From Schizochytrium sp. TIO01 (lineage: Eukaryota; Sar; Bigyra; Thraustochytrida; Thraustochytriidae), in assembly GCA_004764695.1 (NCBI GenBank), contig SMSO01000014.1:3423148-3487147 (forward strand): a stretch of 64,000 bases of DNA, in the 5' to 3' direction. The translations under genes were made by a program, and so were the position numbers. A model generated the notes under the pieces. The model was given only the letters and a program-made list of their open reading frames with translations. It had not been told where the DNA came from and made no database searches. How positions within the stretch are numbered: the first letter of the stretch is position 1; each line of letters opens with the position of its first letter. Positions 1 through 64,000 of this stretch are shown here, piece by piece.

Positions 1-2690
1 TAATTAATAGGTTGCATATGTGCAAGTTTTAACAATTGCTCTTAATAGCTCAGGCTAGAAACCATAGGCGGTCTGTACGACTTCGGATTGTGCACTCACC
101 TACTGGATCAGGAGATATTACAGTTCAAACGTAAATGCTACAATGTGAACTTATAATAATGAATCATAAAGAGTGCCAAAACATGGGAGGTACACCTGAT
201 TAATCTTTGGCTGGTGGTTTATGCTTCTAACGTCTTAAAATTCGTCTTGTCAAGGGAAAAGGGAAAAGTTTCCCCCCTAGCTTCGCTTCAATAGAGGCCG
301 CTCTTTGAGTAGGACGGTTTGCTCAGGTATACGGAACGGTTCTTGGGTGAGCAGCCCAGCTCCACACATCTCGACCGCTACAAGACAAATTTCTTAAGTG
401 CGTATGATACAAATGACATTTGACTAACGATATTTAACCGTCTTCCTCCCTCGCTGGGTCCAGGCTTTTTTCTTGTGCAAATCGCGAATAAATACTTTTA
501 AGCGAACGTTTGATTAGTCTCCCCAGTTGACCCATTTACAGCAACAGTGAGTTTTTTTATCAAAAGTATATAAATCTAGTATGCCTTATATACAGCAATG
601 AAATCCCGCCTTCAGATGAAACCTTAGTGAGCGGGTATTAGTATCCTTCACATGTGAAAATACCTTATTTTTCAGTTTAATAAAGGTAAGTAAACGCATT
701 AAATTCTTAGAGAATTTCATTCAATGTTTTAGCAACAGCAAACGTTTCATGTACTCGGATTAACACTATACAGTTGCACCTGTCCTTGGACAAGGACACC
801 ATATACATTTTAAAATATATATAATAAAAAAGAACCTGAATATGTTAATGTAATCATCTTCCTCAAACTGTTTTTCGTAGCGCTCTAAGAATACTATTCA
901 CTTTTTTAAAATATAAAAAACTCTTTTAAAATATTTAATAAAATACATAACTATTAAATGGCCCGTGTTCTTGTAAACATATTCATATTTTTCTTTCATT
1001 ATTCATGAATTTGTTTTATTTTCAAATTAAAAATTAAACAATCTGTCAAAGAGTAATAAACCTTTTCTTCAAAATAATATTCATAGAGAGTTTGTATTTT
1101 TAATATCTCTTACTCTTTCTTATTCAGCACTTCTTGGTAATAGCTGTTGAGACTACAGTACTTCCCAGCAAAAGGCACATGTGTATACTATTTTCGAGTT
1201 TCAAATCGTAATTACTGGAAGAAGACAGGAAGCCAAAGTTGCAAAGGCGGTCAAAGATTCGATTTATGACTACTAAGGATCTAGGCATGGAGGCAGGGCC
1301 TCTTGAAAGGTTTTACTCTTGGTAAGACTAGACGATGCACTTGTAAATGCACGCCTTTACTCCCGTCAATTCGTTGTCTGGCCACCAATGACTGTGACCG
1401 AAGAAGGGCCCTCGTCTCGGTTGTTTTTCGCTTCGTCTCCATCCCAGTTGCTCCTTCCTTCTCCGTAGCCGAGAGATCGACTCGTACAGCTCTGGTGATG
1501 ACCATCGTTATCACCCTTTCGAGGCACACCCATAAGTTTAAGTCTGCTTTGCCGCGCTTCGCGTGCGTCAGTGAGTGGTAAGTATTTTAATTTTTAGGTA
1601 CCTAGGAGGATGTCTTACTTTTGCACTCTTTTTCCTTTTCTTTCTTTCTTTCTTTTTCTCTGTCCATCATTTGTTCCTTCGCAGTATCAGTAGGTACTTG
1701 GTACTAGAGATGGATCTATCTGCTGCTCCTTACGAAGGGGAAAGGAAAGCATCACCAAAACAAGCGCCAAGTGATTCCTTTAACTTCTCTCGCTCCCGAA
1801 GCAACAAACGCTCTCTCATGTGCGGACAATAGACGATGAAAGAACATCGACAAAACAAGCAGACTCACAGACCCTCATTGGCACTCGGGCTCTTATTTCT
1901 TCATTTCATTTTTATTTAAAAAATCGAAGGATGCTGCTGCTGCTTTCATGATGGCTAGAAGGGGGTGTATCACTCGACTTGGAAATGCGCACCACACAGC
2001 CAAAGCTTAGTGATTAGGCATAACCTGCGTCTCTTTGAAAAGCCAACTGTTTAAGTGGGTATTTTATTTAGGTTAGGAAAAAAAAGAAAAAAGAGATGTT
2101 TTTTATTTTATTTTTTGATAGCTGGTAGCTCACACTTCTTTCTCCCTCACATTTATGGGTGACGTGGTTTTCGATCTACCTACATCGAAACGCAGGTTCA
2201 CGTAGTTACAGAGCGAGAGTATCGGTAATCCCTGCAGGAAGGAGTAAATGAAGGAAGGGATCGATCTGGAAACAGGCTGCAGCATGTCATGATGGAGCAA
2301 AAGGGTCGTAGTGCTCCTTTCGAGTTTGTGGGTGGGCGGGTAGGCCTTGTAGGTTGTCTGGAGCTCGAGTGGGCAGCTAGCTGGAAAGTAGTAACACGTA
2401 AAGAGGAGGAGGAGCTCGATACTGAAATCAATCTAACTAGCTAGCTCCAGTAGAGAAAGACCCGCGAGTAAACGTGCGCAAATACATAAGTAGCTTTCAC
2501 AGCCACTCCTAGGTAGGGAGCTAGCTGGCTCACTAGCTACCTGCATGTCCATTCGTTGAAGCGAAAAGTTAAATTTTGAAACTAAAGGCAGTGAAACTAG
2601 AAATTATGACCGCGAGTAGGTTTAGAACCGTGATTTCAAGTAACTACATCAGCGAACACAGATCACAAGACGCGGTAGCAGGCGCTCACT
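1..2690. other. AT-rich gene-free region
   Basis: No reading frame here looks like a real gene: the longest are under 95 codons, overlap on opposite strands and match no family I know. The sequence is AT-rich, especially about 780-1100 and 2080-2130, with short pyrimidine-rich runs near 1640-1670. The last 300 bases have many TAGC/CTAG tetranucleotides. I see no RNA gene or mobile-element relic that I can support. Confidence 0.6.
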
Positions 2691-2693
2691 CAC

Positions 2694-2730
2694 TCACTCA
2701 CTCGCGCTCACTTACTCACTTACTCGCTTG
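2694..2730. repeat. (CACT)n microsatellite, imperfect
   Basis: A run of CTCA units with a few substitutions. It is the first of a dense set of tetranucleotide repeats extending to about 5.1 kb. Confidence 0.85.
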
Positions 2731-3061
2731 CCTGCGTACTTGCTGCTTTAACCGAATCCTTCCGTACTTCCTCTCAAGCAAGCAGACAAACTGCATGGCT
2801 TAGAACTGAGTCGTGGCCATGAGCCATCGTTGGGGCCGAGATCCATCCCCCTCTCGAAGTTGTATTTGTTCCAAACATAATCATGGCTCAGTCCGCTAGT
2901 GCTGGAAGGATAGATAGATGCATACATACATACACCTGCTACGGTACTATCAAGAGTAGGTAGAGGTACTCGATGGTCAACAGGTTATAAAGCGTTCCCA
3001 GTAAGTTTTTACTGCTTACGGGTACCTACTACCCAACTCGTTTCCACTTAGCCTGCTTTTC

Positions 3062-3062
<1 letters not shown>

Positions 3063-3104
<42 letters not shown>
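3063..3104. repeat. (CTTT)n microsatellite
   Basis: About ten perfect CTTT units. The purine strand translates as a Lys/Arg/Glu repeat, which makes a spurious small minus-strand reading frame. Confidence 0.9.
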
Positions 3105-3647
3105 GTCTTTGCTTGTTTGTGCAGACAAAGACGGAGGACTAATAATGTGTGGAATGAAACTAAATACGGATTACTTTTGTATTCACTAGAAGAGCAATGA
3201 TCACTTAATAGATCAAACAAGGTATCGGGGAAGCCATCGTCTGAATAGAATGAGCTATTGCGCTGCGCAAAGTGCAATTTGGAGGATTCTGTTGAAACCC
3301 TCTGTCGATGAAAAGAGAAAGTTTAGACTAGTGGGTAAGAACAGGAAGCACAATGAATACATGGCTTCATGAATAGATGTATCACAATGTGATTTTAGCA
3401 CGGCTGGGTAGTTTGTAAACCTTTGCATAATCTTGATCGCTCGCCTTTTCGGACTTCCTCTTATTATTAGTTTCGCGGTTCGACTGTTTGTTTTTCTCAA
3501 GCTGCTCTCTAGCTAGGGGAATGAAATAAGCCTAAAAGCATTTTTCAAATTCAAAACAAACCCAGGCGAAGGTAGTAAGTAAGCATCAAAATGTTATGCT
3601 TTGCTCTTCGTAAATGCTCCTTTACTCCTATTCTGTTTGTTTCCTCA

Positions 3648-3722
3648 TTCGTTCGTTCGTTCGTTCGTTCGTTCGTTTGTTTGTTTCTTTATTTCTTTAT
3701 TTCTTTATTTCTTTATTTCTTT
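3648..3722. repeat. Compound microsatellite TTCG - TTTG - TTTCTTTA
   Basis: About seven TTCG units grade into TTTG units and then into an 8-bp TTTCTTTA period. The successive single-base changes suggest stepwise mutation of one ancestral tetranucleotide tract. Confidence 0.9.
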
Positions 3723-3917
3723 GTCCCTGGCACTGAGGCACCAACCTTGGACGTAAGAGTAACCGGCCTAGTGAGCTAGCCTCCAGACGACCTTGGATGG
3801 AAAGGGCCGTTCTTCTGCTGTGCTCGTCTTCTTCCTTCGCCCCAGAGTTTCAAGTTCGCTCTCTCACTCATTCTCTCACTCATCCTCCCTCTCGTCCATT
3901 TCAACATCATTTCAAGG

Positions 3918-3965
3918 CACTCACTCACTCACTCACTCTCTCACTCTCTCACTCTCTCACTCACC
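3918..3965. repeat. (CACT)n / (CTCTCACT)n microsatellite
   Basis: CACT units followed by an 8-bp CTCTCACT variant period. A looser CT-rich stretch lies just before it (3860-3895). Confidence 0.9.
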
Positions 3966-4222
3966 TCTGCATGATGCGAGACTGAGAGAACTCCTTAACT
4001 TAGCTGGCTCGCTTTCTTCCAACTTGAACTTTCCTGAGTCCACGCTTAGCTTAGTCAGCTAGTCCAATCACGTAACAACATTTGAAACAGTTCGTACCCA
4101 AACAAACTCCCTTTCGAATAAGCGAAAGCCTCCTTTCTCCTTCTCCTTCTTCTTCTTCTTCGCCGCTGCTGCAGCAGAGAGGACCTACTACTCGGTACCT
4201 TCGTCCGCTCTCACGCAGCCTG

Positions 4223-4251
4223 GCTTGCTAGCTTGCTTGCTTGCTTGCTTG
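4223..4251. repeat. (CTTG)n microsatellite
   Basis: Short run of GCTTG-type tetranucleotide units, interrupted once by GCTAGC. Confidence 0.85.
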
Positions 4252-4561
4252 GTTGTTTGCAATCCCGCGATGGTCACAGATGCAGTACGAAGTTCGACTC
4301 GGCCACCTAGCGGCGACTAGCTACGACTACCTATGTAGCACTTAGGAGAGGAGTCTAGCTAGCTACTAGTAGCTGGTGGCTTGTGAGCCTTTAGATTTGT
4401 GTGATTTGTGAGAAAAATGATGCAAACAATACGAGGAGCGAACTACGAGGAACCCAAGTCTTCAGCGGCTGGGCATGTTGGTTGAGGTTAAAATGTTTTA
4501 GCAACGTGCAAGACGAGCCAGGACTTAGTGGGGTGCTGTTGGAGCGGCTTTGAACTTGAAG

Positions 4562-4562
<1 letters not shown>

Positions 4563-4594
<32 letters not shown>

Positions 4595-4617
4595 ATCAAT
4601 CAATCAATCAATCAATC
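4563..4617. repeat. (AATC)n microsatellite
   Basis: About thirteen ATCA units with a single central change to ATCG, so the array is nearly perfect over 55 bases. Confidence 0.92.
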
Positions 4618-4619
4618 GC

Positions 4620-7600
4620 AATCGATCGGCCATTCAGGGCTGATCCTCGCAACGTTCTATAGTATTATCACCTGTCCGCTGCAGTTTGGACGTGAGAAAG
4701 AAAACTGGAATGTGAAGCATGAATGAACAGAATAAAATAAGATTGGAGTGTGAGTTTGTGAGTATCACGACACCTCCTTGTTCATCAGGCACGCCTGACG
4801 GGAGAAGACTTTTGAATGTTGATGAATTTTGAAACTTCCACCGCCCAGCAAAACTTTTAATCTTTTAAAAGGCGAGGCGAGAATCCCCGCCGCTGGAAGT
4901 ATGAGGCGTACCGGCATCACCGATGTCAAAATCACAAGAAGCGCACGTAACTCCGATGAATCGAGGAGGCGTCTTGCTTCATTCGTCTTATCTTCGCAGC
5001 TCGAGGCGGTCTTTCCCAATGTATTTCGAAAGTTTCTAGAGATCAGGAAAGTATCGTCTTTTTGTTTATTGATCTCCCCTTTTTAAATAATTATTATTAA
5101 AAGCTTAAAATAGGTAGGTAGGTAGGTATTTATTTCATCAAAAGTCTTACGCGAACTTAAAGAAAGAGTTTTTTTCAACAGAGCGCTAGCAGCGTGCGCT
5201 ATCTGTTTCTCTAGGGCGAGAGAGCTGCGCCACTGATCACGATTCACTCAGACGCGACCTAGAGCCAACGACAACTTTTTAAAGAAGCGTGCACCGGAGT
5301 ATGACACAGTTGCCGCTACTGTGATACGTTTGCATTAATCGAACGAAACATTCGATTGCGCCTCCTTCGGGCTTCAAGTCGAGTTGAGTCAATCCAAGAA
5401 CAAGACTGAGCAAGCGTTAGGAACTGCGAGCCGACTTGAAGCACGAGGATGGCAAGTTGGCAAGCAGAATGCCGCACATCCATAATTCATCTATTTGGAG
5501 GGAAGTTTCCATTGGTTGGATGTGAGCTGGATGTTGTGAATTTGATTGAACCTGAGATAGTGAACGGACGACCAGCAAGAGCCTCTGACCGCCAACCTTT
5601 GCACGCGAAAGGACAGGAGACAATACTCTGTGGTAAAAAGAGGCGGCTGCTTCGTTGAATGACGGGAGAGTGAGTGAGGAGTGAGAAATGGGTGAGGAGT
5701 GAGGGAGTGTTTCCCGGCCTTGAGCTCGCACGGCTGTCGAGGTTTTGATCAATCTTGCAGAAGATTGTTCCAAATTGAGCCTGATTTTGACGATCACGTT
5801 TGACTTCAGAGACGTAATAAAACTATTTAGCGACGTTATGCTTCTTCACGCTATGATGTGTAAGCAGACTGGACGACTTACTTCTGGAGGGCGAACAATA
5901 TTCATGTCAGCTGACTCAAACGCGATTCTTGAGTTTGAGAGTGTTGAATTTTGAAGGTACATGACAGAAATTTCCAAATCGAAGCCTTGCTCAAAACCAA
6001 TTTTTTTATTTTGATTTTCTTTTTACATTTTAGATAATATTTATAATTATAACATATACAAACAACAACATTTTATTTTAATATATATATATATTTATTT
6101 ATTTATTAATAAAAGAAAGTGAGACAGATCATTGGAGGCATTATATAAACTATGCCACAATATCTCAAGACTTACAGATAGAATCTGTGACGCTTTACTT
6201 ATTGCACCTGCAAAATGCAAACTCTGTTTCTATTGATGGTGCGCTCCTGGACTCTTTTAATAACATAAGACCTTTTTTTTTTTTCTTACGACCGACCTAT
6301 CCACCAACGTAGTCACTTACTCTGGGCAAGAAAATCAAAGGTTCCTTTTCTCTATAACATTAAATTATTGAGTTTCATATTTAATTTTAAAAAAATAAAA
6401 AAAAAATAAAGGGGAACTGACACAATACTATATCACTTCAACGTGCTCCATCGATCGATCTGCTGTCAAGAACAGCAGAAGTAGCCTGTGGGTAGAGACC
6501 ATAGGTAAGTGTTTCGTCAAGGAGGTCTTCTGGGCCGAGCTGCGCCATATTATTATGTTTTTTGATCCCACTCGAACTGACTACTAGTCTCCCTTGGGCA
6601 GTGCATAGTAAGCGGCCACGGCACTTCGATCGAATCTTCGTTCGGCTAGAAGTGCGGAGTAAATGAACGTCAAAAACGAAGAATCATCTAAAGCCACTAA
6701 ACCACACTGCATTAGGTAGGCAGCTAATGTTGTATATAGAAATAGAAATAGCAAGGCACTCACACAAATAATTAATCTTCCACCTATGTTTTCGCAAATT
6801 CTTAAGATATCATTGCGGAGCCAGAAAGTCCCTACTTCCCAGTGTAATCTACCAGCGAGGAATGCTTGAAACTCAATAGGCAGGCATAGGTGCTCTCGCG
6901 TTCTTTCATACACTGAGCTATGCGCTTCAGTAAGTATTCAGAAAATCAAAGGCTATACAACGTGTGGCTATAAAACGATGCAAAATCTTTGGGCGATACT
7001 TACTTTTATTTACAAGAAACCTAAGCTTTGATTGAGTGAATTACCTATTCGAAAAGAAAGAATGAAAGGAAGAGGTTGGAATTGTGTAGAGTTAAAACCA
7101 TTTACCTCAATACGATTCCCAATGGAACCTATGAGTCTCGGCTCACGACTATCATATAATAAGACTGGAGTTGCTGACAAGAAGGTGAACATGAGCTACT
7201 ACAATTTTATAACATTTTCACTACCAGTAAAGCAACGTGTCATCCTTCCTTTTGGTAGCCAGAATCGTGGTAAGGTAGCAGAAGGAGGACTTTTCATCCT
7301 CGTGATGTGTCGTTTTTGGACGTTTATAGTAGACAAGCAATTTTATGTTCCGTATGAGTAGGTAATCATAATCAGTAAATTTCGAAATCGATCTGGATCT
7401 GCCAATTATGCATTGGTTCAAAATAAAAGTAGCATGTCACGATTCTGAGCTGATCATTGCCGTCTTGATTGTATGAGTAGAATTTTTCGTCAGACTGCTG
7501 GTGAACTTGCTACTCCATATTTTAACAATTGACTGATTTGAAATATTACTCATCGGTCCAAACATCCAAACGCCCTACCTGGTCTTCTAGTACCTGACCA

Positions 7601-8958
7601 AACTTTTATAGGAATATATGTATATACCCCAATATAGCAAACGCTGCATCAACTAAGACGTAAGCCAAGAGAACCACTCAAAAGCATCTCCAGACTACCA
7701 AGGTGTTGTTGCAAATCCAATTTAGTTTTGCACGTTGCAGCAACTACTCACCCCGTTCAGCATAAGAATAACTACTCCTGTTAATGGTTTTGCTTCGGGT
7801 CACCTCTATCTATTTCTGTATCCCAGATGACTATGATTTGCATGGCTACAGGGCTTGCCTCTTTTTTGGTCCTCCTTTGTTGACTTTCTTACGAAAAGAG
7901 TCACAGTATAGTGACATAGATCTTCAGCAGTATTAGCAGTGAGGCATAGCGCTGACTGGTACGAGGTACTAGTAGTCCTATGTAGTAAGTCCCGCTAGCT
8001 ATCTGGTAGAACTATTAGTCAGTGCCCTAGACAGCTTTTCGTTTCTCCAAACCCAATGTTCGTGTGCTAGGTCGGTCTATCAGGTTTGGTATCCTTAGAC
8101 CTAAAGTGAAGTACCCTATAAGTATTATATTTCCATAAACTCGGGAACATTTTCAAGGACTCGGGGATCTTTTAAAAGAAGGCTACTTGAATATCGTCAC
8201 AGTAAGGAGAGGACGAGAGGCATCTCGATCGTAGATGAACAAACACGATTTGCGTTTGTTGGACACACTGAGGTTAGCGTAGAACCAAAGAGTGCTATGC
8301 GCTTTTCATTTTATAAGTTGGAAAGCTGTCTACTATCTTTTTAATATTTACTTTTATACTGTGTGTCTAAAAAGGAAAAAGGAAAACTTTTAGTTTGACG
8401 AATTAGTTATAGGCAGCACTTCTCTTCATTTTCATTATCTTCCTCTTTTATTTTCAGTGACAAACCTTTTATTTTTTTTATTTTGAAATAAGAAGCATAG
8501 TTCAGACTTTTCATTCGAATATTCTGGTTTATTATTTTAAACATTTTATACAACAAACAGAACAAGTTCTAGAATGAGCTAGCCCTTCTTCTTCTATATA
8601 TGAAAGTAAAAGAAAGAATAAAATTTAAAGGTAGTAATTGTAACATTCGTCTTTTCTTTCTTTTGTAAGGAACCAAAGAAAGATACTCTCAAGTCAAGTT
8701 TTTCCAAGTCTTTAAACAAATCATGAAACACCAACATTCCCAAAGTAGCAGAAACCTCGCACACAAATAAAACAAGAACAAAGGATGCCGCAGACAGGGT
8801 CCCAAATAAAAGAGCCTGATCCCAGCACCTTCGGAGAGAGAACTCGGGCAATACTAAAGCAGGCAAAGCCTTCTATTCCTACCCGCTTACCTCTCAGTTT
8901 CCCGCAAAAGATGTGAAAGAGCGGCAGAACGAGGAGCTCAGAAGGATTGGATACCTTA
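4620..8958. other. Gene-poor region with only short doubtful reading frames
   Basis: Nothing here is recognisable as a gene. About 4,800-5,950 is less AT-rich and has frames of 70-126 codons on both strands (the longest on the minus strand, 5417-5797), but they overlap each other and have no domain I know. A 109-codon minus-strand frame at 6584-6913 has a hydrophobic stretch but begins at GTG rather than ATG. The rest is AT-rich spacer with homopolymer runs. An AGGT tract lies at 5111-5128. Confidence 0.5.
5111..5128. repeat. (AGGT)n tract
   Basis: Four to five AGGT units. The same motif recurs at 20035-20056 and in shorter form near 24865 and 10030. Confidence 0.85.
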
Positions 8959-9030
8959 CAGAGAGAGAGCGAGAGAGAGAGAGAGAGCGAAGAGAGAGAG
9001 AGAGCGAAAGAGAGAGAGAGAGAGAGAGAA
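8959..9030. repeat. (GA)n purine tract with GC interruptions
   Basis: About 70 bases of GA dinucleotides, interrupted several times by GAGC or GAAAG. The purine/pyrimidine strand asymmetry is complete except for the interrupting C bases. The Arg-Glu repeats that it encodes in one frame, and the Leu-Ser repeats on the other strand, are artefacts. Confidence 0.92.
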
Positions 9031-12000
9031 AGGCGCTGATATTCGGCGCCTCCACATTGGTGGTTATATCGGTCGAAGGTCAACTGCGCCGGGGCACTCG
9101 AAGCAGGTGTGTTCCTGGATGATTCAGTACGAGCGTAATCTCAGAATCCTTGCTTGCAATGAATTTGGCAGTTCAATGCCAAGGACTTCCTCCATATTGT
9201 CCGGGCCCCGAAGCTTTGCTATGATGCATGCACAAACAAAAACAAAGAACTTAAACGCAGTGACCGCTTTTATATGGAGTAAGGGTGCTAAGTAGGTCAG
9301 CCAGTTCTCAAATCCACCTAAACACAGGTGCGATTATTTATTAATCGAATCTCAACGTAGTCGTAGCTCCCTCTCAAACCTTTATACTTTCTTCTTTACT
9401 CACACATGGAGAGTCCGTCCTGCATGGACGATTGCACTGCGTTCTACAAATGCATGAAACGTATGATCGATCCCTCAGACCTGAATAGGTGCAGGTAGGT
9501 CCCTTTTATTACGCAAGTTTGGGCGAGCAAGGCCAATTTGGTTTTAGGGGGTAGTAGTAGATTTCATTAACTACAGCGACGTCATCTGCAACAAAGGCAC
9601 TCTCGCTAGTCAGAAGCTACCCTATTTTGAAACCCTTTCACTTAAACCCAAGAGGTCACAGCTATGGACACTATCATAGTACACGGCAACGACTTTGAAG
9701 TCCTATTTTCCTCGCACCAGCGAAGAAGAAGGAACTTCATTATTTATTTATTTCGAAAACAAATTTTTTATAGGCACTGTAATTTTGAAGTCCAAGTTTT
9801 TTTCCTTTTAAAAATTAAAAACCTAACGTAATTACAAAATGATAAAATTACAAAATGAATAGATAATCAAGGTCGTAAGGTTGTAAGATCGCGGTGTCTA
9901 CGAAGACACGGTGTGCGCCCCTAGAGGTGAGTAGATAAGACCTACTCCACACCGGAGATCTTTTCGTCGCTTTTTTCGGATTCGAGAGTTGGAGGAGACT
10001 CAAAGCATAACTTCGTTCTACTACTGACTAAGGTATTCAGTAGGTAGGCAGGTAGTACCGAGTGCTACGTCAGATTACGTCAGGGAATGAAGCGTTGGTG
10101 ATAGTTTCATAGGGATAGATATGGATAGTTGCCTCTACGCACTCGAGTAGCTTGAATGGCTAAGAAGTTCATGCTGAGGACAATAAAATTAGTTATGTTA
10201 CAAATGATAGTGATCAGAGAGAGACTCAGGGATTTATTTCGTTCAATTCTACTCCATCTGATGAAGTTCCACGGAACGAACGATAACCAAGCGACTGACT
10301 TGTTACGATTCTAACATACGCATGCATGCACAGGACAGATAGACAAATTCATTAATTGTATGCCCAGGTGACTCAAACATATATAACGATTATGCAGGAG
10401 CAAATTCATGATTAAATCCCAGCGATCCAAAGCGTATGCAGGAAAGCTATGATCCTTGAGCTCTTACACTCGTACTCATAGTGAAATTATTGACGAGAGC
10501 AAACGAGAGAATAGTCTCTTTGTAGCTTCGAGGCTCTATTTCTCCTTTCTTTTCTCCAATTTCTCCAAATGAAATGGTGGTTAGTACTAGCACGTTATAG
10601 GTAAGCATCAAACTTAAAGCTATTGGAATTCACCTATTCTTTGCTACCAGTTCTTTTTCCAAAGAGCGTTCGTTACTCTATAAGATAAAATAGTAGAAGT
10701 CCAGCACGGCAGCACAGGCGGGAAAAAACTCGTGCAAAAGTTCTTTTTTAGCAGCGGTGGAAGGTTTCGATCACGCTGAGGAATTAGTTATTTATACATC
10801 CCGCAATTCAGGTGTATGGCTTCTTCTTCTCTCTTTATTTAGCATATTCGTGCTTTATTTTAACTTGAGATTTTTATTGTAAAACAATTAAATCACTCCC
10901 CATCTTATTGGCTAGAAGGGTTCCTGGATCTCGCTTGAGTTCTATAAGCTTTTGCACTTGTTCTAAAATTAAAATTTAACAATATATATATATATATATA
11001 TATGTATATATGTAATAGGCAGGCTGCAACTTTCCCTTTATATATAGGAAGTGCCTACCTACCGCTAACTTGAGAATATCGAGACGAGCTACAAATTTCA
11101 CTTTTCTTCTTTTCTTTCTTTTTCTAGTTTCATAGACCTTTTCTAGTCGTTCTTAGTTTCATGCAATCAACAAAATTCACCAATATGTTGCATCGAAAAT
11201 TCGAAATGTTTACTTTGAGCAGCACCGTGTTCGCCTGTAGAAACAAGCACCTCTTTAAAAGAAGGTTTTTGTTTTGACAAAAAAGAGCATCTTTGTCCGC
11301 AATGCAGAAGAAGCAAATTAATTTCCCGGCGCATATTATTGCTCTGCCTCACACAGAAGTCGCAATTCATTGCCATCAAGATTAGGTAGTGTTCCGAGTC
11401 CATCCATCCTTTGGCGCCGACACGAAAGGAGGTAGTTTAAGTGCGCACGCCAGAGTATGCATATTCAAGCTTTTCTGCCGATAACCTGCTTACTCCGAGA
11501 CTTTATTATCCAAAAGCTGACCAAGCCTTACCCAGCTAGCGCAGGAGTTATTTTGCAAAACTATGCTGTTGCTATGTCCAAACTTGGATTGGATGAATGA
11601 GGGAATGAGCGATTGTATGAATTAGTGAATATGACAGCAGGCTGCTCAGCCTGACTGGCTTGCAATTCGAGCATAGGAATTAAAGTATAATCTCCGCCTC
11701 ACAAAAAGAGAAGAGAAAAAAAGTAAAGGAAAGAGACCCAGATCAACCAACTACCCTGTGCCTAGGTATACATATATACATATATACACATTACATACGT
11801 ACGAACTAGAAGAACTTGCACTCTCTGATAGATAAGGGCCCTCTTTATTCAATCTGGTTTGTTCATGAAGAGCTTCTTCATCGTGCGCAGGCAGGCAGTC
11901 GAACAGAAGCACTCTTCCCAGTAAACGCACCAGTCGGCACGTTCGTCCCGCTGCCCATAGTCGGAGCGATTCCTCGGGTTGGAAAGAGAGTTTTGCTTGT

Positions 12001-12212
12001 AAAACTCTGCAGGCAAGCCTGACTGAGGAGGAGTTCTCAGACCACTGTCATGTGAACCATTGCTTTTCTTGATGATGATATGAAAAAACTTTAGAATTCT
12101 TCTTCAACAAATGAAGCAATCTTTCAAAACTTACGCAGAACTTGACGACCTGCTTTCAAGAGCCTTAAAGTTAAACTAGTCCATCCCAGAGAACAAACAG
12201 ATCACTCCCGCC
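9031..12212. other. Gene-free AT-rich spacer
   Basis: No convincing gene. Reading frames are short (up to 78 codons, e.g. minus strand 11167-11403) and unrecognised. An AT dinucleotide tract lies at 10982-11011. Confidence 0.55.
10982..11011. repeat. (AT)n microsatellite
   Basis: About eleven TA units followed by interrupted TATG units. Confidence 0.9.
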
Positions 12213-12270
12213 CTCACTCACTCACTCACTCACTCACTCACTCACTCACTCACTCACTCACTCACTCACA
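12213..12270. repeat. (CACT)n microsatellite, longest tetranucleotide array here
   Basis: Roughly fourteen perfect CTCA units. This is the longest uninterrupted tetranucleotide array in the window and the third location of the same motif. Immediately after it comes a second array of different sequence. Confidence 0.93.
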
Positions 12271-12280
12271 CGCACTGCCA

Positions 12281-12316
12281 GCCCTGCCTGCCCTGCCTGC
12301 CAGCCAGCCAGCCAGG
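12281..12316. repeat. (CCTG)/(CCAG) tetranucleotide tract
   Basis: CCTG units switch to CCAG units, i.e. the unit and nearly its complement. This makes the tract partly self-complementary and able to fold back. Confidence 0.8.
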
Positions 12317-13779
12317 TGGCTACAGCTAGCTCTAGCTACAGAGAGAGATTTCTACACAGAGGCTGAAGCGAACAAGAGCCGGCGGCGGAAGAACTATTTC
12401 ACCGGACTAAGTCGGCAGTACACTGGAAATGGCCGTCCTCTGAGTGCTTGTTATGCGTAGTTCTATGCCTGGCAAATCAATCTACAGAGGAAACTGCGAA
12501 GTCAAGCGGCCATGCTTAGAGGGATTGATAAAGCAAATCGAAAGCCAAAACAACCTCTGATATGATTTACGCATACTGAGAATTGAAAGGAGTAGCTTCA
12601 GACTGTAGCTCTAGAGCTAAAGTGGTGCTTATTCCAGCCTGGAACAGAAGGGGTTAACCAAGCATGTAGATAGCTATGTGCTGGTTTTAATATTTATTTT
12701 AGTGCTTAGTGACCGACGCAGTGATGATTAGATCTAGGCAGCGTATTTATTTCATCGATTCGGGTTTTCACCAGATCCTCGCGAGCGGACAGCTCCGCTT
12801 ACGCTGACCAAGTTCCCTAGCTATCGAACTATCTCAATAAAGCCCTTGCTTGGGTCCTGGGATCGCCTATATTCCTGCAGATTTGTGTGAACCTTGGGAC
12901 GGAAGAGAACGATTTTAGTGGCATTTGCGCTGTGTATCCATCATAATACGAAGAACTAGTCAGGCACTTATCAAATTAAAGGAGAGCTTCCTATGTTTTA
13001 GGGCAAGCTTCATTCTCTCACTGGATTTTCCTCGTTGATGAAGAAGACTGGACTTTGAATAACGCAGCACAGCAGCAGGTAGTAGTCGAGCACCAGCCAA
13101 ATTCCTCTTTTTTATTTATATTTTTTGTTTATGTTTATAGTGATGGTTTTATTTGATCGAATTTGTTCTGTTTTGTTTTGTTTTGTTTACCAGAGAATTG
13201 ATTAGTGTAAACCTTTTTTTCAGGCAAACTTATAAAGAACGATCAGCATGACGACGAATTAAAAACTAGGACCACCACTGATTTTCAAAATCTCTGCTGG
13301 TTCAGAGAAGGATTACACTGTCGAAAGACTCAAAAGAAATTTTGTGACTGCCCGATACGCTGACCTCTCCACATGAACTTTGTGTATGTATTCTTGAAAA
13401 GGGATGTCAGCTTTCAGTATTTCCAATAAAACTCATTGCAAGGCTTCTTCTACTTTACATTTATTGTATTTATGAAAAATGTTTCCTCCTTCTCTGTTAA
13501 GTTTCATTTAATTGGACAAAGCAGCATTTCATAATTTTCATTTCAATCTGAATGGAGTAGCAGCTTTGTGTAAGCGTTAATAGATGTATTTCGGCATTGC
13601 AAACTCTTTTGGTTTGGCCTTTATTCCTTAATTCTTCAATAATTGTACTCTTTTTTTAGCAGCAGCTCAAATCAAGGAAATATCATTCGCAGCTTTGAAC
13701 TCAAACGAACGAATACTCATGATCCTCTGTGGAGCTTCATACATGGACATTAAACAGGCATACGATGGAACGATCTGTG
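12317..13779. other. Gene-free spacer
   Basis: I see no gene, RNA gene or repeat worth naming here apart from a short TTTTG run near 13170. The DNA is AT-rich with frequent stops in all frames. Confidence 0.55.
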
Positions 13780-14633
13780 TCATTTTTCTCGCGTTCTAGC
13801 GACTGACTTATGACAGGTACATCGTGAGGCCCGCTTGCTTGCGTCATGAGTTAAAGGCTGTGAATTCTGCTTATTTAAACGAATAAAAGCCCCCAATGAG
13901 GCTATCATAGACACGGCACCATCGAGAGCAGAAAATTTCCTCTCAAGGACTTCTTCTTCGTTCGCGTCATCAAGCTCTTGGGGAGTGTGTTGCTCGCTTG
14001 TCAAACTTGATGCTCATCCAAGGTTCTACCTCTAGAGGTAGCATTCAAGTTGTGAGGGACTTATCTATTATATGGTTTTCTAGATGCTGCTGTTGACCAA
14101 AACGTCCAAAGTAGTATACAACTTGAGGGCCTCTAAAATGATATCTAACATCTTCAGGTATAACAATAAGGCTTCTTCCCAAAATGTGATCTCTTACAGA
14201 TCTGGGCCTAAATCTGTTCGCGACTTACGACACATTTCAATCGCAACGACGAAGAGATCTCCATCAATCTCTACAGATGTCCTTCTAACTGCCATGCTCT
14301 CTTCGTAGGGAAGAGCGTGATGACACCTCCACTGGATTTTATCATGTTTTCTTGAACGAAAACATCAAGAAATTACACGAGTTCTCTAGCAGCATGATAG
14401 CTTCTTCATGGGTTAATCGTCATTGGAAAGTCATAAGAAACTGCAAAATGATTGGTGGAGAGATGACACTGACAAAGGGGTGGCTGCAAAGCTAATTAGC
14501 ACGCCATCAAACATTCCAGCGCTCTTTTGAAAGCTGCAGGCATCGTTCAACAGACCTCGTCGGAACAAGCTGCAATACCCAAGGAAGCTCCTAACGTCAA
14601 GATTTGCAGGATTGCGAGGTTGGCAAATACCAT
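13780..14633 (-). pseudogene. Possible broken gene with a signal-peptide-like start
   Basis: On the minus strand an ATG at 14633 opens a frame starting MVFANLAILQILTLGAS, a good hydrophobic leader, followed by a small-residue cleavage-like stretch and Cys. It stops after 28 codons. A frame one base over continues with coding-like, Cys-containing sequence for about 40 codons before its own stop. Further down the same strand are another coding-like stretch near 14290-14200 and a 74-codon acidic frame (13780-14004). Together these could be one gene broken by frameshifts and stops, or unrelated chance frames. No family recognised. Introns could also explain the breaks, but I found no clean splice sites. 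Confidence 0.22.
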
Positions 14634-17600
14634 CTTGGTTATATGTTTACCAAGCTGACATTTCGGGTTGATAGTCCTTATTAATTTTTATATAAGTATT
14701 TGTTATATACTTTATACGTCTATGCTTTTCAATTATTATTAACTCTTTTTATTCATCACTTCTTCTTTTTTTTTTTTAACTTTTTTTTAAAACTACATTA
14801 TTCAAAAAGTTTGAAGAAAGAACAACAGTAGAATAGGCGTTGGACATCTGCTTAATTATACGCCTGACAACACAGCACACAAACTTGCAATCATCTTCAT
14901 AGGTAAATAAGCACCCCATTGGTGATTGCATTGTGTCTGTGTGTTTTTATTTTGACATAAGTAGAATAAGGCCAAGGTCTATGGGAATAGCACTTTGCAA
15001 TATATTCAATAAATTATTTCCTTCGACAATAGCTTCGAAGGATCTACCTGGCTTAAACACTCGTGCTTAGAAAACTGTTATTTTGAACAAACTAGTTTGG
15101 TGATAAGAAAGGGGCCTAATAGTAGCTTTCTTTCGAAATTGACATCCAGAAACCATTGTTCTTTTCTTTTTGTCCTCTTACCATTCAAACTAAATTTTTA
15201 CTACATTTCAAAAGAAGTCTCATGTCACTGACAACAGCAAAGCCAATCTCTATATAGAATAGTATAAACGTACTCTTTTTTAATTCTAGAGTGAATTAGA
15301 AGCAACCGCATCGACGTCTTTCCTCCTACGAGATAGTGCGCACGTTAGGGCCAACCTCAGACAAATAAATTACATGTTGGCTTTTCGCAGCTCCTGTCAC
15401 GGATGTGTATTCAACTTGGCCCGGCCTTTTTCTCATTTATGTTTCCTTTTACTTTTTATTTTCTTGACTAACACTCAATTTGGAATTTTTTGTATGTAAT
15501 GTTTATTTAGTTTATTGTTTTCCTCACCAGGTACACTAAAGCTTTCATTCTTTGAATAAGATTCACAAAATAGTCTAAATTGTAAATACTGCATGCATGA
15601 TGCATCTGAATGAATAATTTGAGGTCTCATTTTATCATTGTAGTAGCATTCAATAATACAATTTCCTCATTCATAAAAGCAGAAATCGCCCTCAAAAGAA
15701 AAACTGGAGGCTCCAAAGGCTTATCAACTCGGTAATACTGGTATTGCTTCACTTTAAAATATAAGAGCAAACCGAAAAGACCAGCACGGAGCAAGCAGTT
15801 GCAAGCTACCGTGCCTTCATCAACCATTAGTCCTTTTTAAAAAAGAAAGAGGTAATCTTGAAAATTCAGAAAGAAACCTGGTTAGTAATACTATAATTTG
15901 CAAACAAAGCATCTTGCTCACTGTACAAGTTTAATGAAGCGAACACTCTATGCTTCTTCTTGAGCTAGGCTCCTTTGCTTTTTTGTTAAAGGCTAAACAC
16001 TATTTCAACTTGCTAAAGGATAACATTGTCAGGAGAAGGTAATAAATATAATAAGAACTTGGAGATCTTATTCAAATATAGAAAAGAGGACATATCTAGG
16101 CATTAATTTAAGAACTTAAACTTAAATGTTGGTCTCGAATATTATAAAGAGTATTTGAAGAACTGATGGGTATTTATAATCTACTGGCATACTTAATTTT
16201 CCATCTCTTAGGTCTTATATGTAAGGCTAGTCAGAACTTTTTGAAATTACTAAACAAAGAACAAAGTAAATAAACTCCTCAACTGAGGGTTGCAAATGTT
16301 TGGAATTCATGGACTCTTTCATAAAAGGACATCTTATCAGACTATTTACTTACAATTCTATCTCTCTTTTCTAATGTTTTACAAATCTTCATAGATTTAA
16401 AAAGAAGAAGCATTTGTATGCCGTGAGATCACTCGTGAGAAAGACAAAAGAATCAAATTACCATCCGCAGACAAATGCTCTAACCAACAATTTCTCTTCT
16501 TTTGACAATTTAAATATTTAGTGTGATCCATCATTTCATTTAACAATTCCCGCATTCTCAAGTTGAAAAAATGAATCAATTCAGCCAACACTATTATTAT
16601 GCATCACTCTACCTATGGACGTATAAGACTTTTCAATGTCCGTGCAGTGCGAGTGAACTGTCGTAAACTTGTCGTATGATCAATCTCTTGATTTTGAATA
16701 TGAATAATCATGGTGAAGCCCAAAGTATTATTTTTATTTTAAAGAGTCAGCCACACCTTTAAATATCGATATACAGTCGATATACAATCGGTCATCAGCT
16801 GATCACACTAAATGCCACAAATTAATTTGATTGGGTGATATAGGCATGAGGAGAGTTGTAAGTGTGTTAATTTTTGCGTCGTTTCTTTTCAATTTAAAAC
16901 AAATACTATAGCGAAAACCTCGTGCTTATTGACACGAGTACAGCCGAGATTTGATTTATTTAACATAGCTCCAGTCATGCGTCCCCCTTCGATCAAATTT
17001 CTTGACGAATGAAGTGCTAGCTAGAGAAATCGACAGGGTTAAGGTGGACGCGGACAGAGCAAGTCGAAACCTAATATCTCGGAATTAGAGAGACGACTCA
17101 GCGAGTCAAAGTAAAGTGTGATGGGTCCGGACAGATTATCTTTGTCCTGAGGGATCTTTTTCAAAGTGAGCCTGTTGGAAGTTATAATTTCGTTCAGCGT
17201 GGTGTTTTACATGGACTGCTCGAATACTTCTTTGATTAAAACTATTAGTGTATTAATACTCTATAGGGACTATATAGGGATCCTTTTTCTTTTGATTTAA
17301 AAAAATGAATATGGAAATTGTTTTGTGTACTGCTAGGATAATCTTAACTCTGCCTCAGCCACTACTGCCTCAGCCATAGAGGCTGTTTTCCTGTTTTCCT
17401 TGGCTGCTGTTGAACACCAAAGTTTGAAGGTCGCAAGAAACATTTCAAGAGGCGCTGGAATAGAAGGGTGAAAACAGTTCGATTCGCACATTATTCCGCT
17501 GCAAATTGTTGTTAATCAATTTAACTATATGATAGTAGTATTCTCAGGAGCATCTGAACTGTGGAAATCAGAAGACAAGAATTGTATGACTATTGCACCT

Positions 17601-20034
17601 AGGGACTGCTAGATTTGTAGGGCCGGAATAGTTTATAAGCATACCGATGTTGGATTCTAAAATATGGGCTAGGTCTTGTGAGCTGCGTGTGTAACTCGCT
17701 TAAGGTTTAAGCCATGTTGGAGCTCGCGCAAAACTAAATGTGGGTAACCCCAACTGATTGAAAACAAGTTTCTTCCAGCTCTAGTCTCTGTGTCCTTTCC
17801 TGAAGAGCGTTTCATAACATACCATGATGATCTGAGCATAAGTTCGTAATTTTAAACAAAGTTTTATTTTATTAAATCAAGTTTATTTTTCAGCAATATA
17901 TTGAAAACTGAGACGATATCCATTAACTAGGATAAATCTCTTTTCTCCCTACATAGAACTAATCAAACCAAATTCGTGAATAGTTTTTGAATACATTGCT
18001 TAGAGAACTTGGTCTTACTTTAAAATAGTATACCTACTTCAAATGCTCGTTTTTGCTTTTATAGAATTATATGACCCCGCTCGTTACGCTGGTCCTTATT
18101 TTGCTCATCAAACCTCATCTCGTTATTCACTATGTTATCATGTTTGGGGATTACTCCTTTAAACACTAATTGGCACAGCTACTGTTTCGCCTCTCACAAC
18201 AACTTTATTCTTAGTGACGGAAGAGATTAAATAAAGCATATAGTCTCTTTAGGGTAGACGAAAGAGGGATAAAGAGTGAATTGGCTTACGATGTATGACT
18301 GCTAATCATATAGTCACTAGATAGGGGAAACAAAGTAAGTGTTTCTGCGGTCATTCTGAAGCAATCATGTTGTAGTATATGAAACTGAAGAGGCCGAATA
18401 CGAGGTTGTCGCTCCTCCAAGTTATACATGATAAACTCATTCAAATGTCGTTGGCCTTTGATATTATGGGATATAGCTACTTCCTTTTTAAAGTCCTGAT
18501 ATATGTTGTTCTCATTAAGTTAAAACGAAAGAATTGCTCGACGCATCGGTATAGAAGAAATAGGATGCTCCAGTTTTTTTTTTTAACCATTGATTTTCTT
18601 GTGCCATCCAGTGCCTAGTTCTCCCAAACAAAGATGTTCCGGAATTTGAAATATATGACCCTTTTCTCTTTTAATACTGTTCGCGACAACTTTATATTTT
18701 GTTTTCTCGTTTCCATTTTTCATTATATTTGAATACGAGTAGATTATACTTATCTAACGATAGTACATTGAATATTCCGACTTCATAGCGCGGTCTTTAT
18801 TTTACTAGGCCTTACAAAGCTATTGAAAGGGAAAGCGCAGAAACGTACTCGCAGTCATTGAAAAACATCTTCAATTTCGAAGTTAATACTTTTTCTTTCT
18901 ATATTTTACATTTTAAACTATATATTATTTTTTAATGTTATTAAACTATCGTTACAGTTCTGAGTACTCCCTTTGTTAAAAAATCATTCCACTCTATTTC
19001 TTCTCCTCTCATTTTTTGTCTATAAAAATTTAATTTAAATCTAAACATTACCTGGTAAATCACATAAAAAGGAAGGTGCTCGAAAGTATAAAAGTGAGGC
19101 CTGTGTTCTCAGTCGGGCATGTCGTAAATACATTGAAAGGAAGAAAGCCCACCAGCCTTCTCTCGTTTCGGTCCCTGCCGTTGCACCTGTCTAACTAAAC
19201 ATTGTTTGTCTGTTTGTTTGTCGAGACGCTCAAAGAGCCACAACGGTGTGCAGAAAGAATAGCATAGCTCTATGTTCGCAGTGGTCCTGAAGAAGGAAGC
19301 GCGGTGCGGACTCCGCGAGATCTGTTGACGACTCATGGATTGGCCATAAAAGCCAAGAGGCGAAAAGGAGAGTCGTGACGCACACGCACGTCACGTGTAA
19401 AGTGGCAGCTCAACATGCTGAAATGTCGCTTTTCTTTTGTCCCTCTTCAGAGTAAAGCCATTAGTATGAAATGATGCCCAACGAGAAAATAAGCTTCTAG
19501 CTAGTCACACTATGTACTACTAGACGCTTTGGCATGTTGTAAACTTTTAGGCAGTTGTGCAGAGCGTAAATTTTAACTACTATTTTGTTTAAAAGAAGAA
19601 GTAGGTACCTGGGTTAGGTTACCTCTCCAAATTCAATAATTGGTCCTCTACTATTCCATTGATCTTGCATTGCTCTGATAAGAGAGAAAAGAAAGAACTG
19701 AGAGTCTGGCAGAGACTCGCTACATGAGTGTGCTTGGATGCTTTGAGCAGTTTGAAGCAAACTCCCTCCAACTCCGGCCCCATACTATCAGCCATTCACA
19801 CATACGCATGTCTATTCGCAGAAGTTATTCCGTATCTAAACTATGAATAGACAGAGCCGAGATGCTTAATAGCTGGATGTTTTTTTTTATTCGAAGTGAT
19901 GCTGGTAGCTAAGAGGTTTTTATACATTCTATTATAGATGGCCAAAATCTCTCCAGCGTTCGCTTTAAAAATCGATTGCTAGCCTAGAGTATATATAACA
20001 AGCTCTTTTTTAAGATGAAAGCCTTAGAGACATG
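14634..20034. other. Gene-free AT-rich spacer
   Basis: No supported gene. Frames reach only 60-80 codons (for example minus strand 16397-16591 and plus strand 18379-18618) and none is recognised. A 12-base unit, CTGCCTCAGCCA, is repeated at 17350 and 17365. Confidence 0.55.
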
Positions 20035-20056
20035 TAGGTAGGTAGGTAGGTAGGTA
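20035..20056. repeat. (AGGT)n microsatellite
   Basis: Five to six TAGG units in perfect register. Confidence 0.88.
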
Positions 20057-23000
20057 GATCGATACGTACCATCATGATGTGGTTGGTAATGTGCAAATGA
20101 AGGGCTGGGGTCCTCATATGACTTGGCTGTGTACCTGCCTTAGAATGAAATCATCATATTAAATTTTAAAATTTTAGAGCCTAGTACAAGTCTTTCATAG
20201 TTTCCTGCGATTTAGGTTTCGAAGACTTTCACTATACAGAGAGTCCGCGAAAAACCTACTTTCTTTCAAGGTTAAACTTCAGACTTCTTTCTCAGGACGA
20301 AGAGGAGAGGAGAAACGATCTCCTAATCTAGTGCGAATGCCGTATAGGGCAACGGCACAAGATGTTGGATTTCTATTCTGTTTATATAAAACTATCTGGA
20401 AACATGGGTAAGAGCAACAAAGTGCTAGATAGATATGCTATTCAACTCAGACACATATTTACTGTCGTAGTACTATGTTAAGTAAGAATAGCATCAATTC
20501 AAACGATCTTATTTCGATTATCATGATAGACAACATAGCATCTCAGGCCGGCATAAATAAAGTATTATAACGACCGACGTTCTTATGTGAATGTGGCCAA
20601 AGTAGTAAGTAAGTTTGAAATTTTCATAAAAAGCACCCAATCGTACTTTTGATTAATAAGTGCTATCTATCTCAATAGCAAAGCATTCGAATAAAAAAGT
20701 AAATATAACAAGTTTAGATACTTGTGCCTTTCACCAAAGTCGTTGCGGTCCCTGGTGCTGAGATTAAGAAGAAGAAGAAGATAATGATGACGATGATGAT
20801 CAAGCTAATTCTAAAATTGCGAGTTGAGTACACATATGAGGAAGGGCAGTCTAAATACCAGCCAAAATTTACATTTACTTTATATCTTTAAAATTCACTT
20901 TCTTTTAGTGCTGTGTCGATGGCTGCAATGCTAATCTTGCAATATTAGTGTTGATTGTACATCTTACGGTATTCTCCATTTGTTTATTTTCATCCGTATG
21001 TCTTGAAATTCGAGAAATAATACTCTAAACATAATTTTTTCTTGGGGGCACCGTACGATTAGCACTATGCAGCTTGCTATGTAGCACTCGTTAGGAGATG
21101 TTGCCCTCTTGCTAGAAAACAAGTAGGTAGGTAAACCTTCTCATTATTTTAAAAGTACTTTTTATTATATTTTAAGAATACATTCACATAATAACGATAA
21201 CAATAATAATAATACTAATCATTTATTATAAATGAAAAGAAGTTGCATTTTCTTCCATTTTTTAATCCAACTGCTTCAACAGGGAACGCACACATTGTAG
21301 CAGCTGGAAGAAAACGAAAAAAGGAAAGAAAAGAAGTTGCTAGAAAATGAATGATAACGCGGTTGTGTTGGAAATTAGTAAATAAATGAACAGAGTATAA
21401 GATGGTAGCCACTCCTACAGACCAGGGGAAGCATGGAACCAGTAAGAAAGCTTCTCGTGTATAGGTGCTTTGCGACAAGTCAGGCTCGCCTTTCTTCCAA
21501 GTCTTTTCTCTCCCGCCTTGAAGTCCTATTGATGTTGTTCTTCCAAAAAGGAGAAAACTGGAAAAGGGAAATCTTTAAAGTAGCCTAGTCCAGCCATTCA
21601 TTACTTCATTCGATTCACAAAGCAGCGCGTGTCCCACCTACACTCTTGACGACCTAATTTAATGGGTTAAGAATTTTAGTACTTTTAGGCACCGTGACTG
21701 GAAAAGTACATAAAGGTAGTTCATTATCGATTTTATTTTTACTCTTATTATATTCTTTTATTTAGGAAGTGAAAGAAGAAAAAGAGAAGTTTTGATAACC
21801 TCACCGTGCTGTGCTACCATATTGAAAGAGATGAAGAATTATTTCTCATTAGGTCTTTGTACAAATCAGAGTACTTCCTACCAACGATAGTTGCTAAATA
21901 AAGAAGGTTTACTTGGGGAATGACCATTCAAAACAACCAATAGATTGACCATCATCTTCTTGACAAAGTCCATACACGCGATAAATCGTGGGTACAAATC
22001 TTGCAGCAAAGTACAGCGTCACCTTCTCAACCAATACTCGTATCTAAACTTCGCAAGGAAACCTCAAGTTGGGAACGAACGATATAATATTTCTAATCAT
22101 TTTAATTACTATATATAAAGTCAAAGACGCGATTTTCTGATATTGAAAGGCATGCGCAATTTGGTTCCGAAAGTGATACACTAGCTCTTGTTTATTGGCA
22201 CATTCTACCGCATAAGAAAACCCTCATTATTATTATTATTTTAAATCAAGATCAAAGATGATATTCACTTTATGCACTCATAATGGTGATTATAAAAATC
22301 TAAATAAAAGCTTTATTTTGAAGGGGGGGAAGAAAAAGAAAATAAAACATTTTTTCTTTCCTGATTTTTAATTCCTAAAATCTTTTTTCTACCTCTTCTG
22401 ATGAATACCATGGTAGTAGCCTAAATCTCCTCCTAGGTAGTCAGTCAGTATTGTCCGCCACTACTCAGATTTAAGAATGAAGAGGACATCATTTGAAATG
22501 AACACATAAAAAGCCTTGTCAACGTCGATCATTATGGTATGAACTGGCATTCTGCAAGATTAGTCTTTTCTCCTCGGTTCTCTTAGCAGGTACTCTGATT
22601 CATTCTGTCCGGTTGTTCAAATAAGAAAATCACCAGCGACCGTTTGATTTTAGTTATTAAATATCTTACTTACTAAACAACAGCAAGACTATGAACTCAT
22701 GTAAAGAGACTAAGACTTACCAAATGACTTTCTCTAAACAACAGCAAGGAAGAGTATAATTACTTCTTTTTTTAAGATATGGAGATAAATTTTCTCTTTA
22801 AGTGGATTGGTAGGAAGATGAACAAAAGCATAGTCCGGTCACGTAGTACTCGGTCATTAAGGAGAACATTTTATATTATTATTTATACTGTGGAGAAAAG
22901 GAGGCATTTTGACTAACCTTTCAGAGACAGTGGGGTCCGAAGTCGAGATCGCCGGCCGCAGTGAGTCGGTCCCCGTATACGCTCTTCCAACTCTCAATTA

Positions 23001-23560
23001 AATTTCATTTTATTCCTTGTCATCTAACTATTACTGCTAAATTAAAAAACATGTTTTAAAAGAAAAACTATTTTAGTTCTGTAAATAGAATATGAATGCA
23101 ACTGTCGCTTCAAATTTGATTACAGGAAAGTTTGCGTGATCTCTCGTATTATTATTTCTATTAGTACTAATATTGTTTTGGAATGTTAAAAAGACTTTTA
23201 AAATTTAATATGCCTAAAATGTATTTGATGGTTTTCTTTTCTTGTCTTGTACTTTTGGTAATATTTCTTATGCAGCGAGAAGACGCATATTATAAGGCAC
23301 GTACTGTCTTCGAAAAGAAAGCAGGAAGTTTGTAGATAGATAGGTAAGTAAGCAAGTATTGATTTTTTTTTAAAGAAGAAAAACCTGCTATTTTTTGAAG
23401 AGATGCTTCTATCACACGGTAGATACTTATACCGTTTCGCTAGTCAAGTATACGCGCAGACCTGATGATCTGTAGTTGCAGAAGCATAATCTGCGAATGT
23501 TCGACTGCTTCACCATAGGAGGTACTTCTACTACTACAGTGCACTTTCAATCTTGATCTA
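20057..23560. other. Gene-free AT-rich spacer
   Basis: No supported gene. A GAA/GAT trinucleotide run lies at 20766-20801. A 15-base direct repeat (CTAAACAACAGCAAG) occurs at 22673 and 22734. Confidence 0.55.
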
Positions 23561-24870
23561 CTGGCCTAATGAAAAAAGCCACAGATCAGCCAACTTGCCT
23601 TATTATCAGAGAAAAGAGAGACCATGGATCTCTTCGCCGTTCTCACAGCAAAGTATTCCAAGACAGGCCCCAGATGCAATGTCCTCGAAGGCTACGGATT
23701 TCCCGGAGCGCCAGGTTGAAATTTAGTTCTTACCTGAGAAGAAACTCTTCCTTCGATAGTGGATTGAACGCTGCTTAGATCATAAGCATTAAACATTCGT
23801 TGTTGAACTTAGGAGCTTCTGCGTAGCTACTGTAAGTTAGCTTTAAGTCAGTCAATGGCCCGGAGAAAGGCACAATTTAGACGAATGGTTTCCAATATTT
23901 GAAGCATGTTTAATGCTCTCAGGAGTTTTTCGCGATCCCGCTTTCTGGGTCATGGATTGATTCGTCGTCAAATGGTTAAGAGCTTTCATGGAAAGGCTGG
24001 AGCAGAAAGAAGTCTTCGAAGTCTAAAGTACTCCAGCCGTATACTAACCTGCCTTCTCCTGTGGACTTTGCTAAGTCTCAGAAATTGTTGAATGGGACGC
24101 TTCAAAGCAAGAGCTGCAGAGCACGTTATTCATAACCTGACTCTAATTGTGGGCAATAATGAGTTCTGAAATGTGCAGTGCTGTCCCTGGCGCCATGCCA
24201 GAGAGTGCGCCATGCGGCATCTGTGAAATATGGCGGTTGCGGAGGCTTTTCGCACTTGAAGAGTGTTAGGTAGCTGTGATTTCAATGGACCCACCGGTGG
24301 TGTGATCGATAGGACTTCAAATCCCTTAGCAGATTGCTGTGACATTTTGAGTCCAGTGGCGATGGCTATATCATATTATAGAGATTGAATTGTCGCACGC
24401 TTTCAAATGAAAATAGGGAATGAGTCAATTTTGAAATTGCACTTTGATTGCGGCTTTCCCTCCGAATCAGTGCAAATCAGTGGTAGAGGAAACCGACTAG
24501 ATAGAAATAGAAGGAGGTACCTAGGCGTCTACGTAGGCAGAGCAGTGGCCTGTTTCTTCAGTAAGCATCGTGGCCGAGAGCGAATGGAAGGTCCGCGAAT
24601 AAATGGTCTCCCACCACTCTCAACAGCCCATGACTACAGCTATCAATCAATTTCCTTACGCGCTTGGGAAAAATACTTCATCAGTAAAGAGAGCATGTCA
24701 GTATTGCTTAGGTACTAATAGATTCCAACTTTCGCTACTATCTCTTGAGTTGTTTTGCAATCAAACAAGTTTTGTTTGGTATAGCCTCTCAGTCTTTACT
24801 CTATTATGCCTCCTATTAGCTCTGTTGTTATTACTAGGTTTTGATATACTACCAAATATCAGGTAGGAAG
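23561..24870. other. Less AT-rich island with overlapping short frames
   Basis: This stretch has higher GC and several frames of 60-103 codons on both strands (plus 23569-23778, 23906-24091, 24407-24718; minus 24130-24345). None is long, and none shows a domain that I can name. It may be a decayed gene or mobile element. I looked for reverse-transcriptase and integrase motifs and saw none convincing. Confidence 0.3.
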
Positions 24871-27800
24871 GTAGGTAGGTATCTAGGGTCTTGTAAACAG
24901 AGATTGCGTTGATTACCAGTGTTCTGTTAGGATAGAAGATACGCTCTACTCTAGCACAATTACTAGTATCGCAATCGTAACACTTTTTATTTCCTTTTTA
25001 AAGTGAAACCAGTAGTAATACCTACTAGCCCTATGATGCTTGGTTTCAAATGAGAGTTCTCTAGACTTTTGTCACTTCTCAAGCAATGTGACTTTTACAT
25101 TCTCTGCCCCGTTGAACTGCCAGCCGAAGCACCAAGAAACGCTATTGGTTGCTTCCCTTGCTTCCGCTTCAGTAATGCACGTGCAATTGCGTAGGAAAGA
25201 AGGATAGTAATCTATACTGATTCTTTTGGAGGGGAAGGTAGCTGCTAGATGTCCATCGATTGCTGGCCTTGAACAGATCGCGTATTTATACATCTTTATA
25301 TAATATAATACACCATAAAGACCTTACCTACAAAAGAAATAGTTTAACATTTAACCATTCTCCTCATGACAGGAATAGATAGGATGGCCCAGCATTTTTG
25401 TGTCGATTTTCCTTTTGTCGGGTGCTATATCGACCAGCCTCAGCAGGCAGACCAATTCTTTCTAGTACAATAAAGACTTTATTACTAATGCTGATTTTCG
25501 ATTTTCTGGGTAAATCGGTCTGGGGTGTTTTTAAATTAATAAATAATGAATTAAGCTAAATGAATGCAATAGATCGAAATAAAGCCAACACCTAAAACTC
25601 TAAAATTAGAAAAGAACAAAGGAAGAACTTGGAGGAACTTGGAGGAGCCTGAACTATTAGTGCTTCTACTGTAGCTGTTAGTTCATCGTAAGGTGAATCA
25701 GCTTCTTACTTCTTAAGTTAAGTTCTAAGAATCAACAACTTTGAAAGGCCAGCCACCTAACTCTTGGTCATTTCCAAAAAAGGTGAAAGGGCTGCATGTT
25801 CTTTTTTCGTTTTTAAGTAGGTCATTTTTACTAAAAGACTTTCAAATGCCAGTGCATTGTGTGGTCCATGAACTACATTGAAACACTCTTGGTGATTGAC
25901 TCTTCCTAAGTTTTCAGAATGTTCCCTGCGATACGATGAATTTTCGAAATCAATGTCTCGGGTGAACTAGTGTGGCACCTTGGTTCATGCCTGCGAAGTA
26001 CAGCTGCTGCTGTTAAAGGGTGTGTCTTAAGTCGCTATTCAGTATGTGGTTTCAACAAAGCGAGAGTGTAAATAAAGCAACACGTTGGTAAGTCAATCAA
26101 CTTTGTTATTTTGAGGATCGCACTCTCCGTAAGTACGGTAAATTAGTATTTAATTTTAATGATTTTTTTTCGATCACTTCTTTAGTTTATTTTCCTTTTC
26201 CTTTTCCTTTTCTTAAATATGATTGTAAATACTCAACTACTTTGTCCTTGGAACACTTATCAGAATTCCACGATAAAATGTAGAATACATTATACTGAAA
26301 GTGATGGTTTTCAAGTTTATTCTTTTGTAGGAACTATTCGCCCGATATTTTTTATTCTCATCTATAGTGCTGTGACCGTTGAACTTCTATTACATGGTGA
26401 ATACTACTAATTGTTTTTACGAAATTACTTTGAGGCTTTCATGTGGATTCACAAGCCAACTTTTACTTCCCTCGCTGATATATGACAACTTGGGATGATA
26501 GACATCTAGTGAAAAACACTACTCCTTGCATATATATTAATTTAGTGCTTTATGATCACACTTCCCGTCACTCCCTTAGGTTGTGTACAAATAAACTCGA
26601 CTAGTAATAGACACAATCAATCATATGCATAGCTTCTCGTAAGCTCTAACCGCTGAATCTTGCAAACAAAAAGGAAAGCTTGGAATTGCTTGAGTAGCAA
26701 AAAAAAAAATGTTTTTATTCGTAAACCGTTCTGTACTTTCGAATAAATCATTATTATTATAAATAATGTAATACTACATATTCTACACTATTTCCTCTGC
26801 ATTCTTCTTGTAGCAATATTTTATTTGTTTGATATACAATAAGTTACAATTCAAGGTCTTCGTGTGCCTCCATGTTAACTAATAACCTTTTCTATAATAC
26901 TGTTGCGTGTTTCAGATTTAGGGCTGCGTTATTGTGTATCTATTAGTATTTAATTTGATGATAAACAAAGCTTACGAGTTTCCAGTTGAATTTCATTTTC
27001 TCTGAAGTTATATCAGAACCTAGTGTTCTATCCTAGTCTTTCTTTTCTTTTATTAATTTTTTCCTTGTTTCTCAGGTAGGTCATGGAATGCTTAGACGCT
27101 TGTAAATCATCCTCTCGCTTCGCGTACCACCGCCACTTGTACTATACACCAATATATTTCCAATATATACAACATGATGATGGCGTTTGCTAGATGATAC
27201 CTATCGCGCAAACTACTTTTTTTAAAGACATGGCCTGAGTGTTCAATAAAGGAGAAAACGTCACCTATAAACTTTTCACGCGTGTGCAGGTCTGATAGTT
27301 TCGTTTTAAAGTTCTTCCTTGTGATTCAAAGAATGATGCTAGTCTTGTTACTAACTATGTAAAAAATAAAGCATGACTTACGTTGCAACGTTATTTTCCC
27401 CTTTTTTGTTTTAAATGTGCGTTGGTCTAATACATAATTAGCTTGAAGTACTTTTTGTTCACTTGCCATCCAAGCCTTTAACCTTATATTCTTTTAAATC
27501 AGAATGTAAAGAGGCTTTGTGCGAAACTTCCTGGCTTTTGATTACTTGATAAACCGTCAACAGGTTTTCCTGGGAGGGATCAGAGCCATCCCAAATCTTC
27601 ACAAAAGAGCAACTATTTTGAAATAAAGATGACATCTGGAATTGGAGAACTACTGTGATTAAACTAGATATTTGTGCAATTGCGGAACCGGATTTTGGAG
27701 TGCAACTTTTAGTTTGTAAACAGAGAGTGAAATCGGACCTCCCCTTCTTGCAGTAAGTTATTATTAAATGTTGGAGAATTTGAATGTCTATTGTATCAAT

Positions 27801-29333
27801 TTTTTGTTTTTTAATTAATAAGGTGTCTTTACAGCTCTCATAATCTTGTCTTGACTAAAGCTTCAGTTTTTTCAATTATGCTGACTATTCTAAACTCTGA
27901 CAAATTCTATTCCTGGCTGCAAGACTTATATTTAATGCTGCTTTTCCTCTTAGAACTTTCCATTATGTTTATTCTGTTCTTTAATAAGTCCAAATAAACC
28001 CAACAACTAATATATTTAATTACGTCAAGAAAACTTCCCATTATATTTAATAACAGTAGGTTTTAATAAGTCTTGCCCTTAAATTATCTTCGAGGCGTCT
28101 ATGCTATACATCAAACGAGATAGAATAAGCCTTTCGATCCACCTCCTCATAATCAAGAGAAAATTGTTCTATCAAGATCAAATCAAATCGCATAAGACCT
28201 TTCATTCTGAAGCCAATAGGTTTACTACCCACATTTGCTTTTTGCTGTTAATAAGCTTTCAATAATAATCTGTCTTGGTCATTAGGAAAAATGAAAATTC
28301 CTTTCAAGACAAGCCACAGGCTAGCTATGCTAGCCTTTACATTATTGTACTATGATGAATCATCACAAAAGAAGACGTATAGTTCTATTTCTAGTTTCGA
28401 GAATAGCGCCTTCTCCTTTCAATCAGCCTTCTTATTGAAATTGGCTTGCAAAGTACAAAGAACTACACATTTATAGTGCAGAAATACAAAACGTTTCTCT
28501 TCACTTCCGTCATTATGCTTCTCAAATGGATAAAAAAGACTATCAAGCAAGAAGAAAATTAAAAGTAGGAGATACAACCGTTGAAACGACATGGACTACG
28601 CCTTCAAGCTTTGTCCGAGCACTTTCGTCTCATTTACTCAACTCCTTTCTTTTAAAGCCCTCCCTACTCAACCCCCACCCTCCCTTCATACTTATCTCCC
28701 TTCTCCCAGTTGCGTTGGGCCTCTTAGGGCTAGCTCTTCAGAAACAACTCACGAACTGAAGAACGTTTCGTATTACTGCTTGCAACTGATCACTTGAATA
28801 ATACCGAGATGCCTCAGCTAACGGTTGGCCTCAGTAAGGCTTTATGTATCCTTTACTAAAATCATAGGGGTTTATTAGCTTCCATAAACAGCTTTTGTTT
28901 ACTTTCATGTTGAATTTTATTAGTTTAAAAAGAAAAACCGTCACAAACACGCTTGTTGCGAAACACTTGAGCAGCAATCTTAAGCCCACTCAGACTGATT
29001 AGAATGACAGGCGGTCGTTTAAGCTTGGTTTATCGTTAAGCTTGAGCATGCAATCGCGCCGACAGTGGCACCGCAGGTGTTATGCGGTTTCTACGTTTCC
29101 TGGATTTCCCTGGCATTTCTAATTTTTATTATTTATTTTTCTAAACCATAACTGATAAACTGAACAGCAATAGATAAGTGAACAGTATGTATGCATGCTT
29201 ATATATAGCTGATTTTTCGTCATGTCGTTAGAGATTACAATGTGATTGCAACACCAAGCGAGATCAAGAAAGCACCTCCCTATGCTGACTTAAAGCCAGC
29301 AGCTTGTGCACGACAGTTTAAAAGTTGACACGG
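24871..29333. other. Gene-free AT-rich spacer
   Basis: No supported gene. A TTTTCC hexamer run lies at 26190-26213. A 77-codon ATG frame at 28526-28759 is unrecognised and probably chance. Confidence 0.55.
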
Positions 29334-29391
29334 GCACTCGAAAAGGATGGGTCTAATCCGTTACAAGCACTGGCGGACTGAGCTACGACAG
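29334..29391 (-). tRNA. tRNA-like relic or Pol III promoter pair
   Basis: On the minus strand the sequence TAGCTCAGTCCG (29374-29385) matches the tRNA D-arm/A-box consensus at 11 of 12 positions. TTTTCGAGTGC (29334-29344) matches the T-arm/B-box at 7 of 10 informative positions. The boxes start 41 bases apart, close to the spacing in a real tRNA. I could not fold a proper anticodon stem or T stem around them. This is therefore more likely a decayed tRNA or the head of a tRNA-derived short interspersed element than a working tRNA. Confidence 0.3.
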
Positions 29392-30836
29392 CAGGAGGGA
29401 TGTGCAGTATACTACCTATACCATTTCATCTTCAGACAATCCTCTCTGCGAAAGTTTAATTTTGAAGAGCAGGCTGACTTATAAAGATTTCCGTTTTTTT
29501 GTTTAGTCTTTGGTAACGATAAACCTTTTCTAGGATGGACGTGATAAAACACATGAATTTCTCTTTCATTTCTTTATTCAATCCTCTATTTGTTTATTTC
29601 CGGTGGTGTTATGAAGTTGCAGTTTGTGATCGCCTGCCTGCGTCAAAGCGAGGTTGTCTTATCTAATTAAATAATAGAACCATATCCTGTAAATGAAGAA
29701 TTAAGCAACGTCTAACACTTTCTCTTTAAAACTAAGATGGTTGTGACATTGTGAGTCATCGCTTAAGCTTCTATCAGCCTAAAGTCTTAGCTGGCCATAA
29801 TTTAATTATCCCTTTTGTGTGTAGTAGTCGCTTTGATGCTGGATCAACCGATGCCAAGCTGAATCAACAAAATTTCTTTCTGAAGAAAGAAACATACACA
29901 CAATGAAATCTTGAATTTAATCTATTTTAATCAAACAGGACCCCTCATTTGACCCACCTTTAATACAAGATAAAAACAATAGAGGACAGATATTCTTCTT
30001 GATTATTAAATCACTTCTGAAAGTTATCTCTTCACTTTATTCCAGCAAAGAATATGTGAGAGGCTCGTAGTCATACGTGCTTTTTTGGAATTACTCTTGG
30101 TGTTATAGTCAATGAATAGTACCATGACATTCCTACTATCTCTAATACGCAGGACATGGTCCTATGAGCTAAACTTGTGTTATACTACGCAATGTACTAT
30201 GACACAACATAACACTACTCATTTAGATACTTTCTAATTCGTTTCCCTCTAAGCAAAAATAGAGGGAAATGTTCTTTACTACTGAGAGATGACTCTGCCA
30301 GCTAGATATTGACGATAAAGACGAAGGGAAGATACTTGAAGAAGGTGCTAAGCGGTAATTGAGTGAGCTTTGGCTCTTAGAGTGATCCTCCATCCTTAGA
30401 AGCAAAATGATACATATTATAATTACTGAAAAGTGATTCTGATTAGCTTGAGGTTGACTGTCAAGTGGCTTGATGAAGGGTTTAAGAAGGTTGATTTAAG
30501 AGTTAGCGAACTGATGTCCTGGAGAATGAATTCCAGGACAGATTGATTCATGTAGTAATTAAGGAGATTAAGACATTCTTGAAAGGTGTTAGAGATAATC
30601 GATTGGGTTAGGTTAATTCGACCTCTACAGCTATCGATTCAAGTTACACCATGCTTGGAAGTAGGTAATGTGTATTCACACTTCTAGTTCTTGGCTCCGG
30701 CAGCCACATGAATCTAGCTGCCTGTTCTTGCCCTATTGTAACCCTATGTCTACTGGGGTTTCATAATGGGACGCCAAGAGCTCTAGCAATTTCTTTTCTA
30801 CTAGTTCCTTCGATTGGAGATCTCTAATATAATACA
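29392..30836. other. Spacer upstream of the copia-type relic
   Basis: No gene seen. Upstream parts of a retrotransposon polymerase would be expected on the plus strand here if the relic at 30837 were longer, but I could not read any with confidence. Confidence 0.45.
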
Positions 30837-31109
30837 GTGACTAAGATAGTATTACGCACATTTGGGGAAGTAAAATTAACTTGTCTCTTCAAACATCAAT
30901 CTACAGATTTCACTATGCTCATTCAATTGAATGCGTACGTAGACTTTGCTTCTCTAATTCCTACTGTGCACAACCACACATCTGGTTGTCTAGTCAGATA
31001 CTATATCAATTCTTCTTCTCCAAGGACTAACAAAAACTCACCAAGAGTTCTAGCCATGTCTTGCCCACATATTCTTTTTATCAGAAATTCCAGAAATTGT
31101 ATACACTGA
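30837..31109 (+). mobile_element. Decayed Ty1/copia-type RNase H fragment
   Basis: An open frame without a proper ATG start reads like the C-terminal RNase H region of copia-type polyproteins. The order seen is VLRTF (family pattern VLRYL), LNAYVDFAS (family pattern AYVDADFAS, here with two residues missing), TSGCLVRY (family pattern TSGYLV.Y), INSSSP, then a K.SP..LA.S stretch matching the family's K.Q..VALS segment. Spacing is close to the family. The missing Ala-Asp removes a conserved acidic residue, and the RRS part before TSG is lost, so this is not a working enzyme. No terminal repeats, reverse transcriptase or integrase could be identified next to it. The match is by eye and needs a profile search. 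Confidence 0.55.
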
Positions 31110-32057
31110 GTCATGTTGCGTGTATCAGAAATCTATCATACAAATACATGAATTTCGTTTGCACAAAAAGGGATCTATTAAGACAGACACACGACTTACA
31201 GTTGCATCTGTTGCTTGAGAGTTCAAATGCATAATTTCATACTTCTTGCTTCAGTCCTGCGAAAAATCAGCAAATGAAAAAGGTAGTGTAGAGAGCAAAT
31301 GAAATGTTGTAAGAAAAAATTCAAAAACAAATGTTAGTGAAAATAGACCAAACGATGGAATGAATGGACAAGATACTATTGGTACATGCTTGTTTAATCT
31401 TTTGGAGACATCAGGCGTCTGCGTTTCTACTTAAATACATATAACTCAAATGGAACTATTTGTCCAAGCTATCGTATTGTAGGCTGTTTATATTTCTTTC
31501 GTCTTGACTCTTCATTAAAACGATTACACAGATTTAGGAAGGCGCAAAACTTAGGTACCACAAGGTGCGACTCTCTGGATATGGGTTGCATTCCAAAAAG
31601 AGTGAGGTTCTACATCTGGAGATAGAGCAAGGATGCCTGCACAATTAAAAAAATTCTTCTGCTTTGCGGGTGTGCTCCGCACTACTCTTCCTCAACTTGA
31701 AGTAGGCATCTGCATTTATTGGTACACCTCACCTTCCACCACATACATGATCATAGGGCTTCAAGTTTCGATTCTACTCCTCTACTACTAAAGCTATCCC
31801 TTATAGAAAAACCTAATCCTAACGACAACCCACGATGGAAAAAAAAATATGTAGGATATTTAAGTAGGGTAAACTAGTGCAAGGTAAGATAAACTGATAA
31901 TGGTCAACTTCGAGTAGAGTATTAATCATAGTAATTAAAGGGACAACTAGAGAATAGGTACGCAGGTGGTAGATGAAAGAAGAACGAGAGAAGAAAACGA
32001 GAAATGCTCGTACCAATGCACAGCGCAGCGCCGCACTTGAGGCAAGCGGGAGCGGCG
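31110..32057. other. Spacer and probable promoter/5' leader of the CEP295-like gene
   Basis: No gene seen. Composition changes sharply near 32,000-32,050, where a GC-rich stretch begins just before the proposed start codon at 32058. Minus-strand frames of 60-92 codons between 31819 and 32401 overlap one another and the proposed intron, and look spurious. Confidence 0.5.
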
Positions 32058-35000
32058 ATGGGCGGGTCCGGGCGAGTGGACTTTAAGAGTAAACTGGGTA
32101 CGTGCAACGGCTATTCATGAATTTAGCAAGATGTGCAGAAGCTTGTAGCTGGCAAGGATTCAGTGATGTCAAGATGGATGAGCCATGGAAATAGCTTGCA
32201 ACGGAGGAAAACGGAGATGTCCATGAACCAAGTGGGGCCAAGACAATGCCGCATCGGTGCAAGGAAACCATGGAGTGCTTGATTAAGCTCTGGAAAGTAT
32301 GAGCTGTAGCAAACCCTAACGAGAATGAACTTGCCATAAAACAGCCGAAATGAATCAAAAAACCAAGAATGGAGAAACTGACAAGACACTTGCTGGTACA
32401 ATGGAAATGTGTATTATAATCGTGTGTGGCTTTGCGGTGGTTCGCGTATTATTATTCGGTCTGGATTCTCTTTTCTATGCATGATACGTACAACCTACAT
32501 GTACTCGTCCTGGCCTGATGTGCAGATATTGAGGAGTACTTAGAAGATGTAGCAAGGGCGAACAATAGCGGCGAGCCAAGCGCGGTAGGGCGCAGAAATG
32601 GCGTCCCACTGAGCTCAGGAGAAATCGAAAGGCTCCGGCGAGATGACTTTGAGAAAAGAAAAGTCCTTAGGCTCATCCAGGTACGGGAGCAGGAAAAAAT
32701 GCTCGCCATTGCGAGGCGGCAAAAGTACGAGGAAGCTCTCGAACGAAAACGTGCAAAAGCACATGAAAAACGACGCCGAGCATGGGAAGCAGACCGCCAA
32801 CAGCAGATTGATGCTCTCACATCTACATATAAGCAATCTTTGGGTCAAATTGGGATCGCCCACCGTCATGCACAATATCAGGCACAGACTCAGGCAGCCG
32901 AAGAAGCTCGAAAACAGGCGCATAGGGCGCACTTAAGACTTCAGGAACAAGCTCGGCATGAGGTAGCCTTGTCCAAAGAGCGCGAGCAACGTGCTGACCA
33001 TCCCTTCTTCGTCGCTAAAGCACAGGGCAAACATCGTTTTACTGTTCGTCAAAACGTGTCGGATTCAGAACGATCTCGCGCGAGACGCAGAGCAGAAACG
33101 CAAGACCACCTTCGACAAGAGGACCTTGCTACTCAACGTGCACTTGAGGCAGCTGCTGAAAAGTCATTACGCAAGCGTGATATTACCATTGACATCACTG
33201 CTCAGGTTCCTCAAAGTGCTCCAAGCATTCAGGACTTTGCATCGACACGTTTTCATGCTTCGCTCACCCAGCATGCATCACGAAGAAACTCGACCGCTTC
33301 TGAGACATCGTCTGTTGATAGTGATGGAACCGAGTCTCGTGGATCTGCTAGTTGTCAACTTGGTTTTAAAAGGGCAGAACGCTTAAATCAAAAGATTGCT
33401 AAACGTCAACAAGCTGAACAAGAAGAAAAGGTCCTTGCCGAGGAGCGTGCTACCGCCCGAGGAGAGTCAGCCATGTACAAATTGCGCATGCTTCGCGATT
33501 ATCAAGAGGTGGAGCAAAACCTTGCCGCGCTGCGTCAAGAAGAGATTAATGCCAACAAGCAAAATACTATGCAAACTTTACGACGCCTTCGCGCTTCTTG
33601 GCAAGCGAGAGACAAACTTGATAAACACAAGGCTATGCTCCAACAACGTGCTTTCGAACAAACCTTTGTGGATGTTCCCAATGAACCGCAGGGTGTTCTT
33701 CGACAACCCCCCGAGGTTTTGCATGTGATTCCAGAATCCGAAGAAGATGTTCAAGAATCGGATTTCACACAAGCTCAGGCTGGCGAAGATATTTTAGTAC
33801 AAGAAGATCCTGGTTGCGATGAGGGAGAACGACTTGTCCATCACGATGTAGGACCAATATCTATAACTGTGACTTCAGCAGAACACACAGGTAAGGAAGA
33901 CAACAGTGGCTCTCGAACGATGCCGGGAAAACCACCTGCATCACCTCAACCACACATTTCAATCCCTACTGCGCAGAGTGATTTTGAAGATCAGAAATAT
34001 CTTTCTCTAAGTGGCGAAGGTGCGGACAATACTGTATCGACACGACATGGAAAATCCGGGGTATCTGTGAAAAAACAGCATCCTTCCAAGCCTCAACAGC
34101 TCCATGCAGATTTCCAGGATAGTATCGACGATCAAAACGGCAGTTCCGAGAAGGAAAAAGAAATTGATTCCGAAACACGTGCTCTGCTAGAGGCTTCCCG
34201 CCGCGCACGTCAAAGGGGCAATCAAAGTGTTCAAGCTATTCTCAAAATGGGGCAGTCCTTTTTGGAAGGCTCGTCTGATTTCGAAAGCGCTGATACAAAA
34301 ACCCATTTAAGCCATCCAAGAAGAGCCAACAGTGACGAGAGTTCGCAAATTGATTCCTCTGCCACAGTTTCTTCGACTGACCTTTCCTTGCATGCTCGAG
34401 CTGCTGCAGCTGCGTCAGCAGCTGCACGCGCCGCAGCTGATGCGGCGAACCACCACGCTCACTCTCAAACCACCTCCTTTCCTTCTCGTGAACAGCTCGA
34501 ACAATCTATCACCCATTATCTTTATGGATCTGATAGTGAAATTGAAGAGTTTGACGGAGACTTCAGTCATACGGAACCCTCAACACAGCAAGTAGGGTTA
34601 AATGCTTCATTTGTATCTACTTCTAGTTCCCGATCTTGGGAACCTCGAAGAACACCAGGTGAGCGTGCTCGAGCACTTAATGACCTCGCCCTTTCAGTGC
34701 TTCGAGACTTGGACCCTACGCACCCACGAACAAACGTTAAATCAAATCTCTCTGTTGCCTCCTCGGATGTGGCATCCTTAGAGCAGCTTCCATTGAGTCC
34801 AAGCTCACGACCTTCAACAGCTTCTGGCGTTAGGCGCCAGGAACGACCTTTCGATTATAATACATACCATGCTCAAGATCATTCATTAGAATCTTCGGAA
34901 ACGGAGACATCTACCTCCACCCCGACTTCTTCGGCTGTTGAACACCTTATTGTGCGCGACGAAAGCTGGAAAGAGTCTGATGCCTTTACACAGTGGCTTA

Positions 35001-37588
35001 ATCACGTCGAGAACGCTCTTACAGCTACTGAGGAGGGCTTGAAAGGATCTGAGCAAGCAAAAGCTTCGTCAAGTCACCTTCAGGAGACTCACAGCAATGC
35101 GAATAGCCGTTCCCAAACACAAGAGGATGTCGTTACGAATGAACTTATTGTGGAAGATGAAGGATGGAAAACCGATGCTAAATTTGCGTCATTTACAGCT
35201 GACCTTGCTCAGTATTTTCAAGGATCTGGAGCATCCTTGTCTTCCCAGGGCAATAAGGAGCGACAACAATCTGGGCCGTCTTCATCAGCTTCTACCCACA
35301 ATGAGGATTTGAAGTCAGCTTCACTTAGAGATGTTGTTTCTCAACAAGTTTTTGCATCTCTTCCGGCTCGCCGATCTTTACATTCAAATAACTTCACTCT
35401 TGATGAGCAATCGAACTTACAAACTAAAGATAATACGGATGAAATCACCGCAGCAACACCGCTCACAAAGAATCTTGCAAGAGTTATGCAAACTCCATCA
35501 ATTGATGCGAAGTTTGATGCCCTCGATGCACGCCTGCGATCTGCAGCACGCGCTGCGCAGTCGGATAATACCCAAGGCAAGGTGACACCAGGCCCAGCTT
35601 ACCACCTTTCTGCTGCAAGCACGCCTTCAAGTGAAGGCACCCCCCCTTCACCTGAGCGGATATTTTCTGACGCTGCATCGCTTGGAGCAACTGGGGCCTC
35701 TGCAGCTGCAACACCTTTAAGCAAAAGTTTGGCGAAAGCTCTTCAAACCCCTTCTATTGATGCTAAGTTTGATGCCCTTAATGCACGCCTTCGTTCGGCT
35801 GCAAAAGTAGCCTTATCCTCTCAGGATGGCGATGGAAATGTCGAACAAGACGCTAGCGAGTTGATATTTGAGCACCATCATCACTTTGTAGATAGTATTT
35901 CAGAAGAGGATGTGCTTTCTCAGCAAGCTGCTGTTGATGATGATGCTCATGAATCACATATTCAACAAAGTGACGCCATATATGATCACACCCTCGCTGG
36001 CGAGGAAGACAATGGACTGAGGATGAAAAATAGAAAAGAAAATATCAGGTTGAAGACTTTTCAGGACAACGGCGAAGATATAAGCAACCATTCTAATTCG
36101 TCTTCAGAAGCTGCAATGTTGTTATCAATAGATGTGCATTCCCCTGGACACCAAACCAATGAAGGGCAGGACAGCAGTAATAGTCACTCAAGCAGTATTG
36201 ATTCACTCGATAAGGTCCAGCGTGCCCTGCAACTTGCGCGCGAGGAACTTCGAGCAACATCGCGTGAATCACCCGGTGATATGATCTTTGGGAGTCTCTT
36301 GGATCAATCGTCTGACCAAAACTTTAAGCTAGGAGTTTTCACTTCACCTGGTGCCCATGAATCTCCAGCCAAAAAACTTGATGGAAGTGACCAAGTCATT
36401 ACTTTTCAGAGTAACATCTTTGGTTCTTCTGTCAGTGACGAGCTAAGCGACAACGGCCGCCACTACCTTGATCAAAGCGCTAATACTTCGCCTTCAGTTT
36501 TGCGAGGTATAGATGAGGATATGTCAATTCAGGCGAATGAAAGCGCAGAAGACATACTTAATCAACAGCATGGTACAACTAATCAGCCTCAACCTGAAAA
36601 TCATGGAGGATCTGTATATGGTTCAACTACGCAACATTCTACAAAAAACGCAGGACAAGAAGAAGATATGGAGGATGATACTTTGGATATATGGCTTCAA
36701 GCTGCTACGCAAAAGGACAAACCACCTAGCCCTGAAGCTTTTCGTGTAGATTGGCCGATTGAGGATGAACATCCAACTTCCCACAATTCTCAGGTCAAGG
36801 TATCATCTGTCGATGAAGAGTCTGATCCACATTCCACCACAAGACTGCATGTTCAACTCGATGAGGTGCATGCAGATTCTAGACATTCTTCTACTCAAGA
36901 AGCTACACGTAACGATCCTTCGAATGCACTAGTTGTTGGCACAGCTGGAAGTTCACCAGATGATAGTGGAACTCCGTCGCCTCAGGCATTCACAGTTGAC
37001 TGGGCAAACAGTGACAATGACGAGCGACTTGTACGCCTGCCTCGAAGCCCCAAAAGGTCTCAGCTCATGCGTGAACACCGGGAGAAGGTTGGACCCCCGC
37101 CTCTGGTACTCCAAGGTGAGCACCAGAGTCATTCAGGATCAGTTGCCTTCGAAGTAGATTTTATTGAACGACCTGGCGAGAGCCAAGCAGAAGCTCGATC
37201 GAGAGCTTTTCAGGAAAGATCTGCAAGACGTGCAGCAGAAGCACAAGAGCGGGCTCACGAGCGTGAAGCGGCCCGCTTATATGGCTCTGGAGGTACAGCT
37301 AAATCCCATCGCCGTCGTACGTCAAGTCAGTCACAAAGCTCAGTAGGTGCGCGTGAACGACTTGGGTCTCAAGATAGTGGGGCGGGACCTGCAAGGGCAA
37401 GTTTTGGTCAAAAGGTGCCTGTAGACCCGCGCGAGCAGCGAGAAAGGACCGAACGTCTATTCCGCAAACTCCCAGAGGTGCAGCAGAAGAAACAAGAAGC
37501 AGCCGAGCGCCGCCAGGCTGAAGAAAGGCGGCGCCGTGTCAAACAAATGGAGGAGGAGCGTCGTAAGTCTCTCTTTCGCCAGCGCTGA
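32058..37588 (+). CDS. CEP295/Ana1-like centriole protein with ALMS motif
   Basis: Large centriole-assembly protein; in animals CEP295/Ana1 drives centriole elongation and conversion to a centrosome. I join exon 1 (32058-32097) to exon 2 (32526-37588), giving 1,700 residues, comparable to fly Ana1. The N-terminus carries the family signature LSSGEIERLRRDDFEKRK, then LRLIQVREQE (about residues 42-70), followed by basic helical coiled coil to about residue 420. The middle is Ser-rich and disordered, with an Ala-rich patch near 637. The C-terminus has DFIER with an Arg/Ala/Glu helix (1555-1597), a linker, and TERLFRKLPEVQQKK with a basic helix to the end. This is the two-part ALMS motif shared by ALMS1 and CEP295. 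Exon 2 has no in-frame ATG before 32699, which would cut off half the signature. The family call is strong; the first exon is inferred from splice signals. Confidence 0.82.
32098..32525 (+). other. Predicted spliceosomal intron (428 bp)
   Basis: The donor is GTACGT after a 40-base exon beginning at ATG 32058; the acceptor is TGCAG at 32521-32525. Phase is 1 on both sides, giving a Gly/Asp-type junction codon GAT and the joined peptide SKLDIEEYLEDV. An in-frame TGA lies at 32516, just before the acceptor, so the exon 2 frame cannot simply extend upstream. A CTAAC branch-site-like sequence is at about 32310, rather far from the acceptor. Other donors in the right phase were not found with as good a consensus. 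Confidence 0.6.
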
Positions 37589-39495
37589 GCATATGTTCGC
37601 AGTAAACGAATAGATAAAGAGAGGAGCAAATATCAATGAATCGTAATTTTGATAGAGTTTCTCCAATGTCGATTTGGCAACTAATCTAAAGATAATATAG
37701 ACACCCTTTTCCACTCCATGAATGCAAAATTTTGAATGAGTCCCTGTCATTCGAGGTATTTTTTTAAGTTGATTTTTTACCAAAATTGAAAGATTCAGAC
37801 GATCAGTCTCTCAACAATGAGAGTGGGTTTGTTTTTCCTAGATGTGTACTTATGTGTAGTGTAGTTTGTTGAACTTGACCTCCTTTTATCTCGCGTATGG
37901 ATGATGTCAACCAGTTTTTGTAACTATTCTTACTACTAGTCCTTTCATATGGATTGAAAACTCGAGTTGAATCATGTGAATGAGTACCTTGCTACACCTG
38001 CGGTGCATACAAAAGTATAGATGCTGCTGGGAAAGTGCTGATTGAGATATTTAGTACTTGTATCTTGTATTCAGTGATCACTTGCAGGATTAACCTGGAA
38101 TCATAAAATTTGTCCCTCTTCATAATTATTGCTTTCTTTTAATCTTTGCTTTGAAATAGAATGAAAGGGGTCTAAACCAGGCAGTAGCAGTCCTAATTTA
38201 AGAATTATTTCTTGGAGCCTCTGAATTTTCATTTCAATTGTGCATTGGCGTTTTATTTATGTAATATGAACTCGGGCGTGGATCCTGGTACGTTGCTGCA
38301 CCCTGAGTCTGGTGCCAAGAGTTCTCTAAAGCCCCCCTTTTACCCCAGACTAACATATTTACTAATGGAAGGATTATACATACAGGGGTATATACGGAGA
38401 GTTATTGGACCCGTATTCGACGAGGAAATGTCAATTTTCAACAAATTGACTCGGAAGGTTTTCTGTGCAAAATACCACGAAAGGCGGCATAAACTGACCT
38501 TATAAAGAAATTTGAGCCAGCATTAGCGAAGATACAGCTTACCACATGGAAGTGGATGCACTATTCTGAAGAGCTAGTCAGCCAAAATAGTCTTTCTGGT
38601 AAATGAGGTGAGTTTGGTCTCAAATGGACTAATACTATCAGGTCCTCGCCTCAATTTGTCCTACTGCAGTAAGTAAGTTCCTACCCTGTGCGACAGGTTT
38701 TAAATGTAAAGCTCTTGCGGTACTCATGCGTGTGGCCCAAATTGATGAGGCTTGGTCAGCGATGCTGCTAGCCTACTTGCTATGTTCGGGACCGTGAAAG
38801 CGCCCGAAATAAAACCAAACTTCTTCAACCTAGTACTACCCAGAATACCGAAGCACCCTCTACCCAGGCCTACTACCTACCACTCGTCACTTCATCATTG
38901 TCGCTCCTTCTCTTCACTTCACATCACTTCGCTTCACTCCTATGGCCCTCACGTAGCTGCGGTAGTGCACCCGGTAGTAGTAGTGGCCGATTAGCGCCAC
39001 CACCAGAAGAAAGGCATCTTTGACGCTTCTGGGAGTACACCATCAGCTGGACATCAAAGGGGTGCGCGAGGTTCTTGAAATAGCTCGAAGCCGTCTAGTT
39101 TAGGCATCAAGCAATCGATGATGTGATCGAGCAATGATTGCAAGGGCGAGCCTGCGAAGACCTAGGTCCCGTCCCGAGGTCAACTCTGGAGTAGATAGTG
39201 GCACCTGGACACCTCTTCATTGAACTTGGAAACTCTGGAGAGAGAACTTTTTTCGGAGACAATTAGATCAAGAACATAAAATGGATAGGTTGTACTATCG
39301 ATTGCAGTAGTGGTAATCTTAGGCCGTAGGAGTAACATCACGACAAAGAGGAATAGTAGGTACTACAAAAAGTAAACCAGAATCTACTTTGACTATTGCC
39401 TCTTAACACCTGCGCGCGTTGGCTGCTAGCAATAGTCAGCTTGGGCGAAGGCGGGCCGGGAAGGCTTGCTAGTGCAGAGGAGCAATATCGATCTT

Positions 39496-39517
39496 CTAGA
39501 CTCTCTCGAAAGTCTAG
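39496..39517. promoter_or_regulatory. Perfect 7-bp inverted repeat upstream of transporter
   Basis: CTAGACT and AGTCTAG flank an 8-base spacer, about 325 bases before the transporter start codon. It could be a binding site for a dimeric regulator or a leader hairpin; function is unknown. Confidence 0.3.
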
Positions 39518-39542
39518 CCGGCCCTTAGGCGAGTGATCGATT

Positions 39543-39562
39543 CGAGTGATTCAATTCACTCG
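39543..39562. promoter_or_regulatory. Second perfect 7-bp inverted repeat upstream of transporter
   Basis: CGAGTGA and TCACTCG flank a 6-base spacer, 26 bases downstream of the first inverted repeat. The arm CGAGTGAT also occurs as a direct repeat just before it (from 39530), so this half-site appears three times in 33 bases. Confidence 0.35.
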
Positions 39563-39840
39563 CTCATCAAGCCTTCGTTCTCACTCAGGTGTACGCCTTC
39601 ACCTGCGCGAGTGAAGCCACCCGGAGAGGAAGTTTGTCCTCTTGCGGCCTCTTGTTCGTACCCAAAGAGCAGGCAAAACCACGAATCCTCATCTTCGTCT
39701 TCAGATTTGAATAAATAAGGGAGCGTTGGATTGACCGACTTCTCTTGAGTCGGTACCCGATTTGGGATATCAAAAAAGAGAGACAAACTAAATTCGAAAT
39801 CGTTATTGGCAACTATCGGAGACTGAATTGAAGAGACAAG

Positions 39841-39923
39841 ATGTCAATCTATCAAGGTATGAACGCCACTGCTTCGTTCATTTCCGGCATTAGTACGATG
39901 ATTCACCGGGATTCATCTTCACA

Positions 39924-39961
<38 letters not shown>

Positions 39962-41106
39962 TCGTTTCACCAAAGGAAAAATTAATCAAGGTGGATGTGG
40001 AAGACCCGGAGAGCGGGAGTGGGAGCGATGAAAGTGGCTCTTCGCCCACGCACAGGTTTGGTCGAAAAACCAGCAATCTTGATCTCGAGGACGATGTCTC
40101 AAAGTCATTCCTGCAACCAGCAGTGATGTCTAGTTCAGCTGGTAAAAGGTATCCAATCACTTCTTGCCTAATGTACGCAGTGACGTCCATCGCCATGGTG
40201 CTCTTCAACAAGATAATTCTCACCAGTTTCAATTTCAAGTACGAGATGGTCCTTCTCTTTGCTCAAAATCTCATATGCATGGTTCTTCTTCGTATTGCAA
40301 GGACCATGGGCCTCTGCTCGTTCGAGGACTTTGATATGCGCAAGGCAGTTCACTGGCTGCCCCTGAATGTGTTTTTTGTGTTTATGCTTCTCACTGGCTT
40401 TTACAGTCTACAAATGCTCAGTGTGCCGATGGTGACTATTTTTAAGAACAGCGCGAATGTCCTAGTCACTACGGGTGATTACCTCTTTTATGGCCAGACC
40501 GTAACACCCGGTGTTGTTGCTTGTCTTGCGCTCATTGTGGCTGCTGCATCCTTTGCGGCTGCTAACGATATCACTCTCGACACCATGGGCATCTTTTGGG
40601 CCGTCTGCAACTGTGTTGTGTCCGCAGCTTACGTTTTATACATGCCTCAAGCTATGGAGCGCACGGAGCTCAGTAGTTTTGGCAAAGTCTACTACAATAG
40701 CGCACTTTCGCTCCCTTTAGTAATTTTGCTTGATCTCGTGGCCTTTCGCCATTTCAGTGGCTTTTTTTCATCAAGTGATATCTTTGGCCCATACCTCACC
40801 ATGCCCTTTTTGGTCACTTTGGTAGTTAGCGGTATATTGGGCTTTGGAATCAGCTTTGCATCGTTCAACTGTGTTCGCCAGACATCTCCGACCACATATG
40901 CAATGGTTGGCTCCATGAACAAAATTCCCCTCTCCGTCCTTGGCGTAGTCATCTTCAACACACCTATCACCGCAAAATCTGGCATTTTTATCACCATTTC
41001 ACTCTTCGCAGGAATTCTGTATGCTTACACTAAAGCTAAGCAAACCAAACCAAAATCTCCTGCTGCTTCCGGGACGTCGGATTCTTTGTTGGCTCGAAAA
41101 TCATAA
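39841..41106 (+). CDS. GDP-mannose transporter-like nucleotide-sugar carrier
   Basis: A 421-residue, single-exon membrane protein of the drug/metabolite transporter superfamily, closest to the Vrg4/GONST group that exchanges GDP-mannose for GMP across the Golgi membrane. About ten hydrophobic segments run from residue 105 to 396. Family landmarks seen: YPITSCLMYAVTSIAMVLFN opening the first segment, FKNSANVLVTTGDYLFYG (201-218), YYNS (284-287) where Vrg4 has FYNN, and GSMNKIP (357-363) where Vrg4 has GALNK. These last two build the GDP-mannose site. The first 100 residues are a Ser-rich, acidic cytosolic tail containing 13 consecutive Gln (28-40), unusual for the family. The ATG at 39841 fits a normal start. 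The sugar could be another GDP-sugar such as GDP-fucose, given the altered motifs. Confidence 0.85.
39922..39960 (+). repeat. CAG/CAA tract encoding 13 Gln
   Basis: A nearly pure CAG run inside the transporter's N-terminal tail, with CAA codons at the second and last positions. The interrupted ends are typical of tracts that are partly stabilised against slippage. Confidence 0.95.
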
Positions 41107-42090
41107 ATTTCCCTGCAAGGAATAATTTGTTCACCTTTTGCTTGATTTGGAGACAGCTGCTGTCAAATGTTGTAATCAGCTTAGGAGCTTATCTCTCATG
41201 AACACCTTTCATTGGTTTAAATAGCTATTCTATTAGCTCTCGAGAAATTATCCAAAGATTGGAAAGCTATTCAAGTGGCTCTTGTTATATTTTGCTAGGA
41301 TGTTGCTTTAGATAGGATCCTGTTTGTCTCTTTGATTCATGTTGATTTAGATCCATGTGGCGAATCACTGCAGCTCAGGGAACGCTGTCCTGTTATAAAT
41401 TCTCGCGTTTGTGTATGTGTTATGCATGCAGTTGCATTTGTTGGCTTTGCGCTGCCCATGTGTAGTGCAAAGTTCCGCCCAGGAACATATCTGCACTAGT
41501 ATTTCTCTTTCTTCTTTTACCCTACTTACTTTTTTCTTTGTAAACTCAAAAAGAAAAAAATCTTCTTTTAATCAAATCTAAGCCTGTCTCCTGCATGTTT
41601 GCGTTTCCCACTCAACTGTGACATAGTTCGAAGTGAAGTTGTCTCGGAAGTGCTCACTGCTGGTTGACGAACTCTCTGGCAGCAGCACTAACTATCTAGC
41701 CGCAATATAACCAAGTTGAAAAAGTCTGAACACGACTGACTTGACCAGTTGCGTCAAGCCTCACGAACTTCTTCTTCTCGATCCTTTTGAGCGAGAATCC
41801 ACTAGATCACCAGTTTTCCATATTCAGTGCCTGGTTGCAATAATCAATGAATCTACAGTGCAGCCCAACAGGACAGGAGAGTAGGAGAGTACCATGTGCT
41901 GTTGTAAAAGCTGTGACCGTTCCAGACCAACATATCAAATTTCCAGTTGTCGCAGATGCTCTCAAATTCTCTTGTACCTTCGCATCCTCGACAATTTACC
42001 AGGGATTGGCATTTGAAGCCTTCACAGTGAGACTCTATGCCTTTCACAGACGATTGGTACTAGTAAAAACATCATAATCAACAAACTAAA

Positions 42091-42130
42091 ACAACAGCAA
42101 CAGCAGAAGCAGCAGCAGCAGCAGCAGCAA
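42091..42130 (+). repeat. Untranslated (CAG)n/(CAA)n tract
   Basis: A 40-base CAG-rich run with CAA and AAG interruptions and no long reading frame through it. It is the second CAG tract within 2.2 kb, this time outside a gene. Confidence 0.85.
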
Positions 42131-43057
42131 CAAACAACGCCAAACAAATTTTCAATTATTTTGTAGAAAAAAAAAAAGAAAAAACATTGCTTGTCTTGAA
42201 GAAAGAAAATTTTATTCTTGCCTTCAGAGTCTTTTCGTACGCATAGATTAACCCGCTTTTTAAGATTAATCTTGAGAACCCTGCGCTAACCGAGCTTTGG
42301 TCATTTGGGCCAGCCGCTTCTCTAAGCCGTAGCGCAGGACCTACCTGCCATCCTATTCTACTACTTACTAGAGTGCTACATACCGGCAAGGAGAGTTGGA
42401 CGGCGAACCCCTGCCTACCCTAGTCTTATTAGCTGACCGACCCTAGTTAAACCTAACCGAGCGCAAAGATATAGAGAGAGAAGGCGAAAGAAGGAGACAG
42501 AAGGAGGCCCAGTATTACTCCTACTACTACCTCTAACACTACTATACATGGATATATGGCATTTAGGTACCTTGTTGAGCCTGAAGCGGGTCGGCAATCA
42601 TTGGACTCTTTGTTGGTTTTCTGCTGGTGCTGGAATAACACGTACCTAGCTATCAATTTCGAAGCAGTTTAGAGCAACCTGTTGGCCTCGAGGCGAGTGT
42701 AGGGGCGGTGCACGACAGGCTTTAGAGCTGTTGATATAAACTGGGAGGAAGGTTACTGCTAGTAGTAGGCTAGCAATAACTCACTATATTGAGAGCGAGT
42801 TTGTTATCTGTATTTGAAGTTATTATGATATTCAACTTGAAGGACCCAACAAGTTAAAAAGAAAATTGATCATTCAACAATTCAATTTTGAAGCATCGCT
42901 GAGCGAGCAGCATCGGCGGCACTCTCGACAGCAGAGGGAGAGTGGCGCGGGAGCAGCGGGAGATCATCCGAGGAAGAAAGAGAGGCGTGGCGGAGCCGGA
43001 CTCTCCCCCCGCGTAGATAGGCGGCTCGGGCGGCGGCTGCAGCTCGGTCGGTCATCC

Positions 43058-43134
43058 AGAAAGAAAAGAAAGAAGGAAAAGGAAAGAAACAAAAAGAAGG
43101 AAAAAGGAGAAGAGAAGAAAAGAAAAGAAAGAAC
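43058..43134. repeat. Polypurine tract (AAG/AAAAG)
   Basis: About 77 bases almost entirely A and G, with only one or two pyrimidines. Encodes a meaningless Lys/Glu/Arg run. It could form triplex DNA or a nucleosome-poor promoter element; neither can be decided from sequence alone. Confidence 0.8.
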
Positions 43135-43170
43135 TTGAACAGTGAAAAGCACGAAACGTTGGCGCAGATC

Positions 43171-43189
43171 GCGAGCTGGTAAAGCTCGC
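43171..43189 (+). promoter_or_regulatory. Perfect 7-bp hairpin in cullin-3 upstream region
   Basis: GCGAGCT and AGCTCGC flank the 5-base loop GGTAA, about 720 bases before the cullin start. The stem is GC-rich and would be stable in RNA. The preceding bases slightly resemble a tRNA A-box, but no tRNA fold could be built. Confidence 0.35.
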
Positions 43190-43533
43190 CTGAGACCAGA
43201 TCGCCCGGGGTGCTAGGACTAGTCTTGAAACCGAAGTGGGCTCGCTTGGGTTACCTGAGCACGGCTCAGTCGATTGCTACATTCTGCGTCTCACTATTAC
43301 CTGTTGTATCTATCTTATTCTTTTTCTTCTTCTGCTGTTGCCGCTGTTGTTGCTGCTGTTTGCTAGAAGTGGTCTTCAATATATCTCTGTGGCAAACGCC
43401 ACCCTTGACGATTTGCTCAACAAAGCAAACGCAACAGCGTGCCCCTCGAACTTGCGGGGTGCAAAGAAACGTAGTTGCTTGCCTGCTTCTTACTCACTTA
43501 TCTGCTTGGTCAGGTTCGAGAGTGCTGACATAA

Positions 43534-43779
43534 GTGGATTATATCACAAAAGTAAAGGTAAACGATCCTGCGCTAGAAAGGGCCGTGGGGTTCTTTGACG
43601 GCTGTACTGGGATTCAAAAAACCAACTTCAACGTGCTCAACGCTGTGGACAGAAAATCCTGTATAGCTTTAGCCAGAGAACTTTCAAAACCGTCGTCACC
43701 AGATTATAGTGGACGTGAGTTGAAGTCGTGGTCCCTCTCGGCGTTGGGGCGAAACGCCGATACACGTGTCACAAGATAG
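43534..43779 (+). other. Coding-like frame upstream of cullin-3, same frame
   Basis: An 81-codon frame, beginning after a TAA and lacking an ATG, ends in TAG 130 bases before the cullin-3 start and lies in the same frame. Its composition is coding-like (for example NDPALERAVGFFDGCTGIQK) and it contains two Cys. It may be an exon of an unrecognised short gene, an exon skipped or spliced in a cullin-3 transcript, or chance. No homologue recognised. Confidence 0.2.
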
Positions 43780-43908
43780 GAGCGCTCCCAAAACAAGCAC
43801 GAGGAGCAAAAATCAAGGGGCCGTGCAAACGACGACGGGATACGAGGCCTTGACGTAGGCGTTTACTTGGTGAAATCTGCACATCAGAAACTTTCGGTGA
43901 CGGATAAA

Positions 43909-46137
43909 ATGAGCAGTCGCACACATGCTGATGGTGGTGCACAGCGCAGTGGGGCTATCAGGCCATTTCGCTCACCAACGAGAATGGATGAAAACCAAGC
44001 AAATTTAGTGCTGCAAGGTCTCCAATCTGCTATTCAGGAAATCCACAAACAAAATGCAAGCCTGTTGAGCTTTGAAGAGCTTTACCGCAACGCATACAAC
44101 CTGGTACTCCACCGCCATGGAGAAAAGCTTTACAAAGGCATCGAGTCTGAGGTTACTGCTTATCTTCGCACGCTCGGTGAGTCTGTGGCTCGATCGACCG
44201 ACGATTTGCTGCTAGTTGAACTTGTACAGCAATGGAGGACGCACATTACCACAATGACCATGATCCGCGACATTCTTATGTACATGGATCGCACCTTCGT
44301 ACTCCAGGAACGGAAGGAGCCTGTCTATGAGCTTGGTCTCCGTATCTTTAAGGAGGAGGTTGCCTGGCACAAGAATGTCCGTAAGCGGGTGCAGCGTATG
44401 CTCTTGACCAGCATCGAAGCCGAGCGGCGGGGCGAACTCATTGAACGGGATGTGATTCGAAATGTACTTCAAATGCTTGTAGAGCTTGGGATTAACAGTC
44501 TTAAAGTCTACGAGGAGGACTTCGAGCAGGCGTTCTTAGAAGAAACGGAAAAATTCTATCAGAGCGAAGCGAACGAGTTCATCCAGATCAATACCTGCCC
44601 GGACTATGTGGAGAAAGCCAGAAACCGACTGGAAGAAGAGCGCGCTCGTGCAAAGGACTATCTTCAACCAAGCACCGAGGATAAACTCATCAAATTAGTT
44701 GCCGAAGAGATGGTCGCCAAACATGCAAGTAACTTGGTATCTATGCCAAAAAGTGGCTGTCGTGTGATGCTTGAACGCGATAACCTGGAAAACCTGCACA
44801 ACATGTATCGTTTATTCGAATTCAAGGACTGCCGTCAACATATCAGGCGTTGCCTTTTTGATTTTACGAAAGAGTCTGGCGAGCGTCTTGTTGATGACCA
44901 GGACTCGGATATGAAACCAGTAGAATTTGTTCGCGAGCTCCTTGACCTCCAAGGCAAGTATGATCGCATCGTCCGCGACGCTTTTGAGGACGACAAAGAC
45001 TTCCAGAAGGCCATCAAAGAGGCCTTTGAGTTTTTTGTCAATAAAAATCAACGCTGCGCAGAATACCTGTCCATGTATCTGGATGACCTCATGCGCAACA
45101 AGCATACCGTAACCGAAACTGAAATTAGTCAAAAAGTGGATCGTGTAGTAGTTGTCTTTCGTTATCTGCAGGACAAGGATATCTTCGAAAACTTTTACAA
45201 AGATCAGCTGGCCAAGCGTCTACTATCTCACAAATCTGTGTCCGAGGACGCGGAGACCAGCATTATTCGCAAATTCAAAAGTGAGTGTGGTCAGATTTTC
45301 ACATCCAAACTCGAGGGTATGTTCAAGGATATGAAACTTTCAAAGGAAACAATGGAGAAGTACCGTGCAGCCTGTCCCCGGCCTCGCGACTCAACTGACC
45401 CAGAGCTCAATGTCACGGTGCTTACCACTGGCTACTGGCCCTCTGAGCAAATATCGCCGTGTCATTTGCCCCCCGAGTTGGAAGGTGTTTGTAGCCAGTT
45501 TAAGAATTTCTACCTCAATCTCCACAGTGGACGCAAACTTTCGTGGCAAACCAATCAGGGTACGGCAGATCTAAAGGCAAATTTTGGCCCTGGTCGCGCA
45601 ACACACGAATTCAATGTCACCACCTACCAGATGTGTATTCTCATGTTGTTTAACTCTAGAGATACCTTCTCAGTGAATGAAATTGAGCGAGCAACGGGTA
45701 TTCCTATCAATAAGCTCCGCCGTCACCTGCTTTCTCTAGCAACCCCGCGCTTCCGCATTTTGCATAAAGAACCCCAGAAGTCTGGAATCTTTGATGGTGA
45801 CACTACCTTTACGCTCAACACTGACTTCAGCGCTAAGCTGCTTCGTATCAAGGTCCATCTTATTACTGAGCGACGAAATGTTGGTGCTGTGAAGCGTGGT
45901 ATTCCTGAGCAGGTTGATGAGGATCGTAAACACCTCATCGAGGCTGCGATTGTCCGTATCATGAAGTCACGCAAGCGGCTAGAACACAGCGTCCTTGTCA
46001 ATGAAATTGTTCATCAGCTATCGGAGCGCTTTGTTCCAACTTCACAGGATGTCAAGCGCCGCATTGAGTCTCTGCTTGAGCGCGAGTACCTTGATCGTGA
46101 CCCTGACGACCACCGCTGCTACCGCTACCAGGCATAG
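43909..46137 (+). CDS. CUL3: Cullin-3, scaffold of BTB-type ubiquitin ligases
   Basis: CUL3 bridges BTB-domain substrate adaptors at its N-terminus to the RBX1 RING protein at its C-terminus, forming an E3 ubiquitin ligase. From ATG 43909 the protein has 742 residues (human CUL3 is 768). The N-terminal extension IRPF...RMDENQ (about 17-30) resembles the CUL3-specific tail that contacts BTB proteins, and LSFEELYRNAYNLVLHRHGE (53-72) is the first cullin repeat. The cullin-homology region includes GRKLSWQTNQGTADLKANFG. The C-terminal winged helix holds the neddylation motif IVRIMKSRK with the acceptor Lys at about 686, and the protein ends in YRYQA, the usual cullin terminus. The frame is open a further 43 codons upstream but has no ATG there. 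No introns. It is convergent with the next gene, 499 bp away. Confidence 0.96.
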   Translation: MSSRTHADGGAQRSGAIRPFRSPTRMDENQANLVLQGLQSAIQEIHKQNASLLSFEELYRNAYNLVLHRHGEKLYKGIESEVTAYLRTLGESVARSTDDLLLVELVQQWRTHITTMTMIRDILMYMDRTFVLQERKEPVYELGLRIFKEEVAWHKNVRKRVQRMLLTSIEAERRGELIERDVIRNVLQMLVELGINSLKVYEEDFEQAFLEETEKFYQSEANEFIQINTCPDYVEKARNRLEEERARAKDYLQPSTEDKLIKLVAEEMVAKHASNLVSMPKSGCRVMLERDNLENLHNMYRLFEFKDCRQHIRRCLFDFTKESGERLVDDQDSDMKPVEFVRELLDLQGKYDRIVRDAFEDDKDFQKAIKEAFEFFVNKNQRCAEYLSMYLDDLMRNKHTVTETEISQKVDRVVVVFRYLQDKDIFENFYKDQLAKRLLSHKSVSEDAETSIIRKFKSECGQIFTSKLEGMFKDMKLSKETMEKYRAACPRPRDSTDPELNVTVLTTGYWPSEQISPCHLPPELEGVCSQFKNFYLNLHSGRKLSWQTNQGTADLKANFGPGRATHEFNVTTYQMCILMLFNSRDTFSVNEIERATGIPINKLRRHLLSLATPRFRILHKEPQKSGIFDGDTTFTLNTDFSAKLLRIKVHLITERRNVGAVKRGIPEQVDEDRKHLIEAAIVRIMKSRKRLEHSVLVNEIVHQLSERFVPTSQDVKRRIESLLEREYLDRDPDDHRCYRYQA

Positions 46138-46636
46138 TTAAATTCATCAGCAATTCTTCATCTTCCTTCTCTACTTCTTGTATTCCTTTTAAATGTCTTC
46201 ATTTAATTCAAAATGCATTGCTCTTTGAGCATCAATGCTGCTAGCTATCCTGACCAACTTCCCCTACATTTAACGAAACTTTAATTACACAACATGCTTA
46301 CAGGCAAGACGGCCAAGGAAGTGTAGGCTTCAGTCAGAAGACTCAAGTTTTTTTGTTTGTTTTTGTTTTTAAAGCAAGGATTAACTACTGTAACAAGAAA
46401 GTGAAACTTTTCAAAGGGTACATTTTGTTTGATGCTTGTTTAATATTCTTCTTTGGAGTTGGACGTGGAGGAGGTATGAGGACTATGTCCTCCCCAGCAG
46501 TGAAGCGACAGCAGACCATTCTTCTGAAGACTTAGAACGTACCTACTTAAGTGGGAATTCCTCGCGTGAAAATCCCACCATTTAAGACTTCTTACCTATC
46601 AACCAGTGTGGCTAAATATATGTAGGCGAAACTCAC
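46138..46636. other. Short 3'-to-3' intergenic gap
   Basis: Shared downstream region of two convergent genes. AT-rich, with T-rich runs near 46350. No canonical AATAAA was seen on either strand. Confidence 0.5.
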
Positions 46637-47950
46637 TTAAAGCTCTTTGTTGTCTGATTCAAGAGCACCCTCTGGAGAAGTCGAAGTTGGATTCTCACCT
46701 TCAGCTTCAGGTACAGTATTACTAGAGTCGACGTTACCAAAGAGCATGTTTGACATCTTCTCGTAAAGAGCAATAATACCTCCGCTGGTATCATTTGCGT
46801 CCGCGCTATCTTCGCCAGAATCAAGTTTAGCCAGAGCCTCTTCAAGGGTTTTTTCTATTTGAGCAAGACGCTCCATTTTTGTTTTTTGAATGTCATCCTT
46901 TTCCTTCTTTGCACTGTTCTCAGCACTCTTGCGATCTTTTGTGTGCTGATCGTCAAGCTCCTTGAGGCGAGCTTTCAATTGGGTATCGACAGCTTTGGTC
47001 GCCTTTTTCGCTTCTTTAGACACACGTTTATTGTCTTTTTTGGCGCGTTTCTGAAGCTCTGCTCTCTTCCCTTCCCGCGCGGACTCAATTGGGTCAATCT
47101 CTACCCCTGCTGACGCACCCGGAGCCTCGCCAAGTGCTACATCGTCTGATGTTACATCAGCCTCTGGGCTTGTCTTTGTCTTTGCCTTTTCGATTTCCTC
47201 AAGTTCCTTAGCATATTTTTCAGTCAGCTGCCACCAAGTATGCATATTCCGAGGTTTGTCGGTTGCGCTCGCAAGCAGGCGATGCCACCGGACATCGGTT
47301 TCAGCCTTGAAAAGAGTAAAAGTGCCCCTGCCAACGGAAGCCATGGACCAAGAGCTCTTCTCCGGATCAATTTCATCAAGCAGGTCAAGATTGAGTTCAA
47401 AAGTCTTGTGTTTGCCTTTACAAGTCGCATGCAAGGATATCCTTTGTTTCTCAATAGTGATTTTCTCATCAGCAAGATCAATACAGGCCGGGGCGTCGAG
47501 CTTGTGTGCGAATTTGACACCGAGAAAGACTTGATCGCGACTTTGGGCCCATTCAAACGCTGGTGCGACAATCGTTGATGAGGCACTTTGGAGCTTTGCC
47601 TGCTGAAGGATACTTGTGACCTCTGTCAACTTGCGGCGGATAGAATTTACTGCAGTATGGACTTCATAGTCAACTTTAACGCCGTTCTCAACGCAAGCCT
47701 GAGACAGATCGATTGCTGTTTTGAAATATCCTTGTTCGAGAATTTTGCCGAGAATACTACCATCAACGACGCCTTCTTGACATGCATTTTCCTGGCCTTG
47801 TAATAGACCACGTTCGCGAAGGTTATTCATGAACACCTCCTCCGATGGGCTCGAGGACAGAGCTTGGGAGAGATCATCCGATGCTGCACCACTCGCAACT
47901 GTAAAAAGTGCCAGGAAAAACAGCCACTGCATATACCCAGGCCTCGGCAT
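46637..47950 (-). CDS. ER-targeted protein with a p23/CS-like domain
   Basis: A 437-residue protein. Residues 7-23 form a hydrophobic signal peptide ending in SGAAS. Residues 30-125 are helical with Cys57 and Cys86. Residues about 130-240 look like a CS/p23 (Hsp20-like) domain: it opens with PAFEWAQSRDQVFLGVKF, has the middle FELNLDLLDEIDPE, and closes with a strand and Trp-rich end (VRWHRLL, HTWW). This resembles the domain in HACD3 and p23 proteins, which help Hsp90. A Lys/Glu-rich coiled coil (about 285-375) follows. The last residues are DNKEL, similar to but not a strict match for the KDEL-type retention signal. An ER-lumen cochaperone role is inferred. It starts back to back with the coiled-coil gene at 48837, 886 bp away. 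Confidence 0.7.
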   Translation of the reverse strand: MPRPGYMQWLFFLALFTVASGAASDDLSQALSSSPSEEVFMNNLRERGLLQGQENACQEGVVDGSILGKILEQGYFKTAIDLSQACVENGVKVDYEVHTAVNSIRRKLTEVTSILQQAKLQSASSTIVAPAFEWAQSRDQVFLGVKFAHKLDAPACIDLADEKITIEKQRISLHATCKGKHKTFELNLDLLDEIDPEKSSWSMASVGRGTFTLFKAETDVRWHRLLASATDKPRNMHTWWQLTEKYAKELEEIEKAKTKTSPEADVTSDDVALGEAPGASAGVEIDPIESAREGKRAELQKRAKKDNKRVSKEAKKATKAVDTQLKARLKELDDQHTKDRKSAENSAKKEKDDIQKTKMERLAQIEKTLEEALAKLDSGEDSADANDTSGGIIALYEKMSNMLFGNVDSSNTVPEAEGENPTSTSPEGALESDNKEL

Positions 47951-48836
47951 ACTTATTTATAAACCACAAGGTATTTTTACTGATTCACCTGACAGGGAGG
48001 CTCTAAATTAGGGATGCCTAAACCAGAGAGAACAAGGCTCGCACAGAACCCTGGAAGCAGGTTACCCAAAGACAAGGATAAAATAACCGTGAGACCTCGG
48101 TGCTCCCTAACCCAGCAAAGTGAAGGAGATGCAAAGACAACTGATATTTTGCAAGTCAAACCACTTGCGTCCAGAAGAGGTAGCGAAACCGGAAGCCTTT
48201 TGTCAAGGCTAGTCGAGGGGGGCTTTCACGCGCTGCCTCTTGGCCTAAGTAGTACCGTGAGCACGTTGGGCTTTGCCAACTTGGCTCATTCCTCATCCCC
48301 AACATTAAGAGGAAATAGCAGCACAAAAAATACTCTTATTGATACAAAAACATCGTGTAAGGATATTTATACTTTTTTTAATTTTAAAATACAAATATAT
48401 ATATATTTTTTCAAATCTTACTTACTCAACGAAGATCCGTTCACTTATATTGAAAATAAGCGAGAAAAATGAAGAACAAAAACCTCTTGGAAAAGAGAAC
48501 GCAACTCAGATAAGTGATGATATGGTGCGAACTTTGTCACAGTAGAACATCCAAGTATGTTTACAAACTAACGTTTGCTTGAAGCACGTACGGAGGGGGA
48601 AAGACTCACACAGTAGTTGTGCTGTATTGCACTATCTGAGTATCGAATAGTTTGAAGTTTGCCAAGCAATTTCTGTCCTTGGCGAACCTCTGCTCGGAGA
48701 GTTGCCAGAGAAACCGAGGTTCTATTGCTGGCACAGTATGGGGATACTGGAGTCTTTGGTATCGGGCAAGTGGTAGATCAAAACTAGTGAAAGCATCAAG
48801 AGCAAGTCTGGTACAAAAGGTGAACGTGCTTCTCCC
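47951..48836. other. Divergent promoter region
   Basis: Shared upstream region of the ER protein (-) and coiled-coil (+) genes. A 152-codon ATG frame (48014-48472, +) runs through it, but its C-terminal part comes from AT-rich sequence, it overlaps the promoter and has no recognisable domain, so I do not call it a gene. The coiled-coil frame is open back to a TAG at 48774 without another ATG. Confidence 0.5.
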
Positions 48837-51800
48837 ATGCACGCATTCAGTTCACACCAACAAAACCAAGCTCAAACCAACGGAGGGCACTCGTCCTTTG
48901 GCTCAGAAGGTCAAAATGTTGTGTCAAGTATGCAGTACCCGATTCATTCATTCAGTTATCAACAGCAACAATCTCAGCAACCCCAGTCAGTGCAGCAATC
49001 ACTTGGCGGAGGCGAGCAACGTCTGCCTCGCATATTTGGAGAAGAACCAAGTCGATCTCCGACACATATGTTCAAGCGCTCTACGCAGGACAATATCCCC
49101 TCGAATGGACATGGGGTTCCCTCCACGGAGACAATGGCTATGCAAATTCAAAAATTATCCTCGGATGTTCAGCATCTGCATTCCGCAATGCGTGAACGAG
49201 AGGAAGACGAATCTTACTACTCTAAGCAAGCCTATGAAAAGCTCTCTCGAATGCACCAGCTAATCACAAACAAAGAGAGGCAGCTTATGGATAGAATTGC
49301 TGCTGTTCAGGACCAACTAGGAAATGTAGATTGTAATGGCCGCGAGAATGGAGAGCGAAGGATTCGTTTGGCAGAGGAAAAAACAGAAATGGTTAAGCAA
49401 GCTTTTGAGAAACGTGCAGGAATGGCGGATATGAATGTCGCTAGGGAAAGACGAGAGCGGGTCGAAGGTGAAGATCGGCTTCGAGCAGAAGTACGCGCTA
49501 GGTTTGAGCAATTTACGGCAGCACTGAGGGATCATGAGGCCTTTGTGAAATCATACCAAGGAAGAGCCACTCAGGATGTTCAAGAGCTTCAAGAAGAGCA
49601 GCGAAAAAACTTGCAGTCAATACGAGACCACTTTCAGGATGCATTAGTGAACGTTGCTAACCGAATTAAGAGCGTCCACGGTACAATTAAGCAATCAGAA
49701 TCCAAGGTCGACACAAAGATTGATCAAGCAACAAAGCAGCTCTCGGACATGCTTAAGGCTGAAATCAAGGTTCGGAAATCTGCGCTTGGGAAGGTGGTAG
49801 AGAGTTTAGCACAGCAGGAAAAAATTATTCAACAGGAGATGACACAACTTACAGCCAGTGTGCATGCAAAACAAGACCTGCACTCTTGCCGTCTTGAAGA
49901 GGTTGACAACACAACTCGTGAGAGACACGAAAGCTTTGCGCGAGAAACTCTCGCATCTGTGGTAGAACTTCGGAAGGACAATCGCCAACTTGAGCAAGAT
50001 TTGCAAGCGCATGTCGCAGATTTTGGCACAAGAATTGAAACTGTACAATCTTCATTAGCTAGTGCACAGAAGTCAATCACAGATGATATTGAGGCGCTTT
50101 CCTCGCAGACTGCAGCTGGCGTGCAGGAACTCAGGTCTGATGTATTCGAAAAACTAGGCACACTCGAAGACCGAATGCTTCGGACAATGGAGGAGCGTAT
50201 TTCTAAGCTTGAGCGGCTTCTCACTAATGAGCAAATCGATCGTCACCAACATTGCCAAAATGTCAAGAATGAACTTACAGATCAGATATCTCAATTACGA
50301 GCTTACCAGGCCGAGCAAGACCACGCCCTTCGAGCCGAACTGGCATGTACTAAAGAGAATTTTGACACGTTAGTGCAAGAAAAGCACACATTATTGCAAA
50401 ATACTCTACAAAGTACTTCAACAACACTTCAAGGTCATATTGATCATTTGAGTGCGAGCCTAGACGCAACGATCCAGGAAGTAGACCGCACAGCTCGCGA
50501 GGGTTTAAGTTCGCAAGCAGCAGCACATTCAGCGTTGCAAGAACGAGTAGAGCACCTATCGAACGAGTCTTCAGCCTCCACCGAAGCCACGAGGCAAGAG
50601 ATTCGACAACTTGGAAAGTCGCTAGAACAGAAAATTACTCATGCAAACTCACGAGTTGATGGTGTTTATGGTGATGTACAGCGAGAGATTGACCGGGCAA
50701 CAAATAAAGAACTAGAACTAGCCGGCGCAATAGCATCTGCACGAGCCATTTTGCAGAAGACTATCACAGATGCTACGGAAAGTCTTAGTTCTGTCCTCGA
50801 CGCAAAGCTTGAACAAGAACGAACCCACTCGGCTTCATACACAGACAGCAAGGTCTCAGCGGCACGAGCACTTTTAATGACGAGTATCGAAACAGAATCT
50901 TCTACACGATGCAATGAAAATACAGAACTGCAAGAGAGCTTGCGATCCGAAATCAAATTATCATGTGACAAGATTGTTCAAGAAGCAAAGGCAAATCTGG
51001 ATTCTACAGCCAAGTCTCTGCGAGCTGAAGTAGAAGGTACAGAGCGAGCCCGAACGCAGTCAATTCTGCATTTGACTACACTGGTAGAAGCAACAGCGCA
51101 TAGTCTACGTGTTGACTTTGGAAACGCACAAGATGAGATGAATGTTCGTTCTGCTATGGACATGCTTTGTGCCAAAGTAGAGCGCGAATCAGCCGTAGCG
51201 CGGCTTGATGAGCAGCAACAAGATCAAGAAATTCTGCAGGATGCGCTTCGAGCTGAAATTTCTGCTCGAGAGCGTGACATGGCGAAGTTAAGAAGCGAAA
51301 CGCAAGGTTCTGTAGATGCTCTTACTGCATCTCAAGGAGAGGAGATTGCCAAGCTACAAGCCGCTCAGGCCGCAGCTCGTTCTCAGGCCGCACAAGAAAA
51401 GACAGATCTGCAGTCTCACATTAAGGGCCAGAATGAAGAGTTGCTGAGAAAGATCACTGAGCAAAGTGAGGCTACAGGTAAACTAACCATGACATTTGAG
51501 ACCAAGATTGAAGAAGTTATGAGCCAATTGCAAGACTGCACTGCATACGATCAACGGTTGCAATCTCAAATTGATCAGAATTACAATGAACTCACCGCAG
51601 CAGATCAATCAACCGCGCAGGCATCCCAATTAGAAGTTGACCAGAAACTCCAGGATATTTGGGCCTATTCCCAAGAGTCTGATTCTCGACGAGAAGAGCT
51701 TCGAACTTATGTTGAACAGCTCTACACGAAAATGCAGTCTCAAGAAGAAGACGGGCAAGTCCTTCAAAGCAATATGACACAGAAAATGGAGGAGTTAGAG

Positions 51801-52394
51801 ACGAAAATCCGCGAGAGTAGTGGCGAGTCCTTGCAGCTGGTTGATCAAAGTATTGGGGAATTGCGTGATGAGCTGCTAGCAGCACAAGGCTTGCTTGGTT
51901 CGATTCAAGAAAATGTAAGTGCTTTAGGCATTCAGGTTGATAACCTTGAAGCAGCAATTCCAGATAGCAAAGCGCTTGCTGAGAAGAGTAGTGCAAAGCA
52001 AGAAGAACTAGCAAATAAAATTTCAGAAATACAGACAAAAGTACAGGAGCAGCAGCCAAAACTAGAATCTATTCAGGGGGAAATTGCGAAAATGAGGCTT
52101 TCTTCTAATGACGGGAGCTCGGACACTATAGAGCCTGACAATCAGGATTTCAAAATGGAAGTAAGCAAAAGGCTTGACAATCTTGAAGAGGCCCTCTTAC
52201 TTGTTGGAAATGAGGGTCTGAAAACCAAAAATGAGATTCATAAACTAGAGGCAAATGCGAAAGATATGGAAAACAACGTAGAGAATCTGGAGGAAGCTGT
52301 CTTACTTGTTGGCGAGGAAGGACTCAAAGCCCACAGTGACATTAAACACCTTGAGGAAGATAACAAAGAAGATCCGAATGAAGCCAAAAAATAA
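48837..52394 (+). CDS. Large coiled-coil protein, family unknown
   Basis: 1,185 residues in one exon. The first about 110 residues are disordered and Gln/Ser-rich, with the motif LPRIFGEEPSRSPTHMFKRS near 62-81. Nearly everything after that is long coiled coil, rich in Gln, Glu, Ala and Ser, with few prolines, so an elongated fibre or scaffold is likely. The repeated alternation of IEKRR-type and QLE-type stretches faintly recalls striated-fibre assemblins, but I cannot confirm this. Near the C-terminus two copies of NLEEA(L/V)LLVG(N/E)EGLK (about 1115-1129 and 1150-1164) are 35 residues apart, exactly five heptads. It sits between two centriole-protein genes, which makes a basal-body or flagellar-root role attractive but unproven. 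ATG 48837 is the only candidate start. It is convergent with the RGS gene, 356 bp away. Confidence 0.75.
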   Translation: MHAFSSHQQNQAQTNGGHSSFGSEGQNVVSSMQYPIHSFSYQQQQSQQPQSVQQSLGGGEQRLPRIFGEEPSRSPTHMFKRSTQDNIPSNGHGVPSTETMAMQIQKLSSDVQHLHSAMREREEDESYYSKQAYEKLSRMHQLITNKERQLMDRIAAVQDQLGNVDCNGRENGERRIRLAEEKTEMVKQAFEKRAGMADMNVARERRERVEGEDRLRAEVRARFEQFTAALRDHEAFVKSYQGRATQDVQELQEEQRKNLQSIRDHFQDALVNVANRIKSVHGTIKQSESKVDTKIDQATKQLSDMLKAEIKVRKSALGKVVESLAQQEKIIQQEMTQLTASVHAKQDLHSCRLEEVDNTTRERHESFARETLASVVELRKDNRQLEQDLQAHVADFGTRIETVQSSLASAQKSITDDIEALSSQTAAGVQELRSDVFEKLGTLEDRMLRTMEERISKLERLLTNEQIDRHQHCQNVKNELTDQISQLRAYQAEQDHALRAELACTKENFDTLVQEKHTLLQNTLQSTSTTLQGHIDHLSASLDATIQEVDRTAREGLSSQAAAHSALQERVEHLSNESSASTEATRQEIRQLGKSLEQKITHANSRVDGVYGDVQREIDRATNKELELAGAIASARAILQKTITDATESLSSVLDAKLEQERTHSASYTDSKVSAARALLMTSIETESSTRCNENTELQESLRSEIKLSCDKIVQEAKANLDSTAKSLRAEVEGTERARTQSILHLTTLVEATAHSLRVDFGNAQDEMNVRSAMDMLCAKVERESAVARLDEQQQDQEILQDALRAEISARERDMAKLRSETQGSVDALTASQGEEIAKLQAAQAAARSQAAQEKTDLQSHIKGQNEELLRKITEQSEATGKLTMTFETKIEEVMSQLQDCTAYDQRLQSQIDQNYNELTAADQSTAQASQLEVDQKLQDIWAYSQESDSRREELRTYVEQLYTKMQSQEEDGQVLQSNMTQKMEELETKIRESSGESLQLVDQSIGELRDELLAAQGLLGSIQENVSALGIQVDNLEAAIPDSKALAEKSSAKQEELANKISEIQTKVQEQQPKLESIQGEIAKMRLSSNDGSSDTIEPDNQDFKMEVSKRLDNLEEALLLVGNEGLKTKNEIHKLEANAKDMENNVENLEEAVLLVGEEGLKAHSDIKHLEEDNKEDPNEAKK

Positions 52395-52750
52395 AGTAGA
52401 TTAGAGAAGATAATTAGGTATGCACTTAAAATAAAGGTATTACTTAACTCAAAATAGATATTTGAGGCAGTCAATAGACTAGAGAAAGGAGAATTTCAGA
52501 ACCCCCCCCCCTAAAAAAGAGTTTATATCTGCAATAATTCACAAAATGTATAACACGTAAATAAATAGATTTTGGGGCTACTGAACTGTTCAATTGCATT
52601 TAAATTTGGCAAGCGCAGCGCAGACTAGGTGCATTAAATAGTTACTACAGCACGCCATACTATGTTGCTAAATTGAAGTATTGGGGAATAACGACTTGTT
52701 CTTCGATCGTAGTTCAAGTGGTACAAGGATTGAGAATGGTCTTCCTTGTG
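52395..52750. other. Short 3'-to-3' intergenic gap
   Basis: Separates the convergent coiled-coil and RGS genes. It contains a run of ten C (52502-52511) and AT-rich sequence; nothing else seen. Confidence 0.5.
52430..52435 (+). terminator. Polyadenylation signal AATAAA
   Basis: AATAAA lies 36 bases after the coiled-coil gene's stop codon. Another AATAAA (52390-52395) overlaps the stop codon itself. The more downstream copy is the better placed of the two. Confidence 0.5.
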
Positions 52751-54376
52751 TTAACCGTCCCGCAATCTTGAAGGAATTGTGGCAATGACACTCTCGTATT
52801 CAGGGCTACTGATGAAGTCTTGATAAAGGTTCGCACGGAGATCAGTAAGAACGACTTTTCGAGCACCCTCAATCATCAAAATGCAGACATCACGTGGGAA
52901 ATTCGTGGCTGATTCATCTGCTAAAATCCTGCGCAGTTCATCTGCTTGCATCCATACACTTGTCAGTTCTTTTTCATTTACAGGATCCCTTTCAAACAAG
53001 GTGACGAAACGAGTACAGATCTGCAGCATCCACTCTTTACGTGAAAGAGCAGCGACAGAGCCACGGAGACCCCCTGTTGAGGAGCCAGAGGAGCTAGCTA
53101 CAGATGCACCAGAAAATAAGCCACGGCTCGTAGACCGATTACTAATGCGAGGCATTGGTGGAGCAGTTCCTAAAGCTTGGGATGGCGAGACCATACCTGC
53201 ATGGTCCAATTGGTCCACAGGAATAGCCGAAAAAGCAGCATGGGCACGATCAAGGTCAACAGAATAAGTCACAAGCTCAGCATTGCGAAGCCCTCGAGTG
53301 CCAAGTGCTGACCGTTTTGCAAAGCGGAAAAGTCGATCTGCACCAGCATATGTTGATAACAACCCCTCTAAGGAGCTCATGGCGCGCTCTAAGACAGCTT
53401 CATCCCGCATACTCTGAGCTCGTTGCCCATCTTCTATCATACGCTCAGCCAGATGAAACTTTTCATTCTCCGCAGCGAGAGTAATGTTGTGTTCAATGGC
53501 TTTAATCCAAGTCTGGGACTCCTCTTGCGTCTTGGCTCTAAATTGTATTACATCTTTGGGTGTATCGATTTCAAAGCAGTGTCTGAGCCCTCCCAGGTTT
53601 CTTGGTTCGATTGCCTTGACCCGCGTCTGCATGAGCTTTATCACATGCGCATCTCCATGATCTAAATTTGAAAGACAGTGCACAAGGTCATCTTTCCTTA
53701 AAACACACCATCTTCGCTGCCACTCCCTTGGATTTGCCGCACTTCGTTGAAACAGAAACCCATGTTTATCACCTCTCCCAATAGAGTTTATCGGCAAAAA
53801 TTCTGTTCTGTTTGCACTTCCGTTCCCATTCGCAGATTGCTGCTCAGAAACCCCCCTCCTTGATCCCCTTGAAGAGCTTTTCTGCATTGCCTCGAAAATT
53901 ACATTTGGACCATCGTCGCGAAATCTTTCAACATCTTTCTCGTTTAAAAACGCAAATCCATTCACGAGTCGCACTTCATGTCCCGGCACGCTCTCAGATT
54001 TCACGCTATCTATAATCTCATCTTCACGGGACTGTAGAGCTGCGCGTGCACGCAGGAGCCTGTCTTCGTGTCCAAGGGGATCAAGGGTCACGATATATGC
54101 ATGCTCTGTGGACGTGGAAGGGTCGCGTACGACGGCGAGAGTCCAGGTGAAGATGGCGTAGTGAGAAGCTTCAGAAGCCTCAATCTTGTTCCGGCGAGCG
54201 ATGGCCTCGAGCACCTCAACGGTGCGGACTTGGGCGTGGAGAGAAACACTCTGTAAGGTTCCGTCAATGTTTACAACCTCGATGATCAACGCCATCTTGA
54301 TGGGTAAAGGCCGCGCCGAGCGACTCAAGCAAATTTGAGATCTTCGATCTTCTAAAGGTTTGGGTTTTGGATTCAT
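52751..54376 (-). CDS. PH and RGS domain protein with RA/ubiquitin-like N-terminus
   Basis: 541 residues from the first ATG (an alternative ATG at 54295 begins the conserved part, MALIIEVVN). Residues 28 to about 145 look like a Ras-association or other ubiquitin-fold domain. Residues 203-301 are a pleckstrin-homology domain: KHGFLFQRS, EWQRRWCVLRKDDLVHC, CFEID and the hallmark Trp290. An RGS domain, which speeds GTP hydrolysis on G-protein alpha subunits, appears in two pieces: SLEGLLSTYAGADRLFRFAK (335-354) with its following helix, then after a roughly 65-residue Ser/Gly-rich insert FVTLFERDPVNEKEL to LYQDFISSPEYESVI (457-531). The piece ending is typical of RGS domains. Likely a membrane-recruited regulator linking small GTPase or lipid signals to a G-alpha protein. 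The PH call is firm, RGS probable, RA tentative. Confidence 0.78.
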   Translation of the reverse strand: MNPKPKPLEDRRSQICLSRSARPLPIKMALIIEVVNIDGTLQSVSLHAQVRTVEVLEAIARRNKIEASEASHYAIFTWTLAVVRDPSTSTEHAYIVTLDPLGHEDRLLRARAALQSREDEIIDSVKSESVPGHEVRLVNGFAFLNEKDVERFRDDGPNVIFEAMQKSSSRGSRRGVSEQQSANGNGSANRTEFLPINSIGRGDKHGFLFQRSAANPREWQRRWCVLRKDDLVHCLSNLDHGDAHVIKLMQTRVKAIEPRNLGGLRHCFEIDTPKDVIQFRAKTQEESQTWIKAIEHNITLAAENEKFHLAERMIEDGQRAQSMRDEAVLERAMSSLEGLLSTYAGADRLFRFAKRSALGTRGLRNAELVTYSVDLDRAHAAFSAIPVDQLDHAGMVSPSQALGTAPPMPRISNRSTSRGLFSGASVASSSGSSTGGLRGSVAALSRKEWMLQICTRFVTLFERDPVNEKELTSVWMQADELRRILADESATNFPRDVCILMIEGARKVVLTDLRANLYQDFISSPEYESVIATIPSRLRDG

Positions 54377-55817
54377 TAGAAATAATATGTAGGTTGGTAT
54401 CTACCTACTGTGGTAATAGTAGCCTAAGATTGATTTTTCTTCTTTCCATGTCACAGTTTGCTCGCTTTGTGAGAGCAAAGCGAGGAATAGATACGCCAAA
54501 ACAGGAGATCTATCGAGGTACGATCTCGTGTCTGTCTAGAATCTCAAAATTGGAAAACAGTGAAGGTCAGCAACAGCATAAGCAAGTCTGTTGTCTGCTT
54601 AATCAATAGAATTGTTTTCTAGAGATCTCTGTACTGCTATCTATGACTGAACTCTTGCTCAAACCTCTACACTGCACATAAAATTGCGTCTTGCATGAGC
54701 TAGATTATCAGTCTAGACATTGCTGACTTAGAGGGCAGTTTTTCATCCTGAAAAAGGCCGTGTAGGTCATGTTCTGCACCCCAAAGAGCTGAATGCACTA
54801 GTTCTTTCAATGTATATTTAAAAAAAGAAAGAAAAAGGAAGAGAAGTCAGGACATTTGAGACGATAAGTGATTGGCATTTAATAAAAATCCCCTGAAGTT
54901 CGTAATGCTGTATATGTAAGGGGGACATCCTCTTCCATGTTAATAAATGTTGGTAGAAGATTTTATCATCAGTGCTGATGTTCTTTCTTACGCGAATTTT
55001 TATCAACAGACACATTCAAGGTACAACAACTACATGAGCTATCCTTCCCAGCATTGGATGTCCTGTCTAAGTTTAGAAAACAATTTGCTGACTTCATGTA
55101 TGCCTACAGGATTATTGCTTTTCTAATCTTCATATACATGCCAAAAAAGAGTGTATATATATATCCTTTAAACTGAGAACTAGTATTTCAAAGAAATCAA
55201 AACCTTTCTCGTCTAACACCTCCCTCACAACCGAGATTTGCATTCATGACCTCCTTGCATTTCTTTTAATGGATTGTTAAGACAGAATCCCAAATAACTT
55301 TCGGTACCATTTCGTTGATCTCGTAGGTACCTAGCTTCTGCGATATTTTTTTCCCATCGTATCTCTATTAGTCTCCTTATCAGGCGTCGTGCACTACTAA
55401 ACCTGTATTATTTCTTCTATCGCACACCTCTGGTAGTTAGCTAGCTAGCCCTTCACCAGAGTAAAATTATAATAGGCAGCTTATAGGAAAAGGGAACTAT
55501 ACTTAATTGTAAATATTCTTATAACCCATTTGTAGGGGATAAATCACTGTTTTCTATGGCTTTATTTCATTGTAGAGATCGCCGTTTACTTTACTTTGGC
55601 TTGGCTTCTGGTGTCGCGGTCGTTGTCGTTGTTGCCAAGGCGAAGACAATGCTTGATCACTCTTCGCCGCAAGCTCTCAAAGCTCTCAAAGCTCGCAAGC
55701 GGTAGCCCTTTGGGGGGGGGTGGAGAAAACGCTCACCCTCGCTCCTGGAGCGAGCTTGCGGAGTGTTCTGGAATTCAGTGGCAGGGACTGGAGCTCCGGC
55801 CTCTGTGGGTGTTGAAG
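54377..55817. other. Divergent promoter region, RGS gene and CEP135-like gene
   Basis: No gene. AT-rich, with T-rich and TATATA stretches, becoming GC-richer from about 55,580. It contains a short upstream open reading frame (55649-55705), a 9-base tandem repeat at 55672-55699 and a G9 run (55712-55720). Confidence 0.5.
55649..55705 (+). promoter_or_regulatory. Upstream open reading frame before CEP135-like gene
   Basis: An 18-codon ATG frame, MLDHSSPQALKALKARKR, ends 112 bases before the CEP135 start at 55818 and lies in a different frame. If this region is transcribed, it could lower translation of the main gene. A period-9 repeat (AGCTCTCAA) builds the ALKALKA part. Confidence 0.35.
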
Positions 55818-58800
55818 ATGATGGCCTCAATGACTGCCACTAAGACCCCCGTGGTCCAGCTTTACGAAGAGACAAAAGCAGAGCTCAAAGCAATGGAGTA
55901 CTATGAATTTCTGGGCATGGAGTCGCTTGATTTGGTGCGAATCTTGCTCTCAGATCTTGTCATGACCACAGAGAGCCATGAAAAACAGCAGAAGAAAATT
56001 GAGATCTTGGAGCGAGATTTAGGCACAGCACAAGAGTCTGGATTCACGCTGCGAAGGGAAAATGCGCGGTTGGTGCGCGAGAATAACCAACTTCACATTG
56101 ACATGATTCGTAGAGCTGAAGAGCTCGATGAACGTGAGAGAGAATTGCAAGGTAAACTCCAGGATGCAAACGACCGAATTGCAGAAGCCAATTACAAATC
56201 GTCGCAATTTGAAAGCAAATTACACCAGTCCGAAAGAGCTCTGGCAATTGCAAGGGGAAACTCAGGCGAGCCTGGAACGCCTCGTGGAGATCTGACCGTG
56301 TCTAATTTTGATGGAGGTGTGGCCAACAACACTGTATTAAACGTAAAATCCACATCCGCATTCCAGCACGATAAGGAAAACAACGCGAATAATGGCAACA
56401 ATGTTTCTGTTTTGGAAAAACGACTTCAAGGGGTCTCAGAAGAAGCGAAGGAACTTCGTGAAAAATTAGCTCACGTCTCCAAGCAAGTAGAGCTTCGTGA
56501 TGCTGAGGTGATCCGTCTTGGCAAGGAGCTCGAACGCCGCGACTATGCTCCTGGCAGTGCGACACACGCAGAAAACCCTGCGTCGGAGCGCCCAGAGCCT
56601 GAACGCCAACTCCAGCAGTCTCGTCATGCAGACGAAAAGGTTATCGCTCAGCTATATGATCAGATTGACTTCCTTAACGCACAACTTCAAGACAAGGAAT
56701 CAAAAATGCAAAAAGCAAACATGGATAGCAAACTTCTTGAACAAGCTCGCATTGAGCTGCAGCGCAAGGATGCCGAACTGAAGAAAACCATGGAGAGGCT
56801 TGGTGACGCCGTCTCAGCTCAGGCAAAATCACAAGAAGAAAAAGATGTGGCTATCAAAGCAAGCCAAGAGGCGGCTCAAAATGCGGAGGCTTTCTTAATG
56901 AGCCCAGAGCGACTTGAAAATGCACTTTCGAATGCCAAGTCTAATGAGCTCGCAACACTTTTGGAGGCATACCGCGAGGATAAGTCACGTTTTGCTGCAA
57001 CTGTGCAACGTCTTGAGCAGCTCGCAACAGACCACAGGATGCGTGCCGAACAGCTCGAGCAAGAACTTCATGACCGAGTGTCACAACAGGTTAAGGCAGA
57101 GGAAAGCAGCAAAAAGGCTGAAGCCGAGCGTCAAAGACTCGAAGGGGAACTTGGAGACGCCCAGCGAGCTCTAGCAAAGCTTCATGATGCTCGTTTGTCT
57201 GCAGAGGAAACCTCGGCTGCAATGACTGGTGAAGTAGGCAGTCTTGAGTCACTTGTTGAAGACCAACGGGCTGATTTAGGAGCTCTTCGCGGTGAACTCG
57301 AGCGCATCCGAACAGCAGAACAAGAAACTATCTCGCAGCTTGAGCAGGCTCGTGCAGATCTGGCTCGCGTTGAGCGCGAGCGAGACTCTCTGCAAGATCG
57401 TCTACGACACTCGATCCTAAATACGGAGAGCTTGCACGATGAGCGCGATGCTTTGCAACGCTATGTGGACTCTGTTCTTAACGACTTGAAGAAAGAAAAA
57501 GTACTTGCTCAGGACATGAAGGCTGAGATTGATGGTGTGAAGTCTGATGCAGAACACTACCAAGGACGATGCCGCGTGCTCGAGGATGAAGTTCGATCGC
57601 TGACACAGAAACTCGTTTCTAAGTCAAAGGAACACTTGGAGGAAGCCGGATTTCGAGCCGAACTGGAGCAACTTTCTGATCTTCCAGGCATTGTCAAAGA
57701 ACTGGAAGAGCAGGTTGCACGCTGGAGATCAAGATCTGCCGATCTCGATGCAGAATCTAAACGTGTTGCACGGGCGCTGGATGCAGCCAATGCTGAAATC
57801 CGGGAAACCAATGAAGATCGCGAACAGCTTGAACGCACTATTTCAGATTTAAGGGCTGCTCGGGCGCAAGTGGACAGACAATTGCGGGATACACGTAATC
57901 AAGTGGAAGAACTTACTGTAAAGCTCGAATCAGTGACGGCAGATCGTGACAGCCTCGTCGCCTTGTCTAAGGCCTCTTCTGAGCAGCTGTCCCAGCGTTC
58001 TGCAGCCTCTGCAGCTGCGGACGTGGAACTTGATCGCTGTAAAATTGAATCCCAACGTGCCATTGCCAATGCTGAAGCTGCAGGTCGTCGCGAGGCAGTA
58101 TTGCGGGAGCAATTACAAAGTGCACGTGAAGGCCTCTCTCGTACAGAGACACAGATGATGACAGTGAAAGACTCGCTACAAGCAACTAAGGTGGAGCGCG
58201 ATAAACTTAAGGAAACCATGGCTTCTCTAGAGCGAGAGGTCGCAACGCTGCGTTCTGAAGAATGCAAATTAAATGAGGCGTTGCAAGCCTCAGAGCAGAA
58301 TGCTCGGGACCTAGCGGCTCAACTTGATACGGAGAGAGGGGAACGATCGAAACTGACTGCTCATCTTGAACAGTTCAAATCTGTATTCTCTAAACTAGAT
58401 GAGACAAGAGCAAATCTGCAGGATCGTGTAAGAGAGCTTCATACAGCGTTGCAGAAAGAAAAAGCAAATTATGCGGAGCTAGACAAGAAACAGAAGTCTA
58501 TTGAAGAAATTGCACGTGCAGCTACGGAAAAACGCGGGCACCTTGAACGAGCCCTCAAGGACGCCAACGAAGCTAACGAGCGACTTTTGGCACAACTGGA
58601 CTCCAAGGGAAAGGCAAATTTCGAGCTTGAGAGCGCAGTTAACAAACAAGAATTAACATATCGTGAGCTTGAACAACGCCTTGGAGCTGCAAAACGTCAA
58701 CTTTATGTTCAGTCACAGGCTCTGGAGAGCCGTGACAATGATTTGCAAGAAACGCTCGACGAGGTTGCAGCTGCTAAACGCACGATTGCTCATCTAGAGC

Positions 58801-60533
58801 AGATGTGCAAAGCTCGCAGCAGCGAACTGAAAGCTGCTGCTCAAGATCTTGCGAACATGACTCGTGAGAACCAAGCTGTTAATTCTTCTTGCCAGACGCT
58901 TCGAGTCGAGCGTGACCAGCTTCGCGTTCAACTCAGCGAAGCCCTTGCACGCGCTTCTCGTATGGATGGCCTTTTGGAGAGTGGGAAGCTTGAAAAGGCA
59001 GACCTACTCAATGTATACAGACGTTCTTGCGATGAGAACGCTCGACTCAAACGTCTTGTGCAAGAGCTCAGCACATCCCGCGCCAAAGTGGTTGGTGAAA
59101 ATCAAGCCCAGCAAGCCGATACCTCTAGACTAAGGCAGCGTCTTGCAGAGTCTGAGGAAGCCGTTCGTAAGCAACAGGTTGATCTCCAAGCTTATGAGCG
59201 CCAAGTAGCGGACATCTCACGCCAGATGCATGCAATTAAGTCCCGTCTGGATCTCACTGAGGAAGAGAAATCTTTCGCAGAACGAACCGCAACCTCAGCT
59301 CGAGAAAGTACGGCAAGTATGGCACACCGAGAACAGACACTCAAATGGCAACTTGCTCAACAACAAGCTGAAATTGATAAGCTCACGTTGCGGATTTCGA
59401 AACTTGCTGCTGACAACGAAGCTTTACACACACAACTTTTACAGGAGCGTCGGCGTTATCAAGATCTTGAGCTGGTGGTAACAAAGGCGAGGGCAGCTCA
59501 AGCTCAGGCATCCTTAGCTGAGAAAGCTCGAGCTGAAGAGCTTCACAGCTTGCGTAATACCTTACTCGACCGTGAAGTTGAAGCAGAACGTTCATTTGCG
59601 TCTACTGGAGGCGAAAGCCACCAATCTGCTACCTCACAGTCCACACGCCCACTACATTTGGGACACACTAGCCAGCAAGGTAAACCTAGAAAAGGTAGCC
59701 ATAATGTAATTTTCGAAGACAATGAGGACATGATTGAAGAGAATAGTCAAGTCCTTTCGCCTACTGATAGAAAAACCAGCTGGGCTGTGCAAGGGAAGCA
59801 AGGGATAGACAAAGGTACAATAGCGCCTCCAAGTACACCAACTAAGAGTGTGGACCATCAGTCTGAACTGCCAACGCAGACCCGTTCTCCTCCTGTATCT
59901 TCAATTACGGCACCTACAAATATGTCGTCTACTTCAGGACCTCGTTCAGAGAAAGATTCTTCCGATCCTGCGAATACAAGTCCTCAAAAGCCTCATACAA
60001 ATCCTACGAGCCAGTCACGACTTCGTCAAGAGACACCAAAGACGCCACCTCCGATAAATAGGTCTCACGGTGCTACACAGTCTGAAAGGACCAACCCACA
60101 TACGGTGGGCACACCTCCGTCGTCAGCTGGCTCAAGGCAATCTAAAAATGAAGCACGCGCTCGTCCTAGCAGAACATCTTTTGAACTGGAGTCTTCAGCA
60201 GATGCACATCTAGGGTATCATTCGGCCTCACACAATGACGCAGCTGTGCCTTCCTCGCCATACAGTCATGCCAGCTCTAGTGAACTGGACCATATGACCA
60301 GCGAGCTGGAGGCTCTCATTTCTGACCAATCTGACATTATTCGACGAATTCAACAAGATCGTCGTGCATTTGGACAAGTAACAGCAGAAGTCCGCCAAGA
60401 CCTGGAGACCTCGCGGTCAAGGGCTTCTATATTGGCTTCTCAAACCCGCCACGATATGATGCTTGACGAGGCCCCAAGCCTTGAAGATATTGGAGCTGCT
60501 AAGCCAGGCACACCAGATTCACCCTTTGCATAA
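55818..60533 (+). CDS. CEP135/Bld10-type centriole cartwheel-to-wall protein
   Basis: CEP135/Bld10 links the SAS-6 cartwheel to triplet microtubules and is needed for centriole and basal-body assembly. From ATG 55818 the product has 1,571 residues, similar to Chlamydomonas Bld10 and longer than human CEP135. The conserved N-terminal block is clear: LDLVRILLSDLVMTTES (37-53), then LRRENARLVRENNQLHIDM (78-96), the pattern seen in CEP135 and TSGA10. QLYDQIDFLNAQLQDKES follows around residue 280. Almost uninterrupted coiled coil runs to about 1265, then a Ser/Thr/Pro-rich disordered tail, then a short terminal helix pair (about 1485-1535). The frame is open upstream of 55818 but contains no ATG. 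No introns seen. An upstream reading frame precedes it. The family call rests mainly on the N-terminal block, because long coiled coils attract false matches. Confidence 0.88.
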   Translation: MMASMTATKTPVVQLYEETKAELKAMEYYEFLGMESLDLVRILLSDLVMTTESHEKQQKKIEILERDLGTAQESGFTLRRENARLVRENNQLHIDMIRRAEELDERERELQGKLQDANDRIAEANYKSSQFESKLHQSERALAIARGNSGEPGTPRGDLTVSNFDGGVANNTVLNVKSTSAFQHDKENNANNGNNVSVLEKRLQGVSEEAKELREKLAHVSKQVELRDAEVIRLGKELERRDYAPGSATHAENPASERPEPERQLQQSRHADEKVIAQLYDQIDFLNAQLQDKESKMQKANMDSKLLEQARIELQRKDAELKKTMERLGDAVSAQAKSQEEKDVAIKASQEAAQNAEAFLMSPERLENALSNAKSNELATLLEAYREDKSRFAATVQRLEQLATDHRMRAEQLEQELHDRVSQQVKAEESSKKAEAERQRLEGELGDAQRALAKLHDARLSAEETSAAMTGEVGSLESLVEDQRADLGALRGELERIRTAEQETISQLEQARADLARVERERDSLQDRLRHSILNTESLHDERDALQRYVDSVLNDLKKEKVLAQDMKAEIDGVKSDAEHYQGRCRVLEDEVRSLTQKLVSKSKEHLEEAGFRAELEQLSDLPGIVKELEEQVARWRSRSADLDAESKRVARALDAANAEIRETNEDREQLERTISDLRAARAQVDRQLRDTRNQVEELTVKLESVTADRDSLVALSKASSEQLSQRSAASAAADVELDRCKIESQRAIANAEAAGRREAVLREQLQSAREGLSRTETQMMTVKDSLQATKVERDKLKETMASLEREVATLRSEECKLNEALQASEQNARDLAAQLDTERGERSKLTAHLEQFKSVFSKLDETRANLQDRVRELHTALQKEKANYAELDKKQKSIEEIARAATEKRGHLERALKDANEANERLLAQLDSKGKANFELESAVNKQELTYRELEQRLGAAKRQLYVQSQALESRDNDLQETLDEVAAAKRTIAHLEQMCKARSSELKAAAQDLANMTRENQAVNSSCQTLRVERDQLRVQLSEALARASRMDGLLESGKLEKADLLNVYRRSCDENARLKRLVQELSTSRAKVVGENQAQQADTSRLRQRLAESEEAVRKQQVDLQAYERQVADISRQMHAIKSRLDLTEEEKSFAERTATSARESTASMAHREQTLKWQLAQQQAEIDKLTLRISKLAADNEALHTQLLQERRRYQDLELVVTKARAAQAQASLAEKARAEELHSLRNTLLDREVEAERSFASTGGESHQSATSQSTRPLHLGHTSQQGKPRKGSHNVIFEDNEDMIEENSQVLSPTDRKTSWAVQGKQGIDKGTIAPPSTPTKSVDHQSELPTQTRSPPVSSITAPTNMSSTSGPRSEKDSSDPANTSPQKPHTNPTSQSRLRQETPKTPPPINRSHGATQSERTNPHTVGTPPSSAGSRQSKNEARARPSRTSFELESSADAHLGYHSASHNDAAVPSSPYSHASSSELDHMTSELEALISDQSDIIRRIQQDRRAFGQVTAEVRQDLETSRSRASILASQTRHDMMLDEAPSLEDIGAAKPGTPDSPFA

Positions 60534-60656
60534 TCATTTTCATTTCTCCCTGTGATTTTCTAACTTATAAGGCAGCTTTTCTGTTCTTACATGTCAGTGG
60601 AAACGAAATCCATCCATACACTCACCAGAGCTGAGTCGTACATTTTCCTTGAAAAA

Positions 60657-60662
60657 ATAAAA
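60657..60662 (+). terminator. Polyadenylation signal AATAAA
   Basis: AATAAA 124 bases after the CEP135-like stop codon; plausible position for the end of that transcript. Confidence 0.4.
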
Positions 60663-61912
60663 ATTCTGATTAGCATTTTATCCTAATCTGAGCGCAAGCA
60701 CGAATAATTCTTGTCAGGAGCACTCCAGCATGTCAATCATAGTGTTCTGAAGGCTCGAACCCCACAGACTCCTTAAATGAAGACTCTTAGGTATCCTATC
60801 TCACTTGTATTTGCATTTGGCATTAGATAACACATAAGCATAATGTCGTGTCCACAACGTCCCTCTAAAATGGAAGCGTCATAGTAATAATATAGCGCAT
60901 CGTGTCCAGCAGTTCTAGGTTAAAGTCCTAGATATCCGGTCCAGCTCAGGCTACAGTGCGCTACCGGTGTATTGAGAAAAGAGGCTGTCCTATTACGTTT
61001 TATTTTCGGGTCCCTCTACCCCTTCACTCCTTCACTTTTCACCCTGACCCACTTTAAAACATGGTTAGGAAGATTGACACAAATACTCTGAAGAAGTGGA
61101 TGACGAGACGCTCTCAGGAGCCTTCTATGACGAACAGAATCTATTTTGGCAACAGAACGAAAATTCCTTGCCTAGATTGCACCTGTATACTCATTATGTG
61201 ATACCCAATTACAAAGCTACGACCCTGAACTTGGTGCTCTACTAGGTCTGTTTCCAATTTGAGTTTCATTCATGCAGAGCTTAAGCTTAAACTTTATTGA
61301 ACTCGTATTGCAAGTTGTCCCCATTCATAGTACAATAGAGCGGCGCACACCCTTTCCAACTTCTCACTTGTCATCAAGGGGGATCTTTCTAGCTATTCCT
61401 ACTTAGCCAGTGCTACTTCCTGTTAATTACTCGTAAAGACTTACTACTAGCACTACTTGCAACCAGAAAATGTCCTCAGCTGCTGATTCAACTTCAAAAA
61501 TCGTAATGACCAGCTTGGACAACTCCACACAGGAGACATTTTGAGTAGAATTGGTGATTGTTCGGGTGAGGCGCTCTGCTTCGCGATGTAAATATACTAT
61601 TTACGCTACTTAGAAGGACATTTTTCTTTTTTTCTTTTTCATACATTTTAGTTGCAATCAAGCTGATTGTTAGCTTGTAAAAACACAAGTTGGGCGCGCG
61701 CTGGGGCTTGCGATCAATTACTCAATTAAGCCGGTGAATGGCCCATTGGGCTCAAGCAAATCCGGTTGTAGCCTCGCAGTCACAGTCAGGGAGTCTTTTG
61801 CACCTCTCTGGTGGTATACGGTATAGGAAAAGTTAAAGTGGCAAGTGTTCTAAGTACTAGCACGTGCAGAATTAAAAGCTTGTTGTGCACTCATTGCATT
61901 GGCAACAGAGAG

Positions 61913-61973
61913 CGAACGACAACGACAACGATAACGACAACGACACCGACACCGACACCGACAACGATAACGA
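61913..61973 (+). repeat. (CGACAA)/(CGACAC) hexamer array
   Basis: Ten or so six-base units, with a central block of CGACAC and flanking blocks of CGACAA/CGATAA. Variant units are grouped, suggesting block duplication. Confidence 0.85.
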
Positions 61974-62285
61974 AGGAGAAGCGACGGCCTAAGAAGCCGT
62001 ACTTGCTTGAGCTTGCTTTAAGGATCGTGGAAGAAACCCTTGCAGCGAAGGAACTGCTGATTACTTTGCTGATATCGTCTCGCTGGAGCCTAGTAGGTTT
62101 GACGGGGTAAGAAAGCATATTGTGCATAGGAAGTTAGAAAGTTTAGAGTTCTCCGCTCAGCATTCTGTACAAGGATTATAAGAAGCCTGCAGATCAGCCC
62201 CCCTTGCACCCAATTAGACAGGTTTCTCTGCGCAAATTTATTCAGCGTTATTCATATTCATAGAACGTGTCTCAAATTGAAGAGC

Positions 62286-63317
62286 ATGTCAGCAACAGAG
62301 AGAAGATCCTCGCAGGATAGTAGAAGAAGTAAAAGAACATCTACAAATAGCTCCCGACGGTCATCGAGTTCGTCGGCCACTGAAGAGCCTGCTCATCGAG
62401 TAAGGTTTCATTCTTCAAAGAGCCTAGTTACTGTAAAACGATTGCCTTGTAAAGAAGCTGACTTTGCTCTTGAATCGCGAAAAGGAACATGGGAACCGGC
62501 TCCTGAGGATGATTTTTTCTGGGATGGAGAAGAACGGTGCTTTCGCGAACATGAGCTTAGTACTGATGAGCTTGCAGAGGTTCTTAAATCACGACGCAAA
62601 AAACGGGGCATGAGTCTTGGTAGACTCTTTGGACGCCCAAACTATAAGGCTAGGGCGCGGAAGATGTTAGCAGAAGAGGGCAGTTATCAGGATCCGTATG
62701 CTTATCTGGATGAGCAAGAAGCGAATAAACTTGCTCGAATTGATGAAGGTGCTAACGAGTACACAGATGAACCTACAGACCATTCCCATGGAGAGGAAAG
62801 TGAAAATAGCGACGATGATTCTGATGTCCTCTTTGCAGAACGATCTCTACCAGCTATGGATCTTATGCCTCCACGGAGCTCTATAAGACATCCCCGTCCA
62901 TTGAAGCCAAAACGGCGAGCATCAAAAAGAAGCTCAAAACAAGCTACCAGAAGGCATTCGAACAGCACTGGCAGTGATCTTCCCCAGCCTGCAGAACCCA
63001 CTTTAAGCCGAGCTCGCGGGCTCAGCACTCACCGTGATTCCATGTTTAATATTCGCCGGAGGCAATTCCTTCGCGATCTTACTGAGCAGGAAATTATGGC
63101 GATTCTTGTGTCAATGATTGGAATGATCTGTTTTCTAATTGGTGTGTTGTTAGGAGCTCTTACAGGTTCGTTCAAAAAGCCTCTACTCTCGGTCCTTATT
63201 CTTTTTATTCCTTTAGCGGGGGCTGTTCCATTTTTGTTGCAGCGCATTCCTCAAGAAATGAAAAGTAGATTGCGGCGAACTCTCGTGGATTGGGTTGTGC
63301 CAGTGCCTATAGATTAG
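62286..63317 (+). CDS. Ser/Arg-rich protein with two C-terminal membrane segments
   Basis: 343 residues from ATG 62286. I do not recognise the family. Residues 1-35 are Ser/Arg-rich. The block that follows begins HRVRFHSSKSLVTVKRLP (37-54) and contains RVRF (38-41), a fit to the RVxF docking motif for protein phosphatase 1. It continues through a Trp/acidic stretch (GTWEPAPEDDFFWDGEERCF). An acidic and then a Lys/Arg-rich linker lead to two hydrophobic segments near the end (about 270-294 and 299-318), separated by a short basic GSFKK turn. The arrangement predicts a hairpin in the membrane with a large cytosolic N-terminal domain, such as a phosphatase-targeting or organelle-anchoring protein. 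This role is inferred only. No close neighbour on the window's right edge. Confidence 0.72.
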   Translation: MSATERRSSQDSRRSKRTSTNSSRRSSSSSATEEPAHRVRFHSSKSLVTVKRLPCKEADFALESRKGTWEPAPEDDFFWDGEERCFREHELSTDELAEVLKSRRKKRGMSLGRLFGRPNYKARARKMLAEEGSYQDPYAYLDEQEANKLARIDEGANEYTDEPTDHSHGEESENSDDDSDVLFAERSLPAMDLMPPRSSIRHPRPLKPKRRASKRSSKQATRRHSNSTGSDLPQPAEPTLSRARGLSTHRDSMFNIRRRQFLRDLTEQEIMAILVSMIGMICFLIGVLLGALTGSFKKPLLSVLILFIPLAGAVPFLLQRIPQEMKSRLRRTLVDWVVPVPID

Positions 63318-64000
63318 GTCTCATTGCTATTGTTGGGTCATGTCTATTTGTAAAAATCAATATTTTCACATACGTAGCGAAGGTCTAACTGATCAAGGTT
63401 GGTTCCACACTCGCATCAGAAAGCTAGTCAAACAAATACTTGTTGTTTCTTTCCATAATCAAATCTAGCGCTCACGTTTTATAAAAAAAAATATGTATCC
63501 AATCTCTACCTATACCCATGATGCCTACATATACATAGCTTAGGTAGTTCGAACATTTACATAAAATACCTCTAAATTCATTTTTGTCAGAACCATAGCA
63601 CCGTTGTAAGAAAAGAAAACTTCTCTTCTATCACATTGAGGTTGAGGGTGACATGATTTAACTTAGGAGTATAACAGATATAATCATTCATAGATAGGAG
63701 CGAAATGAACAAACACTACATCCTACTATCTAGTAAAGGAAACTTTGGACGAGATCGACGGGGAACCCTACTTTAAAGAAGATTTCTCGTTTTCATAATA
63801 GATAGGTTGTCCGTTCTTTCAAGCAAATATCAACGGTGAAACGTCAGAAGATATTCCCGTCCCAATTTGAAGTCTTGGACAGCGAGTATTATTTTGCACC
63901 CTATCTTTCTTCGAAGAGGATGCTCAAACTTAGAGTTCACGCTTGAAACGACGGAAGGAGAACAACTCTATAATAAGGTTAGGTAATATATACCTAGGTT
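63318..64000. other. Gene-free right edge
   Basis: AT-rich sequence downstream of the membrane protein gene. No gene, RNA or repeat seen before the window ends. Confidence 0.5.

Follow-up and report, generated by a model that had tools for sequence, protein, structure and literature searches.

A Long SF-Assemblin-like Rod Protein Encoded between CEP295-like and CEP135-like Genes in Schizochytrium sp. TIO01

Gene Content of the Locus

The window, that is, the whole stretch of 64,000 nucleotides analysed here (C13:3423148-3487147), belongs to a genome of 64.06 Mb in 37 contigs. From 32 kb onward, it contains eight long genes. Three of these, all on the + strand and together spanning 28.5 kb, had been singled out in the original prediction and are present where it placed them: a CEP295/Ana1-like gene (32058-37588), a gene for a rod protein of 1185 residues (48837-52394), and a CEP135/Bld10-like gene (55818-60533). 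From the end of the CEP295-like frame to the ATG of the CEP135-like frame, the distance is 18.2 kb, in agreement with the ~18 kb predicted.

The gene in the middle had been described as an unknown coiled-coil gene between the other two. A coiled coil is indeed encoded there, but this description omits four further genes: according to a Pfam scan, five genes separate the CEP295-like and CEP135-like genes, and two of the five are on the - strand. The first is a TPT-family (triose-phosphate/nucleotide-sugar-type) transporter (39841-41106, +; PF03151, E 3e-15), followed by a cullin (43909-46137, +; PF00888, E 5.4e-202; PF10557, E 2.7e-27) and a CS-domain protein with an N-terminus that is hydrophobic as judged by eye (46637-47950, -; PF04969, E 1.9e-7). 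A PH-domain protein (52751-54376, -; PF00169, E 1.8e-13) lies between the rod protein and the CEP135-like gene. The transporter carries an N-terminal polyglutamine run, encoded by a CAG repeat at 39922-39959. Just past the centriole region, a protein of 343 residues, with C-terminal hydrophobic segments visible by eye, is encoded at 62286-63317 (+); Pfam gave no match to it up to E 0.001 and a chance-level match alone up to E 10, and PHROGs gave none. Neither Rfam families nor tRNA were found in the window, and the telomere word TTAGGG occurs 10 times, fewer than the 21 expected.

Directly upstream of the CEP295-like gene, a stretch of about 53 kb (window positions 1-32500 together with L022-L024, about -20825 to 32519) contains no frame of at least 200 residues counted from its first methionine. 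The GC content of this gene-poor stretch is 0.407, compared with ~0.45 around it. It possibly corresponds to intron-rich genes, repeats, or a centromere-like region. In the wider neighbourhood, a long frame on the - strand (L030:3194-6475) has a NEL domain (PF14496, E 1.1e-24), here on a eukaryotic contig. NEL domains belong to a class of ubiquitin ligase known mainly from bacteria.

The CEP135-like Protein

The CEP135/Bld10-like protein, 1571 residues long, carries the conserved N-terminal coiled-coil block of this family and is a conventional heptad coiled coil, with a hydrophobic period of 3.50. The N-terminal block (RENARLVRENNQLH / RENARLVRENNQLHIDM) was compared with 177,635 PDB sequences, which yielded eight matches up to E 1. 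The best one is human CEP135 (7bji, E 1.3e-4, residues 79-140), and the second is a "Centrosomal protein, putative" (9qzc, E 5e-4). With human CEP135 at the top of the whole PDB set, the earlier assignment to CEP135/Bld10 holds up. No second copy was found among the 30 genome candidates scored out of 61.

The CEP295-like Protein

The main exon of the CEP295/Ana1-like gene (32526-37588, +) was delimited from its open reading frame, from alignment with pieces of human CEP295 and from Pfam, and shows a DDC8-like/CR1 N-terminal block and an ALMS-like C-terminus. The first in-frame ATG (32699) comes after the LRLIQVREQE block; hence, an upstream exon is needed. A predicted first coding exon (32058-32097, +), starting with the ATG at 32058 and encoding MGGSGRVDFKSKL plus the first base of D, ends before a GT donor at 32098. 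Together with a predicted GT-AG intron (32098-32525, +), whose AG acceptor ends at 32525, it would join the main exon in frame and restore the start of the protein. At ~1700 residues, the product is shorter than human CEP295. All four candidates for a second copy in the genome were scored, and none was found.

The family marks of CEP295 given in passages of PMC5007451 are a DDC8-like N-terminal domain, a PICA motif, and an ALMS motif; the alignment described there covers, according to its legend, animals only. The pieces of human CEP295 used here for comparison are not database sequences. Against these pieces, the N-terminus of the protein scores 161, far above 1000 shuffles (mean 51, maximum 85) and above the next-best frame in the 184-kb region, which scores 68. 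The stretch following the N-terminal block reaches 82 (shuffle maximum 74), and the C-terminus reaches 66 (shuffle maximum 55), again with the non-database pieces. Both terminal matches fall at the correct ends of the protein.

These scores argue against the idea that the gene encodes some other basic, Arg/Glu-rich protein that merely resembles CEP295, an idea for which several other results can be cited. The whole protein matches no Pfam family, an unrelated cytokinesis protein comes out best in the PDB (E 2.2e-4), and the comparison sequence was not from a database. Moreover, the tests for the two remaining family marks are weak. The ALMS family (PF15309) matches the protein at 14.2 bits (E 0.059), under its cut-off of 27, and gave no match in the six-frame search of the genome. 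The PICA motif, likewise not a database sequence, has no significant match in the protein: its score of 41 is reached by 30 of 1000 shuffles, and the rod protein scores 51. Set against the N-terminal score, a mere resemblance nevertheless appears very improbable, and the product of 32058-37588 is likely a CEP295 homologue. As the comparison sequence did not come from a database, the identity is best taken as a strong lead and not as settled membership. Of the two marks named in the original prediction, the N-terminal block has the better match (161 vs. 85, with non-database sequence), and the ALMS motif stays weak (14.2 bits vs. 27).

A limited search of the literature on CEP295 outside animals, including parts of PMC6678760 and PMC13406575, brought up no report of CEP295 in stramenopiles. 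The eukaryote BLAST survey, as presented in passages of PMC5007451, lists no potential CEP295 homologue in Chlamydomonas.

Layout and Periodicity of the Rod Protein

The protein encoded between the two centriole-type genes begins with a head (residues 1-95) that contains seven prolines, at positions 35, 49, 64, 71, 75, 88, and 95. The following 946 residues (96-1041) are free of proline, and the next proline is found at 1042. This distribution fits a head-then-rod layout, as read from the proline positions only. No second copy of the protein was found in the genome, where all 39 candidates were scored.

In residues 91-700, the hydrophobic residues L, I, V, M, and F recur with a period of 3.626 (power 55.3), close to 29/8, while the power is only 0.2 at 7/2 and 0.6 at 11/3. 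When all unit lengths from 5 to 74 were scanned over the same residues, 29 came first (F 4.82) and 58 second (2.95). None of 5000 permutations reached an F of 4.82 (maximum 2.2), and none of 1000 gap-order shuffles reached the power of the protein (maximum 27.4). The local phase at 29/8 remains constant within ~0.2 cycle for windows starting at residues 59-610, thus over ~580 residues, and then shifts.

The repeat is less regular in other respects. In residues 331-710, a period of 40/11 (40.1) beats 29/8 (34.6). In the autocorrelation over residues 101-1040, the lags 11, 47, 25, 18, 40, and 7 outrank 29, a ranking that can go with any period near 3.63. In the last third of the protein, the periods are 3.57-3.59, and the 29-residue repeat is not found.

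The periodicity was compared with that of other frames of at least 200 residues, on both strands. Among these 86 frames, a non-random sample that includes some pieces of one gene, a power above 20 together with a period near 29/8 occurs only in the rod protein (55.6) and in the SF-assemblin encoded by the same genome on C24 (21.5). The latter has its period peak at 3.613, and in its unit scan 18 (3.01) is ahead of 29 (2.58). Heptad types among the 86 frames include the CEP135-like protein (3.500), a coiled-coil frame of 2499 residues on C33 (3.52), and a kinesin (3.518). In its period, the rod protein is close to the SF-assemblin of this genome and differs from the remaining long coiled coils of the comparison. 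A search for myosin tails as coiled-coil controls gave a single weak match.

Another long coiled-coil frame, L010 (C33:4105072-4105473), has a weak SF-assemblin match of 22.5 bits. The period of the longest frame in this locus is weak as well, at 3.594, or 3.696 in a 600-residue window.

Relation of the Rod Protein to SF-Assemblin

SF-assemblin assembles into filaments of 2 nm within the striated root fibres. In passages of PMC8435291, the protein is characterized by a rod of consecutive 29-residue motifs, each of four heptads and a skip, and by a non-helical head; the known SF-assemblins are given as ~30-36 kDa in passages of PMC6819543 and PMC3243723. The 29-residue motif is found in residues 91-700 of the rod protein, whereas the size, 1185 residues vs. 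30-36 kDa, is out of this range.

The SF-assemblin family (PF06705) is the first Pfam family for the whole rod protein (17.7 bits, E 0.0024, match at 444-618; 19.2 bits in the genome search). It also comes first for three of five pieces (91-350, 331-590, and 331-711) and is not listed for the other two (571-830 and 811-1185). The best piece, 331-711, scores 30.1 bits with an E-value of 4.1e-7, which is flattered, the piece having been picked after the whole-protein match at 444-618. Neither the whole protein nor this piece reaches the curated cut-off of 30.6. For comparison, the normal-size SF-assemblin on C24 scores 116 bits.

The match was lost in all three shuffles that kept the 29-residue columns and in the one free shuffle. 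Because the column-preserving shuffles lose it, the PF06705 score does not come from periodicity alone. Furthermore, the family was not listed for the controls, namely two CEP135 pieces, the tails of the kinesin and of a CH_2 protein, and a CEP295 piece. A third CEP135 piece matched 44 families, and PF06705 was absent from the best 25 of these. This third piece, however, matches the unrelated family APG6_N at E 7.6e-10, which shows that coiled coils inflate such E-values and counts against the support from PF06705. In BLASTP from the SF-assemblin of this genome, with composition correction off, the CEP135-like protein (53.1 bits) scored above the rod protein (47.8). PDB sequences gave no match to the whole rod protein up to E 1; residues 331-711 matched apolipoprotein A-IV at E 0.23, and the SF-assemblin of this genome gave one chance-level match (E 0.78). 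In the literature on SF-assemblin, no title of a paper on a giant form was found among the matches listed, which were compared by title only.

The rod protein could also be a coiled coil of near-29/8 period that evolved independently and serves elsewhere, at the cortex, the nuclear envelope, or the spindle. Straight coiled coils can arise repeatedly, and the unit of this one is not a clean 29 throughout. Its PF06705 score is below the cut-off, and apolipoprotein-type helices match it weakly too (Apolipoprotein family, 24.4 bits, cut-off 90). Against this reading stand the preference, in residues 91-700, for 29 among all lengths of 5-74 and the loss of the family match when the columns are preserved, and the layout of head plus rod fits that of SF-assemblin. 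An independent origin is considered fairly unlikely. In its build the protein resembles SF-assemblin, and it probably functions in a similar way, its membership in the family being unproven. The earlier suggestion of a basal-body role for the middle gene receives independent support from the SF-assemblin-type periodicity of 29 residues and from the first rank of PF06705, albeit with a score below threshold.

Linkage of the Three Genes

Two explanations had been offered for the linkage, chance and an inherited cluster. In the second case, the genes of CEP295, the rod protein, and CEP135 would form a functional unit whose linkage was kept through co-regulation in zoospore formation. In favour of this, the three genes share the + strand, span 28.5 kb, and each show features of basal-body type. 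The earlier cluster idea fares badly with the gene content: five genes, including the cullin and the transporter, lie inside the centriole pair, and two of them are reversed. Moreover, the genome search located SAS-6 and a second SAS-6-type gene on C30, CPAP on C31, and SF-assemblin on C24, all on other contigs. Searches for RTTN_N and PPP1R35_C gave no genome match, but the controls matched nothing either, so absence is not shown.

The two genes with a SAS-6_N domain are situated on one contig, at C30:4381847-4382248 (L013) and C30:7587601-7588026 (L014). One of them may be SAS-6 itself and the other a second protein of SAS-6 type.

The flanks, taken as the 50 kb before the window and the 70 kb after it, were represented by frames of 240 or more residues counted from the first methionine; all were scanned, three of them partly or in pieces. 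Of these 25 frames, only two have a ciliary appearance: one encodes a kinesin with DUF4472 and the other a CH_2 protein, and both are located past the long gap. The kinesin gene (L020:3241-6270, +) adjoins the gene of the CH_2 "sperm protein" (L020:6477-9935, -); two axoneme-type families are thus neighbours, at a distance of ~72-79 kb from the CEP295 start on its upstream side. Kinesins with DUF4472 have a ciliary link. The presence of this pair would suit a cluster, whereas a count of two in 25 does not. In the promoters, with start codons set as first-methionine guesses, no word of 6-9 nucleotides is enriched in the seven genes compared with 22 control promoters, and between 72% and 100% of random sets perform equally well.

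Chance was modelled with 12,000 genes in random orders and with assumed sizes of the gene sets. The gene number scaled from the 33 frames of at least 240 residues in 184 kb is ~11,500. For the named pair, the probability of lying this close is near 0.001 if it had been chosen in advance, and with only 100 basal-body-type genes a triple within seven genes arises in 9% of random orders; both figures speak for a cluster. However, the pair was picked after being seen, and the right figure is therefore the chance of any pair this close, which is 0.17, 0.37, and 0.55 for 20, 30, and 40 centriole genes. With 200 basal-body-type genes, the figure for the triple rises to 53%.

The gene inventory, the positions of the other centriole genes, the flanks, the promoter words, and the chance model rule out a cluster as the leading reading, and its probability is judged to be very low. 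The linkage of CEP295 and CEP135 is probably due to chance. The original prediction had allowed for this, and some such pair is not unlikely to occur by chance (37-55% for 30-40 genes).

Proposed Role and Significance

The explanation favoured here, with some confidence, is that three basal-body-type genes lie by chance within 28.5 kb, among four ordinary genes, and that the middle one encodes a giant SF-assemblin-like rod of the root fibres. By homology, the CEP135 and CEP295 proteins most likely belong to the wall of the centriole or basal body, as in animals; CEP135 would be placed at the cartwheel, and CEP295 would bind CEP135 and microtubules. The CEP135/Bld10 family is marked by this cartwheel location and by binding to SAS-6 and CEP295. 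In the fly, according to passages of PMC13422256, Ana1 binds Cep135 as well as microtubules, and the contact with Cep135 joins N-terminal parts of Ana1 to the N-terminal half of its partner.

Behind a non-helical head, the rod protein would continue as a very long and almost straight coiled coil, built largely of 29-residue units of four heptads and one skip residue. Packing would most likely be lateral and head-to-tail, with the protein entering the striated, microtubule-associated fibres in the flagellar root or running along them. There, it may stiffen or space the ordinary SF-assemblin, which is encoded elsewhere in the genome. The formation of helices and filaments, the location at the basal body, and the function are inferred.

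At 0.1485 nm per residue, a straight rod of 946 residues would by arithmetic measure ~140 nm, a predicted length five times the 28-nm striation published for SF-assemblin fibres. If this is true, the 140-nm rod could be a ruler or staple that sets the length of the fibre or registers several striations beside the basal body. That a giant protein of the SF-assemblin type, ~4 times the usual length, adds a novel structural component to the flagellar root is a doubtful, rather speculative proposal. If it is a component of the root fibre, the rod protein would be a concrete, apparently single-copy, and taggable candidate for part of the flagellar apparatus. It would also represent a size variant of the SF-assemblin design, one that could account for the measuring or cross-linking of root fibres. 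Whether the CEP135-CEP295 link is older than centrosomes is a question on which a CEP295 homologue from beyond the animals would bear. The physical linkage of the genes should not be taken as function.

Comparison with Known Systems

The CEP135-like protein shares with CEP135/Bld10 the N-terminal block RENARLVRENNQLH and a long heptad coiled coil. No defining difference was seen between them; the last ~350 residues of the protein look disordered by eye. With CEP295/Ana1, the product of the first gene shares, as judged with the non-database pieces, the DDC8-like N-terminal block and the ALMS-like C-terminus, whereas PICA is not demonstrable in it.

The rod protein has a very long rod and a possible rootlet role in common with the rootletin-type rootlet. 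It differs in having no rootletin family among its Pfam matches and in its period of ~29/8, not 7/2. From SF-assemblin/beta-giardin (PF06705), it is set apart by its 1185 residues vs. ~250-300, by a score under the PF06705 cut-off, by a C-terminal third that drifts in period, and by the presence of a separate normal-size SF-assemblin in the same genome. The likeness to this system, on the other hand, covers the repeat of ~29/8, the proline-containing head, and the long proline-free rod, and PF06705 is the top Pfam match of the protein.
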